The notes: generated by a model from the letters alone, not told the origin. Positions 1 to 46,875 are shown, counted from the first letter of the stretch. The stretch is DNA of 46,875 bases from a virus (IMGVR_UViG_3300032893_000089:1-46875), one strand, 5' to 3'. Numbers and translations: made by a program.

Positions 1-127
1 CTGCACCCGCTGCTGTAAGTGAGGGTGAAGGTTCCGCTGGTAGCGATAGCGATCGCGGAGCCCTGAACGTAGTAGTTGCTGGCGACGTTGATCGTTCCGG
101 CTCCTTCATCGCCACCGGTGGGGTTGC
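1..127. repeat. Terminal direct repeat, left copy (circular contig overlap)
   Basis: The first 127 bases are identical to the last 127 (46749-46875). Exactly 127 is a common largest k-mer in short-read assemblers, so this is most simply the overlap left when a circular or circularly permuted molecule is assembled. The unique length is then 46,748 bp. The repeat lies inside the tail fibre coding frame, which argues against a true packaged terminal repeat. Confidence 0.93.
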
Positions 128-1052
128 CGATAGCAACGCCACCGTCGCCATAGAGACGCAGGTATTGCGTACCGCCACTCGCGCTGTTGATCAGCAGCGC
201 GGTGTCGGAACTGTTCGTGCCAGCATCGATGACCTGACCGAACGACAGCCCGGTGTTGGTGCTGCCTTGTAGCTGCTGCGCGTAGTTGCTGTCCGGGCCG
301 GTGATGACGAAGGTGGGGTTGGCGGAGCTAGACGGTGCGCCGACAGTGACGGCGCCTACGCTGGAGATCGTCAGGCGCGCCCCGCCGTTCGTCGTCAGCT
401 GCAGCGACCTTGCGCCGTTCGTACCGATATTCAGTGCATCGGTGGATTGCGTCAGCAGGCTCCAGATGTTGGGGAAGCCACCGATGCCGTAGCCGAGCAG
501 CAGGCTGGAAGCCGCGCTGGTCGAATTGGCCGCATAGACCGCCGAGCCGTTAAGCCCATTCGTAGTGAGCGTAACCCCACTCGTCGGCGCGTTGATTGTT
601 ACATTACCAGACGAGTTAATATTAACTCGACTATTCGTACCCCCTGTACCTATCTGTAATCCATAGTCGCTGTAGATTAATCCCTGGGCTCCCGACAACC
701 CATTGGTCAGTACAGAACCCGAGTAAGCACTCGACGTAGTTCCGACATGCAACCCCAAAGAAGAGTTGTTTATAAACAGGCTATTGAGCCAAGCCCCCGT
801 ACCAGCAGACGAATTCTGTACAGACAGATTACTCAGTCCTGCCGCATTCGAAGCCGCTAGGGCTAGGTTGGTAGAATCAATCCACGCTAGTACCTGGGCC
901 AGCGTCATCTTCTTAGTTACACTAGTCTGCACCACCGGGAACACTTCAGTTCCAGTAGTCGAAGTACTGGCCGCCGGTAGGGTAGAGATAGGTACCTGTG
1001 CTTGAGCTATGCCGCAAAGCAGCAATAAGCTTAATCCTAGAATCTTCTTCAT
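1..1052 (-). CDS. Tail fibre protein, N-terminal part; gene continues across the circular junction
   Basis: Starts at ATG 1052 behind an AGGAG site and runs open off the left edge; joined over the junction with 46433-46748 it gives 455 residues. It begins like a secreted protein (KK, a hydrophobic stretch to about residue 13, then AQA before Q19). Residues 33-53 carry the GTEVFPVV...VTKKMTLAQ pattern that is frequent just behind the N-terminus of phage fibre proteins. The rest is Ser/Thr/Gly/Asn-rich and looks like beta-structured fibre. DNA upstream of about base 600 (residues 1-150) is AT-richer and the distal part is GC-rich, as in a mosaic fibre whose receptor-binding end was exchanged. 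It lies between the ATP-grasp/zinc-ribbon pair and the lysis genes, so it is a late product. Role is inferred. Confidence 0.8.
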   Translation of the reverse strand, partial: MKKILGLSLLLLCGIAQAQVPISTLPAASTSTTGTEVFPVVQTSVTKKMTLAQVLAWIDSTNLALAASNAAGLSNLSVQNSSAGTGAWLNSLFINNSSLGLHVGTTSSAYSGSVLTNGLSGAQGLIYSDYGLQIGTGGTNSRVNINSSGNVTINAPTSGVTLTTNGLNGSAVYAANSTSAASSLLLGYGIGGFPNIWSLLTQSTDALNIGTNGARSLQLTTNGGARLTISSVGAVTVGAPSSSANPTFVITGPDSNYAQQLQGSTNTGLSFGQVIDAGTNSSDTALLINSASGGTQYLRLYGDGGVAIGNPTGGDEGAGTINVASNYYVQGSAIAIATSGTFTLTYSSGC

Positions 1053-1061
1053 AAAGTTCTC

Positions 1062-1718
1062 CTAAATACTAACGTTAACCTGAGCTGTAGCAATACCACC
1101 AAGGCTTGAAGTTACTGTAACTTGTAGTACTCCACTAACTGGCTGAAAGCCGTCTGCAGTCCAGGTCAACGGGTAACCATCAGCTGTAACTATTATGCTA
1201 TCCGCAGTCCAGATCGTAAGTATGCCATAGAGTGCAGTCGCACTAGCGTTGGGAGATTCAATAGTTATATTGTCTCCGCCTGAAAGCCAAGCCCACTGGA
1301 AGCTCGTCGGAATTATGTACGAGGGTATTAGGGCTACAACTGTTCCTTCGTAAGCTGCCGTTTCCGTCGTTATCGGACTACCGCCTTCCGTGTACAGGAT
1401 CTGCCCAGATTCAGTTAAAAGATTGACCGAGGTGGGCGGTAGCACCATCGGGCTAGGACTAATGACTACTGGAAATGTCAGGTTAAAGGAAGTAAACAGG
1501 ATCTGTTCCGTTTGTGCCCACGGAACTCCCATGTTCTCCTTAATCCCTCTGGCAAAATCCTGAGGCTGCCTAGGTTCGTTATGCTCAGGACAGCGATAGA
1601 GTCCCTGCCAGTTTCGAACCAGTTGCGAAGCCTTGCGCTTCCGCCCGCACATTGAGCAGGCGGCATTATAATCACCTAGTACTAGGTAATCAGCTTGGCC
1701 CTTGACTGGCCCGCCCAC
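1062..1718 (-). CDS. Virion-associated zinc-ribbon protein with Ig-like C-terminus
   Basis: 218 residues with a GTG start that overlaps the stop of the upstream ATP-grasp gene (TAGTG). Residues about 20-50 hold a CxxC (CSMC) followed by a YRCPEH element, which together would bind zinc, then the PQDFARGI stretch seen in small phage zinc-ribbon proteins. The C-terminal two thirds are rich in Thr/Val/Ile/Ser and read as one or two beta-sandwich (Ig/BIG-like) domains ending in GGIATAQVNVS. Proteins of this design are common near tail genes, but the exact role is unknown. It could be a minor tail or decoration protein. Confidence 0.72.
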   Translation of the reverse strand: MGGPVKGQADYLVLGDYNAACSMCGRKRKASQLVRNWQGLYRCPEHNEPRQPQDFARGIKENMGVPWAQTEQILFTSFNLTFPVVISPSPMVLPPTSVNLLTESGQILYTEGGSPITTETAAYEGTVVALIPSYIIPTSFQWAWLSGGDNITIESPNASATALYGILTIWTADSIIVTADGYPLTWTADGFQPVSGVLQVTVTSSLGGIATAQVNVSI

Positions 1719-3061
1719 TAGAATTCCATCCCCAGTGCGATCTTGTGCTTTTGCAGCTTAGGCAGGTCCTTCTTCAGTCTCTGCCCGACATCAGTCCTGT
1801 ACATCAAGTTCGACGGTAGTTTCAAGGACTCCGCCACAGAATAAGCAGCATCGCTAGCACGACTAACGCTGTTACCCACTCCGAGAGCAACCAGTGGGAA
1901 ATTGCCTGCAGTGACCGTCGTAGGTAGGTTAACAACCTTATCTCCCTTAATCGTAGGCACCACCCCAGCTTTGACTTGTTGCCAAGCTATACTAGGTAAG
2001 TTGTCCTCTGTGACACCGTAGATAGGATAGTCTGCCCAATGATCCAGTGGATCCTTAGGCCGAGTGTCACCGGGGCCACCTCGAGGAAAGTCACCGTGCA
2101 CCAAAGCAACACCGACAGCAACATCTTTAGATACTTCCAGTGAATCCCTTCCGTTGACTAGATCTGCCATCCACTCTACAGGATCACCTTGGATCACCGC
2201 TTGGCGGATACAAAAATCTGGCCAGCCTAGCCTCATGGTAAATTCAAGCGGTCCAATTCTCCCATCCTTGGCAACAATGCAATTAACTGCACAGTCTCCG
2301 ATATAATTAACAGCGTGTAGATAATCACCCAAAGGCTCAAGGATATCGTCAAAAAGTTTCGACGAACGAACGTGGCGGATGACTGTGCCCATTTCTCCAG
2401 TGTTCTCGCCCAGGTCGCCCACCAAGAACTTCTTGTGCTCAAACGACTCTTCGAGAGCCGCCGACCAGCCGCCCGGTCCAAACCACGCTGCGATTCCCAC
2501 TTCCACCCCATCCATTTTCTCCTGCATCATGAGCTGGCCTTTGAACAGCCCCTGGCGGTCCCAGCGTTGCAAGGTAAATATGGCATCGTCGGGAGATCTT
2601 GCCACATAGGTCATGGCTTTGTCAACAGTTCCGCCCCAAGGCTTCATAGCATAGGCCTTGCCAGTTTTGACAATCAGGTCTATGGCTTCGTTAGCCGACG
2701 AGACTATTTGATAGGGAATGATATCTATGCCGTTGGACTGGAGAATCTCCTGGCCCTTGCCTCGATCTAGTTCTAATTCTGCTGCCTTGTCGTTGGTGCC
2801 GAAGATGGGATAGCCTTTGCCAAAATAAAAAGCAAGGCGGTCCCTGGCGACGGTATTGCCTATCAGCACAATCAGTTCAGCCCAGTCCATCTCGGCTTCC
2901 CAGTCGTCAGACTTAGCCACCAGGCCAGAACCGTAGAGCCGCTGCTCACCGCCCGCATGGGGTGGCAGGTAGTATCTGACGATATGCCCAGCGTTCTCTG
3001 CCCTAATGGCCAGGTCTACTCCGCAACCCTCACCATCTAGATCAAGGACTAGGAGGCGCAT
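1718..3061 (-). CDS. PurD-like ATP-grasp ligase (phosphoribosylamine-glycine ligase family)
   Basis: 447 residues, close to bacterial GARS (about 430). It has the GARS order of signatures: a short N-terminal Rossmann-like start (MRLLVLDLDGEGCGVD), FGTNDKAAELELDRGKG where PurD has its FGPTKAAA block, an ATP-grasp core (AMKPWGGTVDKA; MMQEKMDGVEVGI), HKKFLVGDLGENTGEMG matching PurD's DTGPNTGGMG region, and PLEFTMRLGWPD matching the IEFN-R-GDPE metal-site block. PurD joins glycine to phosphoribosylamine; the N-domain here is diverged, so the substrate may differ. Its start lies 20 bases inside the end of the large ejection protein and it belongs to the late transcript, an unusual place for a purine enzyme. 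A role in nucleotide supply or base hypermodification is speculation. Confidence 0.78.
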   Translation of the reverse strand: MRLLVLDLDGEGCGVDLAIRAENAGHIVRYYLPPHAGGEQRLYGSGLVAKSDDWEAEMDWAELIVLIGNTVARDRLAFYFGKGYPIFGTNDKAAELELDRGKGQEILQSNGIDIIPYQIVSSANEAIDLIVKTGKAYAMKPWGGTVDKAMTYVARSPDDAIFTLQRWDRQGLFKGQLMMQEKMDGVEVGIAAWFGPGGWSAALEESFEHKKFLVGDLGENTGEMGTVIRHVRSSKLFDDILEPLGDYLHAVNYIGDCAVNCIVAKDGRIGPLEFTMRLGWPDFCIRQAVIQGDPVEWMADLVNGRDSLEVSKDVAVGVALVHGDFPRGGPGDTRPKDPLDHWADYPIYGVTEDNLPSIAWQQVKAGVVPTIKGDKVVNLPTTVTAGNFPLVALGVGNSVSRASDAAYSVAESLKLPSNLMYRTDVGQRLKKDLPKLQKHKIALGMEF

Positions 3062-6000
3062 AATGCCCTCGCAGGTGTTGCTTGTTGCTCAGACTAAGGT
3101 AGGATTCCCGCTCTTCTGGACTCATCTGGTCCAGCAACAGCTTTTGTTCTTCCCAAGGCAGGCGTTGGAACATCCATCCACTAGGCGGTCCGGCGCGATT
3201 CAGGTCTCGCATCAGCTGGCGCTGTTCTTTGCCGGACAGGTTGAACTCGCTAGACAGTTGGTCGAGCTTCTCTCCGATGGGCTTGCCATTCAGGTAGTCC
3301 AGTCTCAACTGCGAAAATGCCTTGGACCTAGCCAGGCGATCATAGGGTTTTTCCTGCGGCGCTACAAACCGCTGGTAGGAATCCTTGATTCTACCGACCG
3401 TCGCACTGTCCGTCATATAGGCAGGCGCAGGGGTGAATCCCGCTATAGCTCTAAGCTTAGACGGTAGGTCCCCTTGCATAGACTTGAACGCAATCGGCTC
3501 CAGGTCTGACATCACGTAGGCCAAGGACTCGGCAATCCTCTGATACGCAGGGTCGCCGGGATTCCGAATCTCCTGGCCAAAAGAGTTAACCCCTCGGCCT
3601 AGTTCGCTGAACAACCCTATAATCCCTGAAGCCTTGGACATCACCAGATTACCTAGACCTGCCATCAAGCCCTTGGCTTCAACATGCTTATAGATGGATT
3701 GAAATTCCCTCGTATAGAACATCGTGTTGACGCGGGCTGGCTGACCGTCAGGTCCTACGTCGCCAGTCCTAGGCAGGATGTAATCGGTCAACGACTCTGG
3801 CGGCTTCCCGGTCATTGCCCAGGTAAGTAGTCCTCCATATCCCAGTGCTGTGATCGTGTAGATCGAAGCGAACAGGGCTCGGTCCAGCTTTCCCTGCCGG
3901 ATCGCCTGCATCTTATCGCCTCGGACGGCAAACTGACCCAGATCCAGTGTTCCACCACCATATTCCCGAAGAAAACCCAACTGCCAGCCAAGTGACAGGG
4001 TGTTAAGAACCGCGAGATCCTTCGCCCATTTCTTCCACAGGAGAGTCTCATAGTTCATTTCACCATAGCGATTATCGACTGACTGGGCTATCCGGCGGAA
4101 CGCCTGTTGGCGTCTCAGACTATTATTCATCAACGACGGATCGGCCTTGATAGCCTCGCTCACATTCTTGATGTAAGACGCAGCCTTGAGGTTAGGAATC
4201 CAAACCTTGAATATCGGTGCTTGCATTCCCTCCAACAAAGCCCAAGGCGCGTGCCAGACCGCCCTCGCACTAGCCAGGCCATCTCCATCCCTAGCATTAG
4301 CTATGGCTTTCCTGAACTTCGTTATGGCGCCGACTTCCCAGTGCTGGTCCATAATCGGTATGAACCCGCCTTCAGACATGAACTGCAGGTTCTGTTTGTC
4401 CGCCGCAGTCAGGTCTTCGTACCCAACCTTGCCTAGCCAGACATCTACTATGTTCTGCCCAAACCTAGCATTCTGCCAGGCATTAACAAACAGCGGCGCG
4501 GCCTTAGCAATCGAAAGGCCAAATTCTATTGGCGACTGGGTTCCCGACAGCATCCCCTTGGATGACAACGCCACCATGTCTGCATTCGCAATATGCGCGA
4601 CGTGTCCTGCGTGGAATAAGCTAAACCCTAGGCGCAGCGGGACAACAGTATTCTTAACAGCCATCCCGCCACGAAACGCAGAACCCAGTAGAGATGTGTC
4701 AGCCCAAAGGCTCTTGGAGTCAAAGGCATTGAATAGAGGTTGAGCCGCTTGTTGATGGATAAAGTACCAGTCCCCATTAGGCGACCGCCGCATTACAGAA
4801 GGGAACCTGGTCGAGAAGTTCTTGACCCCCGACGGTTTCTTGACCGCGAGGCCGAAATGATCTAGTTGTTCGAGAGCCTCAATCTTAGACACCGCGATGT
4901 CCGAGGCTTTCTGCCGCGCCAGCATGATGTCCTCTGGGTTCCTAAACCTAGGCACAAACCCAGCCTTGACCGCCTCTTCGTAGAGCGAAAACGTGCGGTC
5001 CTTGGTGAACTTAGGATCCCCCCACTTAGTCCCAAAGGTCTGATCTGCCCATTGCCTAACAGCATCCGAATCTTCGAAGACATGAAACAGATAGTTGTCT
5101 ACCGGATCGTAGAGAATCCCATGATCTATGTCTTGCATAAAGATCATGCCATTCCAGTGTCTGTAAGTATCAGCAATCTTGGCTAGTTCAGGATCATCAG
5201 CAAACTTATCGCCCTTCTCAAACCTGGAAATGAACTGATCTACCGACGACAGGCGGGCTTCCCACCACATTCGTCTAGGTTCAGAATTACGCACAAACAT
5301 CGTAGTCGAGCGCACACGATCAGCAATCGCCTTAGCCACCGAACTAGCTGCTAGTTTAGCCCTAGGCCCCAGGGCTTCGACATTGACTGTTTTCAGTATG
5401 TCGGTATACCAGCTCTCAAGCTTGGCTTGGGCCTTGGTGATCTGGGCTGGCAGTAGCTCGACAGCCCCCCGCAGGGCCTCGCCGGTCATTTGCCTAGCCG
5501 CTAGAATCTTCGGTCCACCAGCTTGCTTCTTGGCAATCTCACTCCCCAAGAACATGGATTCATGAAGTAGTGGGGTAGCTCGGGGATCTTTAATCCCAAG
5601 CATTTGTCTGAACAAGTCGGCTAGGTAGTTGAAAATCTTAATCGATTTCCACGACGCTGAAGCATAGGCTTCCGACCTAGCGAGGAAGTCTACAAACCTA
5701 GGATTGGACTTGAGTTCACTCAGGAACTCTCTGTTATTAGTCAATCCGTAATGCACCAGCTTACCAGCCTGCTGCGCTTCTTGCATTCGTACAGCACGAG
5801 TTCGGGCTTCGTTCAAGACTTTGTCCAGGCGTTTAACTAAAGGCGAGTCTGGATTCTGCCTTACATACTTGGCGGTAGCCGCGTGCTCTAGTTCGTGAAT
5901 TGTGGTGTGAAAGGGAGAGTCGGCGGTTTGCAGACTAACATGAATCGAATGTGAGTTATGGTCATAGAATCCAGCTATTGGATCCCCACTTATACTTTGG

Positions 6001-7151
6001 GCCCACTCAGGCAGTTGCCATGCAATATGAGCCTTGACATCACCAACGTTCTTTCGCAGTCCCTCGATTACCGCCGTCCAAGCATCAGCACCTTTGATCG
6101 ACTCGGTAATGGTCTTGAGCTGGTCTAGAATCTCACCACCAGTCGTGGGTTTGCCTTCCTTAGCATACTTCTCAAATATAGGCACCGCCATCGTATCTAT
6201 AGCAGTATGCACCGAGTAAGCCTGCATCAGATTAGTCTTCGGAGCATTGACTACCGCTGCGGGCTCCGCTACCATCGGCTCGATCATTTCTCTAGTAGCC
6301 TGACGTACCCCCGCCTGGGCTTGGGCTAGTGTAACCTTGGGTTTGATTTCTCCAATCTCGACCTTGGGCTTACCTACGACAGGATTCAATCCCTGGGCTC
6401 GGCGGTTGGCCCTGATCGTCGCCTCCATCTCCTCAGGAGACAGCTTTGGCAAAGCCTCGTAGGAACCAGGCTCAGGCAGCGGGGCAGGTTCTTTCGGCCC
6501 TCCCAGGAGCTTGCCTTCACCTAGCATTAGCCCCGCGCCAAACGCTTGTTCTAGGCCTGCGTTGATACCTTCGACTGTCTGCTGAACATCGGCCTTGTGA
6601 ACCTTCCAGTCAATCCCTTTAGGATACTGCCTAGCGACAGGTACTCCAGTAACCTGCGCCATACGCTTTTGCTGCGGGGTAGGTTCGACATCAGGGGCTG
6701 CCAAGTGGTCAGACACCAGTTGGCCTAGCTTCGTTATACCTGCTCTTATAGGCTCTAGGATCCCAGTCCTGCCGGCGGCTTCCAGTGGAGCTTGTGCAGC
6801 ACCCAGAGCATCATTCAAGCCTTTGAGAGACAGTAGCAAGCCTGAGATAGAATCTTGGTGGGATTTAGACTTAGTGACATCCTCACTCAACGAATCTGCA
6901 TAGGCCTTGGCGGTTTCCTTGTAGTTCTGCCAGTAAGGCAAGACCGCCTTAGTCGCAGCATCCTTTAACCCACCGCCAATAGTCTGTAGTAATGAAGGTG
7001 CCGGCGGTGCCAAGCGCTTCTGCATCTCCGCCAGCGGGGTAACTCCACCACCAGCAGCGGGTGGCTTAGAGACTCTAGGGGGTTTTGTAGCCGAAGCCTG
7101 TCCCTGGCTCTTAGCCACCCGCTGCTGCATTTCTTCGAGTGAAGTACTCAA
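3042..7151 (-). CDS. Very large internal virion/ejection protein with HExxH metalloprotease-like motif
   Basis: 1,369 residues, the largest gene. The N-terminal 60 residues have two copies of a LEEMQQR/LAEMQKR pattern separated by Pro/Lys-rich linker, typical of flexible virion cargo proteins. Residues 419-423 read HELEH inside TTIHELEHAATAKYV, the consensus of zinc metallopeptidases; the third zinc ligand is not obvious. The remaining 900 residues are mostly helical and match the general make-up of phage 'large polyvalent' or DNA-ejection proteins. It overlaps the 388-residue protein upstream by ATGA and the ATP-grasp gene downstream by 20 bases. Position and size resemble the third ejection protein of P22-like phages (gp16 role), delivered with DNA through the cell envelope. 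The protease activity is inferred from the motif only. Confidence 0.75.
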   Translation of the reverse strand: MSTSLEEMQQRVAKSQGQASATKPPRVSKPPAAGGGVTPLAEMQKRLAPPAPSLLQTIGGGLKDAATKAVLPYWQNYKETAKAYADSLSEDVTKSKSHQDSISGLLLSLKGLNDALGAAQAPLEAAGRTGILEPIRAGITKLGQLVSDHLAAPDVEPTPQQKRMAQVTGVPVARQYPKGIDWKVHKADVQQTVEGINAGLEQAFGAGLMLGEGKLLGGPKEPAPLPEPGSYEALPKLSPEEMEATIRANRRAQGLNPVVGKPKVEIGEIKPKVTLAQAQAGVRQATREMIEPMVAEPAAVVNAPKTNLMQAYSVHTAIDTMAVPIFEKYAKEGKPTTGGEILDQLKTITESIKGADAWTAVIEGLRKNVGDVKAHIAWQLPEWAQSISGDPIAGFYDHNSHSIHVSLQTADSPFHTTIHELEHAATAKYVRQNPDSPLVKRLDKVLNEARTRAVRMQEAQQAGKLVHYGLTNNREFLSELKSNPRFVDFLARSEAYASASWKSIKIFNYLADLFRQMLGIKDPRATPLLHESMFLGSEIAKKQAGGPKILAARQMTGEALRGAVELLPAQITKAQAKLESWYTDILKTVNVEALGPRAKLAASSVAKAIADRVRSTTMFVRNSEPRRMWWEARLSSVDQFISRFEKGDKFADDPELAKIADTYRHWNGMIFMQDIDHGILYDPVDNYLFHVFEDSDAVRQWADQTFGTKWGDPKFTKDRTFSLYEEAVKAGFVPRFRNPEDIMLARQKASDIAVSKIEALEQLDHFGLAVKKPSGVKNFSTRFPSVMRRSPNGDWYFIHQQAAQPLFNAFDSKSLWADTSLLGSAFRGGMAVKNTVVPLRLGFSLFHAGHVAHIANADMVALSSKGMLSGTQSPIEFGLSIAKAAPLFVNAWQNARFGQNIVDVWLGKVGYEDLTAADKQNLQFMSEGGFIPIMDQHWEVGAITKFRKAIANARDGDGLASARAVWHAPWALLEGMQAPIFKVWIPNLKAASYIKNVSEAIKADPSLMNNSLRRQQAFRRIAQSVDNRYGEMNYETLLWKKWAKDLAVLNTLSLGWQLGFLREYGGGTLDLGQFAVRGDKMQAIRQGKLDRALFASIYTITALGYGGLLTWAMTGKPPESLTDYILPRTGDVGPDGQPARVNTMFYTREFQSIYKHVEAKGLMAGLGNLVMSKASGIIGLFSELGRGVNSFGQEIRNPGDPAYQRIAESLAYVMSDLEPIAFKSMQGDLPSKLRAIAGFTPAPAYMTDSATVGRIKDSYQRFVAPQEKPYDRLARSKAFSQLRLDYLNGKPIGEKLDQLSSEFNLSGKEQRQLMRDLNRAGPPSGWMFQRLPWEEQKLLLDQMSPEERESYLSLSNKQHLRGHYAPPSP

Positions 7152-8314
7152 TCTTCGTCCTCGTCGTCAGGTTCATCTTCGCTCGACGAATCCTCGTTCA
7201 AAGCATCTCTGGTTTTGAACGAAGAACCATCCCATAGCTGAGGAACCATATTGCCTTCCGAATCTGGGGCAATGTACCAGCGGTTGTCTTGGAGTTTCTT
7301 CAGGTCTTGGGGAATGGGTAAGGCATTAGCAGGATTACCGCCGACCGACTTATCGATGGGCGACAGCCCAGACCAGTTACCGCCCTTCCTGCTCTCTCGG
7401 TAAGCCTTGTCTAGAGCTTGCTGCTTAGACATCCCGGGATTAGCCGCCAGGATATCCTTGGCATTAGACGCTACCTGCGTGGCTTGCAGCCTAGCTTTGG
7501 CCTTGTCGGCGTCCGACCGCGACAGGTCAAAGTCCTCAGTAGCGTGCTGCATGATATAGTTAATGTCAGTGCCCTTGGGTAGTTCTGTATTCCCGCCGGC
7601 CTTGCGCAAGGCGGCAGTCCTAGCTTCACTCTCCTCAGTCCTAGCCTTCTCTAATGGAACCTGCGCTTCATCTCTCTTAGCAGCAGCCGTACTAGCCTTA
7701 GCTCGTGCTTCAGCCGCCGCAGTTTCCGCCTTCGTTTTGTTGTCGATAGCAGCGTTTCGGATGGCGTCAATCTTGCCTTGGTCATACTCCTGCCCCTGGA
7801 GTTGCATCATGACCTCTCGCATTTTAGGATTCTGCGCTTCGTCCGGGTGCTGGATAGTGAACTGGTTCACCGCCTCCTGCAGCGAGGCATGATCATGCAC
7901 ACCTTGGAGTGCATTCGCAGCATCTGCCCACATCTTGCTGTTTCGGGTCTGGGTAGCTTCGACAATCTTGGAGTGATTCAGTTCCAGCTTGCTGGCTTTG
8001 TCTACAATACTAGCGGCTTGCTCTGGGGCGACCGGCGCAATAGCTGAGGCTTGGGCATAGAGCTGATTCGCGAGTCCTTCAATAGGATCAACGCCACCAC
8101 CACCGCCGCCGGCTGCCCCGAATGTCTGTGCCTCTGCCAGGCGCTTCATCATCATCTGCTGTTGCTGAAGCGCCAGTTGTGACTGCTTAAGATTGGTCTC
8201 CTTCTGTTTTATATCTACCGCACCTTCCTGCAGAGCCAGCTGGCCCATCTGCATTTTAAGGTTCGTTTCATCAGCCTGTTGTTGGCCAGACTGAAAGCCC
8301 CAGAGTTCACTCAT
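7148..8314 (-). CDS. Ejection/internal virion protein, Gln- and Ala-rich coiled coil
   Basis: 388 residues. Residues 10-65 are a Gln/Met/Leu-rich helix (LKQSQLALQQQQMMMKR), then a Gly run, then a long Ala/Lys/Glu coiled coil (residues about 175-235), ending in a strongly acidic tail (SSSEDEPDDEDED). Such low-complexity helical proteins between the tail hub and the giant internal protein fit the P22 gp20/gp16 ejection group. Start ATG overlaps the stop of the 221-residue gene by four bases, and its own stop overlaps the next start, so the three are translationally coupled. No enzymatic motif is visible. Family assignment is by position and composition. Confidence 0.7.
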   Translation of the reverse strand: MSELWGFQSGQQQADETNLKMQMGQLALQEGAVDIKQKETNLKQSQLALQQQQMMMKRLAEAQTFGAAGGGGGGVDPIEGLANQLYAQASAIAPVAPEQAASIVDKASKLELNHSKIVEATQTRNSKMWADAANALQGVHDHASLQEAVNQFTIQHPDEAQNPKMREVMMQLQGQEYDQGKIDAIRNAAIDNKTKAETAAAEARAKASTAAAKRDEAQVPLEKARTEESEARTAALRKAGGNTELPKGTDINYIMQHATEDFDLSRSDADKAKARLQATQVASNAKDILAANPGMSKQQALDKAYRESRKGGNWSGLSPIDKSVGGNPANALPIPQDLKKLQDNRWYIAPDSEGNMVPQLWDGSSFKTRDALNEDSSSEDEPDDEDED

Positions 8315-8976
8315 CCTGGTCCGAAGCCTCCGGTAACGCCAATCATACCACTACCAGCTCCGATATACGGAACGCCTGGGCCTGGGTCGTAGGTTAGATT
8401 CCCGCTCGAATCCACAAAGGGCTGGCCAGGTCCCCACGATCCTGGGGAGCTAGTCGGGGCAAAGCGGTTAGCAGCGTAGCCTAGGCTGGCCAACAAACTA
8501 CCAGTCTGGTTGAAGCTATTGTTCTGAGCATTGATAGCATTCGTACCAGCCCCAACAGCATTACTACCATAGGCCGGTGCGTTGAATCCCGCCAGGCCTG
8601 CCAGTAGTTGAGCTTGCTGGTTAAAGGTGTTCATAGCATAGCCCTGACCATACTGGGTCAAGGCGGTAGCTTCGTTCCCCGATCCTAGGAATCCACTAGC
8701 AGCCATTTGGCGCGCAACTGCTTGAGCACCCTGGTCGAAGTTGAACTTGTACCCAGGCAAGCTAGTGACAGACGAAGGATTGTTGATTAAGTCCTGGAGT
8801 TGCTTAGCGTACTGCTGCTGCTCCCCAAACTGAATCTGCTCCATCTGCAACTGGCTACCGGCTGTCTTGTTAGCCTGGCTTTGCGCACCAGCCTGCGAGC
8901 TAAGCTCATAGGCAGTACTGCCAGCCGTAACGGCCAGCCCGGCGGTAGCGATGATCGTTGATACTGCCCAAACCAT
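8311..8976 (-). CDS. Small ejection protein (P22 gp7-like position)
   Basis: 221 residues. A hydrophobic helix spans residues 3-20 (WAVSTIIATAGLAVTAG), then a Gln-rich helix to about residue 65, LPGYKFNFDQGAQAVARQMAASGFLGSG, and a Gly/Asn/Ser-rich C-terminus. The LPGYxFxxxQG...RxxAxxGxLxSG pattern is one I recognise from phage DNA-transfer proteins. Coupled to the following gene through an ATGA overlap. Expected to leave the virion first and form part of the trans-envelope channel; this is from family and position, not from a direct motif. Confidence 0.7.
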   Translation of the reverse strand: MVWAVSTIIATAGLAVTAGSTAYELSSQAGAQSQANKTAGSQLQMEQIQFGEQQQYAKQLQDLINNPSSVTSLPGYKFNFDQGAQAVARQMAASGFLGSGNEATALTQYGQGYAMNTFNQQAQLLAGLAGFNAPAYGSNAVGAGTNAINAQNNSFNQTGSLLASLGYAANRFAPTSSPGSWGPGQPFVDSSGNLTYDPGPGVPYIGAGSGMIGVTGGFGPG

Positions 8977-8978
8977 AA

Positions 8979-9470
8979 TTAATCCTTGCTCAGCAGAATC
9001 GATTCTGCATAGAGCTGGTTATCTACCTGAGCGGCAATTAGTTTGCCTCTGGATAAAATCTCATCCGCCGGTTCGACTACAGAAGCCTCAATGACATCTA
9101 TGTCAGTCTCACCGTCGGGATTAAGAATCCATGCCTCCACAATGATATCTGTCTGGGCTATCGCCACCATGCGGTCGCCAGGGCGACTATGAATCCTATC
9201 AGGAGCCTCGTAGTACTTCTGGCCTACCTCAAACAACAGAACAACCTTGCCTTGGATAAGTTTCAAGATATGTCCGTCGATATGCTTTCTGCCTATCAAC
9301 CTAGTACCGGCGGGTAGATACATGGTCTTGACATACCAGATGTCTTGGAAACTATGCGTGACCAGCGGCGACGGTCCTTGTACTATCGAAGCCTTGTAGG
9401 CAAGATACGCTACCTTGTCGTCCCACGACAGGCCTCTGATCTTAGGTATACAGGCCAAGGGCTTGTTCAT
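8979..9470 (-). CDS. Cupin-fold phage protein
   Basis: 163 residues. The central part has the cupin layout: VKTMYLPAGTRLIGRKH (motif 1 with the His of a metal site), then LKLIQGKVVLLFE, then a second strand pair around RPGDRMVAIAQTDIIVEAW. The pattern 'xxxLPAGTxLxGxxH' is shared with short cupin proteins carried by many podo- and siphophages beside tail genes. No substrate can be read. The start overlaps the stop of the upstream 79-residue gene (ATGTTG... region) and it ends two bases before the ejection protein start, so it is part of the late transcript. Confidence 0.72.
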   Translation of the reverse strand: MNKPLACIPKIRGLSWDDKVAYLAYKASIVQGPSPLVTHSFQDIWYVKTMYLPAGTRLIGRKHIDGHILKLIQGKVVLLFEVGQKYYEAPDRIHSRPGDRMVAIAQTDIIVEAWILNPDGETDIDVIEASVVEPADEILSRGKLIAAQVDNQLYAESILLSKD

Positions 9471-9706
9471 GTTGCAGCTACCTGTGAAACCACTACACCA
9501 TTGACGAAGGTCATCGAGCCATTCGTGCCACCGCCCGTTAGCTTGGCGGTGACTATGGTTCCAGTATAACCTTTAAGCAAGGTCTTGTTGAGCAAGGCGT
9601 AGACAGCGTTAAGCCAGTTGAAAAAGTATCCAGTCTTCCTGCCATCAGAATCGACAATCACACTAGAACGATCAGGCGGCCAGACAGTTTGACTTCCAAA
9701 GCTCAT
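9467..9706 (-). CDS. Small virion-operon protein, unknown
   Basis: 79 residues, ATGA-coupled to the gp10-like gene upstream and overlapping the cupin gene downstream. The C-terminal half (YTGTIVTAKLTGGGTNGSM...VVSQ) is a short beta-hairpin-like, Thr/Gly-rich stretch common in neck and fibre-attachment proteins. No family recognised with certainty. Confidence 0.6.
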   Translation of the reverse strand: MSFGSQTVWPPDRSSVIVDSDGRKTGYFFNWLNAVYALLNKTLLKGYTGTIVTAKLTGGGTNGSMTFVNGVVVSQVAAT

Positions 9707-11271
9707 AGAGTTCCAAGGTCCATTTGCAGGTCTATAGACGACAACCTAAAGGGCGTCGGGCAGCGATGCTGGAAGTGATAGGCTCGCCGGCGGAACGACC
9801 CATTAGAAGGTAGAATGGGGGTCTTGAGCGAGAGGTCTATGGTTCTAAAGTTAGACCACTGGGTTGAATCGTAGTCGTCCTCGTTAAACCTGGACTTCAA
9901 TGTACTGCCTGGATACTTGCTAGCGTTGAAGAACATGAAGTTGAGTTGCTTCCTACGCCTAGTACCGCCGTCGTAACTAGGGGTGTAGATGTCCACAGTC
10001 GGAGCGGCATTGGTGAAGTTAAATCCACCGCTACCAGAAATAGCGTCTACGGACTGTAAATAGTCAGGCAGAACTTGATAATAGAGGCCATTCAAGGCAT
10101 GAATCTGCTGGCCCAGTACGACGGTGGGACCGCTGAACGAAGGCGATGCCGCCGAGACCAGCGGGAACATATTACCCTGGGCATCCTGCCAGACGTGCCA
10201 GAGCTTGTAGTCAATGTCGTAGGCTAGGGTGACGTTGGCTGCGAGGCTGGTCAATAGGTAGAACCGATGACCGCCCATCTTAAGTACCGACGACCTCCAG
10301 TAGTTGCTATTAGGCAGTGCTGGAATATGATTACCTGAGTATTGTAACAGGAACCTATCCACCGGCGGTGTCGAAACAATGCTGAACGAGAGGTTAGACA
10401 ACTGAGCTACCTGTGGTACGTTCTCGGGTCCAGCTGCCAACCACAGGCAATTCCCATCAATCTCTTGAACTGTCGTGCCTTCCTCACACCCATAAGGTAT
10501 CAAAGCACCTTGGACCGAGGCCAGCGGACTACCCGTAGCATTACCAGCATCGTAAAAGATGTTGGTAGAATTCTGCTTAAACGCAATAACGTAGGTCAGG
10601 TGGCTAGTCAGAGCAATCGCTTTGTCGGGGGTGCTACCTGCCTGGATTACGTTTAGGGCATTCCAGGTAGTCATATCATTGATGTTAGACCCCCAGATAT
10701 TATTCTGAGAATCCATGATATAGAGAGTACCATCTAGGAATGCCCAGCCAAAGGCATAGGGACCCGAGGGGAAGCCTGTGATAGTAGTGCCAGTCATACT
10801 CAGCATAGGGGTATGACCAGGCAGGGGATTAGCTAAATAATAGGCGCCGGTTTCATTCTGGAACACTACAGTGTTCATTGCACCTGCGTCGTAGCGCAGG
10901 AATGAATAGGGATAGCTACCGTCGACTGAACCTATCAGTTGGCTAGCTAGGCCTGGAATAATCGAGAAACAATTACCAGGAGTCTCAATCGCCAGGGTGG
11001 TAATTGCAGGCGAAGTCAGTGCAGCGCCCATGATGCCCAGGCCGATGGTGCCTGGGCTACTATAGGCATAACCAGCTAGGCCTGGACGTTTCTCAACTAC
11101 CCAGTCGCCGGTATGAGGATCTCGCTCTGCGTAGGCATTGACTAGCCTAGCATCTTGCAACAGAGTTCCGTTGCGAGACGAATAGGTCTGGACTAAGGGC
11201 CAGCGCTTGGGCTGCCTAACCGTCGGCGCCTGGCCCGACTGTGGCGGCATTTGCTCAGGCGGTGTACTCAT
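9703..11271 (-). CDS. P22 gp10-like packaged-DNA stabilisation / tail hub protein
   Basis: 522 residues, near the length of P22 gp10 (472). It opens with a Pro-rich leader, then RWPLVQTYSSRNGTLLQDARLVNAYAE, the 'NxYxE' start typical of gp10-like hub proteins, and is beta-rich throughout, ending FRLSSIDLQMDLGTL. In P22 this protein binds gp4 and closes the tail channel after packaging, with gp9 and gp26 attached. Here it directly follows the gp4-like gene through an ATGA overlap, as in that family. No repeat or enzymatic motif seen. Confidence 0.82.
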   Translation of the reverse strand: MSTPPEQMPPQSGQAPTVRQPKRWPLVQTYSSRNGTLLQDARLVNAYAERDPHTGDWVVEKRPGLAGYAYSSPGTIGLGIMGAALTSPAITTLAIETPGNCFSIIPGLASQLIGSVDGSYPYSFLRYDAGAMNTVVFQNETGAYYLANPLPGHTPMLSMTGTTITGFPSGPYAFGWAFLDGTLYIMDSQNNIWGSNINDMTTWNALNVIQAGSTPDKAIALTSHLTYVIAFKQNSTNIFYDAGNATGSPLASVQGALIPYGCEEGTTVQEIDGNCLWLAAGPENVPQVAQLSNLSFSIVSTPPVDRFLLQYSGNHIPALPNSNYWRSSVLKMGGHRFYLLTSLAANVTLAYDIDYKLWHVWQDAQGNMFPLVSAASPSFSGPTVVLGQQIHALNGLYYQVLPDYLQSVDAISGSGGFNFTNAAPTVDIYTPSYDGGTRRRKQLNFMFFNASKYPGSTLKSRFNEDDYDSTQWSNFRTIDLSLKTPILPSNGSFRRRAYHFQHRCPTPFRLSSIDLQMDLGTL

Positions 11272-12002
11272 GCAAACCTGTTCTGGGCATAGCCCATTCT
11301 AGAGTCAGGCTGGAACTGAGTCGGTGCGTCTTCGACATCCCAATTCTCGAGGGCTGTCCTGTACTGCATAGCACGACTAGCACAGCGCTCTTGAGTCTGG
11401 GCAGGCTGGCCCGTGGAACTCTCGTCGGCCAGGCCCCAGAGCAGGGCCAAGAACCATTCCTGCGGAAAGACCATTTGATCGGTTAGCTGAACAGCATTAG
11501 TCTGTTGCTGCTGAACGATCAAATGAACTTGACCTTGGGTAGCAAACGACGCCGAGGGGGCTTGCCAGAGGTTAACATTCAGTACCGCCGGCTGTTTGTC
11601 TACATAGTACGAAGTGATAGTACCGGGGGATGACCTAGTACCGACGGTATCCCATTCGCTGCGGCCCAGCGGTATCAGTGGGTACATGGTCTGGCCCGAC
11701 GGATTGCCAGGGTTGTAGAGAAAGTAACCTTCCTTCACTCTTAGGGGCTTGGTGGTTATGCCATTCAGTATCTGGGTCTGAGGATAGAGATAGACTCCGG
11801 CGGTCAGCGCTATGGGTAGGTCTAACTCCAGCCACAGCTTCAGCCCCTGCGTCTGCCAGGCATTCACCATGTCATTCAGCCTTTCCATCCCCATAGCTAG
11901 TTGTTCGCTATTGGGATCCTGGCCTAGTTCGAGCAAACCAGTCTCGAAGTAAGCTCGCTTGATCAGCCGAACTGGAGTGTTGGTATAGGACGGAATAGTC
12001 AT
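11268..12002 (-). CDS. P22 gp4-like tail accessory factor (head-tail adaptor)
   Basis: 244 residues. The N-terminus reads LIKRAYFETGLLELGQDPNSEQLAMGMERLNDMVNAWQTQGLKLW, the helical 'A(L)...LG...P...(D/E)...A...LN.M...W...G..L' pattern that marks gp4-type adaptors; a second conserved block is FPQEWFLALLWGLADES. In P22, gp4 sits under the portal and is needed to complete heads. Start and stop both overlap neighbours by four bases, placing it firmly in the capsid-tail transcript. Confidence 0.83.
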   Translation of the reverse strand: MTIPSYTNTPVRLIKRAYFETGLLELGQDPNSEQLAMGMERLNDMVNAWQTQGLKLWLELDLPIALTAGVYLYPQTQILNGITTKPLRVKEGYFLYNPGNPSGQTMYPLIPLGRSEWDTVGTRSSPGTITSYYVDKQPAVLNVNLWQAPSASFATQGQVHLIVQQQQTNAVQLTDQMVFPQEWFLALLWGLADESSTGQPAQTQERCASRAMQYRTALENWDVEDAPTQFQPDSRMGYAQNRFA

Positions 12003-12382
12003 ACCTGCTTCTCCGCATCCAGACCAAACACAAAGTACTTGGACTTGGTGATACCACTGTTAATGGAGTGGCTGGTCATCCAGATCTTACGATCCCAGGA
12101 ATCACTAGCCAGGGAGGTAGACGAGAACGGTAGGTCTGGGCGAAAGGCATTCCTGGATTCCATAGGCAGCAGAAGCTGGCCGGGACTCCACCACAGGCGG
12201 ATGCCCATTTTCTCTTCCAACAGCCACCAGAACGAATCGATTCTGAGACCTCTAGGTGCTGAGGTAAGTTTGTCGAGGTCTAGGACTACGGCAGGTTCTA
12301 CTAGATCTTCAGTGAAGAACCCCCTGACTTGGATCTTGACGTTTTTGGAACTGTCACTAAGGATACGTGTTTGGAAAGCCAT
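11999..12382 (-). CDS. Conserved neck-region protein, unknown
   Basis: 127 residues, ATGA overlap with the gp4-like gene. Contains RIDSFWWLLEEKMGIRLWW in the centre and a beta-rich second half (WMTSHSINSG...YFVFGLD). Small proteins of this type often lie between the capsid group and gp4 in P22-like phages. The start at ATG 12382 has no Shine-Dalgarno sequence: the bases before it are ATTTTTACCCCT, immediately downstream of the two-box inverted repeat at 12389-12428. Expression could therefore depend on that element (new transcript with very short leader) or on reinitiation. Confidence 0.65.
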   Translation of the reverse strand: MAFQTRILSDSSKNVKIQVRGFFTEDLVEPAVVLDLDKLTSAPRGLRIDSFWWLLEEKMGIRLWWSPGQLLLPMESRNAFRPDLPFSSTSLASDSWDRKIWMTSHSINSGITKSKYFVFGLDAEKQV

Positions 12383-12388
12383 AGGGGT

Positions 12389-12428
12389 AAAAATGTACGT
12401 GGATTACGACCAACATAATCCACGTACA
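12389..12428 (-). promoter_or_regulatory. Two-box CCACGT element forming a 13-bp hairpin plus T5 (terminator and/or promoter)
   Basis: On the minus strand TGTACGTGGATTA and TAATCCACGTACA form a perfect 13-bp inverted repeat around a 9-base loop, followed by TTTTT. Read as RNA this is a plausible intrinsic terminator behind the capsid genes, but the stem is only moderately GC-rich. The same boxes occur at 24825, 34224 and 44620, where they do not form this hairpin, so a second role as a phage promoter or operator site is likely. See the separate finding. Confidence 0.7.
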
Positions 12429-12436
12429 CCATCTCC

Positions 12437-13243
12437 TTAGCGCTCTTTCTGCGCAACAACAAAGTCCACAGTCATAGTCTTGGACGATGCCTGACCGGTC
12501 TGCACACCCAGGGTGGGTGCCAGATTGGCGGTAGACAGGGACAGACCAGTGACCTGAACACACCGACCTACCGTCGGGCTAACCGAGACACCCGCAGAGT
12601 TGACTGCGCCCGATCCCGACTGAGGTAGGTAACCAACCAGCTGCTGTCCAACGAAGGCGTTGAGATAGCCATTCCGATCAATATACCAACCAAGGTCGAT
12701 GTTGACAGCATTCGCAAAGAAGGTATTGTAGAATGCTACCGGGATCGCAGTAGTCGTAAGGGTGCTCGCAATAGCACTAATGATGTTGAGGACAGTACCA
12801 CCACTGGACTTCTGGAAGTATACACCGTCGGCAATGGATGTAAACGGTGTAGCATTGATCGAAATCAGACCCGCAATGAAAGCCGAGTTTGTGATATCGC
12901 TCAACTGAAGTCGCGTGAGGAAGAACGCCTTTTTGCCAGCCAGGGCCCCCTGCGGCAGGGTGAAACCTGCCGAGGGAGTCTGGATAGATTCAAAGTTGTT
13001 CGTCGCACCCGCAGTGGTGAACAGAGCCAGACCGCCGTCACCGGCGGCGTTGGCTACAGTGCCAGCACCACCAGCGGAGACGGTCCACAAGCCCGTCGCT
13101 CCGAGACTGTTGTCGAAGTCGTCACAGAACGCATGGTAAAAGACAGGATTCCCATAGCCAGAGTCAGCCATAGGGCCGTAGGGAAAATCCGTCGTAGAGC
13201 CGGCAGGAACCCGGCATGGCGGCGGACTGGGAGTGACACTCAT
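12437..13243 (-). CDS. Virion structural protein, lectin/jelly-roll-like
   Basis: 268 residues with a strong AAAGGAGGT site before ATG 13243. Beta-rich with FYHAFCDDFDNSLGATGLWTVSAGGAGTV near the start and regularly spaced aromatic/Gly strands (DGVYFQKSSGGTVLN; LGWYIDRNGYLNAFVGQQLVGYL), as in concanavalin-like domains. The gene follows the major capsid gene directly, and similar proteins in this position are head-surface or fibre proteins. Exact role unknown; the conclusion rests on position and fold-like pattern. Confidence 0.7.
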   Translation of the reverse strand: MSVTPSPPPCRVPAGSTTDFPYGPMADSGYGNPVFYHAFCDDFDNSLGATGLWTVSAGGAGTVANAAGDGGLALFTTAGATNNFESIQTPSAGFTLPQGALAGKKAFFLTRLQLSDITNSAFIAGLISINATPFTSIADGVYFQKSSGGTVLNIISAIASTLTTTAIPVAFYNTFFANAVNIDLGWYIDRNGYLNAFVGQQLVGYLPQSGSGAVNSAGVSVSPTVGRCVQVTGLSLSTANLAPTLGVQTGQASSKTMTVDFVVAQKER

Positions 13244-13254
13244 CGTGACCTCCT

Positions 13255-14178
13255 TTACGGGCCGTTAGAACCCAGAATCCCACGAGGATCGGTGTTACCA
13301 ACGCTGAACCGCATGTAGGTCGCGGCCAGAGCGTTCTTGGTTCCGAAATCGTTGTCCTGGTCAAAGAACGGCTTGTCGCGCCAGAACATCATCATACCGT
13401 GCGGGCAGTTGGTTCTAACAAACCAAGCGTGCGGCGAGGTATAGAAGTGATTGAGCTTAATGCCCTCCGGGAAGGCGTTGGTCGCCTTGAGAGCATTAAT
13501 ATCGTTGTTCGACGTGCCGGGCTGAAGTACCGACTTCAGAATCCGGTTAGCGTTGAACCACTCCTGGCGGGGAATATGCAGGGAACGCGGCAGTATAGAG
13601 ATGAACAGCCCACGGTCGGACTGAAGACCCATAGCCTGGATGCAGATATCCTCCAGAGAAGCCTCCAGAAGGTCTGCACTCGGGGTCAGCGCATTCGAGA
13701 ACGTACCACCCGTAGCATTAGGCTGAGCTGCACTACACAGCGTCTGACCGTTCGCATTAAGGTAGACCGCACCTGTGAAGGCATCGTTATAGACTGCCGC
13801 ACAGATCGTCTCGATAGTCTGACGAATCGAGAAAGCATTGCCCTCCGCACGAGACATCGAAACCTTCTCGTACAGATTGTCGCGCAGCTCTTCGTAGGTC
13901 ACGATGTAGCCAAGCGAATAGGCAATGTGAGGGTAGGTCGAAACTGCACCCTGGATTTCCGAGTCGTAGGTGACCTCACCGCCTTCGGGCTTGGCCGCAG
14001 CCAGTCCGAAGCCAGTAACCATCACGTCCTGCTCGTAAGCCTGGTCGGAATCCTCGACCTGATAGTCTGAGGTATATTCGACCGGGTGCTCGTCGTAGAC
14101 CTGCCCCCAGAAAGCGTGCACTCCAGGCCAAAGGGCCTTCGGATGTGCACCACTGGTAATTACGCCACCAACAGCCAT
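13255..14178 (-). CDS. Major capsid protein
   Basis: 307 residues behind AAGGAG. Located after portal, scaffold and two small head genes, as expected for the capsid protein. Sequence features: WGQVYDEHPVEYTSDYQVEDSDQAYEQDV near the N-terminus, an aliphatic central helix (VTYEELRDNLYEKV...SIRQTIETICAAVYNDAF) and a C-terminal stretch HAWFVRTNCPHGMMMFWR...FGTKNALAATYMRFSVG that resembles the P-domain end of HK97-fold capsids of the Mu gpT-like and related groups. It should build the head together with the 214-residue protein upstream. Confidence 0.82.
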   Translation of the reverse strand: MAVGGVITSGAHPKALWPGVHAFWGQVYDEHPVEYTSDYQVEDSDQAYEQDVMVTGFGLAAAKPEGGEVTYDSEIQGAVSTYPHIAYSLGYIVTYEELRDNLYEKVSMSRAEGNAFSIRQTIETICAAVYNDAFTGAVYLNANGQTLCSAAQPNATGGTFSNALTPSADLLEASLEDICIQAMGLQSDRGLFISILPRSLHIPRQEWFNANRILKSVLQPGTSNNDINALKATNAFPEGIKLNHFYTSPHAWFVRTNCPHGMMMFWRDKPFFDQDNDFGTKNALAATYMRFSVGNTDPRGILGSNGP

Positions 14179-14190
14179 GACTGATTCTCC

Positions 14191-14835
14191 TTAGATGCCG
14201 ACCGTGCCGGTGCCACGACCAAAGGTATGGTTATTGATGATAACCTCCCACTTCTGTGCACCGCCGCCTGTAGCCGGGCTGGTGACGAAGTTGTTGTCGA
14301 TCCGCTGCACGAACTTGAGGATCTTCAAGTTCAACGTAGCGGTAGCCGTGGACACAGTGCCTCCGTCAAGCATTGTGCCCGAGACTACCACGCCAGTCGC
14401 TGGAAGAGCATACACAATCGATGCGTTCTTGGACAGGGCGGTAGCTGAGGTGAGGTTGGTGGCGGAACCGCCTTCCTGGATCTCGTAGACGATGTTCGGG
14501 TCATCCGAAACAGCGGCATAGTAGATCTGGGTCTGAGCACCCGTGGGGCGGCTGATCTTGGACAGATCGTTCACGTTGATATAGGGGCCAAAGGGTAGCA
14601 GGCCTACCGCAACAATCACTCCAACCGCAGGGTTAGAACCTGCCGCCGTCAGTGCAATGTTGGGAATGCCCAGGGGGCTACCGCCGGTAGCCAGTGACAC
14701 AAGATCGCCCACGTAAAAAGGCGTAGCCACTGCTGCGGCGATAGCATAGGTGTTGACCTTGCCGTCGTACTTCGCACCGTTCAGGTATCTGAGAGGCGAG
14801 AGTCCGGAAGGCCGATTCGGGTTAACGAATGCCAT
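14191..14835 (-). CDS. Head decoration/stabilising protein candidate
   Basis: 214 residues, Gly/Thr/Val/Ala-rich, beta-type. Sits directly before the capsid gene. The repeated short strand pattern (TPFYVGDLVSLATGGSP; VGVIVAVGLLPFGPYI; IYYAAVSDDPNIVYEIQEGG) is what is usually found in trimeric capsid decoration proteins, whose first part is a G-D-x-V motif. No direct evidence of surface location; confidence is in coding status and head association. Confidence 0.68.
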   Translation of the reverse strand: MAFVNPNRPSGLSPLRYLNGAKYDGKVNTYAIAAAVATPFYVGDLVSLATGGSPLGIPNIALTAAGSNPAVGVIVAVGLLPFGPYINVNDLSKISRPTGAQTQIYYAAVSDDPNIVYEIQEGGSATNLTSATALSKNASIVYALPATGVVVSGTMLDGGTVSTATATLNLKILKFVQRIDNNFVTSPATGGGAQKWEVIINNHTFGRGTGTVGI

Positions 14836-14847
14836 TAGGGATCTCCA

Positions 14848-15408
14848 TTAAGGGGAAGTTGAAAAGGGCTTAGACTGTCGGCCAATCTTCGCCACTCGCT
14901 TGGGTCTGTTGAACAGTGCTGTTTTGACGTAGGCTGTTGCATCCTTAGACAACCGCCCATCCTTGCCAACGATCATCTCGTTTTCAAAGATAGACTGCAT
15001 CTTAGCGATGTTGTGGTTCTCGAGGACCTTTTGGTCCTCGTTGAAATACTCTTCGGGAATCTTCATCAGAGTCAGGCCTATGGGAGCCCCGTCGTCGGTC
15101 TTGCCGCCGACGATAGAGACGGCATCGCCCAGGTCAGTATTGCCGTTAGAACCTGGCTTCTGACCTGGATTGTTGATGTTCAGCGATACCTCGTGACGCT
15201 GGACCTTGACGTAACCAGCGTCCATCGCCTGGGCTACCTTGTCGTCGCGGAACCAGTGCAGGTGGAATCCAGGAATCTCTTGGACTACCTCCAGCTTGCG
15301 GCGAGGCGTGGACATTGGGATACGACGACGCTGGGTCGGTGTAGTCGTACCTGGCTTGTCAGCAACCGTGGACTTGGTAATGTTCCCATCAACTTGAGCC
15401 TGACTCAT
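14848..15408 (-). CDS. Conserved head-module protein
   Basis: 186 residues. After a disordered Thr/Pro-rich leader there is RRKLEVVQEIPGFHLHWFRDDKVAQAMDAGYVKVQRHEV, a signature (IPG-HLHW-R...A...GY) I recognise from proteins encoded between scaffold and capsid genes of many short-tailed phages; their function is unknown. The C-terminal half is basic (RPKRVAKIGRQSK). Leader M32 (MSTPRRKLEV) is an alternative start, but the upstream start fits the nine-base gap to the scaffold gene better. Confidence 0.7.
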   Translation of the reverse strand: MSQAQVDGNITKSTVADKPGTTTPTQRRRIPMSTPRRKLEVVQEIPGFHLHWFRDDKVAQAMDAGYVKVQRHEVSLNINNPGQKPGSNGNTDLGDAVSIVGGKTDDGAPIGLTLMKIPEEYFNEDQKVLENHNIAKMQSIFENEMIVGKDGRLSKDATAYVKTALFNRPKRVAKIGRQSKPFSTSP

Positions 15409-15417
15409 GACGATTCC

Positions 15418-16308
15418 TTACTTGAAATAAGTTGCAGCGTAAGACTTGCGCCATTCGGCTTCGGTCTTGAATTTCTTTCCCTGGCCGACGACCCGTTGGG
15501 CCTGGCGATCGCAGGCGGCTTTGGCCTCAGGCGGCAGGTCAGCATAGGACTTGCCCGTACCGTCAGTACCACCGGCGTCACCGCCGCCTCGACTGCCTTC
15601 CATTCGCTGAGCACCTCTAGTGTCAGCGATGCCAAAGCGCTCCTTGGTTTTCTGGGCAGCCAAGGCATAGCGCTGGCTAGGCGTGAGGTTTTTAGTCACC
15701 CCACTAGCATTGAGTTCTGCCAGGATTGCCACGCTTGCCGCAGCCATTACTTTGTCCGTTTCAAACCAAGGATTATCGCTAAGGAACTGCCTGAACTCAG
15801 GCGTGTTAACGGGGTCGGTCGGGATTGTTGAGGTAGTCTGCGCCCCACCGCCGGTTTTGTCAACAGCGAGCTTTTCCTTTTCTCGCCGCACCTTGTCGCG
15901 TTCGTCGCGCAGGCGCTCTTCCTCTTCAAAGTCATTCGCAGTACGAGCAGCCTTGATTTGGGCAGTCAGTTCGGCTTCCCTCCCAGACAGATCAACGGTC
16001 TTGGTTTCAACTACGGTTTCTTGCAGAGCATCCAGGGCGGCCTGTTGAGCACGCAGCTGGGCCTGAAGTGTGGCGTTCTGTTGCTTGACATTATCCAGGT
16101 CTGACCTAATGCGGTCCCGGTCGGTACGCAGGTGGCCGTTGATTTGAAGGTACTGGGTAGCGTCAACCCACTTCGCAGGGTCGCCCCGGAATTCCTCCTT
16201 GGGAACCCAACCAGCCTGGCGAGCTTGGGATTCAGCTTGAGCTGTAGTGTCGTCGGTACCCGCACCGTCGTTCATGCCTTTACGGACTTCTGTTTCGGTA
16301 GTGCTCAT
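15418..16308 (-). CDS. Capsid scaffolding protein
   Basis: 296 residues, highly charged and helical. Residues 28-55 (ARQAGWVPKEEFRGDPAKWVDATQYL) match the 'GWVPKEEF.GDP.KWVDA' block of phage scaffold proteins. A coiled coil follows at about 60-150 (KQQNATLQAQLRAQQAAL; FEEEERLRDERDKVRREKEKL), then a basic C-terminus (RVVGQGKKFKTEAEWRKSYAATYFK) suited to bind the capsid protein. Gene order portal, scaffold, capsid supports the call. The GroES-like gene ends two bases before it. Confidence 0.82.
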   Translation of the reverse strand: MSTTETEVRKGMNDGAGTDDTTAQAESQARQAGWVPKEEFRGDPAKWVDATQYLQINGHLRTDRDRIRSDLDNVKQQNATLQAQLRAQQAALDALQETVVETKTVDLSGREAELTAQIKAARTANDFEEEERLRDERDKVRREKEKLAVDKTGGGAQTTSTIPTDPVNTPEFRQFLSDNPWFETDKVMAAASVAILAELNASGVTKNLTPSQRYALAAQKTKERFGIADTRGAQRMEGSRGGGDAGGTDGTGKSYADLPPEAKAACDRQAQRVVGQGKKFKTEAEWRKSYAATYFK

Positions 16309-16309
16309 G

Positions 16310-16657
16310 CTAGGCTTCCTCGGTGATCTGGCAATAGATATCGCCGCAGTTCACCATTCGATACTTGCGGTATTCCTTGTTGGGGCCCTCCGGTAGGGTG
16401 CCGTTAACGATCTTCCCGGCGAGGGCGCCGATCATCACCTTGTCGCCTACCTTAGCCCTAGGCACGGATTCGTCGTTCCAGCACTCCGGTCCAATCTCCA
16501 GAACAATTGCGCGGGTCTCTACCATACGCGAACGTTCCTGGGCAGAAGGCGGAATAATCAGTCGTGTGGCCTGGAACTCCGGTTCATACGGAATACACAG
16601 GACCGAGTAACCCAAGGGCTTGAGGCCGGATCTATTCACTAGTGTCATCTGACTCAT
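16310..16657 (-). CDS. GroES-like co-chaperonin
   Basis: 115 residues, the size of a GroES subunit. Follows the GroES plan: LGYSVLCIPYEPE (beta strand of 'DRVLV'), a mobile-loop region RLIIPPSAQERSRMVET, TRAIVLEIGPEC (the 'GxVxAVGxG' strand), PRAKVGDKVMIGALAG (the 'VKVGDxVxF' strand) and a final NCGDIYCQI matching 'ESDILAI'. It would work with host GroEL in capsid folding; it lies directly between portal and scaffold. It overlaps the 97-residue gene upstream by 26 bases. Confidence 0.78.
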   Translation of the reverse strand: MSQMTLVNRSGLKPLGYSVLCIPYEPEFQATRLIIPPSAQERSRMVETRAIVLEIGPECWNDESVPRAKVGDKVMIGALAGKIVNGTLPEGPNKEYRKYRMVNCGDIYCQITEEA

Positions 16658-16925
16658 CCTTTTGCGGCGGTTCGCCGGTTAATGCTATACAGTACTGTTC
16701 GTAGTCTAGGTCAATCAACTCATTCAACTGTGCAATCGAAGCTCTTGCCTGGGCGTTGGCAGTATGGGTTTCAACGGGATCACTGGACTGAAAGGCTCCC
16801 GCCTCCCATTGCTCCCGAAGCATTTCCACTCCCACCTTGAGATACTCCATCATTCCCTGAGTTCCCGGATTGGCTTTCCAGTCTAGGAACTCCGCTTCCG
16901 TCAGGATTCTTTCCCTGCGTCTCAT
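16632..16925 (-). CDS. Small head-module protein overprinted on the portal gene
   Basis: 97 residues: MRRRERILTEAEFLDWKANPGTQGM..., then LREQWEAGAF and LNELIDLDYEQYCIALTG. Composition is that of a soluble helical protein, not of an accidental frame. An almost ideal site GGAGG lies five bases before the ATG. Its first 146 bases run through the last 49 codons of the portal gene in another frame, where the portal encodes only a Gly/Ser/Asn-rich tail. Similar small proteins follow the portal in other podophages; function unknown. Confidence 0.68.
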   Translation of the reverse strand: MRRRERILTEAEFLDWKANPGTQGMMEYLKVGVEMLREQWEAGAFQSSDPVETHTANAQARASIAQLNELIDLDYEQYCIALTGEPPQKDESDDTSE

Positions 16926-18912
16926 CTCCGCCTCCCATCTTCGATATTGCTTCGATCTGTTTAGTGGTCTGTTCGTTTGTGGTCTTGAGATGGTCGATAA
17001 TCATCTCAAGAGCCGCGAGCTTGTGTTCCATCTCTTGAGCATCAGCGCCCTTAGTCAAGGCATAGGCCTGGGCCTCGAGCTGCATGATCTTGGCGGTGTT
17101 GAGTCGGCGCTCTTCCATCAAGTGGTTGGCCCATTCCTGGGTCCTGGACTGAATCTCCATCTGCTTGCCCTGGAGTTTGAGTTGCTCCACCATCAGCTTG
17201 GGGTTGGGCAGAGGCTTGACCTTGTCAGGTCCGGGATAGATCACGTCGATGTTTTCGACCTGCATAGCCTGGAGCCACGCACGTTCGACCTCCGGGACTT
17301 CGTAGCCAGGGGTAGACATCGCAGCCTGCTTGACTGTGGTGGCTATCTGGAAACGCATCTGGGACGAGTTGATATTAGGATTAGCAACCGGGGCGATCTG
17401 GTCAGGATTGCCCTTGTAGTCCTCGCGGAAGATCCTGTCAGCGTTGTTGCCGAAAGTACCTACCAGTGGCATATAGCGAGCATTTAGCTCATAGCGCTTC
17501 TTGAACTCCTCCTTCATGCAGCGCCAGACTCGCTTGAAGATCATCCCGTAGGTCTGCATTCCAGCTTCCTGCATTCCTTGGTAGGTAGAAGCAGGAGTGT
17601 TCTGGCCCGGATTACCGCCCACCTGGACATCTTGGGTTCCAGCTATACGATTCGAGTAATCGATCAACAGCCCAATCAGCTTGAACATCACGTCCGAAGC
17701 CGGGCGCTCGGGGAAGGGCACGATGTTCTTACGGAGATCGTCACCAGTGGAGTCGACTCTCGCCCACTGGAAAGGAGCCATTGTATAGACTCCTCCACGA
17801 ATCTTGGCACCTCGTCCAAGGAAGCCCCCAATAGAATTCTGCATCGTTCCGTTGTCGAGCAGCTGATTGATACCCGAATTAACCGCCTCGTTGAGTGGGC
17901 CGAGAAACGTGCCGAATCCGAGGTCATAGACACCGCCATCAGGCGAAGGTATGAAGGAGTACTTGGTAAAGGACTCGGTGGCTCTAATGAACTCTATCTT
18001 AGACCCACGCTTGCGGATCTGCTCCATCGAATCCACCCTGGAGGTAAGGCGGAGTGGACTCTTAGAGCCTTCTTCGATGGTAGCGATGTAGGGTTCTTCA
18101 TACCCATCCCCATCGAGGTCGAACCAGCAATGCTGCTCGAGAGCAACAAAAGCAGCAGAATCGTCATTGTATGAGGGTTCTTGGCCCTTCCGCCGGTCGG
18201 AGTTGGGGTCCGAAGGACCAGTGAACTGCGGAGCGGACTGGTACCATTTCTCGTCCAGTATATCGATGAATAGCTTTTGCTGGACCCTCTCATAGATTTC
18301 GTTCCTGTACATAGGAATACGATGGGTCTTGCGAGCGGACTGTTCTACCGACTTGGACCAGTAGTCGAGGACAAAGTCCTTCGCCATGACTAGTTCAGAG
18401 ACTGTGTAGCCAAGGCTAGGGTTGTAGAAAGTCTTGATGAAGTTAGAGCCAACGATTGCCAGGTTGATTAGCAATCGGTCGTGCTGTTCTTCCCAAGAGA
18501 TATCTTCTTCTAGTACCTGCCAAGACATATGCTGGCCAATGCGGTTGGCACGCTCGATAGATTCTTTGTCATTGGTGCCTATAGTTCGATAGCGAACTAC
18601 GTTGGTGCCCTGGATAATGTTGGAATAGCTACGGGCACTGAATTGCAGGGCACCAATAGTAACCAGGGGGAATACCACGTTCGAAGCGCCAGGCCAAGGA
18701 AAGTTCTTGGTCTGCTGGACCTGCATCGCCAGGTCCATGGCGGCGGACATCCTACGTTCCCACCTAGAACGGGACTGTTTGTCCCTAGAATAGCCTAACC
18801 AGACCTGGTTGGCGATCTTCGTCTGGTCGTCCTCTGAAAAGCGATCCAGGATGTTAGGAGACTCGATCAAGTCCTTGTTGAGGACTATGCGCTTGTCTAG
18901 GTTTAGAGCCAT
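16780..18912 (-). CDS. Portal protein (P22 gp1-like)
   Basis: 710 residues, matching the 725-residue P22 portal. N-terminal part has the WERRMSAAMDLAMQ...NFPWPGASNVVFPLVTIGALQFSAR region of large portals, a central hydrophobic/helical crown, and a C-terminal helical barrel (LKLQGKQMEIQSRTQEWANHLMEERRLNTAKIMQLEAQAY) ending in low-complexity Gly/Ser/Asn. It begins immediately after the terminase stop. Twelve copies should form the DNA channel at one head vertex, docking terminase and the gp4-like adaptor. Confidence 0.86.
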   Translation of the reverse strand: MALNLDKRIVLNKDLIESPNILDRFSEDDQTKIANQVWLGYSRDKQSRSRWERRMSAAMDLAMQVQQTKNFPWPGASNVVFPLVTIGALQFSARSYSNIIQGTNVVRYRTIGTNDKESIERANRIGQHMSWQVLEEDISWEEQHDRLLINLAIVGSNFIKTFYNPSLGYTVSELVMAKDFVLDYWSKSVEQSARKTHRIPMYRNEIYERVQQKLFIDILDEKWYQSAPQFTGPSDPNSDRRKGQEPSYNDDSAAFVALEQHCWFDLDGDGYEEPYIATIEEGSKSPLRLTSRVDSMEQIRKRGSKIEFIRATESFTKYSFIPSPDGGVYDLGFGTFLGPLNEAVNSGINQLLDNGTMQNSIGGFLGRGAKIRGGVYTMAPFQWARVDSTGDDLRKNIVPFPERPASDVMFKLIGLLIDYSNRIAGTQDVQVGGNPGQNTPASTYQGMQEAGMQTYGMIFKRVWRCMKEEFKKRYELNARYMPLVGTFGNNADRIFREDYKGNPDQIAPVANPNINSSQMRFQIATTVKQAAMSTPGYEVPEVERAWLQAMQVENIDVIYPGPDKVKPLPNPKLMVEQLKLQGKQMEIQSRTQEWANHLMEERRLNTAKIMQLEAQAYALTKGADAQEMEHKLAALEMIIDHLKTTNEQTTKQIEAISKMGGGDETQGKNPDGSGVPRLESQSGNSGNDGVSQGGSGNASGAMGGGSLSVQ

Positions 18913-20373
18913 TTAATAACCTGTCACGCTAGAGCGACCGTCGGTAACTTGGGAGCGAAGACGAAGCGACTCTCGTTCAAAAGCCTCTTCGTCTTCACTC
19001 ATTCCATCTTCTTCGGAAACACTAATGTCTTCGAAACCTCTACTGAGTATCGTAGCGGCATCGAAGTAGTCATCGGCGTCAGATTCAGTCGAGACACTGA
19101 AGCTAAGGCACTCTTCTTCAAACTCACCATACCCAGGGTGCTGTTTGTCGAACCTTGCCCAGCCAGCTCGCATTCGTTTCTGGAAAGATCTACCACGGGC
19201 AGCTTTATCCTTGGTTGAAGGCATAGGGACGATGTTCAGCCATACGTCGCGCCGAGCCATTTCAGCTCTGATGGTAGGCCAGACCGACTTCCAAATCACA
19301 CCGTCTTCGACGAACCAGGCATAGGGTGAGTACTGAGCTTCGAGGTCGAACATCAAGTCGATCCACTCGTCAGTACCCCACCGACCAGCATGAAAGGCTA
19401 GGTGGTCGAGGAAGTTATCTGGGGTCTTGCCGCCCACGACGAAGGCGGTGCGGTTGGCAGCATCGGCCTTGGATACAGCGAAATCGGCGCCTATAGCTAG
19501 GGTTCGGTAGATGTCTCGTTGGTCGTCCTTGAGTTCTAGGAATTGAGCAGGCAGCAGGTAGGCACCTTCGTCATCCCGAGGGTCGTTGAGGTATTCCTGG
19601 GAATAGCCAGCCGAATCGCCTTCGTCAATGAATTCCTGGCGGATCTGCAGTAGTCGTTGGGGAGGGAATTTCTCGGGCCAGAGGATTTCACTAAAATCCG
19701 AGAACGACTTGTGAGCCTTGTAACAACGGGAAGCCCATCCCTTGTTGCGCATCAGGTGGGCCAGTAGGCTGTCCTTGTGCAGGATTGTGCCGTGGACCCT
19801 AATCCTACCGCCGTCCCGCAGGGACTGCTTGGCAGCGCGGAAGAACCAGCGACGAAACTTGCGTCGGCGGTCCTTGTTCTCGACCTGCTCATCGTCCTCG
19901 AGGTCATCACAGACGATTAGGCCGGGACGCTTGCCTTTCCACTTTCGCCCACGGATCTTCTGCTCAGCACCTCGGGCGATGATCCTAAAACGATAGCCGT
20001 CCAGGCATTCTACGATGATGTCAGTTTTCTGATTCGTCACCACGTCCTTGATTTTGAAGTCTCGAATCAGCTCATCGTTCTCTCGAAGCTCATTGGCTAT
20101 ATCCCCTAGGTGCTCAATAGCCATTTCCTCGCTAGCCCCCAGTACGATTACATAGTCCTCGATCCTGAAACAAACATTCGCCAGGACAAAGTCGTGGGTT
20201 AGGCCGGTAGACTTGGCATGGTTACGAGGAGCAGCAGTGGCTGCGGCTAGAACATCAGAACAATACCTAGACCAACACTCACGGTGGAAATCTGGCGTAG
20301 GCTGAGGTTGATCGTACCGGGGGCTCAGGTAGACTCCAGAGAAGGCCTCGATCATTTCGGCGGTAAGCTTCAC
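18913..20373 (-). CDS. terL: Terminase large subunit (packaging ATPase/nuclease)
   Basis: 486 residues. Start chosen at GTG 20373, which overlaps the upstream stop (GTGA). ATPase domain: a Walker A variant APRNHAKS at 48-55, Walker B LIVCDDLEDDE at 152-162. Nuclease domain: acidic residues in IGADFAV (D297), VEDG (E356/D357) and DADDYFD (D434-D438), the three RNase H-like metal sites. Portal follows without gap. It should cut and translocate DNA into the prohead in headful fashion, as judged from the P22-like head module; the packaging mode is not proven. Confidence 0.92.
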   Translation of the reverse strand: MKLTAEMIEAFSGVYLSPRYDQPQPTPDFHRECWSRYCSDVLAAATAAPRNHAKSTGLTHDFVLANVCFRIEDYVIVLGASEEMAIEHLGDIANELRENDELIRDFKIKDVVTNQKTDIIVECLDGYRFRIIARGAEQKIRGRKWKGKRPGLIVCDDLEDDEQVENKDRRRKFRRWFFRAAKQSLRDGGRIRVHGTILHKDSLLAHLMRNKGWASRCYKAHKSFSDFSEILWPEKFPPQRLLQIRQEFIDEGDSAGYSQEYLNDPRDDEGAYLLPAQFLELKDDQRDIYRTLAIGADFAVSKADAANRTAFVVGGKTPDNFLDHLAFHAGRWGTDEWIDLMFDLEAQYSPYAWFVEDGVIWKSVWPTIRAEMARRDVWLNIVPMPSTKDKAARGRSFQKRMRAGWARFDKQHPGYGEFEEECLSFSVSTESDADDYFDAATILSRGFEDISVSEEDGMSEDEEAFERESLRLRSQVTDGRSSVTGY

Positions 20374-20489
20374 TTGCGCTTCTTTACTTCGCCCGCAGTC
20401 GAGCGGCCGCCCTTAAAGCACAGCTTTATGTAACGACCGCCCGACAAGCGCTTAGTGCGGACCCTACCACCCGCGCGAACACAGTCCAT
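20370..20489 (-). CDS. Small basic Gly/Arg-rich protein
   Basis: 39 residues from ATG 20489: MDCVRAGGRVRTKRLSGGRYIKLCFKGG..., a compact basic motif (GGRVRTxxL-x-GxY-xxxCFxxG) I have seen at the end of very small proteins beside terminase genes. A longer reading from 20621 would run across another gene and have a Pro/Leu-rich leader, which I consider non-coding. Its stop overlaps the terminase GTG. Role unknown. Confidence 0.6.
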   Translation of the reverse strand: MDCVRAGGRVRTKRLSGGRYIKLCFKGGRSTAGEVKKRK

Positions 20490-20508
20490 GAACTTCTTAG
20501 GCACAGGA

Positions 20509-20715
20509 CTAGGCAGCTGGGGCAGCTGGGGCAGCTTGGGCTGCGGCCTTGGCGACAGCTTGAGCAGCAGCATCCGCAGCAGCTTGGGCTGCGGCAGCCT
20601 TAACTGCATCGCGCTGTCCAATCCAAGCTTGGTGTTCAGAGGTAGTCAAGATCTTGCGGAACGAGTCCACAACATCTTCGAGGGCAGTCAGGCGGTCTTC
20701 GACAGATTGAGCCAT
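20509..20715 (-). CDS. Small coiled-coil protein with Ala-rich tail
   Basis: 68 residues: a heptad-like start (DRLTALEDVVDSFRKIL) and then a tail made almost only of Ala with Gln/Lys/Pro. Lies between the tail-associated 113-residue gene and the small basic gene before terminase. Function not recognised. Confidence 0.6.
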   Translation of the reverse strand: MAQSVEDRLTALEDVVDSFRKILTTSEHQAWIGQRDAVKAAAAQAAADAAAQAVAKAAAQAAPAAPAA

Positions 20716-20724
20716 TGGTAACTC

Positions 20725-21066
20725 CTAGGGTAGGTCGGGGACAACAGCAATAAAACTAGACATCGCCAGGGTTTGGCCTAGGGATGTGGTGACGGTAGCG
20801 AGGGCTTCGTAGATAACACCGAGGACACCGCCGGTGAGCTTTTGGTTAACCACACTAGTGTTGGTTACACTAGCAGCCCCGCTAATCATAGCACTAGGAT
20901 TGGCGTCAGTACCAGAATAGACAGACATGGTTACGGTCTGGCTAGTGATGGTTTCGCCGGGGGCTAGGTTAGAGAGGAAGTCCCAGGTATAATTCTGGGT
21001 TGATCCCTGGAGCTTAGCTGGCTGTGTAGTTCTATTTGGCATCGTAGGCACTAAGGGTACTTGCAA
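20725..21066 (-). CDS. Ig-like structural protein (fibre/tail adaptor type)
   Basis: 113 residues (or 105 from the second Met at 21042, which would avoid most of the overlap with the upstream gene). One beta domain: WDFLSNLAPGETITSQTVTMSVYSGTD...VNQKLTGGVLGVIYEALATVTTSLGQTL. This 'W-F---L-PGE-I-S--V' pattern, with a final GxxYxxxxxxxTxxGxT, is shared by small beta-sandwich proteins found near tail genes. Probably binds fibre or spike; that is inference. Confidence 0.65.
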   Translation of the reverse strand: MQVPLVPTMPNRTTQPAKLQGSTQNYTWDFLSNLAPGETITSQTVTMSVYSGTDANPSAMISGAASVTNTSVVNQKLTGGVLGVIYEALATVTTSLGQTLAMSSFIAVVPDLP

Positions 21067-21328
21067 GCTTGACCTTGATATCAGTGATGTCGCGAGAAGT
21101 AGCTTCGCGATAGTTCAAAGCTCGCTCGTCTTGGTTACGCAAGATGCTTTTGATTTCGCTAAGGTCTTGGCGTAGTGCTGTCTGGTTCTTACTACAAATC
21201 TCATCGTGCTCTTCACGAGTTAGACCGCGAGGGCGACGTTCGAGTCTGTACAGCCAGCCGAAAGCCCCGGCGACCACAGCTATAAGGCCGGTGATTAAGC
21301 CGTCCTCGGGAACAGGTACGTTAGACAT
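21032..21328 (-). CDS. Small membrane-anchored coiled-coil protein
   Basis: 98 residues. One hydrophobic segment at about 11-27 (LITGLIAVVAGAFGWLY) followed by a charged helical domain (REEHDEICSKNQTALRQDLSEIKSILRNQDERALNYREATS). The arrangement is like XhlA-type or holin-accessory proteins, but the main lysis genes lie elsewhere (45479-46431), so another membrane role is possible. Its ATG overlaps the stop of a 23-codon ORF (TAATG). Confidence 0.55.
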   Translation of the reverse strand: MSNVPVPEDGLITGLIAVVAGAFGWLYRLERRPRGLTREEHDEICSKNQTALRQDLSEIKSILRNQDERALNYREATSRDITDIKVKLASTLSAYDAK

Positions 21329-21399
21329 TAGACTAGTATCTCCTTACCCAAGTGAGCGGCGAGCCATCGGCGCGCATCGTCGCGTTGTCGGCGGTCCAT
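21328..21399 (-). CDS. 23-codon basic micro-ORF coupled to the membrane protein gene
   Basis: ATG 21399 to TAA 21328 encodes 23 residues, MDRRQRDDARRWLAAHLGKE..., with the stop overlapping the next ATG (TAATG). It fills most of the gap between the spike and the membrane protein gene and contains a GGTAAGGAG region that is also the ribosome site of the next gene. No good Shine-Dalgarno of its own. It may be a coupling peptide or chance. Confidence 0.35.
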   Translation of the reverse strand: MDRRQRDDARRWLAAHLGKEILV

Positions 21400-21407
21400 A
21401 GTGACAC

Positions 21408-23384
21408 TTAGCCTACCCGCCAACTTGATCCGTTGTGATACACAGGCACGGTGTTTGCGCCCGCCCCATCCGCTGCAGCCGCAAAAGTCGTGGTTGAGCA
21501 ATTGTTGATGAAATGGCGCATCCCGGCGACGCCCGCAGGCAGCGATGCGAAAGCCACGGGCGTTGTGACCTGCGCGATGTTCCAGGTCACGTAGCCGTTG
21601 GTCGACCAGACGAGGCTGCCCGTGATGCTGCCATCATTGTAGTTTATGAACTGGATGCCGTAGGCTTTGACCTTGGCATAGTTGCCGCCGGTGCCGGTGT
21701 CCCAAGTCATATTGGTGCCGGCACCGTTCGATCCCCACGTCGGGCCATTCATGTAGTGGGTCGTCGAGCCGCCGCCGTCGCCAAAGTACAGCCAGCCGTT
21801 GTACTGGAGCTGCAGGATCGGCGCGCCGCCATCGATGCCAGCCTGCCGGATATCGAGCAACTTGACCCCAGCACCCAAACTGCTGGTCGCCTCGGGCTGC
21901 AGGAACAGCATCGAATTACCGGCGCTGTAGTTGATCTGGAGCCGCGGGATTTTGCAGTAATACCCTTGCTCCATCACCTCGAAGTAGTTGAGGCGGGACG
22001 GGATCGCTTGGGTGTTCGAGTTGTAGACGTTCTGCAAATTCTGATTGAGCACCGTCACAGCACTGACCGTGTTGTCGATGCCGGTCGAGGGTCCGGTAAA
22101 CACGGTAATGTTAACCGTCGTGGACGAGGAATAAGACGACGAGGCAACCTGCGCATAGATGAGCCGGGTCGAGCAGACCAAGCGTATCCAGCGACCAGCG
22201 TAGAACGTGCCGGTCTGGTTGCCCGTCATTGTGAAGCTCGTGCCACTGACGTAGGTGGGTGATCCGGTGACGCCTGTGCTGTTGTATTGGCCGGTATCGT
22301 CGAACGGGGTGAGCGTTCCGCCAGTCCCGGCTATCGTCGCAACGTAGCCGTGCGTCACGTCGTTGTAGGTGCAGGTCGAGTCGCAGCCGATGCAGGCGAA
22401 AGTATCTGTCGAGGTGGCATCGTAGAAACTGTTGCCGTGCAGCACGTTGTTAAGCGCGTACTGCATGTAGATGCCGTAGTAGTAGTTCGTGACCTCGAAA
22501 AGATTGTCCGAGCACACGTTGCCGACACACAGGCCGCTGGCATCGCCGCCGTTGAAGATGAACGCGCCGTCGGTCGCGTTGCTCGATCCGCAAGTCGCCC
22601 AGACCTCGCAGCCCTTGACTTTGATGCCGTTGCAGAACGTGCGAAACTGGATGCAGCGCCGGATGCGGTGGAAGTAGCACTGCCTGATCCCGGTGCCATA
22701 GCCCTGGAAGCCATCGGTAAATCCGTGGCCGCCCTGCGTATCAGTCGTTCCCCCAAGGATGATGGCATCCTGAGCGCAGGTTCTGGCGCTGCCGGACTGG
22801 CCCCAGAACATGACGTTGTAGATTTCGAGGCTCGGGTTCGTCGTGTAGATCAGCGGAGTGCTGAAATTTGCCGTCGCCGTGATAATGAGGTCGCGGATCG
22901 ACAAGAGCATGTTATTGGCGAGCGCGATTTTCCCGTAGGTCGCAGAGCACTGGAAATCCAGCACTGTCCCGCCGATGGGGTCAGGCGCGCTGCCGGAATT
23001 CTGCGGCCCCAAGGCTGCGGCACCCACACCGCGCAGCGCGATAGGGTATGCACTCTTGACGTTATCCCCGGCATCCCCTGGCGTAGGGAAAGCATTGGCG
23101 AAGGCGTAAGTGCCCGGTCCGAACTGGATTGTGCCGCCGTTGGCTGATCCGATTGTCGTCAGCGTCGAGATGGCATTCGCAAGGGCCGTGTCCCAATAAC
23201 CCGACTGCAACGCGGGAGCGCCTGGCGATAGGTTTATGTTGAGGATGAGACCGGAGGCACCTGTCTGCGCACCGTAGAGGTCTTGAAGCGCCGCATTGTA
23301 CTTCTGCCAAGCGGTGCGCCCGGGATCTCCTGTATGATCGCCAGGAGAGGTCCCAACATTGACAGTGTTCGCGGCGAGAGACAT
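21408..23384 (-). CDS. Tail spike with right-handed beta-helix; receptor-binding
   Basis: 658 residues. N-terminus VNVGTSPGDHTGDPGRTAWQKYNAAL is a common head-binding start of tail fibres. From residue 65 on there are parallel beta-helix features: GGTIQFGPGTYAF, many short VxxxxFxxxxG turns and Asn-rich coils (GLCVGNVCSDNLFEVTNYYYGIYM; NNVLHGNSF). The C-terminus GMRHFINNCSTTTFAAAADGAGANTVPV is shared with many spikes. It probably recognises and perhaps cleaves a surface polysaccharide; catalytic residues cannot be named. The gene is clearly GC-richer than its neighbours and contains no CTAG, a tetramer dense on both sides, suggesting recent exchange. Confidence 0.8.
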   Translation of the reverse strand: MSLAANTVNVGTSPGDHTGDPGRTAWQKYNAALQDLYGAQTGASGLILNINLSPGAPALQSGYWDTALANAISTLTTIGSANGGTIQFGPGTYAFANAFPTPGDAGDNVKSAYPIALRGVGAAALGPQNSGSAPDPIGGTVLDFQCSATYGKIALANNMLLSIRDLIITATANFSTPLIYTTNPSLEIYNVMFWGQSGSARTCAQDAIILGGTTDTQGGHGFTDGFQGYGTGIRQCYFHRIRRCIQFRTFCNGIKVKGCEVWATCGSSNATDGAFIFNGGDASGLCVGNVCSDNLFEVTNYYYGIYMQYALNNVLHGNSFYDATSTDTFACIGCDSTCTYNDVTHGYVATIAGTGGTLTPFDDTGQYNSTGVTGSPTYVSGTSFTMTGNQTGTFYAGRWIRLVCSTRLIYAQVASSSYSSSTTVNITVFTGPSTGIDNTVSAVTVLNQNLQNVYNSNTQAIPSRLNYFEVMEQGYYCKIPRLQINYSAGNSMLFLQPEATSSLGAGVKLLDIRQAGIDGGAPILQLQYNGWLYFGDGGGSTTHYMNGPTWGSNGAGTNMTWDTGTGGNYAKVKAYGIQFINYNDGSITGSLVWSTNGYVTWNIAQVTTPVAFASLPAGVAGMRHFINNCSTTTFAAAADGAGANTVPVYHNGSSWRVG

Positions 23385-23387
23385 AGA

Positions 23388-23978
23388 TTAATGCCCGCCT
23401 TGCAGAACACCAATCTGCGCGAAGCCGGCAGTGTAGACAGTAATATTTAGCCTAACCGCCGAGATCGGCAAGGTATAGGCAGCGAAGCCTTTGGCGGTCT
23501 GGGCTGCCAAGGTAGCATTCGGGAATACCCGCTGGATCAGGGCCATCGTAGGACCAGCAGAGGCTGTCGAACCACTATTGGCACAAGTGTAGGTCAGGGT
23601 AGTAGGCGAGGGAGTCGAAGCCACCGCCCAAGGTACTGGCTGGTTGATATTGGAAGCGAACGGTGGGCCTATCTGTTGGGGGAAAGGCTGGCTGTCCAGC
23701 ACCGACGAGCCACTCCCAGTGACGATCAGCGAGTCGCCAGTGACCAGGCCATGCTGGTAGGGAAACGTGACGGTGGCTACGGTGCCTGCACGGGCGATGG
23801 TGATAGGTAGGGCGTAGTCGGACGCCAGAGGGTCAAAGGTGTGATGGACAGTGTAGGTAAGGTTGGCGTCCTCGCTCAACGTTACAGCTACACCAATGGC
23901 GATGGTTTCCTGCAGGCGGTCGACGGGAATCCAGGGCGTGATACCGACCGCCGACAGGGCTAGGTATGCTGGTCTCAT
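23388..23978 (-). CDS. Virion structural protein, unknown
   Basis: 196 residues, beta-rich. Opens MRPAYLALSAVGITPWIPVDRLQETIAIGVAVTLSEDANLTYTVHHTFD, the 'W.PVD.....F.I...V..S..A..TY.VQ.T.D' pattern of a small group of phage proteins that occur beside tail-spike genes. The C-terminal strand TLPISAVRLNITVYTAGFAQIGVLQGG suggests a fibre-attachment domain. Start overlaps the 66-residue gene upstream (ATGA). Confidence 0.65.
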   Translation of the reverse strand: MRPAYLALSAVGITPWIPVDRLQETIAIGVAVTLSEDANLTYTVHHTFDPLASDYALPITIARAGTVATVTFPYQHGLVTGDSLIVTGSGSSVLDSQPFPQQIGPPFASNINQPVPWAVASTPSPTTLTYTCANSGSTASAGPTMALIQRVFPNATLAAQTAKGFAAYTLPISAVRLNITVYTAGFAQIGVLQGGH

Positions 23979-24175
23979 TTAGCACTCCCCGCGTGCGGGT
24001 GGGACCCCTGAGCTGAGGCACCGCCCATCGCGTGGCGCCTGCGGATAGGCTGAGCCTCGGTGGGCTCGAACTGTTCCTTGACCTCGAACTTGGGGTTCAG
24101 GTGGGGCGACCGCTTGCCCTTGAAGTTCATAAAGCCCTTGGGCTCAACTAGACACTTGTGGGATGATTTCCGCAT
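23975..24175 (-). CDS. Small basic protein, unknown
   Basis: 66 residues from ATG 24175, eight bases behind GGAG; the first 32 bases overlap the small-terminase gene. Contains many Lys/Arg/His (KSSHKCLVEPKGFMNFKGKRSP...IRRRHAMGG). A start at 24130 (MNFKGKR) would avoid the overlap and has a weaker site. Real coding is likely because its stop is ATGA-coupled to the next gene, but no family is recognised. Confidence 0.55.
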   Translation of the reverse strand: MRKSSHKCLVEPKGFMNFKGKRSPHLNPKFEVKEQFEPTEAQPIRRRHAMGGASAQGSHPHAGSAK

Positions 24176-24734
24176 CGTCGTGCTCCAAAGCTTCGACCTT
24201 CTTGCGGCGAAGCAGATTAGTTAAATTGCCACCGAGGGTTTCAAGGTGGAGATGAATCTCTTGGGGGGCGGCCGGCGGGGGCTCTTGGCGAGCACCATAA
24301 CCCAGGGCTCTAGAGCTAAGCTCCATAGAACGAAGGGCCAGGTTGTCAGGTATAGTGTTGGCGGGGCCGTTGAGCTTTTCCATCAAGATATCCGCCGACC
24401 TAGCGAGGATACCCTTGAACTTTTCCTCGACCGTGGCAGTCAGTATGGGATCGATGATCTCCTCTCGGCGCTTGGCTAGTTGTGCTTGAAAGGCATCGCT
24501 AGCCATAATCGTAGAGATCCACGAGGGGCTATAGCCAAAATGGGCCGCCAGGTCGTTCTGACTAATGCCAGGACAAGACAGGATCAGATCTATCATGGCC
24601 TGGTGACTATAGTTTACGCCCTTGCGGAGGGCGTTGGCTGAGGCCTGCCCCATTGGCCGACCGCCGGCCATAGGCCGGGGACTGTCCGGCAGGGCAGCTA
24701 CTTCGTCAAAAAGCCGGTCGGCGGATACACTCAT
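24144..24734 (-). CDS. terS: Terminase small subunit candidate (HTH protein)
   Basis: 196 residues from ATG 24734 (GGGGG site); a GTG at 24821 would add 29 residues. A helix-turn-helix is visible in about residues 52-83: PGISQNDLAAHFGYSPSWISTIMASDAF, then a helical segment KRREEIIDPILTATVEEKFKGILARSADILMEKL like the oligomerisation part of small terminases. First gene of the leftward operon, upstream of the large terminase by eight genes, in a head-tail module. It should bind the packaging site. It could also be a late regulator, but the size and gene order favour terminase. Confidence 0.65.
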   Translation of the reverse strand: MSVSADRLFDEVAALPDSPRPMAGGRPMGQASANALRKGVNYSHQAMIDLILSCPGISQNDLAAHFGYSPSWISTIMASDAFQAQLAKRREEIIDPILTATVEEKFKGILARSADILMEKLNGPANTIPDNLALRSMELSSRALGYGARQEPPPAAPQEIHLHLETLGGNLTNLLRRKKVEALEHDDAEIIPQVSS

Positions 24735-24824
24735 TGCACCCCCAGGATGACCTAAAACGCCGTCGGTGTCAACAGGATTCGGCGGTCCGGCGGAAATCCT
24801 TGAGGATAAAAGAAGTACCACGAA

Positions 24825-24864
24825 CCATACGTGGATTATGCGGGGGATAATGCACGTGGATTAT
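24825..24864 (-). promoter_or_regulatory. Two-box CCACGT element upstream of the late operon
   Basis: On the minus strand: ATAATCCACGTGC, spacer TTATCCCCCG region, CATAATCCACGTATGG. The two direct copies of ATAATCCACGT begin 25 bp apart. Aligned without gaps it matches the 40-bp elements at 34224-34263 and 44620-44659. The inner CATAAT resembles a -10 box; no sigma70 -35 box is present at the right distance, which suggests an activator-dependent promoter. It lies 90 bp ahead of the small-terminase start and is the most likely late promoter. Confidence 0.65.
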
Positions 24865-25198
24865 TCTAGGGCTGAAAATTCCAGAAACACCATTCTTAGG
24901 GGCGCGGGTCGCCAGCGTTTTTGCCCGCCGCCGGCTTGATTGCCGGAGCAACCGTTGCCGAGGCAACCGATTGCGGCAGCGCATCAATCGTGCGGCGCTG
25001 CACCATACGAAAATGTTGCGTTGTAGCAATGTGGTGGTGTGGTGATGTATAACACTACCCCGGCGTGGCGCACCATTGGAGTGCCGCACCATAACGGTGC
25101 ATCGGCGTGCTGCAGTGCGTCACGTGGTGTTATGGTGTAGTAATACACCCGGCGATCGTGGGCCAGCCAACATTACGAAAATGTAATGCGAGGGACGG
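24865..25198. other. Divergent non-coding region between the two gene blocks
   Basis: No convincing gene on either strand. It contains two copies of TACGAAAATGT (25006-25016 and 25174-25184, the second inside the palindrome CATTACGAAAATGTAATG), the inverted repeat GGTGTA-GTAA-TACACC at 25134-25149, and several GC-rich hairpins around 24920-25000 (GCCGGC...GCCGG; GCAACCGTTGC). A degenerate CACGTGGTGTTAT box at 25121-25133 resembles the two-box element on the minus strand. Such clusters fit operators or packaging/regulatory sites, with no identification possible by eye. Confidence 0.5.
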
Positions 25199-25227
25199 TT
25201 GACAACCCACGTGGATAATGGGATAAC
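25199..25227 (+). promoter_or_regulatory. Promoter with CCACGT in the spacer, start of the rightward block
   Basis: TTGACA at 25199-25204, 17 bp, GATAAC at 25222-25227. The spacer carries CCACGTGGATAAT, the core of the recurring two-box element, placed right behind the -35 box just as in the promoter at 30592. The first gene starts at 25270. A sigma70-type early promoter overlapped by a phage operator is the simplest reading. Confidence 0.65.
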
Positions 25228-25269
25228 CCTACCACGCGCCAATCCCGGCGCCAAAACGAGGTTCATATC

Positions 25270-25812
25270 ATGGCACGGCTCTATACCATCAAGCGGTTGA
25301 TCGACACGGATGCCAAGCGTATCACAATGGTTTGCGTCGATCAGGATGGCAAACCCACCGGCGAACGGTTGGCGTTCGACATGTCCAAGGCCTCGGCGGC
25401 CAATGTCGCCTACGCGGCGTTGCACGGGTTCAACCAGCGCATCGGTGACGCCGGAGCGTTGGGGTTCAACAAGGACACCGGGCAATACGCCACGCCGGCG
25501 GAGAAATTCGCCGCGATGCAGCAAATCGTCGATCACATCGAATCCGGCAGTGATGATTGGGAACTCCCCCGCAGCGCAGCGGGTCCCCGGCTCGACTCCA
25601 CCATTGGCCTGTTAGTACGGGCCATGATGGAGGAGGATTCAACGAGGGACGAGGCCAAGGTTCGCGTATGGGCCAAGGCTCTCGACACGGTGAAACGGAA
25701 GGCTCTGTTGCGCAGCGACCGTCTCAGGGACATCGTTGCGCGGCTTGAGGCAGAGGCCACCGCTCAAGTCGATACCGAGGCTCTGTTCGAGGGACTGGAT
25801 TCGATCGAGTAA
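25270..25812 (+). CDS. Early protein, paralogue A, with C-terminal VDTEALF tail
   Basis: 180 residues with a CGAGG site; first gene of the rightward block. It is a diverged paralogue of the 194-residue protein at 30695: both have a helix of the type AALHGFNQRIGDA / AAHGAAQKIGDE, then a short linker, ST(I/L)...LV..., a charged helix ending RL..IV.RLE.E, and the tail VDT(E/D)(A/S)LF..L(D/E)S at the very end. Codons are strongly GC-biased, suggesting high expression. It is followed by a stable hairpin. A DNA-metabolism or regulatory role is inferred from its early position; I do not know a named family. Confidence 0.75.
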   Translation: MARLYTIKRLIDTDAKRITMVCVDQDGKPTGERLAFDMSKASAANVAYAALHGFNQRIGDAGALGFNKDTGQYATPAEKFAAMQQIVDHIESGSDDWELPRSAAGPRLDSTIGLLVRAMMEEDSTRDEAKVRVWAKALDTVKRKALLRSDRLRDIVARLEAEATAQVDTEALFEGLDSIE

Positions 25813-25816
25813 TCCA

Positions 25817-25867
25817 GAGTACAAACCCTGCACATCAGGTAAAACTGGTGTGCAGGAATTTGTACTC
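25817..25867 (+). terminator. Stable hairpin after paralogue A
   Basis: GAGTACAAA pairs with TTTGTACTC at the outside and CTGCACATCAG with CTGGTGTGCAG inside (one G-T pair), around a GTAAAA loop; it begins four bases after the stop codon. No T-run follows, so it may protect or process the mRNA rather than act as a full intrinsic terminator. Confidence 0.6.
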
Positions 25868-25868
25868 A

Positions 25869-25898
25869 GTAACCCCACACCTACCCACACCCACCACA
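25869..25898 (+). repeat. Long inverted repeat, left arm
   Basis: Thirty bases starting GTAACCCCACACCTACCCAC are the reverse complement of 26087-26113 apart from a three-base gap. The arms enclose about 190 bp that contain the T16 run, two 16-bp direct repeats and one CCACGT site. As DNA it could form a large cruciform or bind a dimeric protein at both ends; as RNA, a long stem. Confidence 0.8.
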
Positions 25899-25915
25899 TA
25901 CGGGGTATATCGTCC

Positions 25916-25932
25916 AAAATCCACGTACGATT
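25916..25932 (+). promoter_or_regulatory. Single CCACGT box inside the long inverted repeat
   Basis: AAAATCCACGTACGATT is in the same orientation as the boxes upstream of rightward genes and is followed after 12 bp by TAATCCC. It is a single, more degenerate member of the recurring element. Confidence 0.45.
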
Positions 25933-25983
25933 CACCAGTAATCCCAAAATACAAACCAACGGGCCTGAGACCCTCTAGTAGTG

Positions 25984-25999
25984 TTTTTTTTTTTTTTTT
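25984..25999. repeat. T16 homopolymer
   Basis: Sixteen T in a row, far longer than any other homopolymer in the window. It follows CTCTAGTAGTG without a strong hairpin, so it is not a standard terminator on the plus strand. The exact length is uncertain in most sequencing data. A DNA-unwinding or slippage role is possible. Confidence 0.8.
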
Positions 26000-26022
26000 A
26001 TTCAGAGAAAGAGGAACGCAAG

Positions 26023-26062
26023 GCAGGGCAACTGCTGTCACATTTCGCAGGACAACTGCTGT
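26023..26062 (+). repeat. Pair of 16-bp direct repeats
   Basis: GCAGGGCAACTGCTGT (26023-26038) and GCAGGACAACTGCTGT (26047-26062) differ at one base and start 24 bp apart, slightly more than two helical turns. They lie between the T16 run and the right arm of the inverted repeat. Iterated sites next to an AT-rich run are a feature of replication origins (iterons), although two copies are few. Confidence 0.65.
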
Positions 26063-26086
26063 AACCATCGGCAACGCCCCGTGAGG

Positions 26087-26113
26087 TGTGGTGGTGGGTA
26101 GGTGTGGGGTTAC
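26087..26113 (-). repeat. Long inverted repeat, right arm
   Basis: Pairs with 25869-25898. It ends five bases before the -35 box of the promoter at 26118, so a protein bound to this arm could control that promoter. Confidence 0.8.
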
Positions 26114-26117
26114 TTAA

Positions 26118-26146
26118 TTGACACCGCCGACCCGGTGTGATATGAT
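26118..26146 (+). promoter_or_regulatory. Strong sigma70-type promoter
   Basis: TTGACA (26118-26123), spacer 17 bp, TATGAT (26141-26146): -35 perfect, -10 five of six. Transcription should begin near 26153, ahead of the 30-codon ORF, the hairpin and the operon starting at 26332. Confidence 0.75.
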
Positions 26147-26172
26147 GTGGGGTCGTGGCAGGAATTGACCTA

Positions 26173-26265
26173 ATGTGGGGGACGCTGTTCAATGTGGATA
26201 CGGATAAAGCAATTCGCCACTGGTCAATCAAGCAGAAAACAGAGGTGGCCGAAATAGAGCCCTGA
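26173..26265 (+). CDS. 30-residue leader ORF
   Basis: ATG 26173 follows AGGA at nine bases and encodes MWGTLFNVDTDKAIRHW... ending EIEP, 30 residues. It starts about 20 bases after the predicted transcription start and ends three bases before a 16-bp hairpin. The layout promoter, short ORF, hairpin, operon looks like an attenuator or a leader peptide; the peptide itself has no run of one amino acid that would identify a sensed tRNA. Confidence 0.45.
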   Translation: MWGTLFNVDTDKAIRHWSIKQKTEVAEIEP

Positions 26266-26267
26266 AC

Positions 26268-26309
26268 TGTACACGCAAGGGATTGGGCAACCGATCCCTT
26301 GCGTGTACA
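26268..26309 (+). ncRNA. Perfect 16-bp RNA hairpin before the operon
   Basis: TGTACACGCAAGGGAT (26268-26283) pairs perfectly with ATCCCTTGCGTGTACA (26294-26309) around a ten-base loop. No T-run follows. It ends 22 bases before ATG 26332. It may be a processing site, an attenuator half, a protein-binding operator on DNA, or an mRNA stabiliser. Confidence 0.7.
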
Positions 26310-26331
26310 AACCAGCAGAGGAACAATCGAA

Positions 26332-26586
26332 ATGAGCACCATTACAGCAATCACCCACGCACAAGAATTCGTCCGGCTCTGGCAGGCCCACGAGGACAGG
26401 GAAGGGCATTGCGGCAAAAACCTCACGATCACTATGACAGGCAGCCGCGACGACGACAGGTCCGAATGGACCTGTTGGGTGTTCAACGATCAGTCAGTCA
26501 TGATCACGATGGAATACAACGGACAGCGAGTGGTCCAGACCCTTCGATCGGACAGTGATCCTTTGATTGGAAAGGTGGTCAAATGA
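26332..26586 (+). CDS. Small early protein, unknown
   Basis: 84 residues from ATG 26332 behind GAGGAAC (an earlier in-frame start lies inside the hairpin and is unlikely). Mixed alpha/beta sequence: AQEFVRLWQAHEDREGHCG...LTITMTGSRDD...SEWTCWVFNDQSVMITMEYNGQRVVQTL. Overlaps the next gene by ATGA. No family recognised. Confidence 0.65.
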   Translation: MSTITAITHAQEFVRLWQAHEDREGHCGKNLTITMTGSRDDDRSEWTCWVFNDQSVMITMEYNGQRVVQTLRSDSDPLIGKVVK

Positions 26587-26771
26587 CCGCCGAACAGGTC
26601 CAAAAAGCCCTGGCCTTGATCGAGAGTGCCTCGCGGGTTTGCTTCATCGCTGAGACCGTGGCACATCTACAAGGCCGTGAGCGTCATATCCTGCCTTCGA
26701 CTGACCAGTTGAGATCAGACATCAAAGCAATGCAGGATTGCATCCTGCAAAGGACCTCACCAAGTGGCTAA
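26583..26771 (+). CDS. Small helical early protein, unknown
   Basis: 62 residues, ATGA overlap with the gene before and eight-base overlap with the HTH gene after. Sequence is helical (AEQVQKALALIESASRVCFIAETVAHLQ). Coding is supported by the coupled spacing only. Confidence 0.55.
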   Translation: MTAEQVQKALALIESASRVCFIAETVAHLQGRERHILPSTDQLRSDIKAMQDCILQRTSPSG

Positions 26772-27345
26772 GTTTCGCCAAGGCAACCTCTCGACCGCCA
26801 AGCTCACCGAGGCCCAGGTCCTAGAGATCCTTCAACGCAGGGCAGCCAACGAGAGCTATCCTAGTCTGGCCCGGTACTTCCAAGTATCGACCAACACCAT
26901 CGCCAGGATTTGTAATGGCGAGACCTGGCAGCATGTATCAAGGGCAGTAGGGGACGAGGCCCTGGCAGAGTTCACAGGGCCAGAACCCAGTGAAGCAGAG
27001 CTACAGGCAAGTCTGGAAAAGCTTAACGCGATTCCAGATCAGCCTGTTCGTCGAGAAGATCCTTATGCAGTGTTCTTAGACAAAGGCAGGCGGGGGGTTC
27101 TAGAAATAGACCTCGCCAAGGACATGAAACCAAGGAGTACCTCTACATGCACCGCCGACTCTGTAACTTCAGACTCGTCAAGCTCGAGGACCGTCGAACC
27201 GGCTGGCTTGGCGAGGGATGCTGGCGCCAACACGGCAGGCGCTGGATCAAGCGATTCGAGCACAGGTACAACCGGCGATTCGGCCGCAAGGTCTGCCGAA
27301 CCAAGCAAGCCCAGTTTAGTTAAGCCCATCAACAACGAGGAGTAG
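26764..27345 (+). CDS. DNA-binding HTH protein with disordered Ser/Ala-rich tail
   Basis: 193 residues with a GTG start eight bases inside the preceding gene. Residues 14-58 (LTEAQVLEILQRRAANESYPSLARYFQVSTNTIARICNGETWQHV) form a resolvase/MerR-like helix-turn-helix of the type found in phage HNH and regulatory proteins: 'A.EI......S...LA..F.VS..TI.RI..G..W..V'. No nuclease residues follow; the C-terminal 80 residues are Ser/Thr/Ala/Asp-rich and probably disordered. As the only clear HTH protein of the early block it is the best candidate for a regulator that binds the repeated CCACGT elements, which is untested. Confidence 0.65.
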   Translation: MAKFRQGNLSTAKLTEAQVLEILQRRAANESYPSLARYFQVSTNTIARICNGETWQHVSRAVGDEALAEFTGPEPSEAELQASLEKLNAIPDQPVRREDPYAVFLDKGRRGVLEIDLAKDMKPRSTSTCTADSVTSDSSSSRTVEPAGLARDAGANTAGAGSSDSSTGTTGDSAARSAEPSKPSLVKPINNEE

Positions 27346-27350
27346 AGCGA

Positions 27351-27716
27351 ATGGATACCTCAGATACCACCACCAAGTTCAAGGTCGGCGTTTTCACTTT
27401 CACCAAGCATCCCGACTGGACGCCAGAGCTATACGTAGTCACCGACTACAAGCTCAAGGATCCAGAACTGGTGCTGATCAGTGAGATTGTCGAACTCGAA
27501 CTAGAGCTGATCCCCAAGGTCGTCCAAGACAGCAGCAGGCTGCTGAAGTTGCGCGAGGTCAAAGCAGAACTGGTAAACCGACACTTGGCGCAGCTCAACG
27601 AAGTCAACGACCAGATCAAGCAGCTTGAGGCGCTGCCTAGGCAGGAAGAGACTCAGGTAGCAGAATCGCAGGATGTGGCCCGCTCGGCCAACGACGACGC
27701 AGAGATTCCCTTCTAG
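27351..27716 (+). CDS. Early protein with SSB-like acidic C-terminal tip
   Basis: 121 residues. The N-terminal half is beta-like (KFKVGVFTFTKHPDWTPELYVVTDYKL), the centre a coiled coil (LLKLREVKAELVNRHLAQLNEVNDQIKQLEAL), and the tail is SANDDAEIPF at the very end. The last seven residues resemble the DDDIPF tip by which bacterial SSB recruits replication enzymes, and a helicase gene follows. The body is not a recognisable OB-fold SSB. Shares the operon with the HTH gene (five-base gap). Confidence 0.6.
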   Translation: MDTSDTTTKFKVGVFTFTKHPDWTPELYVVTDYKLKDPELVLISEIVELELELIPKVVQDSSRLLKLREVKAELVNRHLAQLNEVNDQIKQLEALPRQEETQVAESQDVARSANDDAEIPF

Positions 27717-27727
27717 ATCAATACCTT

Positions 27728-27748
27728 GGGCAGTTCACTGAACTGCCC
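27728..27748 (+). terminator. Short perfect hairpin between genes
   Basis: GGGCAGTTCA-C-TGAACTGCCC is a ten-base perfect inverted repeat 12 bases after a stop codon. It is followed by TCAGAATTGATTT rather than a clean T-run, so termination would be partial. It could lower expression of the helicase relative to the upstream genes. Confidence 0.5.
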
Positions 27749-27786
27749 TCAGAATTGATTTAGCTCAACAAGCGAGGTAGACAGAG

Positions 27787-29292
27787 ATGAATCTTCTAGA
27801 CCAAGTAGACTCAACCCCACTGCCGGAGGCAGTCGGTGCCCTCAGTGATAAACGAAAGTGGTCTCCCAACCAGGAAGCCATTTTCGACGCTGTTTCTTCA
27901 ACCCAAGATAACCTCTTGGTCCAGGCCGTCGCGGGGTCGGGCAAGACCACTACCCTAGTGGAAGCTACTCGCAGGGCCGAGGGCACCACCTTGTTCCTGG
28001 CCTTTAACAAAGCCATCGCGGAGGAACTCAAAACCAGAGTTGCCCACGGTGACGTCAAGACCATGAATGCGCTGGGCCACCGCCTGTGGCTGGACAACAG
28101 TTCTGCCAAGTTCGATATGCAGAAGCTCAAGGTCTTGATTGACAAGATCTGCCCACCAGACATGGTGAAGGACTATGGCTATACTATCTCTAGGGTCGTG
28201 GGCTTGGCAAAGTCCCTTGCATTGGGGCTGGACGGTGAACCAGTCACTTCTCACCAGTTGGCACAGATAATCGAAAACTTCCAGTTCGACGTGCCCTGTG
28301 ATTTCGTTGCCCAGGTGTCGGAATATGCTAAGACTGCCTTCGAGCTTAGCATCAGGGACAATACCACCTTCGACTTTGACGACCAGCTCTACGGTCCCTT
28401 GTATTATGGTTGGGATTATCCAGTCTATACAAACGTTATGGTGGACGAGGCCCAAGACCTATCACCAATCCAGCACGAGATGCTTCAGGCAATGCGAGGC
28501 AGCCGCATCATCGCGGTCGGAGACCGCCACCAAGCGATCTACGGGTTCCGTGGCGCGAGCCATGATTCGATGGACGAGTTAAAGTCCATGTTCCAGTCCA
28601 AGGAGCTACCGCTTGACATCACCTATAGATGCCCAGTCCAAGTCGTCGAGGAAGCCCGCCGGCTTAACCCAGATATTCGAGCACGAGATAATGCACCTTC
28701 AGGTAGTGTTTCCGATCTTGAGGAAGGTGCTGAAGACCCCAGACTCTTCATACCTAACCAGCTGGTACTTGCGCGGACGAACGCTCCACTATTCAGGGCG
28801 ATTCTCCGGCACATCCGCCAGAGGGAGCCATGTCGAGTCCTGTCGAATTTCCTGGATTCTTTCCAGTCGTTTGTGCGCGGACTTGCTAAGGGCCCTCGAG
28901 GATCGCAGGAACTTCGCAAGGCTTCCGATGTTCTAGAACGCTTGGATCGATGGTATATGAAAGAGCGGGATGCTGCCCAGGGCAGGCGCGGACGCCTAGC
29001 CTATCTGCATGACAGGTACGAAACCGTCAAGCTCTTGCTCGAACAGCATTCAACGGTCTACGAAGCCTGTGAGACCGTCCGACGCCTGGCCGAGTGTCGC
29101 ACCGGACCTCTGTTCAGCACTATCCACAAGGCCAAGGGGCTGGAATCGCCGGATGTCTATATCATCCGCCCAGACCTGATGCCTCATCCTATGGCTGATG
29201 GGGAGAAGGAACTGGTCCAGGAAGGCAATCTCAAGTACGTCGCTATAACTAGGTCTTCAGATCAACTGACCTATGGTCAGAGGGAGTTTTGA
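27787..29292 (+). CDS. UvrD/Rep-type SF1 DNA helicase
   Basis: 501 residues. Motif I AVAGSGKTT (47-55), LFLAFNKAIAEEL (Ia), motif II VDEAQD (219-224), motif III GDRHQAIYGFRGA (245-257), ITYRCP (IV), then STIHKAKGLE (V) and YVAITRS (VI) near the end. It is shorter than UvrD (720) and lacks most of the 2B domain, as phage versions do. It should unwind DNA 3' to 5' during replication or recombination, together with the nuclease and ATPase genes further along. Confidence 0.88.
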   Translation: MNLLDQVDSTPLPEAVGALSDKRKWSPNQEAIFDAVSSTQDNLLVQAVAGSGKTTTLVEATRRAEGTTLFLAFNKAIAEELKTRVAHGDVKTMNALGHRLWLDNSSAKFDMQKLKVLIDKICPPDMVKDYGYTISRVVGLAKSLALGLDGEPVTSHQLAQIIENFQFDVPCDFVAQVSEYAKTAFELSIRDNTTFDFDDQLYGPLYYGWDYPVYTNVMVDEAQDLSPIQHEMLQAMRGSRIIAVGDRHQAIYGFRGASHDSMDELKSMFQSKELPLDITYRCPVQVVEEARRLNPDIRARDNAPSGSVSDLEEGAEDPRLFIPNQLVLARTNAPLFRAILRHIRQREPCRVLSNFLDSFQSFVRGLAKGPRGSQELRKASDVLERLDRWYMKERDAAQGRRGRLAYLHDRYETVKLLLEQHSTVYEACETVRRLAECRTGPLFSTIHKAKGLESPDVYIIRPDLMPHPMADGEKELVQEGNLKYVAITRSSDQLTYGQREF

Positions 29293-29293
29293 A

Positions 29294-30166
29294 ATGAGCC
29301 ATTTTACAGTCCTAGTAATCGGAGAGAATCCTGAAGCCCAACTCGCTCCGTTCCACGAGTTCGAGTGTACTAGTGAAAACAACCAGTATGTTGTAGATGT
29401 GGACGTGACAGAAGAAACCCGCGAAAAGGGACTCGGCTATCACGGGCTTGGAACTCGAGTCGTCGATGACGAGTCGGAAGTTGACCGTGAAGGAGCCCAC
29501 AAGTATGGCTACGCTGTTATAAAGAACGGTGTACTGGTCAAGGCAGTCAACCGAACCAATCCTAATGCGAAGTGGGACTGGTACGTACTCGGTGGTCGCT
29601 ATACCGGGTTCTTCAAGCTCAAACCAGGGTTTTCCGGCGAGACCGGCACGCCGGGGCTAATGACTGAACCAGCCACTTCTGGTTGGGTAGACCAAGCTCG
29701 AAAGGGCGCTATCGATTTTGAAGGAATGCGCAACGCCGCCAGCGAGAGGGCCCGAAAACGTTACCGGCAGTTTCACCAGCTTATCGATGGTTTGCCTTTT
29801 CCTGACAGTTGGGAAACGGTGCTAGGCCGGCATTCTGATACCAAGGAAGGAATCGAAGAAGCCCGCCAAGAGTACTTTGCACAGCCAGTTATGGCAGTCT
29901 TACGCAAAGACGACTATTTTCGTTGGGAGACAGACATCAGTCGCTATACAGTCACCGAAGCCGAATTTGTACAAAAGGCTTGCGATCGAGCAATTCTCTG
30001 CTTCGCCTTTGTCAAGGACAGCAAGTGGTACGAGCGAGGCGAAATGGGCTGGTTTGCCTGTGTGACGAACGAAAAGCCGCTGGGTGAGTGGAAGCAGGAA
30101 TTCACTCAAATGCTGGAATCGCTTAGCGATAGTACGTTGCTAAGCGTCTATGACTGTCACATCTGA
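29294..30166 (+). CDS. Conserved hypothetical protein of phages and mobile elements
   Basis: 290 residues from ATG 29294, just behind the helicase stop. Begins MSHFTVLVIGENPEAQLAPFHEFEC and has AKWDWYVLGGRYTGFFKLKPG in the centre, a pattern common in phage and plasmid proteins of Gram-negative bacteria; its function is not known. The WDWYxLGGR segment looks like an enzyme-like core. Helical middle (ERARKRYRQFHQLIDGLPFPDSWE) and acidic Asp/Glu-rich regions throughout. Confidence 0.72.
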   Translation: MSHFTVLVIGENPEAQLAPFHEFECTSENNQYVVDVDVTEETREKGLGYHGLGTRVVDDESEVDREGAHKYGYAVIKNGVLVKAVNRTNPNAKWDWYVLGGRYTGFFKLKPGFSGETGTPGLMTEPATSGWVDQARKGAIDFEGMRNAASERARKRYRQFHQLIDGLPFPDSWETVLGRHSDTKEGIEEARQEYFAQPVMAVLRKDDYFRWETDISRYTVTEAEFVQKACDRAILCFAFVKDSKWYERGEMGWFACVTNEKPLGEWKQEFTQMLESLSDSTLLSVYDCHI

Positions 30167-30175
30167 GACAGACAA

Positions 30176-30577
30176 ATGAAGATCATCATCGAAACCATCC
30201 CTCACCAAGACCAGCGCTACCCCACCGTCGGTGACTGGCAGTGGACCTACGGCCTTCGCGACGAGCATACGCTTAAAATCAGAGTGAGCAAGCTATCTGA
30301 CTGGCGCTACGAAGCCCTGGTCGCCCTTCACGAAGCCATCGAGGCAATCCTAGGACTGAACGCTGGGGTCAGCGAACTAGAACTAGATCACTTCGATATC
30401 CAATACGAGCATCAGCGTGAACCCGGCGACACCAGCGAGCCCGGCGATGACCCTCTCTGCCCTATCCACCGCCAGCACCGCATCGCTACAGCCATCGAAA
30501 CACTTCTAGCTATCGAACTAGGTGTAGACTGGCAGGCCTACGAGGACGAAATCCATAATCTAAGCAACCATTCCTAA
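30176..30577 (+). CDS. Conserved phage protein with HEAIE motif
   Basis: 133 residues. Pattern MKIIIETIPHQDQRYPTVGDWQW...LKIRVSKLSDWRYEALVALHEAIEAIL, then EPGDDPLCPIHRQHRIATAIETLLAIELGVDWQAYE. The HEAIE sits where metallopeptidase-like HExxE/H occurs, and the whole pattern is shared with small proteins of many phages and prophages. Activity unproven. Confidence 0.68.
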   Translation: MKIIIETIPHQDQRYPTVGDWQWTYGLRDEHTLKIRVSKLSDWRYEALVALHEAIEAILGLNAGVSELELDHFDIQYEHQREPGDTSEPGDDPLCPIHRQHRIATAIETLLAIELGVDWQAYEDEIHNLSNHS

Positions 30578-30591
30578 ACCGTAACCCTTGA

Positions 30592-30620
30592 TTGACTCCA
30601 CGTACATTTCATGCCATAAT
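30592..30620 (+). promoter_or_regulatory. Promoter with CCACGT in the spacer
   Basis: TTGACT (30592-30597), 17 bp, CATAAT (30615-30620). The spacer starts with CCACGTACATTT, the same box as in the other elements, and an inverted box GTGACGTGGAC follows at about 30626-30636. It is the only promoter-like sequence in the 117-bp gap and precedes paralogue B. Confidence 0.72.
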
Positions 30621-30694
30621 GCCCCGTGACGTGGACTTTGCCGGTCGCCACTTATCCCAAAGGACCAGGCACTTTGACATTGGAGCACCAATAG

Positions 30695-31279
30695 ATGAAC
30701 GAAGCATCAGAAGCAACAGCCGAGACCAGGGCACCTGCCAAGGCTCGCGAGGTCGATAAGGTCCAGATGTCCGACGGTTCGACCGTGGAGTTCGTGGGCA
30801 AGCGCAAGTTGCTCAAGGAACCTGTACTGGATGGCGAACTGCCGGCGGTCAAGTTCCTGTTCCGGAACGGCAACGTGATCCTGTTCACCGTACCGGAGCC
30901 GCTGCTCGCACAGTTCGCAGCCCACGGGGCAGCTCAGAAGATCGGTGACGAGACCGCCGGTGAAGACGACGTGGACGACATGCAGCTGGCAGTCGAATCC
31001 ATCATCGAGCGACTCAATGCGGGTCAGTGGACCAAGGAGCGCGAGGGTGGTGGGTTCGGTGGGACCAGTACACTGATCCAAGCCCTGGTCGAGTCCTCGG
31101 GCAAGCCGGTCGAGGTCATCCGGGCCTTCCTCAAGACCAAGACCAAGGCCGAGAAGGACGCGATGCGAGCCAGTACCCGGCTCAAGCCCATCGTGGATCG
31201 GCTGGAGCAGGAGAAGGCCGCCAAGGCTGCTCATGTCGATACCGACAGCCTGTTCGCGGATCTGGAGTCTGTGGGCTGA
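30695..31279 (+). CDS. Early protein, paralogue B, with C-terminal VDTDSLF tail
   Basis: 194 residues. N-terminus VQMSDGSTVEFVGKRKLLKEPVLDGELPAVKFLFRNGNVILFTV (beta), then AAHGAAQKIGDETAG and GTSTLIQALVESSGKPVEVIRAFLKTKTKAEKDAMR, and the tail HVDTDSLFADLESVG. It shares domain order and tail with the 180-residue protein at 25270 and has its own promoter of the same class. Strong GC-biased codon use suggests abundance. Its stop codon is the first TGA of a ten-fold GGCTGA repeat, which is odd. Confidence 0.75.
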   Translation: MNEASEATAETRAPAKAREVDKVQMSDGSTVEFVGKRKLLKEPVLDGELPAVKFLFRNGNVILFTVPEPLLAQFAAHGAAQKIGDETAGEDDVDDMQLAVESIIERLNAGQWTKEREGGGFGGTSTLIQALVESSGKPVEVIRAFLKTKTKAEKDAMRASTRLKPIVDRLEQEKAAKAAHVDTDSLFADLESVG

Positions 31280-31333
31280 GGCTGAGGCTGAGGCTGAGGC
31301 TGAGGCTGAGGCTGAGGCTGAGGCTGAGGCTGA
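31274..31333 (+). repeat. Ten tandem copies of GGCTGA at the stop codon
   Basis: Sixty bases of GGCTGA repeated ten times, beginning with the last codon and stop of paralogue B. In the gene's frame every second codon is a stop (TGA); other frames read Ala-Glu or Arg-Leu repeats. It may expand or shrink by slippage. Number of copies should be checked in reads. Confidence 0.9.
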
Positions 31334-31520
31334 GACGAGTATGGTCAACTGTCTTTATATGACAATCAGGCAAACCCCACAAGGAGCAAACCCGTGTGGA
31401 ACAACCCTGAACCGCCGTTGCTGGCGGACGGAGCAAGTGCCCGGTTGACCTTCTACCCTAGCAGTCCTGCACTGCAAGTAAGGACGGGTTTTATCCTCGT
31501 TTACCGTCCGAGCGGAGTAG

Positions 31521-31545
31521 AGCCACCGAAAGGTGGCTTTGCTTT
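31521..31545 (+). terminator. Intrinsic terminator before the tRNA gene
   Basis: AGCCACC-GAAA-GGTGGCT (31521-31538), a seven-base stem with a GAAA tetraloop, followed by TTGCTTT. It should end transcripts of paralogue B and separates them from the tRNA and cargo genes. The preceding 31334-31520 has no convincing gene; it contains stems such as CGGACGG with CCGTCCG. Confidence 0.75.
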
Positions 31546-31562
31546 AAGTGAAAGGCCAAATT

Positions 31563-31636
31563 TGAGGGATCGTCTAACGGTAGGACAACAGGCTTTGGAC
31601 CTGTTTATAGTGGTTCGAATCCATTTCCCTCAGCCA
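31563..31636 (+). tRNA. tRNA-Gln (anticodon UUG) with encoded CCA
   Basis: Complete cloverleaf of 74 bases: acceptor TGAGGGA/TCCCTCA, D-arm GTCT...GGAC, anticodon arm ACAGG-CTTTGGA-CCTGT with TTG at 31595-31597, T-arm AGTGG-TTCGAAT-CCATT, discriminator G and CCA in the DNA. The U1-A72 pair is the glutamine identity element. It reads CAA and, by wobble, CAG; the phage uses many Gln in ejection proteins. tRNA genes are also integration hot spots, but no integrase is present. Confidence 0.95.
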
Positions 31637-31654
31637 GGGCTAAACGAGGACTGT

Positions 31655-31894
31655 ATGACGCAACTAGGAATCGACGGCTACGGGTTCGCGTGGTATGCGG
31701 TGCATAGGGAGTTTGTAGAGCGGTATGCGCTAGGCGGGTGGGTTCGCGACCTAACTGGTGATTGCACACCGCAGCTCTGCGCTTGTGGCATGGGACGCAT
31801 CGTCCTTCCGCACCTGCACTACCACGACATCGGCTCGGGCACCTGCCACAACGTTGACCGCTGCCTGCCGTGGGTGGCGGGAGGGAAGGCATGA
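31655..31894 (+). CDS. Small Cys/His-rich protein, first gene of the cargo block
   Basis: 79 residues from ATG 31655 behind GAGGA. Contains DCTPQLCACGMGR and HLHYHDIGSGTCHNVDRCLP: two Cys pairs and several His that could bind zinc. An open frame from GTG 31394 would run through the tRNA and is rejected. The next gene overlaps it by ATGA. Confidence 0.65.
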   Translation: MTQLGIDGYGFAWYAVHREFVERYALGGWVRDLTGDCTPQLCACGMGRIVLPHLHYHDIGSGTCHNVDRCLPWVAGGKA

Positions 31895-32157
31895 TGGACA
31901 ATGATGCTGGAAAAACATTCACTGCACAGAAACCGCTATCACGCGCATACAGGCTCGGCTTCGATGCTGGTCGGAATGGCCATGGCATTGAAAAATGCCC
32001 TTACAACGGGAAGAGCCCAATGTCGCGGAAAGCTCATGCGCAATGGCTCTTGGGCCTAGACGATGGGGTTATCGCTAAATGTCGGGCAGACGACTTGCAG
32101 AAAGAATGCAGCGTTGTACCAGTCGAAGTCAATCTTTCATTCGAGCGCGTTCCATAG
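31891..32157 (+). CDS. RMF/CrpP-like small protein
   Basis: 88 residues. The centre AYRLGFDAGRNGHGIEKCPYNGKSPMSRKAHAQWLLGLDDG follows the plan of the ribosome modulation factor family (G-x-A...G......CPY......W..G...). RMF dimerises 70S ribosomes in stationary cells; plasmid CrpP-like relatives were linked to other functions. A phage copy might modulate host translation. The C-terminus DDLQKECSVVPVEVN is extra. Assignment by motif only. Confidence 0.62.
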   Translation: MMDNDAGKTFTAQKPLSRAYRLGFDAGRNGHGIEKCPYNGKSPMSRKAHAQWLLGLDDGVIAKCRADDLQKECSVVPVEVNLSFERVP

Positions 32158-32159
32158 CA

Positions 32160-32305
32160 TGCCTTCGATCCTGGCTTTGGACCAGTTCCGCCGGAGCCAG
32201 ACCATTGTCCTCATGGGGTGCGAAAAGAATTTCGTGGCAACTGCCAACCATGCAATACACCAGCCCCGCCGAAGGAGCAGCCATGATCTACACAACGTTG
32301 AATAA
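32160..32305 (+). CDS. Possible small protein, low support
   Basis: 48 residues from ATG 32160 (MPSILALDQFRRSQTIVLMGCEKNFVATANH...). No good ribosome site and it overlaps the next gene by 23 bases. It fills the only gap of the cargo block. Could be non-coding. Confidence 0.3.
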
Positions 32306-32846
32306 GATCCGCGCCGCCGGCCCGTGTAAACCGGGCTGGCGGACGCTCCTCAAGGGCTTGGGCAAGACTGAGGCGGACGATGAGCCTTTGCCGTTCGCCA
32401 CCATCCTCGAGATCAACGGCTTGGACGATGCGCTGTGGTGCTGCCGCACCGTGCTTGGGCACGACCGCGAGTGGCGACTATACGCCGTATGGTGTGCGCG
32501 GCGCGTCGAGCATCTGATGACCGATTCGCGCTCCAAGGCTGCGCTTGATGTCGCTGAGAGATACGCCAACGGTGAGGCAACGGAAGAGGAGCTGAGAACG
32601 GCGCGGGCGGCGGCAGCGTGGACGGCGACGGCGTGGGAGGCGGAGGCGGATGCGGCGTGGGAGGCGGATGCGGCGTGGGAGGCGGAGGCGGCGGCGGCGG
32701 AGGCGGCGTGGGAGGCGGCGGCGGATGCGGCGTGGGAGGCGGCGGCGGCGGCGGCGGCGGATGCGGCGTGGGCGGCGGCGGCGGCGGCGGTGCGAGCTGC
32801 AGAACGTCAAGCGCAGGCTGCGAGGTTTCTGGAGGTGGTGTCGTGA
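32283..32846 (+). CDS. Ala/Trp-repeat cargo protein
   Basis: 187 residues from ATG 32283 behind AAGGAGC. The N-terminal half (PCKPGWRTLLKGLGKTEADDEPLPFATILEINGLDDALWC, AVWCARRVEHLM) is a known theme of proteins from phages and mobile DNA; the C-terminal 75 residues consist of AAWEA/ADAAW units, a long Ala-helix with Trp every five to eight residues. DNA there is GCG/GGC-rich tandem sequence prone to length change. Function unknown; the N-terminal part 'GLDDALW' is shared, so it is not a chance frame. Confidence 0.7.
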   Translation: MIYTTLNKIRAAGPCKPGWRTLLKGLGKTEADDEPLPFATILEINGLDDALWCCRTVLGHDREWRLYAVWCARRVEHLMTDSRSKAALDVAERYANGEATEEELRTARAAAAWTATAWEAEADAAWEADAAWEAEAAAAEAAWEAAADAAWEAAAAAAADAAWAAAAAAVRAAERQAQAARFLEVVS

Positions 32847-33112
32847 GCGTCAGTGAATACACATGTCCGAAATGCTCTGCATCAGTGGTTGCGAGCAACC
32901 CTGCTGTGCCGCAATGGCAATCGATAGAGACTGCGCCGAAGCACGGTGAATTTTTGGTATGGGTTCCGTCAACGCGACTTCCCTGGCCGGCATACATGCA
33001 CAGGTCAGACCCTTTTATCTATTCAAATGCGCACGGGATATTGAATGATGGTGATGGGCCGGTAGCAACCCATTGGATGCCCCTGCCCGCGCCGCCGAAG
33101 GAGCAGACGTGA
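32843..33112 (+). CDS. DUF551-type protein with N-terminal zinc knuckle
   Basis: 89 residues from GTG 32843 (GGAGGTG site; GTGA overlap). CPKC near residue 8 then WQSIETAPKHGEFLVWVP...GDGPVATHWMPLPAPPKE, the classic DUF551 pattern (IETAPKDG...THWMPLP.PP). Widespread in phages and prophages of proteobacteria; function unknown. Confidence 0.8.
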   Translation: MSVSEYTCPKCSASVVASNPAVPQWQSIETAPKHGEFLVWVPSTRLPWPAYMHRSDPFIYSNAHGILNDGDGPVATHWMPLPAPPKEQT

Positions 33113-33134
33113 GCGCCGGCGATGAGGTGAGGAC

Positions 33135-33335
33135 GTGAGCAGGTTTTGGCAGCATGAATCACTGATTCAATGCCCACAAGGCCACGAGATGTTCTGGCTA
33201 GGCGGCTCGTTCTGGCTCTGTCCGAAGGACGGCTGCAACAAGGTCTATGTTGATAGACCGTGGGTGTTCGCACCTGCTGCATTCGATATCAGCGTGCCCC
33301 GCCCCGCAGCGCCTGAGCGAAGGAGAGGAAGATGA
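33135..33335 (+). CDS. Small zinc-ribbon-like cargo protein
   Basis: 66 residues with GTG start at 33135 (GAGG site). CPQGHEMFWLGGSFWLCPKDGC has two Cys/His pairs that would hold zinc. Followed by a Pro/Arg-rich tail. Overlaps the next gene by ATGA. Confidence 0.6.
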   Translation: MSRFWQHESLIQCPQGHEMFWLGGSFWLCPKDGCNKVYVDRPWVFAPAAFDISVPRPAAPERRRGR

Positions 33336-33553
33336 CATTTACGACATTTCACCGTTTCTTTGACGGCTTCACTGAAATCTGGGTGGATGGCGCGTTGGTT
33401 GCGGAAGTGCATCCGAGAGACGTGAATGCGCTGCTGACCTGCAATAACGGCCTAAAGCATGTTGCAGAATGGGCGCTCGCCGGGACGCTTCCGAGCAACA
33501 TGCGCCCCAGAGTTGCGCCTAATCATGGAGCGCGCGATGAGCGATCTAACTGA
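33332..33553 (+). CDS. Small cargo protein, unknown
   Basis: 73 residues, ATGA-coupled. N-terminal half is beta-like (TFTTFHRFFDGFTEIWVDGALVAEV); the rest is polar. No family recognised. Confidence 0.55.
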   Translation: MTFTTFHRFFDGFTEIWVDGALVAEVHPRDVNALLTCNNGLKHVAEWALAGTLPSNMRPRVAPNHGARDERSN

Positions 33554-33881
33554 CAGGCTTCGTGTTCGCGGCGAAGAACTGGAAGACAATCTATGGTCGA
33601 AGGGCGACGAAACTCTGTTCAAGCAAGCCGCCGACGAACTCGACCGCCAAGCGGCGGAAATTGAGCGGCTTCGAGCCGATGCTGGACGCTACCGCGCGCT
33701 GCGCCGCAATACAGGCCATGAAGTCGATTTGAGCAGCGGGCCAGGATCACCGAAGAATCTGATAATCAGAATTAACTGCACTGGATGCGAGCGGTACTTT
33801 GAATCTGGCGCACCAGACTATCTGGCCACGCTGGATACAGCCTTGGACGATGAAATCCGCTTGCAAGAAGGAGTGCCATGA
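33537..33881 (+). CDS. Coiled-coil cargo protein
   Basis: 114 residues from ATG 33537 (GGAG site). Helix DRLRVRGEELEDNLWSKGDETLFKQAADELDRQAAEIERLRADAGRYRALRRN, then a CxxC-like TGCERYF segment. Similar short 'A-D-x-L-x-x-Q-A-x-E-I-x-x-L-R' proteins are frequent phage cargo. Function unknown. Confidence 0.6.
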   Translation: MSDLTDRLRVRGEELEDNLWSKGDETLFKQAADELDRQAAEIERLRADAGRYRALRRNTGHEVDLSSGPGSPKNLIIRINCTGCERYFESGAPDYLATLDTALDDEIRLQEGVP

Positions 33882-34177
33882 ACATTAAACGTAAATGCTT
33901 AATGCTGTCAGACTTGCAGAGCGGTGCCGAAGAAGTCACGTACGTATTAGAGCCGGATTACGACCACCTCACCGCCGCGCTGCGCGAGGTGACGGCTGAG
34001 CGGGATAGGTTGAAGGAGGCGCTGACAGGTATCTGCGCATTACGGACCTACACCATTTCGCAAAGCATCTTAATAGACAGCAACCCTGAGCGGCTATTGA
34101 AGGCGGCCGATGTATTCCGCATCGCCCGCGCAGCACTGGCAGCCGCAGGCGAGGCAAACGATTCGGTGAGCCGTTGA
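33878..34177 (+). CDS. Small helical cargo protein
   Basis: 99 residues with AAGGAG and ATGA coupling. Helix YDHLTAALREVTAERDRLKEALTGI and a second amphipathic helix at the end (LKAADVFRIARAALAAAGE). Last gene of the GC-rich block. Function unknown. Confidence 0.6.
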   Translation: MNIKRKCLMLSDLQSGAEEVTYVLEPDYDHLTAALREVTAERDRLKEALTGICALRTYTISQSILIDSNPERLLKAADVFRIARAALAAAGEANDSVSR

Positions 34178-34201
34178 ATACCAAGCCTTTTAATTACTGT
34201 A

Positions 34202-34230
34202 TTGTATTGGGTCCGTCGGTGTGGTAATAT
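34202..34230 (+). promoter_or_regulatory. Promoter candidate at the end of the cargo block
   Basis: TTGTAT (34202-34207), 17 bp, TAATAT (34225-34230). The -10 overlaps the first box of the two-box element 34224-34263, so this promoter and the element could compete or cooperate. Confidence 0.5.
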
Positions 34231-34263
34231 ACGTGTATTACCCCTGGCATAACCCACGTATAC
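34224..34263 (+). promoter_or_regulatory. Two-box CCACGT element directly before a start codon
   Basis: GTAATATACGTGTATTA, then CCCCTGG, then CATAACCCACGTATAC. Aligned without gaps to the 24825 element it matches at roughly 29 of 40 positions. It ends three bases before ATG 34266, leaving no space for a Shine-Dalgarno sequence, so a transcript started from it would be almost leaderless or the element acts as operator. Confidence 0.65.
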
Positions 34264-34265
34264 TC

Positions 34266-34499
34266 ATGTCAATCCTTGACCAAATCCTAGCCGAAGCTCT
34301 CAAGGAGCACCCCTTACAGCGTAAGGTTATACAATACCCTGCGCCAGAACAGAAACGTTCTTCGATAAGGTCAATGCTAGCAGCTGACTCCATGGACGGA
34401 ATGCGATTCCGCTACTGGTTCTCCCGCCTCAAAGAGCGAGACCTGGACCAGTGGCGAGCCGAAGTTGATCGACAAATGCTGGAGACCAAGCCCAAATGA
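34266..34499 (+). CDS. Small early protein, unknown
   Basis: 77 residues from ATG 34266; no ribosome site is visible because the two-box element sits directly upstream. Helical, basic: SILDQILAEALKEHPLQRKVIQY...MRFRYWFSRLKERDLDQWRAEVDRQML. ATGA overlap with the next gene. Could be leaderless. Confidence 0.55.
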   Translation: MSILDQILAEALKEHPLQRKVIQYPAPEQKRSSIRSMLAADSMDGMRFRYWFSRLKERDLDQWRAEVDRQMLETKPK

Positions 34500-34675
34500 A
34501 CGGACGCAGAGCTAAAGATCTACGCCGACAGGCCCTGGCGGAAACCCCCGGTCTGCCTGCCAAACAATACTCTTGGCGGATGCGCCCAGACATCAAGGGC
34601 AAGATCCAGAAGGTCTGTATTTGCCTAGTCAACTGCACTCGCCGCCGTTACCTGGATTTAAAGGCCAGAACATGA
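34496..34675 (+). CDS. Small basic protein
   Basis: 59 residues from ATG 34496 to TGA 34675: NGRRAKDLRRQALAETPGLPAKQYSW..., with RRR near the end. Overlaps both neighbours by ATGA, which argues for coding. Similar small Arg-rich proteins with 'GR.A..LR..A' occur in phage early regions; role unknown. Confidence 0.6.
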   Translation: MNGRRAKDLRRQALAETPGLPAKQYSWRMRPDIKGKIQKVCICLVNCTRRRYLDLKART

Positions 34676-34824
34676 AAATCACATTCAACTGCGTCGGCTT
34701 CCACGACCGCCGTACTCTATGCTTGCGCTGGCTCGGTTCATCCCTGCAGCGCAAGCGATTCAAGCTGCGCCAAAAGCGCCCAGACCTACAGATCAGATCA
34801 CTCTACGGAGCCCAACGTGGCTAA
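34672..34824 (+). CDS. Very small basic protein
   Basis: 50 residues, ATGA overlap upstream and eight-base overlap downstream. KITFNCVGFHDRRTLCLRWL and a Lys/Arg-rich end. Support comes from coupling alone. Confidence 0.45.
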   Translation: MKITFNCVGFHDRRTLCLRWLGSSLQRKRFKLRQKRPDLQIRSLYGAQRG

Positions 34825-34999
34825 GCCCGCTAACGTCATCCGTCCGCGCAAGTTGACCATCCACTTACCAGAGGACCAGGCCACTCGTCTGGACCTCTAC
34901 CTCTGGTCTGAATCCCAGCAGCGTGTACCTCACGGGGCTTACCAAGCGTTTTTCATCGACAGGATCAAAGAGTTCTTTGATCGTATAAAGGAAGGCTAA
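34817..34999 (+). CDS. Ribbon-helix-helix-like small protein
   Basis: 60 residues with GTG start (CAACGTGGC). Short strand KLTIHLPEDQATRLDLYLW followed by two helices, the order of an RHH DNA-binding fold ('..TIHLPED.A..LD..'). Similar 60-residue proteins are frequent in phage replication regions. It is a second possible regulator. Confidence 0.55.
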   Translation: MAKPANVIRPRKLTIHLPEDQATRLDLYLWSESQQRVPHGAYQAFFIDRIKEFFDRIKEG

Positions 35000-35000
35000 G

Positions 35001-35213
35001 ATGTACTCCCCCGAAATCCAATCTCAAGTCTCTATCTGGCGTCAGAAGGCCATCGAGGGCACTCTGACTATGGACGAGATGAAGGCCGCAATCAAGATCC
35101 TGCGAGAGGGCCGTGAGGCCGCTCAACTAGCCTCTCGATCCTCGACCAGCCGTACCAAGAAGCCTGTCAACACCGACAGCCTGTTCAACGAACTCGACAG
35201 TCTCCTGGGCTAA
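35001..35213 (+). CDS. Small helical protein with C-terminal VNTDSLF tail
   Basis: 70 residues. Helix QVSIWRQKAIEGTLTMDEMKAAIKILREGREAA, Ser/Arg linker and the tail PVNTDSLFNELDSLLG. The tail is that of the two paralogues at 25270 and 30695 while the body is unrelated, so the tail behaves like a portable peptide. Its stop overlaps the next start (TAATG). Confidence 0.68.
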   Translation: MYSPEIQSQVSIWRQKAIEGTLTMDEMKAAIKILREGREAAQLASRSSTSRTKKPVNTDSLFNELDSLLG

Positions 35214-35389
35214 TGACCTACATTCCCATCTTCACCAGCGAGTGCTGGAAGTGTGGCACCAGCCCCACGGTCGGTGTTTGTCGCCCTAGTGGTGCAGACG
35301 ACACTAAGCTGTGCGGGCCACACTTCTTCGCCAATCGTGCTATGGTGGAGTGGGAATCTTGGAACGACCCTATCGATTCAACAGATTAG
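35213..35389 (+). CDS. Small zinc-finger protein
   Basis: 58 residues from ATG 35213 to TAG 35389. Cys at 11, 14, 23 and 34 with His37 (ECWKCGTS; GVCRPSG; KLCGPHFF) give a likely zinc site. Coupled to the gene before it through TAATG. No family recognised. Confidence 0.6.
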   Translation: MTYIPIFTSECWKCGTSPTVGVCRPSGADDTKLCGPHFFANRAMVEWESWNDPIDSTD

Positions 35390-35419
35390 TTCTACAACAG
35401 TCTACTAAACGAGGCCAGC

Positions 35420-36388
35420 ATGACAATCCAACCGGGACAGTTTCCCCAGGTATTCGATTCTTCGATTCTCAACGAGTTCAAGGAATGCCCAGAGAAATTC
35501 TACAAAGGCACCATTGAGCTTTGGAAGGCCAAGCAACACTCAATCCACCTTCACGCTGGCGCAGCCTTTGCCCACGGCATCGAGGCGGCCCGCAGAGCAT
35601 TCTATGAGCAAAACCAAGACAGCGAAACGGCGGTCGCCCAGGGGCTCAAAGCCCTCCTACACTTCTACGGAAATTTTGAATACCCTGAAGATAGTGCGAA
35701 AACACCAGAGCGAATGGCCGGCGCTCTCGAATATTACTTTCAGCATTACCCCCTCCTCAAAGGGGAATCCGATCCTATTGTACTTCCCGGCGGACGCCTT
35801 GGAATCGAGTTCGGCTTTGTGGAGCCTCTTGAAGTCCTTCACCCGGTCACAGAAGAACCTATACTCTATTCGGGTAGAATGGATGCGGTCCTCCGGACCC
35901 TCGGTTGTACCTTGCTCACAGACGAAAAAACCACCACCCAACTCGGTGCCACCTGGTCTCGCCAGTGGGATCTTCGGGGCCAATTTACTGGCTATGCTTG
36001 GGGTTGCCTCAAGAATGGGATTAAGGTTGATGGTGCACTTATTCGAGGTGTCTCCATCCTCAAAACCAAGTATGAGACTCAACAGGCGGTAACCTACCGC
36101 CCGCAGTGGCAGATTGACCGCTGGTTTATGGAGACCAATGACTGGATCGCCGACGCCATCACTCAGTGGAAGCGTAAGTATTTCCGCCACAACCTGGGCG
36201 ACACCTGTTCATCCTACGGCGGTTGCCAGTTCAAGCAAGCCTGCCAGTCCCAAGACGAGACCTCATGGCTTCAGACCTATTTTGAACGCAGGCATTGGGA
36301 TCCTGTCCTGCGAACGGAGACTTTACTTGTCGAAGCGCAAACCGACCAACCCCCTAGTGGTCAAGAAACGTCGCCAGCCACAGCCTGA
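35420..36388 (+). CDS. Cas4/RecB-type PD-(D/E)xK nuclease
   Basis: 322 residues. Nuclease core: H52 in FAHG (motif I), GIEFGF (E130), GRMDAV (D155), then TDEKTT (D168-K170), the D...(D/E)xK order of RecB-family exonucleases. Four cysteines in the Cas4/AddB layout, C23 in FKECPEKF and C263, C269, C275 in the C-terminal TCSSYGGCQFKQACQ, would hold a 4Fe-4S cluster. It should degrade DNA ends 5' to 3' and act with the RecA-like ATPase at 36815 in phage recombination. The C-terminal 40 residues are disordered and overlap another frame. Confidence 0.8.
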   Translation: MTIQPGQFPQVFDSSILNEFKECPEKFYKGTIELWKAKQHSIHLHAGAAFAHGIEAARRAFYEQNQDSETAVAQGLKALLHFYGNFEYPEDSAKTPERMAGALEYYFQHYPLLKGESDPIVLPGGRLGIEFGFVEPLEVLHPVTEEPILYSGRMDAVLRTLGCTLLTDEKTTTQLGATWSRQWDLRGQFTGYAWGCLKNGIKVDGALIRGVSILKTKYETQQAVTYRPQWQIDRWFMETNDWIADAITQWKRKYFRHNLGDTCSSYGGCQFKQACQSQDETSWLQTYFERRHWDPVLRTETLLVEAQTDQPPSGQETSPATA

Positions 36389-36527
36389 GCCTCCTTACCA
36401 CCTTCGCCCTTTCGACCAAGGTATAGCTGATGGAATCCGCCGGCACTCCGATGCCCTCAGACGAGCATACGCTGATGCTGATTCAGCTTGGCGAGCACTC
36501 CGTATCGATCCACCGAAGGAAAAGTGA
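36327..36527 (+). CDS. Small basic protein, TTG start
   Basis: 66 residues from TTG 36327, eight bases after CGGAGA. Begins as a basic stretch (SKRKPTNPLVVKKRRQP) and continues PPYHLRPFDQGIADGIRRHSDALRRAYADADSAWRALRI, which looks like a real helical protein. Overlaps the nuclease gene end by 62 bases. The start is uncertain. Confidence 0.48.
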   Translation: MSKRKPTNPLVVKKRRQPQPEPPYHLRPFDQGIADGIRRHSDALRRAYADADSAWRALRIDPPKEK

Positions 36528-36906
36528 CAGTGCTGGACGACACGTTTATTCTAGGCTTTTGGTATGTCCTCTCTGCCACAGGCTATGGGCCAAGCTTCTG
36601 GTCGAAGGCGAAGGCTACGCCATGCCCGAGGGAGTACCTTGCGAAGACTGCAAACATTTCGAGTCCTTCCACGACGACGAGGTCCCCGGTAGTATCCTCG
36701 AACAGGGGCACAACACACCCCTAGACTGGGATCTCCTAGACCTCCTGCCCCCAGACCTACTCTACCGCGAATTCTACCTACACCTTAACCACTTCAACCA
36801 AGGATTCACTCAAGATGAACGCAACACCATCTACAGTCGCATCATCGACCAGCTCGGTTCCTTCACAGGAGCCTTCATTACTAAGCGGAGTCAACATTCT
36901 ACTTGA
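36524..36906 (+). CDS. Zinc-finger protein, apparent frameshift or uncertain start
   Basis: The convincing reading frame is open from 36430 and encodes LVCPLCHRLWAKLLVEGEGYAMPEGVPCEDCKHFES..., two CxxC pairs, then an acidic helical end (DLLDLLPPDLLYREFYLHL), stopping at 36906. No start with a good site exists in that frame. A GTG at 36524 with AAGGA and GTGA coupling opens another frame (VTVLDDTFILGF) that would join the zinc-finger frame by a -1 step at CTTTTGG (36556-36562). Either a programmed frameshift, a one-base assembly error in the T4 run, or a TTG start at 36559 is possible. It overlaps the ATPase gene by 92 bases. Confidence 0.5.
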
Positions 36907-37717
36907 GGGTCCCACCGGCACAGGCAAGACCTGGATCTGTGGAACCCTGGGTGACATACCCCAACTCGAAACCTTCTTCCTCTTCACCGAAGCCGGTATC
37001 GAATCCCTGTTTGCCTATTGGAGCGACCGTGGCGAAGAAATCCCCTCGAACATCCACTGGCATGTACTTAGCAGAGGGACGACCAATTTTGCTACGCTCG
37101 CCGCTACTGCCGATACGATCAACCGACAGACCCAGGATAGTCTACACAAGATGCAAGATCCGCAACGTTCCCAGCATAATCAGTTCGTTGGTATGCTTCG
37201 AGCGCTTGCTGACTTTCCGGATGACCGAACGGGGAAGAAGTTCGGCCCAGTCGATTCCTGGGGACCCTCGCGCTGCTTGGTCATTGATAGCCTTACTGGG
37301 ATCAATCCCATTGCCCTCAGCCTCGTCGTCGGTGGAAAGCCAGTCAAGTCCCAAGCTGACTGGGGCATCGCCCAGGATCAGATCGAAAAAGTCATAAGGC
37401 AGCTGACCGATGGATGTAAATGTCACTTCGTACTCACCGCCCACATTGAGCGGGAGGTTGACCAGGTCCTCGGGGGAACCAAAATCACCGTCTCCACGCT
37501 CGGACGTGCTCTGGCACCTAAACTGCCACCGATGTTTTCCGATGTTATTCTGGCGGTTAGAACTGGCGACAAGTGGAACTGGTCCACGGCGAACTCTCAG
37601 GCTGACCTTAAGACACGAAACCTCCCGTGGAGTGAGTCTATTACTCCAGGTTTCAAGCAGATTTTTGACAAGTGGCAGTCTAGAGGAGGACGTTTTTCAA
37701 CTATTGTCAAGGCTTAA
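36815..37717 (+). CDS. RecA-like AAA ATPase (Sak4-type)
   Basis: 300 residues. Walker A LEGPTGTGKTW at 30-40, Walker B RCLVIDSLTG, and a later HFVLTAHIE that resembles a RecA-like sensor strand. Phage ATPases with this layout (Sak4/AAA_24) work with single-strand DNA-binding proteins in annealing and recombination. The candidate SSB gene follows after 48 bases. The first 25 residues are Ser/Thr-rich linker, and a later start is possible. Confidence 0.78.
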   Translation: MNATPSTVASSTSSVPSQEPSLLSGVNILLEGPTGTGKTWICGTLGDIPQLETFFLFTEAGIESLFAYWSDRGEEIPSNIHWHVLSRGTTNFATLAATADTINRQTQDSLHKMQDPQRSQHNQFVGMLRALADFPDDRTGKKFGPVDSWGPSRCLVIDSLTGINPIALSLVVGGKPVKSQADWGIAQDQIEKVIRQLTDGCKCHFVLTAHIEREVDQVLGGTKITVSTLGRALAPKLPPMFSDVILAVRTGDKWNWSTANSQADLKTRNLPWSESITPGFKQIFDKWQSRGGRFSTIVKA

Positions 37718-37765
37718 CAACGATTTCTTGTTCACACTGTAACTCAACCTAAAGGTAAATCTCAA

Positions 37766-38230
37766 ATGACCTCTCAATTCGATCCCAATGCTTTCCTTGA
37801 TTCCACCACCACCGACCAGTCAACCCGCCTTCCGCCCCTGCCTATCGGTGACTACATCGCTTCAATCGACGAACTCAAGTCCAACACCTGGCAGTCCAAG
37901 GACGGCACCAAGTCGGGCTACAAGTTCGACGTGGTGCTCAAGGTCGATCCGCTGTCTGGCCCCGCCAGAGACCTCAAGGACATCGAGTGGCCGCCGCAGC
38001 TGACTGTTTCTGACTCCATCATGCTCGAGACCACCGATAGCGGTGCCATTGACTATGGTGTGGGGAAGAACTCCCGCCTGCGGATGTACCGCGAGGCCAC
38101 CGGGCTGAACGTCGCCGGTCAGTCCTTCAGCCCTCGCCAGCTGGTCGGCCGGCAGATCAAGGTCAACATCAGCCACCGCGAGTACCAGGGCGACCTGTTC
38201 GCTCAGGTCGGCAAGCTGGCCAAGATCTAG
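37766..38230 (+). CDS. Candidate single-strand DNA-binding protein
   Basis: 154 residues behind AAAGG. The sequence is beta-rich: LPIGDYIASIDELKSNTWQSKDGTKSGYKFDVVLKVD, then LKDIEWPPQLTVSDSIML and VGRQIKVNISHREYQGDLFAQVGKLAKI, the strand spacing of phage OB-fold proteins that accompany Sak4-type ATPases. Codons are strongly biased (high expression expected for SSB). No acidic tip is present on this protein. Assignment by context and pattern. Confidence 0.6.
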   Translation: MTSQFDPNAFLDSTTTDQSTRLPPLPIGDYIASIDELKSNTWQSKDGTKSGYKFDVVLKVDPLSGPARDLKDIEWPPQLTVSDSIMLETTDSGAIDYGVGKNSRLRMYREATGLNVAGQSFSPRQLVGRQIKVNISHREYQGDLFAQVGKLAKI

Positions 38231-38241
38231 GAGTCCTGGCC

Positions 38242-38454
38242 ATGACCAGAAACGACACAACCGAGAACAAGCTTCGGCGTCTCGCTATCGCCTATGGCGA
38301 AATCGCCCAGAAGCTGGACGAAGCCGAACTCGAGGAGGAGCACGAGGCGATTCGTGATGCTATTGATGACCTAGAGGCGGCTATCAAAGACGCCGAAGAG
38401 GCCATCGAGGAGAACGAAGATCCTCTGGAAGAAGATGAAGCTGACGACGAGTAG
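38242..38454 (+). CDS. Small acidic coiled-coil protein
   Basis: 70 residues, about 40 percent Asp/Glu: LDEAELEEEHEAIRDAIDDLEAAIKDAEEAIEENEDP...DDE. Single-transcript partner of the SSB candidate (11-base gap). Very acidic proteins can mimic DNA; this is only a possibility. A strong terminator follows. Confidence 0.6.
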   Translation: MTRNDTTENKLRRLAIAYGEIAQKLDEAELEEEHEAIRDAIDDLEAAIKDAEEAIEENEDPLEEDEADDE

Positions 38455-38469
38455 TTAGACTAGCCCCCG

Positions 38470-38499
38470 GGGCCGGGACTTACACCGGCCCTCTTTTTT
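38470..38499 (+). terminator. Strong intrinsic terminator
   Basis: GGGCCGG (38470-38476), loop GACTTACA, CCGGCCC (38485-38491), then TCTTTTTT. Textbook rho-independent terminator that ends the SSB transcript; the following genes may need read-through or an own promoter, which I do not see. Confidence 0.93.
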
Positions 38500-38516
38500 A
38501 GAACGAGGTAGGTAGA

Positions 38517-38711
38517 ATGAAAATTGTAGATCGCATTCACAAGGGCCGTCCTGCAAGGTTTGTTACAGTAACTTGCTCTAACCAGACAGTTAGAGAACTG
38601 GGTTACTTCACCGACGTATACGCTAAAGAAGACATCCCTCGTCTTGACAGGGCTATGCTAATTTCGATGGAGTGCCAGTTAGAACTAGATGGCTTGGTGG
38701 AGGTCCAGTGA
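38517..38711 (+). CDS. Small protein before the methyltransferase, unknown
   Basis: 64 residues behind GAGGTAGG. IVDRIHKGRPARFVTVTCSNQTVRELGYFTDVYAKEDIPRLDRAMLISME. Stop overlaps the GTG of the next gene. No family recognised. Confidence 0.6.
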   Translation: MKIVDRIHKGRPARFVTVTCSNQTVRELGYFTDVYAKEDIPRLDRAMLISMECQLELDGLVEVQ

Positions 38712-40045
38712 AAATCCACTCTATAGCCGCAGTAGATATAGTCGTCGAACCCAACCGCCAGCGTAAGGTTTTCGACGAGACCGCTATCATAGACCTCGCC
38801 GGTTCGATAACCCAACTAGGTCTAATCCACCCAATAGTCGTCCGTCAATTCGAGGACCAGATAATTCTGGTGGCCGGTGAGCGTCGCCTCAAAGCCCTAG
38901 ACTACATCTGGAACTTCGGCGACAAGGTCTCTTGTGGTGAGTTCGAGTTCCCCGAGGGCCAAGTCCCATGTCTATTCCTAGGTGAAATCGACCCCATCGA
39001 TGCCTTTGAAATCGAACTAGAGGAGAACATCCGCCGTGAAAACATCTCCTGGCAAGACAAAGCCCAAGCGACGGCCCGACTTTTGGAACTCCGTAACGCA
39101 CAAGCTAAGGCTAATGAGGAAGGACCCTTCGATCACATTGACCTCGCTAGAGAAATTTCAGGAGTCCCTGATACCACGCCCAGTTCTGCGATCGCGCCTC
39201 TCACCGAAGCTCTGCGCGAGGACCTCATCCTTGCGCGCAGCCTCGGGGACTCAGATGTTGCCAAAGCTTCATCCAAGTCCGAGGCTCTCAAAGTCGTCAA
39301 ACGCAAAGAAGAGGCTCGACGCAACGTTGAACTGTCTAGAACAGTGGGCGCCGTCTTCAACTCTAGTCTGCACACGTTGCTGCGAGGCGACTGTCTGTCT
39401 CTTATGCAAGGGCTATCTGACCAGACTTTTGACGTTATACTGAGCGATCCTCCCTACGGCATTGATGCCCAGGAATTCAACAATTCTGACGGTCTGGCGC
39501 CTGGCCCAGGCAGTCATTTTTACGATGACTCTTACTCGAACTGGTCCAACCTCATGCACGGGTTTGCTGTCCAGGCCGACCGCCTCACCAAGCCCCAAGC
39601 TCATCTATACCTATTCTGCGACATCGACCGATTCCATGAACTCAAAGGAATCTTCTCCGAGCAAGGCTGGACCGCCTTTCGCACCCCATTGATCTGGTTC
39701 AACCCCGGCGGTATGAGAGCACCCTGGCCGGACCAAGGCCCTCAGCGCAAATATCAGGTAATCCTCTATGCAGTTAAAGGCAAGCGTCCTGTTACCCAAC
39801 TTCGTGGTGATGTCCTCGCCTACCCGAACGACCCAAACCAAGGACACCCGGCGCAAAAGCCGGTCGCCCTACTTACAGATCTTCTGCGCAGATCCGTCCG
39901 GCCGGGTGATACTGTACTCGATCCCTTTGCAGGCTCAGGCTCTATCTTCGTGGCGGCGCATTCGCTCAAGGTCAAGGCCACGGGCATAGAACTAGACGAG
40001 GCGGCGGCGGGAATAGCAGCAAGGCGGTTGGGAGAACTCAAATGA
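38708..40045 (+). CDS. ParB-like domain fused to a DNA methyltransferase
   Basis: 445 residues from GTG 38708 (GTGA). Residues 1-120 are ParB/Srx-like: NRQRKVF, GSITQLGLIHPIVVR, GERRLKAL (57-64), EENIRRENIS. Residues from 225 are a beta-class amino-methyltransferase: DPPYGID at 247-253 (catalytic motif IV), KPVALL and the later FAGSGSIF (SAM-binding motif I) with motif order IV before I. It may methylate adenine N6 or cytosine N4 at a sequence I cannot predict, protecting phage DNA. Such fusions are common in phage replication modules. Confidence 0.88.
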   Translation: MKIHSIAAVDIVVEPNRQRKVFDETAIIDLAGSITQLGLIHPIVVRQFEDQIILVAGERRLKALDYIWNFGDKVSCGEFEFPEGQVPCLFLGEIDPIDAFEIELEENIRRENISWQDKAQATARLLELRNAQAKANEEGPFDHIDLAREISGVPDTTPSSAIAPLTEALREDLILARSLGDSDVAKASSKSEALKVVKRKEEARRNVELSRTVGAVFNSSLHTLLRGDCLSLMQGLSDQTFDVILSDPPYGIDAQEFNNSDGLAPGPGSHFYDDSYSNWSNLMHGFAVQADRLTKPQAHLYLFCDIDRFHELKGIFSEQGWTAFRTPLIWFNPGGMRAPWPDQGPQRKYQVILYAVKGKRPVTQLRGDVLAYPNDPNQGHPAQKPVALLTDLLRRSVRPGDTVLDPFAGSGSIFVAAHSLKVKATGIELDEAAAGIAARRLGELK

Positions 40046-40356
40046 AGCACAAACCCGGCTACAGATACGCTCGCATGAATACTATTCACGAATACGAACT
40101 ACTCCCAATCTCAATGGATATTGGGGTTACTTCGGTAAGAGAAGTCGTCATGCGTCTAGGCCCTGCTACCCAGTACGACATTCACGCCGGCTGGCGAGCC
40201 TACGAAACCGCCCGTGTGCTTCAGCAAGACGTAATGTCTAAGCAGCTAGACAATCCGTTTGCGCCTATCGTAAATGTTAGCTACGAACTAGCTCTCAAAG
40301 AGGACGAATGGTATATAGTTGCTAACGACTATGCAGTTGGCTGTAGTGGATTCTAA
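40042..40356 (+). CDS. Unknown protein after the methyltransferase
   Basis: 104 residues, ATGA overlap. HEYELLPISMDIGVTSVREVVMRLGPATQYDIHAGWRAYETARVLQ and a C-terminal beta part. No family recognised. Confidence 0.6.
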   Translation: MKHKPGYRYARMNTIHEYELLPISMDIGVTSVREVVMRLGPATQYDIHAGWRAYETARVLQQDVMSKQLDNPFAPIVNVSYELALKEDEWYIVANDYAVGCSGF

Positions 40357-40359
40357 GCC

Positions 40360-40533
40360 ATGATGCTCCGCTACATCCTATTCGACCCTAGACTATTCAA
40401 CTGTATCCTTCTAGTCCTCAACCTCTGTTCTGCCTTGCGCTGGGCCTTGGCAGGGCGGTGGTGGAACACTGTTTATTGGCTGGCGGCATTCACCCTGACA
40501 TTTGTGATTATGTTTGGTAGGAGAATTACCTAA
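40360..40533 (+). CDS. Small membrane protein, two transmembrane helices
   Basis: 57 residues from ATG 40360 to TAA 40533, the stop overlapping the next ATG (TAATG). Hydrophobic segments NCILLVLNLCSAL and YWLAAFTLTFVIMF separated by a basic turn (RWALAGRWWN). It may be a host-membrane modulating protein; not likely the holin, which lies in the lysis group. Confidence 0.6.
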   Translation: MMLRYILFDPRLFNCILLVLNLCSALRWALAGRWWNTVYWLAAFTLTFVIMFGRRIT

Positions 40534-41576
40534 TGGTCCGCCCAGATGGTCCCATCCCTGCCAGCATCATGATCGTCGGTGAGGCCCCCGGTGCTGACGA
40601 AGAAATCAAGGGCATTCCCTTCGTCGGGACCTCGGGCCAGGAACTCAACCGCATGCTCCATGAAGCCGGTCTCACCCGCGCCGAGTGCTTCGTCACCAAC
40701 GTCTGCCGCGTTAGGCCCCCCAATAACGACATCTCTTCCTTCATCGCCAAGACCAAAAAAGAAATCACCCCCAAGCACATCAAGATATTCGACAAGCACG
40801 TCCTTCCTCCCATCGTCGAAGGTCTCGAGCTACTCAAAAAGGAGATTGCCCTTGTTCAACCTAAAGTCATTCTGGCCTTGGGCAACACCCCCCTCTGGGC
40901 CCTCACCACCCGCTGGGGAATCACAAAGTGGCGTGGGTCCCTTCTCTCCACTGCACCGGATTACGGCCCTGCCGTCACGGTTATACCTTCATACCATCCA
41001 GCAGCTATTCTCCGACAATGGGATTGGAGAGCTATTGGAGTTCGAGACTTCCGTCGCGTTCGCGACATCCGAGATTTGGGTCCACCTGAAGCTCCTCGAT
41101 GGAATTTTCGCATCGGACCCAGTTACGATCAAGCTATTTATGAGCTTGACAGCCTTCGAGAACGTCTCGACAGTGGATCTATCCGTCGTATATCTTTTGA
41201 TATCGAGACTCGTGCAGGGCATATTGCTTGCGCCGGACTTAGCTGGTCGCCTGTTGACGCGATCTGTATACCCTTTATGTCGTTTGAACGACGATCAGGA
41301 TATTGGACATTGGACGAAGAGTCGAACATCGTCTGGCGAGTATATCTTATACTTACGCACAAAAATGTAGAGGTCGTCGGGCAGAATATCCTTTACGATG
41401 CACAGTATACTTATCGTTACTGGCACTTTGTTCCACGTGTCGTGCAGGATACGATGATCGCTCAGCACGCTGTATTTTCCGCCCTTCCAAAAGGACTAGA
41501 TTTTCTCGCTTCAATGTACTGTCGTTACTACGTCTGGTGGAAAGGTGAGGGAAAGGAGTTTTATGGCAATCTGTGA
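40533..41576 (+). CDS. Uracil-DNA glycosylase domain fused to polymerase 3'-5' exonuclease domain
   Basis: 347 residues. Residues 10-175 look like a family 4/5-type uracil-DNA glycosylase: GEAPGADEEIKG (16-27), PFVGTSGQEL, VILALGN and SYHPAAIL (153-160). Residues 215-347 are the DnaQ-like exonuclease of family A polymerases: SFDIET (D223, E225; Exo I), NILYDAQY (D289; Exo II) and a later VQDTMIAQH. The protein ends at GKEFYGNL, where related unsplit polymerases continue with a short link into DE..LW.YNC, found at the start of the gene at 41963. The HNH gene starts 14 bases before this stop. Confidence 0.78.
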   Translation: MVRPDGPIPASIMIVGEAPGADEEIKGIPFVGTSGQELNRMLHEAGLTRAECFVTNVCRVRPPNNDISSFIAKTKKEITPKHIKIFDKHVLPPIVEGLELLKKEIALVQPKVILALGNTPLWALTTRWGITKWRGSLLSTAPDYGPAVTVIPSYHPAAILRQWDWRAIGVRDFRRVRDIRDLGPPEAPRWNFRIGPSYDQAIYELDSLRERLDSGSIRRISFDIETRAGHIACAGLSWSPVDAICIPFMSFERRSGYWTLDEESNIVWRVYLILTHKNVEVVGQNILYDAQYTYRYWHFVPRVVQDTMIAQHAVFSALPKGLDFLASMYCRYYVWWKGEGKEFYGNL

Positions 41577-41973
41577 AGTTGAAGGATGCCGCCGAAAGCT
41601 ATTGGCTAAAGGAATGTGTGCTTTCCACTACAAGCGAAAGAGATTTGGTCGCGATCTAACTGCACCTTTTCGGCCCTCTGCCATCTTACCCAAGTCGCAT
41701 CCTGTCTACGTCGCGTGGACAAACATGAAGACACGCTGTGATAATCCAAACAGCACTCAGTATAAATGGTACGGTGGCCGAGGGATAACTTATGACAAAC
41801 GCTGGAAGTGGTTCGAGAACTTTTATGCTGACATGTTTAACAGTTGGCAAGAAGGTTTAACTCTCGATCGTAAGAACAGTAACAAGAACTACGGTCCAGA
41901 CAATTGCGTCTGGTCTACTCACCAGGAGCAAGCAAACAATCGTAATCCTAGAGGTTATCTCAATGGCGCTTGA
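41563..41973 (+). CDS. HNH-type homing endonuclease splitting the polymerase gene
   Basis: 136 residues from ATG 41563 behind AAGGAG (spacing four). Begins CEVEGCRRKLLAKGMCAFHYKR, a zinc finger; then HPVYVAWTNMKTRCDNPNSTQYKWYGGRGI, WFENFYADM and LTLDRKNSNKNYGPDNCVWSTHQEQANNR, the pattern of phage HNH-like endonucleases with the short 'LDR-n-n-N-Y-P-NC-W-T--EQ-NNR' core. Stop overlaps the following ATG by 11 bases. It most likely spread into the polymerase gene; the intervening 400 bp are almost all coding, leaving little space for a full group I intron. Confidence 0.82.
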   Translation: MAICEVEGCRRKLLAKGMCAFHYKRKRFGRDLTAPFRPSAILPKSHPVYVAWTNMKTRCDNPNSTQYKWYGGRGITYDKRWKWFENFYADMFNSWQEGLTLDRKNSNKNYGPDNCVWSTHQEQANNRNPRGYLNGA

Positions 41974-43414
41974 TGAAAGAATCCTTTGGCATTACAATTG
42001 TTTAGATTGCGTCTACACCGACGAGGTCGGTCTGGAGTTACTAAATGTCGTTGAGCGCCTCGGACTTACCCAGGTCCACGAATTCCAACAGCGAATGTTC
42101 TGGCCCGTGCTGCAAGCTATGCAGCGTGGAGTACGAATTGATATACCTCGACGCGATAGACTCATCGTCGAAGTACACAGTGAAATTGAAAAGAGACAAG
42201 CCTTTCTTACCACTGTACTTGGCGGCCCCTTCAACCCTCAATCTCCCAAACAGATGCACGCTTTATTCTATGAGGATCTCAAACTTCCAGTGCAGCTCAA
42301 ACGAGGCAAGAAAGGCGAACCCTCCAGACCCACTCTCGACGACGACGCTATCACCAAGCTGGCTGCTAAAGAGCCTCTCATACGTCCACTTACTAACGCT
42401 ATCGCAGATATACGAACACTTAGTAAATTCCTATCCAACTTCCTTGAGCGCCCGCTTGATGTCGATGGAAGAATGCGTTGCGCGTACAACATTGGAGGAT
42501 CTGAGAGCGGAGCTAGCGCACCGAAAACCTATAGACTCAGTTCTTCCGAGAATGCGTTTGGTTCCGGAACCAACCTCCAAAACATCCCCGGCGAAAAGTC
42601 CAAGTCCATGGGTAAAGCTGCTGCCAGAACTGGCCTCAGCTTCATTGGTGATCCCTACCAGTTTCCTAATATCAGGGAAATTTTCATACCAGACCCTGGC
42701 TATACTTTTTTCGATATGGACTTGGAGCGTGCTGATCTGTTTGTGGTTTGTTGGGAAGCCGAAGACGAACAGCTAAAGACCGCCATGCGCCTCGGAGTGG
42801 ATATCCACCTGCTCAACGCTTTCGTTATCACAGGCAAGGAACCGCCCGACCTATCAGAACTAGTCGAGTCCCATCCCAAGTACCTCGACTGGCGGCGTCC
42901 AATGAAAATGACTAGGGAATTTGCAAAGGTATTTTGTCATGGCACTAACTACGGCGGCAGACCCCCGACAATGGCTCAGCATACTGGCCGTTCAATTTCA
43001 GAGATTGATCGAGCGCAGCGGATCTGGTTCGGTGCGCATCCTGGAATTAAGCGATGGCACGATAGAATTAGTTTGCAAGTTCGGTCCAAGCGTTACGTGG
43101 AAAATAGATTCGGCTATCGCTGGTACATCTTCGACCGAGTTGACTCTATCCTTCCCGAAGCAATCGCTTGGATACCCCAGTCAACCGTCTCAGTCGTAAT
43201 CAACAAGATCTGGGAGCGCATCTATCGTGAAATACCAGAAGTGCAAATCCTCATGCAGGTGCATGACTCGTTGCCGGGACAACTTCCTAGTGATCAAGTG
43301 GATAGCCTTATTCCACGGATACGTGAAGCCTCCAAAATCGTCGTCCCATATGATGATCCCCTTGTCATTCCGATCAACATTAAGACTTCCACTAAGTCCT
43401 GGGGCGACTGTTGA
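41963..43414 (+). CDS. Family A DNA polymerase, polymerase domain
   Basis: 483 residues. Starts ALDERILWHYNCLDCVYTDE, normally located between the exonuclease and polymerase domains. Polymerase motifs: NLQNIP (204-209), motif A FFDMDLERADLFVV (D251/D253), motif B REFAKVFCHGTNYGG (R318, K322, Y330), motif C QVHDSL (D435). Without an own proofreading part it must pair with the 40533 product or rely on splicing. A GAGG site eight bases before ATG 41963 supports separate translation. Confidence 0.87.
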   Translation: MALDERILWHYNCLDCVYTDEVGLELLNVVERLGLTQVHEFQQRMFWPVLQAMQRGVRIDIPRRDRLIVEVHSEIEKRQAFLTTVLGGPFNPQSPKQMHALFYEDLKLPVQLKRGKKGEPSRPTLDDDAITKLAAKEPLIRPLTNAIADIRTLSKFLSNFLERPLDVDGRMRCAYNIGGSESGASAPKTYRLSSSENAFGSGTNLQNIPGEKSKSMGKAAARTGLSFIGDPYQFPNIREIFIPDPGYTFFDMDLERADLFVVCWEAEDEQLKTAMRLGVDIHLLNAFVITGKEPPDLSELVESHPKYLDWRRPMKMTREFAKVFCHGTNYGGRPPTMAQHTGRSISEIDRAQRIWFGAHPGIKRWHDRISLQVRSKRYVENRFGYRWYIFDRVDSILPEAIAWIPQSTVSVVINKIWERIYREIPEVQILMQVHDSLPGQLPSDQVDSLIPRIREASKIVVPYDDPLVIPINIKTSTKSWGDC

Positions 43415-43417
43415 ATC

Positions 43418-44623
43418 GTGAGGCATTTTGACGACTGGCTAACCGCGTATACTCAATACGCCTCTTATTCTGAGGCCCCCGCCAGGATGCACTTCTGGTC
43501 AGGGGTCTCTGCCATCGCCGGTGCTTTGAGGAGAAAAGTATGGCTACCAATGGGTTATTTTTCTTGGTTTCCCAATTTCTACATCGTCTTGGTCGCGCCC
43601 CCTGGAATCGTAAGCAAGTCTACCACTGCCGCCATTGCGATGAATCTTTTGAGGAAAGTACCTGGCGTAGTATTCGGCCCGGACGTAGTGACGTGGCCTG
43701 CCCTGGTAACTGCTTTTGCAGGAGCAAACGAAGCCTTCGAGTATCACGATGGAGTCGAGACTACGTGGATGGCCCAGTGTGCCTTGACACTCGAATCCAG
43801 TGAGTTTGGCAACCTAGTCAATCCTGCCGACCGCGATATGATAGACCTACTGGTTAATCTATGGGATTCTAAACAAGGCGCTTTCACGAAGGTAACTAAA
43901 GGCAATGGAACAGATCAAGTTGAAAATCCTTTTATCAATCTTATCGCATGTACAACTCCAGCATGGATTGCAGGTAATTTTCCGGAGTACGTCATTGGAG
44001 GCGGTTTCACTAGCAGATGCCTATTCGTCTACGCTGACGAGAAGGCTAAACTCATCGCTTACCCGATGGATCACATGCCTAGAGACATCGCTCAACAAGG
44101 ACAAAAGCTAGTCGAGGACTTGATTGAGATAGCTAAGATTACTGGTCCCTACCACCTGGACCCTGAGGCCAAGCAGTATGGTAAAGAATGGTACGACCAT
44201 CACTACAAAAACCGTCCACCAGAGTTGGACGACGACAGGTTCGGCGGTTACCTCGCGCGCAAGCAAACCCATATACACAAGACTGCCCTCGTTCTTTCAG
44301 CTGCGCAGAGAGATGAGCGGGTCATTACACGTGATGACCTGGCGCTCGCCAATACGATGGTTACAGACCTCGAGTTGGATATGGCAAAGGTATTTGCTAG
44401 AATTGGGCGAACAGAGACCTCGGTACAAGCAGAACGCTTTATTCGCTTCGTCCACAAGCGAGGCCAGGTTTCCTACGCCGCCGCCTATGCCTATGTCCAC
44501 TCAGCTTTCCCGGATTCGCGTAATTTCGAGGCGATTGTCAAAGGTGCACAGTCGGCTGGCTTTATCTCTATAGTTCCAGGTCCTGGTAATAGTTCTATTT
44601 TGGTAGCTAGGCAACCAAAATAA
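43418..44623 (+). CDS. DUF3987-like replication ATPase / primase-helicase candidate
   Basis: 401 residues from GTG 43418. DWLTAYTQYASYSEAPARMHFWSGVSAIAGALRRKVWLP and FPNFYIVLVAPPGIVSKSTTAAI: the 'LVxPPGIxxKST' P-loop of a phage/plasmid ATPase group (DUF3987 relatives); Ser replaces the usual Gly in the loop, as in others of this group. Walker B-like ALTLESSEFGNL and PFINLIACTTPAWI follow. A C-terminal wHTH-like region (FIRFVHKRGQVSYAAAYAYVHSAF) could bind DNA. The last replication gene before the two-box element at 44620. Confidence 0.68.
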   Translation: MRHFDDWLTAYTQYASYSEAPARMHFWSGVSAIAGALRRKVWLPMGYFSWFPNFYIVLVAPPGIVSKSTTAAIAMNLLRKVPGVVFGPDVVTWPALVTAFAGANEAFEYHDGVETTWMAQCALTLESSEFGNLVNPADRDMIDLLVNLWDSKQGAFTKVTKGNGTDQVENPFINLIACTTPAWIAGNFPEYVIGGGFTSRCLFVYADEKAKLIAYPMDHMPRDIAQQGQKLVEDLIEIAKITGPYHLDPEAKQYGKEWYDHHYKNRPPELDDDRFGGYLARKQTHIHKTALVLSAAQRDERVITRDDLALANTMVTDLELDMAKVFARIGRTETSVQAERFIRFVHKRGQVSYAAAYAYVHSAFPDSRNFEAIVKGAQSAGFISIVPGPGNSSILVARQPK

Positions 44624-44659
44624 CCCACGTATGTTATGGTTCGTATAATCCACGTACAG
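44620..44659 (+). promoter_or_regulatory. Two-box CCACGT element at the end of the replication genes
   Basis: ATAACCCACGTATG, spacer TTATGGTTCG, TATAATCCACGTACAG, with perfect -10 hexamer TATAAT (44645-44650) and no -35 match. Forty bases with the same spacing as the elements at 24825 and 34224. It precedes the 83-residue gene at 44673 (AGGAG site). Confidence 0.7.
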
Positions 44660-44672
44660 TAGGAGTCCCCCT

Positions 44673-44924
44673 ATGCCTCTCGTTCTTTTCACCGGCGTCA
44701 TCGGCAAAACACCCCTAGCAGTAGAATCCACCCTGATCCTCTTCGTTAGCAAGGGCCAGGGTGGATTGTGCACCAAGATTCAAACTGGAATCCAAACCCC
44801 CCAAGGCATGATGGGGTTCGAGGTCATGGAAACTGTCGAGGAAGTGGTTGAGCTTGTTCGCTCAGCCAATGGTCAACCGCCCGGCGGTCTGGCAGACAAG
44901 CCTTCAGGTCTGTTGGCGGGCTAG
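44673..44924 (+). CDS. Small protein at the convergence point, unknown
   Basis: 83 residues from ATG 44673 behind AGGAG. PLVLFTGVIGKTPLAVESTLILFVSKGQGGLCTKIQ...MGFEVMETVEEVVELV; mixed alpha/beta, ending Gly/Leu-rich. Has its own two-box element. Its last 21 bases overlap the 3' end of the leftward hydrolase gene tail-to-tail. No family recognised. Confidence 0.6.
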   Translation: MPLVLFTGVIGKTPLAVESTLILFVSKGQGGLCTKIQTGIQTPQGMMGFEVMETVEEVVELVRSANGQPPGGLADKPSGLLAG

Positions 44925-45482
44925 CCTGTCTGCCAAAAAGGGTCCCCAGGACTTTAAATTCTGGGGGCTAAAAAAGTCCCCGTGTTCTTTCAAAACAGGT
45001 AGTCCAACAGTCTTGCTGCAATCAATATTCTTGATTGATGGATCACTACCGAGGTACCCACCATGACCGAGACCACCCCAAGCTTCATCGACGATTCCGA
45101 ATTCCTCAGCTACTTTGGCGACTTCAGTAATCTGGTCCCCAGGGTTATAATAGACATCAATGAAACCACAGGTCGGTGGTCGTTTAATTTCTTGTTCGAT
45201 TGCTCCGTTAATGAATACCGCTCCACCAACCACCAGGTTCTTCTGGATAAGGTGATAGGCTATTGCACAGCCGTTAGAATGTCCAATAAGGATATCTTCC
45301 AAATCAACATAAGGCTCGATTACTCCTTCGATAATAGGATTCAGTATGCGTGTTTCGACCGCCAGCTCGTAACCATATTCAGGATAAGCAACTCTAAATC
45401 CTCTGGCGGTTAGGTAGGGGATCAGCCCCTTAACGGGGCTGTCCTCCGTGGTGTGGATACCGTGGATCAGGTGGATTTTCAT
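44904..45482 (-). CDS. Alpha/beta hydrolase
   Basis: 192 residues. LIHGIHTTED near the N-terminus (oxyanion region), nucleophile elbow IGHSNGCAIAYH (Ser69 in GHSNG), and a C-terminal His in HGDFFS; Asp of a triad probably in VYYNPGD. Fold and motifs are those of small lipases or esterases. It is the last gene of the leftward lysis group, directly after an Ala/Pro-rich protein. It could act on the outer membrane lipids or mycolate-type lipids in lysis (as LysB does), but for a proteobacterial host a lipase or peptidoglycan-ester role is more likely; unproven. Confidence 0.72.
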   Translation of the reverse strand: MKIHLIHGIHTTEDSPVKGLIPYLTARGFRVAYPEYGYELAVETRILNPIIEGVIEPYVDLEDILIGHSNGCAIAYHLIQKNLVVGGAVFINGAIEQEIKRPPTCGFIDVYYNPGDQITEVAKVAEEFGIVDEAWGGLGHGGYLGSDPSIKNIDCSKTVGLPVLKEHGDFFSPQNLKSWGPFLADRLARQQT

Positions 45483-45778
45483 GCCGCCGGTGCTGGTGTA
45501 GGTGCCGGTGCTGGTTCAGACAAAGCCTTGAGGTTGGCAATACCCGCATCGATCTTAGCATCGATAGCATTACCCAAGGCGGTGCCTTCAGCAACCAAAA
45601 GACCCGGTGCCAGCAGATCCAGCTGGCCTACCAGCTTTAACTCTGCGCCAGGAAAATTCACTGCCCACTTGAGTGGGTCAGCGCCCATGTCCTGGCGGAA
45701 CTGCTTAACCGCCTCCAGGGCAGAAATCAAACTAGGAGCCGCAGCAACCAGAGCCGGGCTAGGTGTAGAACTACTCAT
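45479..45778 (-). CDS. Ala/Pro-rich small lysis-operon protein
   Basis: 99 residues from ATG 45778 (AAAGGA site). ALVAAAPSLISALEAVKQFRQDMGADPLKWAVNFPGAELKLVGQLDLLAPGLLVAEG and a Pro-Ala tail (EPAPAPTPAPAA). The ATGA overlap to the hydrolase gene suggests joint function. No transmembrane segment of full length. Unknown family. Confidence 0.6.
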   Translation of the reverse strand: MSSSTPSPALVAAAPSLISALEAVKQFRQDMGADPLKWAVNFPGAELKLVGQLDLLAPGLLVAEGTALGNAIDAKIDAGIANLKALSEPAPAPTPAPAA

Positions 45779-45780
45779 CT

Positions 45781-45972
45781 TCAAGGTCCTTTCGGCGGTG
45801 CCGAGTTGGGGTAAAAAAGCGTATGGGCAGCCGTAGCTAGAGTACCAGCCAGCAGTACCCAAGCCATAGCTTTAGGGTCAAGTCCTAGCGAACTAGCATT
45901 CATAGTAACAGCACCTAGGCCTACCGTTACTAAAGACAAAACCTTGTCTCCATTCTTCGCAAACCATTCCAT
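45781..45972 (-). CDS. Holin-like protein, two transmembrane helices
   Basis: 63 residues: MEWFAKNGDKVLSLVTVGLGAVTMNASSLGLDPKAMAWVLLAGTLATAAHTLF. Two hydrophobic segments (about 11-24 and 37-53) and a short polar end. Next to the endolysin, so a class II-like holin is likely. Confidence 0.68.
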   Translation of the reverse strand: MEWFAKNGDKVLSLVTVGLGAVTMNASSLGLDPKAMAWVLLAGTLATAAHTLFYPNSAPPKGP

Positions 45973-45987
45973 AGTGATTTCCTTGTG

Positions 45988-46431
45988 TTAAGTCAAAACC
46001 TTTTGCGCTTGGGCAAATATAGTAAACAGCCTGGTAATCCACCCGTGACCATCTCTAGGCCAGAGTGGTGAGTGCGTATAGCGCATCGCTCGCATGGTCA
46101 TTATTTGAACTGGATCGGTCGGTAGGGTTCGAGCGAAGTTCTGACCCTGGTTCACTGCACAGTCGAACACACAAATCGCCCTAGCCCAGGTCATTGCGTC
46201 ACAGCCACAGTAATCCCAACGGTCCCTTTTGTAAAGGGACTTAGCAGTATCTAAGGTTAGACTAGCAATATCTAGGTCAGGATAGGCGGCGGCTGAAATC
46301 CCGTACTTAGTCCCTTTGAACTCTCCTTCACCAACCTTGCCAGAGGTCCAGTTTCCTGGGTCTGAGCGGTCGGTGGAGAAGACTCCTTCCTCTCCTACCA
46401 CGATAGCGAAAGCTCGATCGAAGTAGTTCAT
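45988..46431 (-). CDS. Endolysin, GH108-like muramidase
   Basis: 147 residues. FAIVVGEEGVFSTDRSDPGNWTSG...KYGISAAAYPDLDIASLTLDTAKSLYKRDRWDY is the N-terminal signature of GH108/TtsA-type N-acetylmuramidases, with catalytic Glu14 or Glu15 in GEEG; FDCAVNQGQNFAR is the second conserved block. No signal peptide, so release should depend on the holin gene beside it. Located directly downstream of the tail fibre stop (one-base gap). Confidence 0.82.
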   Translation of the reverse strand: MNYFDRAFAIVVGEEGVFSTDRSDPGNWTSGKVGEGEFKGTKYGISAAAYPDLDIASLTLDTAKSLYKRDRWDYCGCDAMTWARAICVFDCAVNQGQNFARTLPTDPVQIMTMRAMRYTHSPLWPRDGHGWITRLFTIFAQAQKVLT

Positions 46432-46432
46432 G

Positions 46433-46875
46433 TTAGTTCAACGCCGTAGCAAAAGTCGTTCCGTTGGTGAAGATCCCCGCTGCGCCACTGAACGTCCCGG
46501 TCGCTAGCGCAAGAGTGACCGTGCCGCTGCTAGCGGTGGTTTTGAAAAACCCGAAGCTAGGCACGCCACCATTCTCCAACTCCGTGCCTGCATAGTGCGT
46601 TGAGGCGGGCTGCAGTGCCACCGGCAAGCCGGTCATGATAATACCAGAAGAGCTCGTTGTGGTGCATGTCAGCGTCCCGCCGGTGACAGTGAGGACGGCA
46701 ACCTGCCCAGTGATTACATACGAGAACGTAGGTGCGACCGAGCCCGAACTGCACCCGCTGCTGTAAGTGAGGGTGAAGGTTCCGCTGGTAGCGATAGCGA
46801 TCGCGGAGCCCTGAACGTAGTAGTTGCTGGCGACGTTGATCGTTCCGGCTCCTTCATCGCCACCGGTGGGGTTGC
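46433..46875 (-). CDS. Tail fibre protein, C-terminal part (continues from 1-1052)
   Basis: Open from the right edge to TAA at 46433, in the same frame as the gene at 1-1052 when the circle is closed. The terminal residues are FTLTYSSGCSSG...SYVITGQVAVLTVTGGTLTCTTTSSSG and a C-terminus GVPSFGFFKTTASSGTVTLALATG, a Thr/Gly/Ser-rich beta domain typical of fibre tips. The last 127 bases of the window duplicate the first ones. Confidence 0.82.
   Translation of the reverse strand, partial: NPTGGDEGAGTINVASNYYVQGSAIAIATSGTFTLTYSSGCSSGSVAPTFSYVITGQVAVLTVTGGTLTCTTTSSSGIIMTGLPVALQPASTHYAGTELENGGVPSFGFFKTTASSGTVTLALATGTFSGAAGIFTNGTTFATALN
46749..46875. repeat. Terminal direct repeat, right copy
   Basis: Identical to 1-127; remove one copy to close the circle. 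See the left copy. Confidence 0.93.

Follow-up and report, generated by a model that had tools for sequence, protein, structure and literature searches.

Arc and Mnt of phage P22 are small phage-encoded ribbon-helix-helix (RHH) repressors that act on sigma70 promoters. Operators in many genome-wide copies, with specificities that vary among relatives, occur in temperate phages as the stoperators of cluster A mycobacteriophages and the lambdoid operators, and are read by HTH proteins. RHH proteins are widespread, though we know of no general rule linking their strand residues to operator bases, nor of a family of re-specified Arc-operator pairs. Base-specific contacts in CopG are made by Arg4 and Thr6 (PMC8251345). 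AmrZ of Pseudomonas is an RHH regulator with an 18-bp site, including an AT-rich linker, over its own promoter (PMC3325190).

The window (the whole 46,875-nt stretch of viral DNA that was analysed) contains 18-bp imperfect palindromes with an ACGT centre and an ATAAY flank, located between genes. There are four pairs and three single boxes, rather than the seven two-box elements of the original prediction, and the spacing in all four pairs is exactly 25 bp, centre to centre. They are listed here with the putative regulator gene and its neighbour.

12390..12432, minus strand: two-box element A, made up of 12390-12407 and 12415-12432; it lies in a 54-bp gap, upstream of gene 11999-12382
24822..24864, minus strand: two-box element B (boxes 24822-24839 and 24847-24864), upstream of a small-terminase-like gene (late block)
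25199..25227, plus strand: sigma70-type promoter TTGACA-17-GATAAC, with box 25202-25219 across its -35 and spacer, upstream of early gene 25270-25812
25916..25933, plus strand: single box AAAATCCACGTACGATTC, between 25812 and 26299
30592..30620, plus strand: sigma70-type promoter TTGACT-17-CATAAT, with a weaker box 30593-30610 overlapping its -35 and spacer, upstream of 30695-31279
34224..34266, plus strand: two-box element C, made up of 34224-34241 and 34249-34266; it stands at the head of the gene run with the regulator gene
34817..34999, plus strand: putative RHH-like regulator gene, 60 aa, product starting MAKPANVIRPRKLTIHLPED..., conserved in relatives, with a column 14 that covaries with the operator core
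35001..35213, plus strand: 70-aa gene directly after the regulator gene, conserved in relatives
44620..44662, plus strand: two-box element D, made up of 44620-44637 and 44645-44662; it follows the DUF3987 stop (44623) and precedes gene 44673-44924

The box model is an ACGT-centred 18-mer with RTAAYCC half-sites, scored as matches out of 14 half-site positions. At 9/14 or better there were 10 sites against 1.1 expected (maximum 5 in 60 shuffles), at 10/14 or better 8 against 0.23, and at 11/14 or better 5 against 0.017; these counts overstate independence because the consensus was drawn from those very sites. The ten top-scoring 18-mers are the pairs 12390/12415, 24822/24847, 34224/34249 and 44620/44645 and the singles 25202 and 25916, the box at 30593 being a weaker copy. 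The bare hexamer CCACGT is not enriched in the window (25 observed, 20.05 +/- 5.11 expected). The recurring intergenic element that had been predicted is thus real, lying far above shuffles and at the places noted, with box coordinates that deviated by as much as 4 bp; in the 34224 element the first box, given as CCACGT, actually reads GTAATATACGTGTATTAC. A fixed box direction had also been proposed. The boxes are imperfect palindromes on ACGT, so their orientation is partly that of the better-kept half-site. The sigma70 -35 boxes at 25199 and 30592 were confirmed. Pairs A, B and D have an ATAAY -10-like stretch (TATAAT at 44644, between the two boxes of element D) and no good -35. The regulator gene begins ~0.6 kb downstream of element C.

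We infer that the boxes are probably operators of an autoregulated phage repressor, the product of 34817-34999, which would bind them and repress host-sigma70 promoters.

In the strand RKLTIHLP of this protein, positions 12, 14 and 16 are hypervariable across relatives, whereas 13 and 17 are conserved. The hypervariability, with the covariation of column 14 described below, argues that alternating strand residues read operator bases, and K12, T14 and H16 are the presumed base-reading face. An AF2 monomer model (pLDDT 89.7) has helices 19-29 and 41-59 after an extended N-terminal stretch and no assigned strand, as may be expected if the strand forms only in the dimer; taken with the strand pattern it suggests an RHH-like fold. 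Foldseek against PDB gave no match for the 60-aa monomer, and Pfam, PHROGs and PDB sequences gave no family, tests that are limited by so short a chain. The best Pfam result for the family was RHH_5 at E=0.091, in 1 of 34 members only, and there was no profile match to Arc. Two viral proteins without a name match in BFVD, and three genome-contig matches are metagenome-assembled contigs. Local alignment of this short chain with the CopG strand (40% identity, E=0.017, probability 2.7%) puts Arg4 and Thr6 on K12 and T14. The M-x-R-P or G-R-P arm at the N terminus is reminiscent of an AT-hook and might touch the AT-rich flank. The 70-aa product of 35001-35213 is a possible partner.

No near DNA relative of the window was found in the phage collection, and a direct search of IMG/VR for the paired motif found no match elsewhere because the core is phage-specific. 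The motif was absent from the portal-based relatives L008-L034, a set later replaced by early-region relatives. Relatives were found via the protein of the DUF3987 gene 43418-44623 (identity 59-71% for all but one). Many of them have a two-box element of the same design directly 3' of the DUF3987 stop, the counterpart of element D, with a different core (GGCGCC, CCCGGG, TACGTA, GGCC and others), and paired boxes around ATAAY stand at equivalent syntenic places with cores GCGC, CCGG, CATG, GACC and GAAC. The larger relatives show synteny with the window, and in several of them the phage's own core recurs after DUF3987, near a small-terminase-like gene, and at two further equivalent places (near the head of the regulator's gene run and after the capsid gene); the frame is therefore conserved and the core swapped. 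Of the conservation that had been expected in related phages, architecture and position hold, whereas the CCACGT core itself was not found in relatives. Own-core half-sites are ~8-fold commoner in relatives than same-register control palindromes. They favour non-coding DNA (28/68, against 4/51 controls; p=2.8e-5, with a crude gene mask made mechanically). No element was found in L093 or L221, nor a clear one in MW202489, whose homologue has Lys as its reading residue.

The core follows one residue of the 34817 protein. A first comparison paired K-T-x with ACGT and K-N-x with GGCGCC, and L092 (K-N-C), named in advance as a test with GGCGCC as the prediction, has GGCGCC. With hand-read cores, column 14 came first of all columns and column 12 third. 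An earlier automatic picker, based on repeated hexamers, gave a weak result (column 14 third by r, first by partial r) and was replaced because it was too noisy. In the automated test, cores from old and later-fetched relatives together were read after each DUF3987 stop, blind to the protein, by a picker using ATAAY flanks and agreement between the two half-sites; the main set was 21 lineages with a clear element and proteins <85% identical. Column 14 was the sole significant column (r=0.62, partial 0.61, family-wise p=0.0002; next 0.29), in permutation tests that treat lineages as exchangeable. Column 14 also stood alone in significance when lineages with unclear elements were added, 33 in all (r=0.31, family-wise p=0.011). 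Run on seven further conserved phage proteins (~2,100 columns), this test gave a best r of 0.48, in near-invariant columns.

The pairing at residue 14 is Thr with ACGT, Asn with GCGC, Glu with CCGG and Gln with CATG. In the later-fetched lineages alone, Asn went with a GCGC half-site in 6/6 against 0/13 others (p=3.7e-5), Thr with ACGT in 3/5 against 0/14 others (p=0.01), Gln with CATG in 1/1, and Glu with CCGG in 2/4, a class that rests mainly on G016 and L195 because element D of L185, L202 and L218 resembles a bidirectional terminator. The pairings K-GACC, H-GAAC, S-ACAC and G-CGGT appear less well supported. L166 has the window's K-T-H triple at only 56% identity and carries CTACGTGG...CCACGTAG at the DUF3987 stop; its degenerate flanks hid it from the automatic picker. 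The exceptions to the code are L082 and L117 of the H class and L032 of the N class, and in L093 (K-T-T) the expected TACGTA is not present in its 6.4-kb contig. On the DUF3987 tree, where some cores were assigned by hand, residue 14 changes at least 16 times (18.7 with shuffled labels), which is near random, so kinship does not explain the match of residue and core. L203 (Thr, ACGT) and L174 (Asn, GCGC), which are sister phages, differ in residue as well as in core, and on supported branches Thr agrees in 3/3 and Asn in 3/3, too few independent pairs for a sign test. The proteins of G003 (Gln) and G014 (Lys) share 81% identity. The covariation across phages supports the originally predicted class of phage-regulator operators, and with it the RHH protein 34817 is a strong fit as the regulator.

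The boxes also overlap promoters. In many lineages of relatives a -35 is followed by box 1 within the spacer, then by ATAAY as -10 and by box 2, which bears out the -10-like role proposed for xATAAY. There were 20 sigma70 promoters whose spacer holds the phage's own core, with another copy 23-26 bp off; were core and protein unrelated, 5.9 would be expected. Examples are TTGACA CCATGGGATAATTACGC AATAAT CCCCATG in L201, TTGACA ATGTGTTCACAATATGT CATCAT ACCGTGTTCAT in L088, TTGACA TTATACGTACGTTATAT TATAAT GGTATACGTA in L152 (on a contig shared with L080), and L092, with GGCGCC inside a TTGACG-18-CATTAT promoter and a second GGGCGC downstream. About ten own-core promoters precede the regulator gene by 0.4-1.1 kb and share its strand, which suggests autoregulation.

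The mechanism we propose is as follows. The phage-encoded 34817 product is probably a dimeric RHH-like protein, and one dimer per box would read the central tetranucleotide (ACGT here) via its beta-ribbon; such an arrangement is in keeping with the mostly palindromic tetranucleotide under residue 14. Residue 14 would set the tetranucleotide, with residues 12 and 16 adding specificity at neighbouring bases. Boxes ~25 bp apart would bracket ATAAY as the -10 of a host-sigma70 promoter, so that bound protein would block RNA polymerase, and repression by such blocking is the simplest reading. The protein may then control early, middle and late units alike, as a global repressor that also regulates itself, and protein and operators would have been re-specified together many times in related phages. 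Timing of both gene blocks by the element, as had been proposed, is plausible as judged from the site positions.

It is rather unlikely that the 34817 protein instead activates at pairs A, B and D, or serves there as an early-to-late switch, and represses at the sigma70 promoters. AmrZ, an RHH protein, does both (PMC3325190), element B lies ahead of late genes, and the ATAAY of these three pairs has no consensus -35 before it; in relatives, however, the first box falls between -35 and -10 and the second at the start region, so that protein bound there would be expected to block polymerase.

There is only a slim chance that the boxes belong to another protein, either the HTH protein 26764, the other regulator originally proposed, or the product of 38672-40045, with the boxes as parS-like or methylation sites. 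Homologues of 26764 are found in only 6/21 lineages carrying the element. The centre of parS is also CACGTG, and by domain scan 38672-40045 is a ParB_N domain fused to an N6/N4 methyltransferase, conserved in 21/21 lineages and with no HTH match. Its best column, a near-invariant one, reached r=0.39 (family-wise p=0.40); none tracks the core, and the ParB/parS reading was dropped after the domain scan and column test.

An RNA hairpin or bidirectional terminator, with the two boxes as stem arms, is very improbable as well. Element D lies between convergent genes in several relatives, and the three terminator-like cases named above are of the form expected. Each box is nevertheless its own palindrome, there is no T run at the window pairs, single boxes in sigma70 spacers cannot form such a hairpin, and the covariation with a protein residue would be left unexplained.

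Least probable of all is that the boxes are promoters for an RNA polymerase of the phage's own or, as originally considered, for a special host sigma factor: the element does recur upstream of transcription units and several copies lack a -35, but no polymerase or sigma match was found in the proteins scanned (which took in some of the small ORFs; for polymerase, no Pfam match among the large proteins), in many lineages the operators have ordinary sigma70 -35 and -10 boxes around them, the core covaries with residue 14 of another protein, and it differs from phage to phage while the flank is constant, the reverse of what a shared polymerase would give.

With the boxes taken as operators of the 34817 repressor, this would be a new operator-regulator system within a general kind already known; its reader family is unannotated, and its natural recognition code appears to be unusually clear. 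Since dozens of lineages keep the operator frame but swap the core, the rule can be read directly from environmental genomes. Recurring intergenic elements in a large group of environmental phages would receive an explanation, and a family of ~60-aa phage proteins without a Pfam, PHROGs or PDB family gains a testable function. Among open-licence papers we found none describing the element or the residue/core code. No integrase was found among the window proteins scanned. Frequent change of regulator specificity, though no lysogeny is evident, is a puzzle. We tentatively suggest, at somewhat less than an even chance, that these are uncultured, possibly strictly lytic phages with a rapidly re-specified 'barcode' repressor, in which the joint change of residue and operator core amounts to a beta-ribbon code of nearly one residue to one tetranucleotide; co-infecting relatives might then perhaps not, or might, shut each other off.

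Among known systems CopG, a plasmid copy-number repressor of the MetJ/Arc/CopG class, is similar in being very small, in its strand (RLTITL, against KLTIHL here), in that its base-contacting strand positions are those that covary here, with T14 the likely equivalent of the base-reading Thr6 by local alignment, and in its palindromic operator over a promoter and its self-regulation. It differs in that no family-level sequence match to the 34817 protein is detectable, in that CopG dimers lie close together on the operator whereas the boxes here are 24-25 bp apart around a -10, and in that the 34817 family has a hypervariable reading face and an N-terminal R-P/GRP arm. Arc and Mnt share the proposed role of a small phage-encoded RHH-type repressor at sigma70 promoters, but Arc serves one control region of a temperate phage, against at least seven sites over early and late blocks here. 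AmrZ likewise has an 18-bp site over the regulator's own promoter; unlike the protein proposed here it is bacterial, binds as a dimer of dimers with half-sites 5 bp apart, and activates as well as represses. The stoperators and lambdoid operators resemble the boxes in their many copies across a phage genome and in a specificity that differs between relatives, but are read by HTH proteins in temperate phages, while the operators proposed here are palindromic paired boxes with a putative beta-ribbon reader.

Past the stop of the DUF3987 gene in three related phages (L185, L202 and L218), a terminator-like inverted repeat flanked by A and T runs occupies the same place as the two-box element, the pair of imperfect palindromes that we propose as operators. 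The proposed operator and a terminator may be merged at this site.

The putative reader of these elements is an RHH-like protein encoded at 34817-34999 (plus strand). Immediately 3′ of its gene is a 70-aa gene (35001-35213), which the relatives keep adjoining the regulator gene; a family search with its product gave no match. Nearly all relatives also keep the fusion of a ParB_N domain to an N6/N4 DNA methyltransferase that is encoded at 38672-40045.

The early block includes a tRNA-Gln (TTG) gene at 31563-31636. Short-period repeats at 31274-31310 and 32670-32760, comprising GGCTGA hexamers and a CGCCGC-rich stretch, were picked up by the 24-bp spacing scan. The structural gene block contains an ATP-grasp protein resembling phosphoribosylglycinamide synthetase (1718-3061).

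Two ORFs (40533-41576 and 41963-43414) together make up a split family A DNA polymerase (locus 40533-43414), with a small ORF (41545-41973) between the halves, whereas the polymerase of the relatives is a single ORF of ~2.5 kb. The split is perhaps due to insertion of a homing endonuclease.
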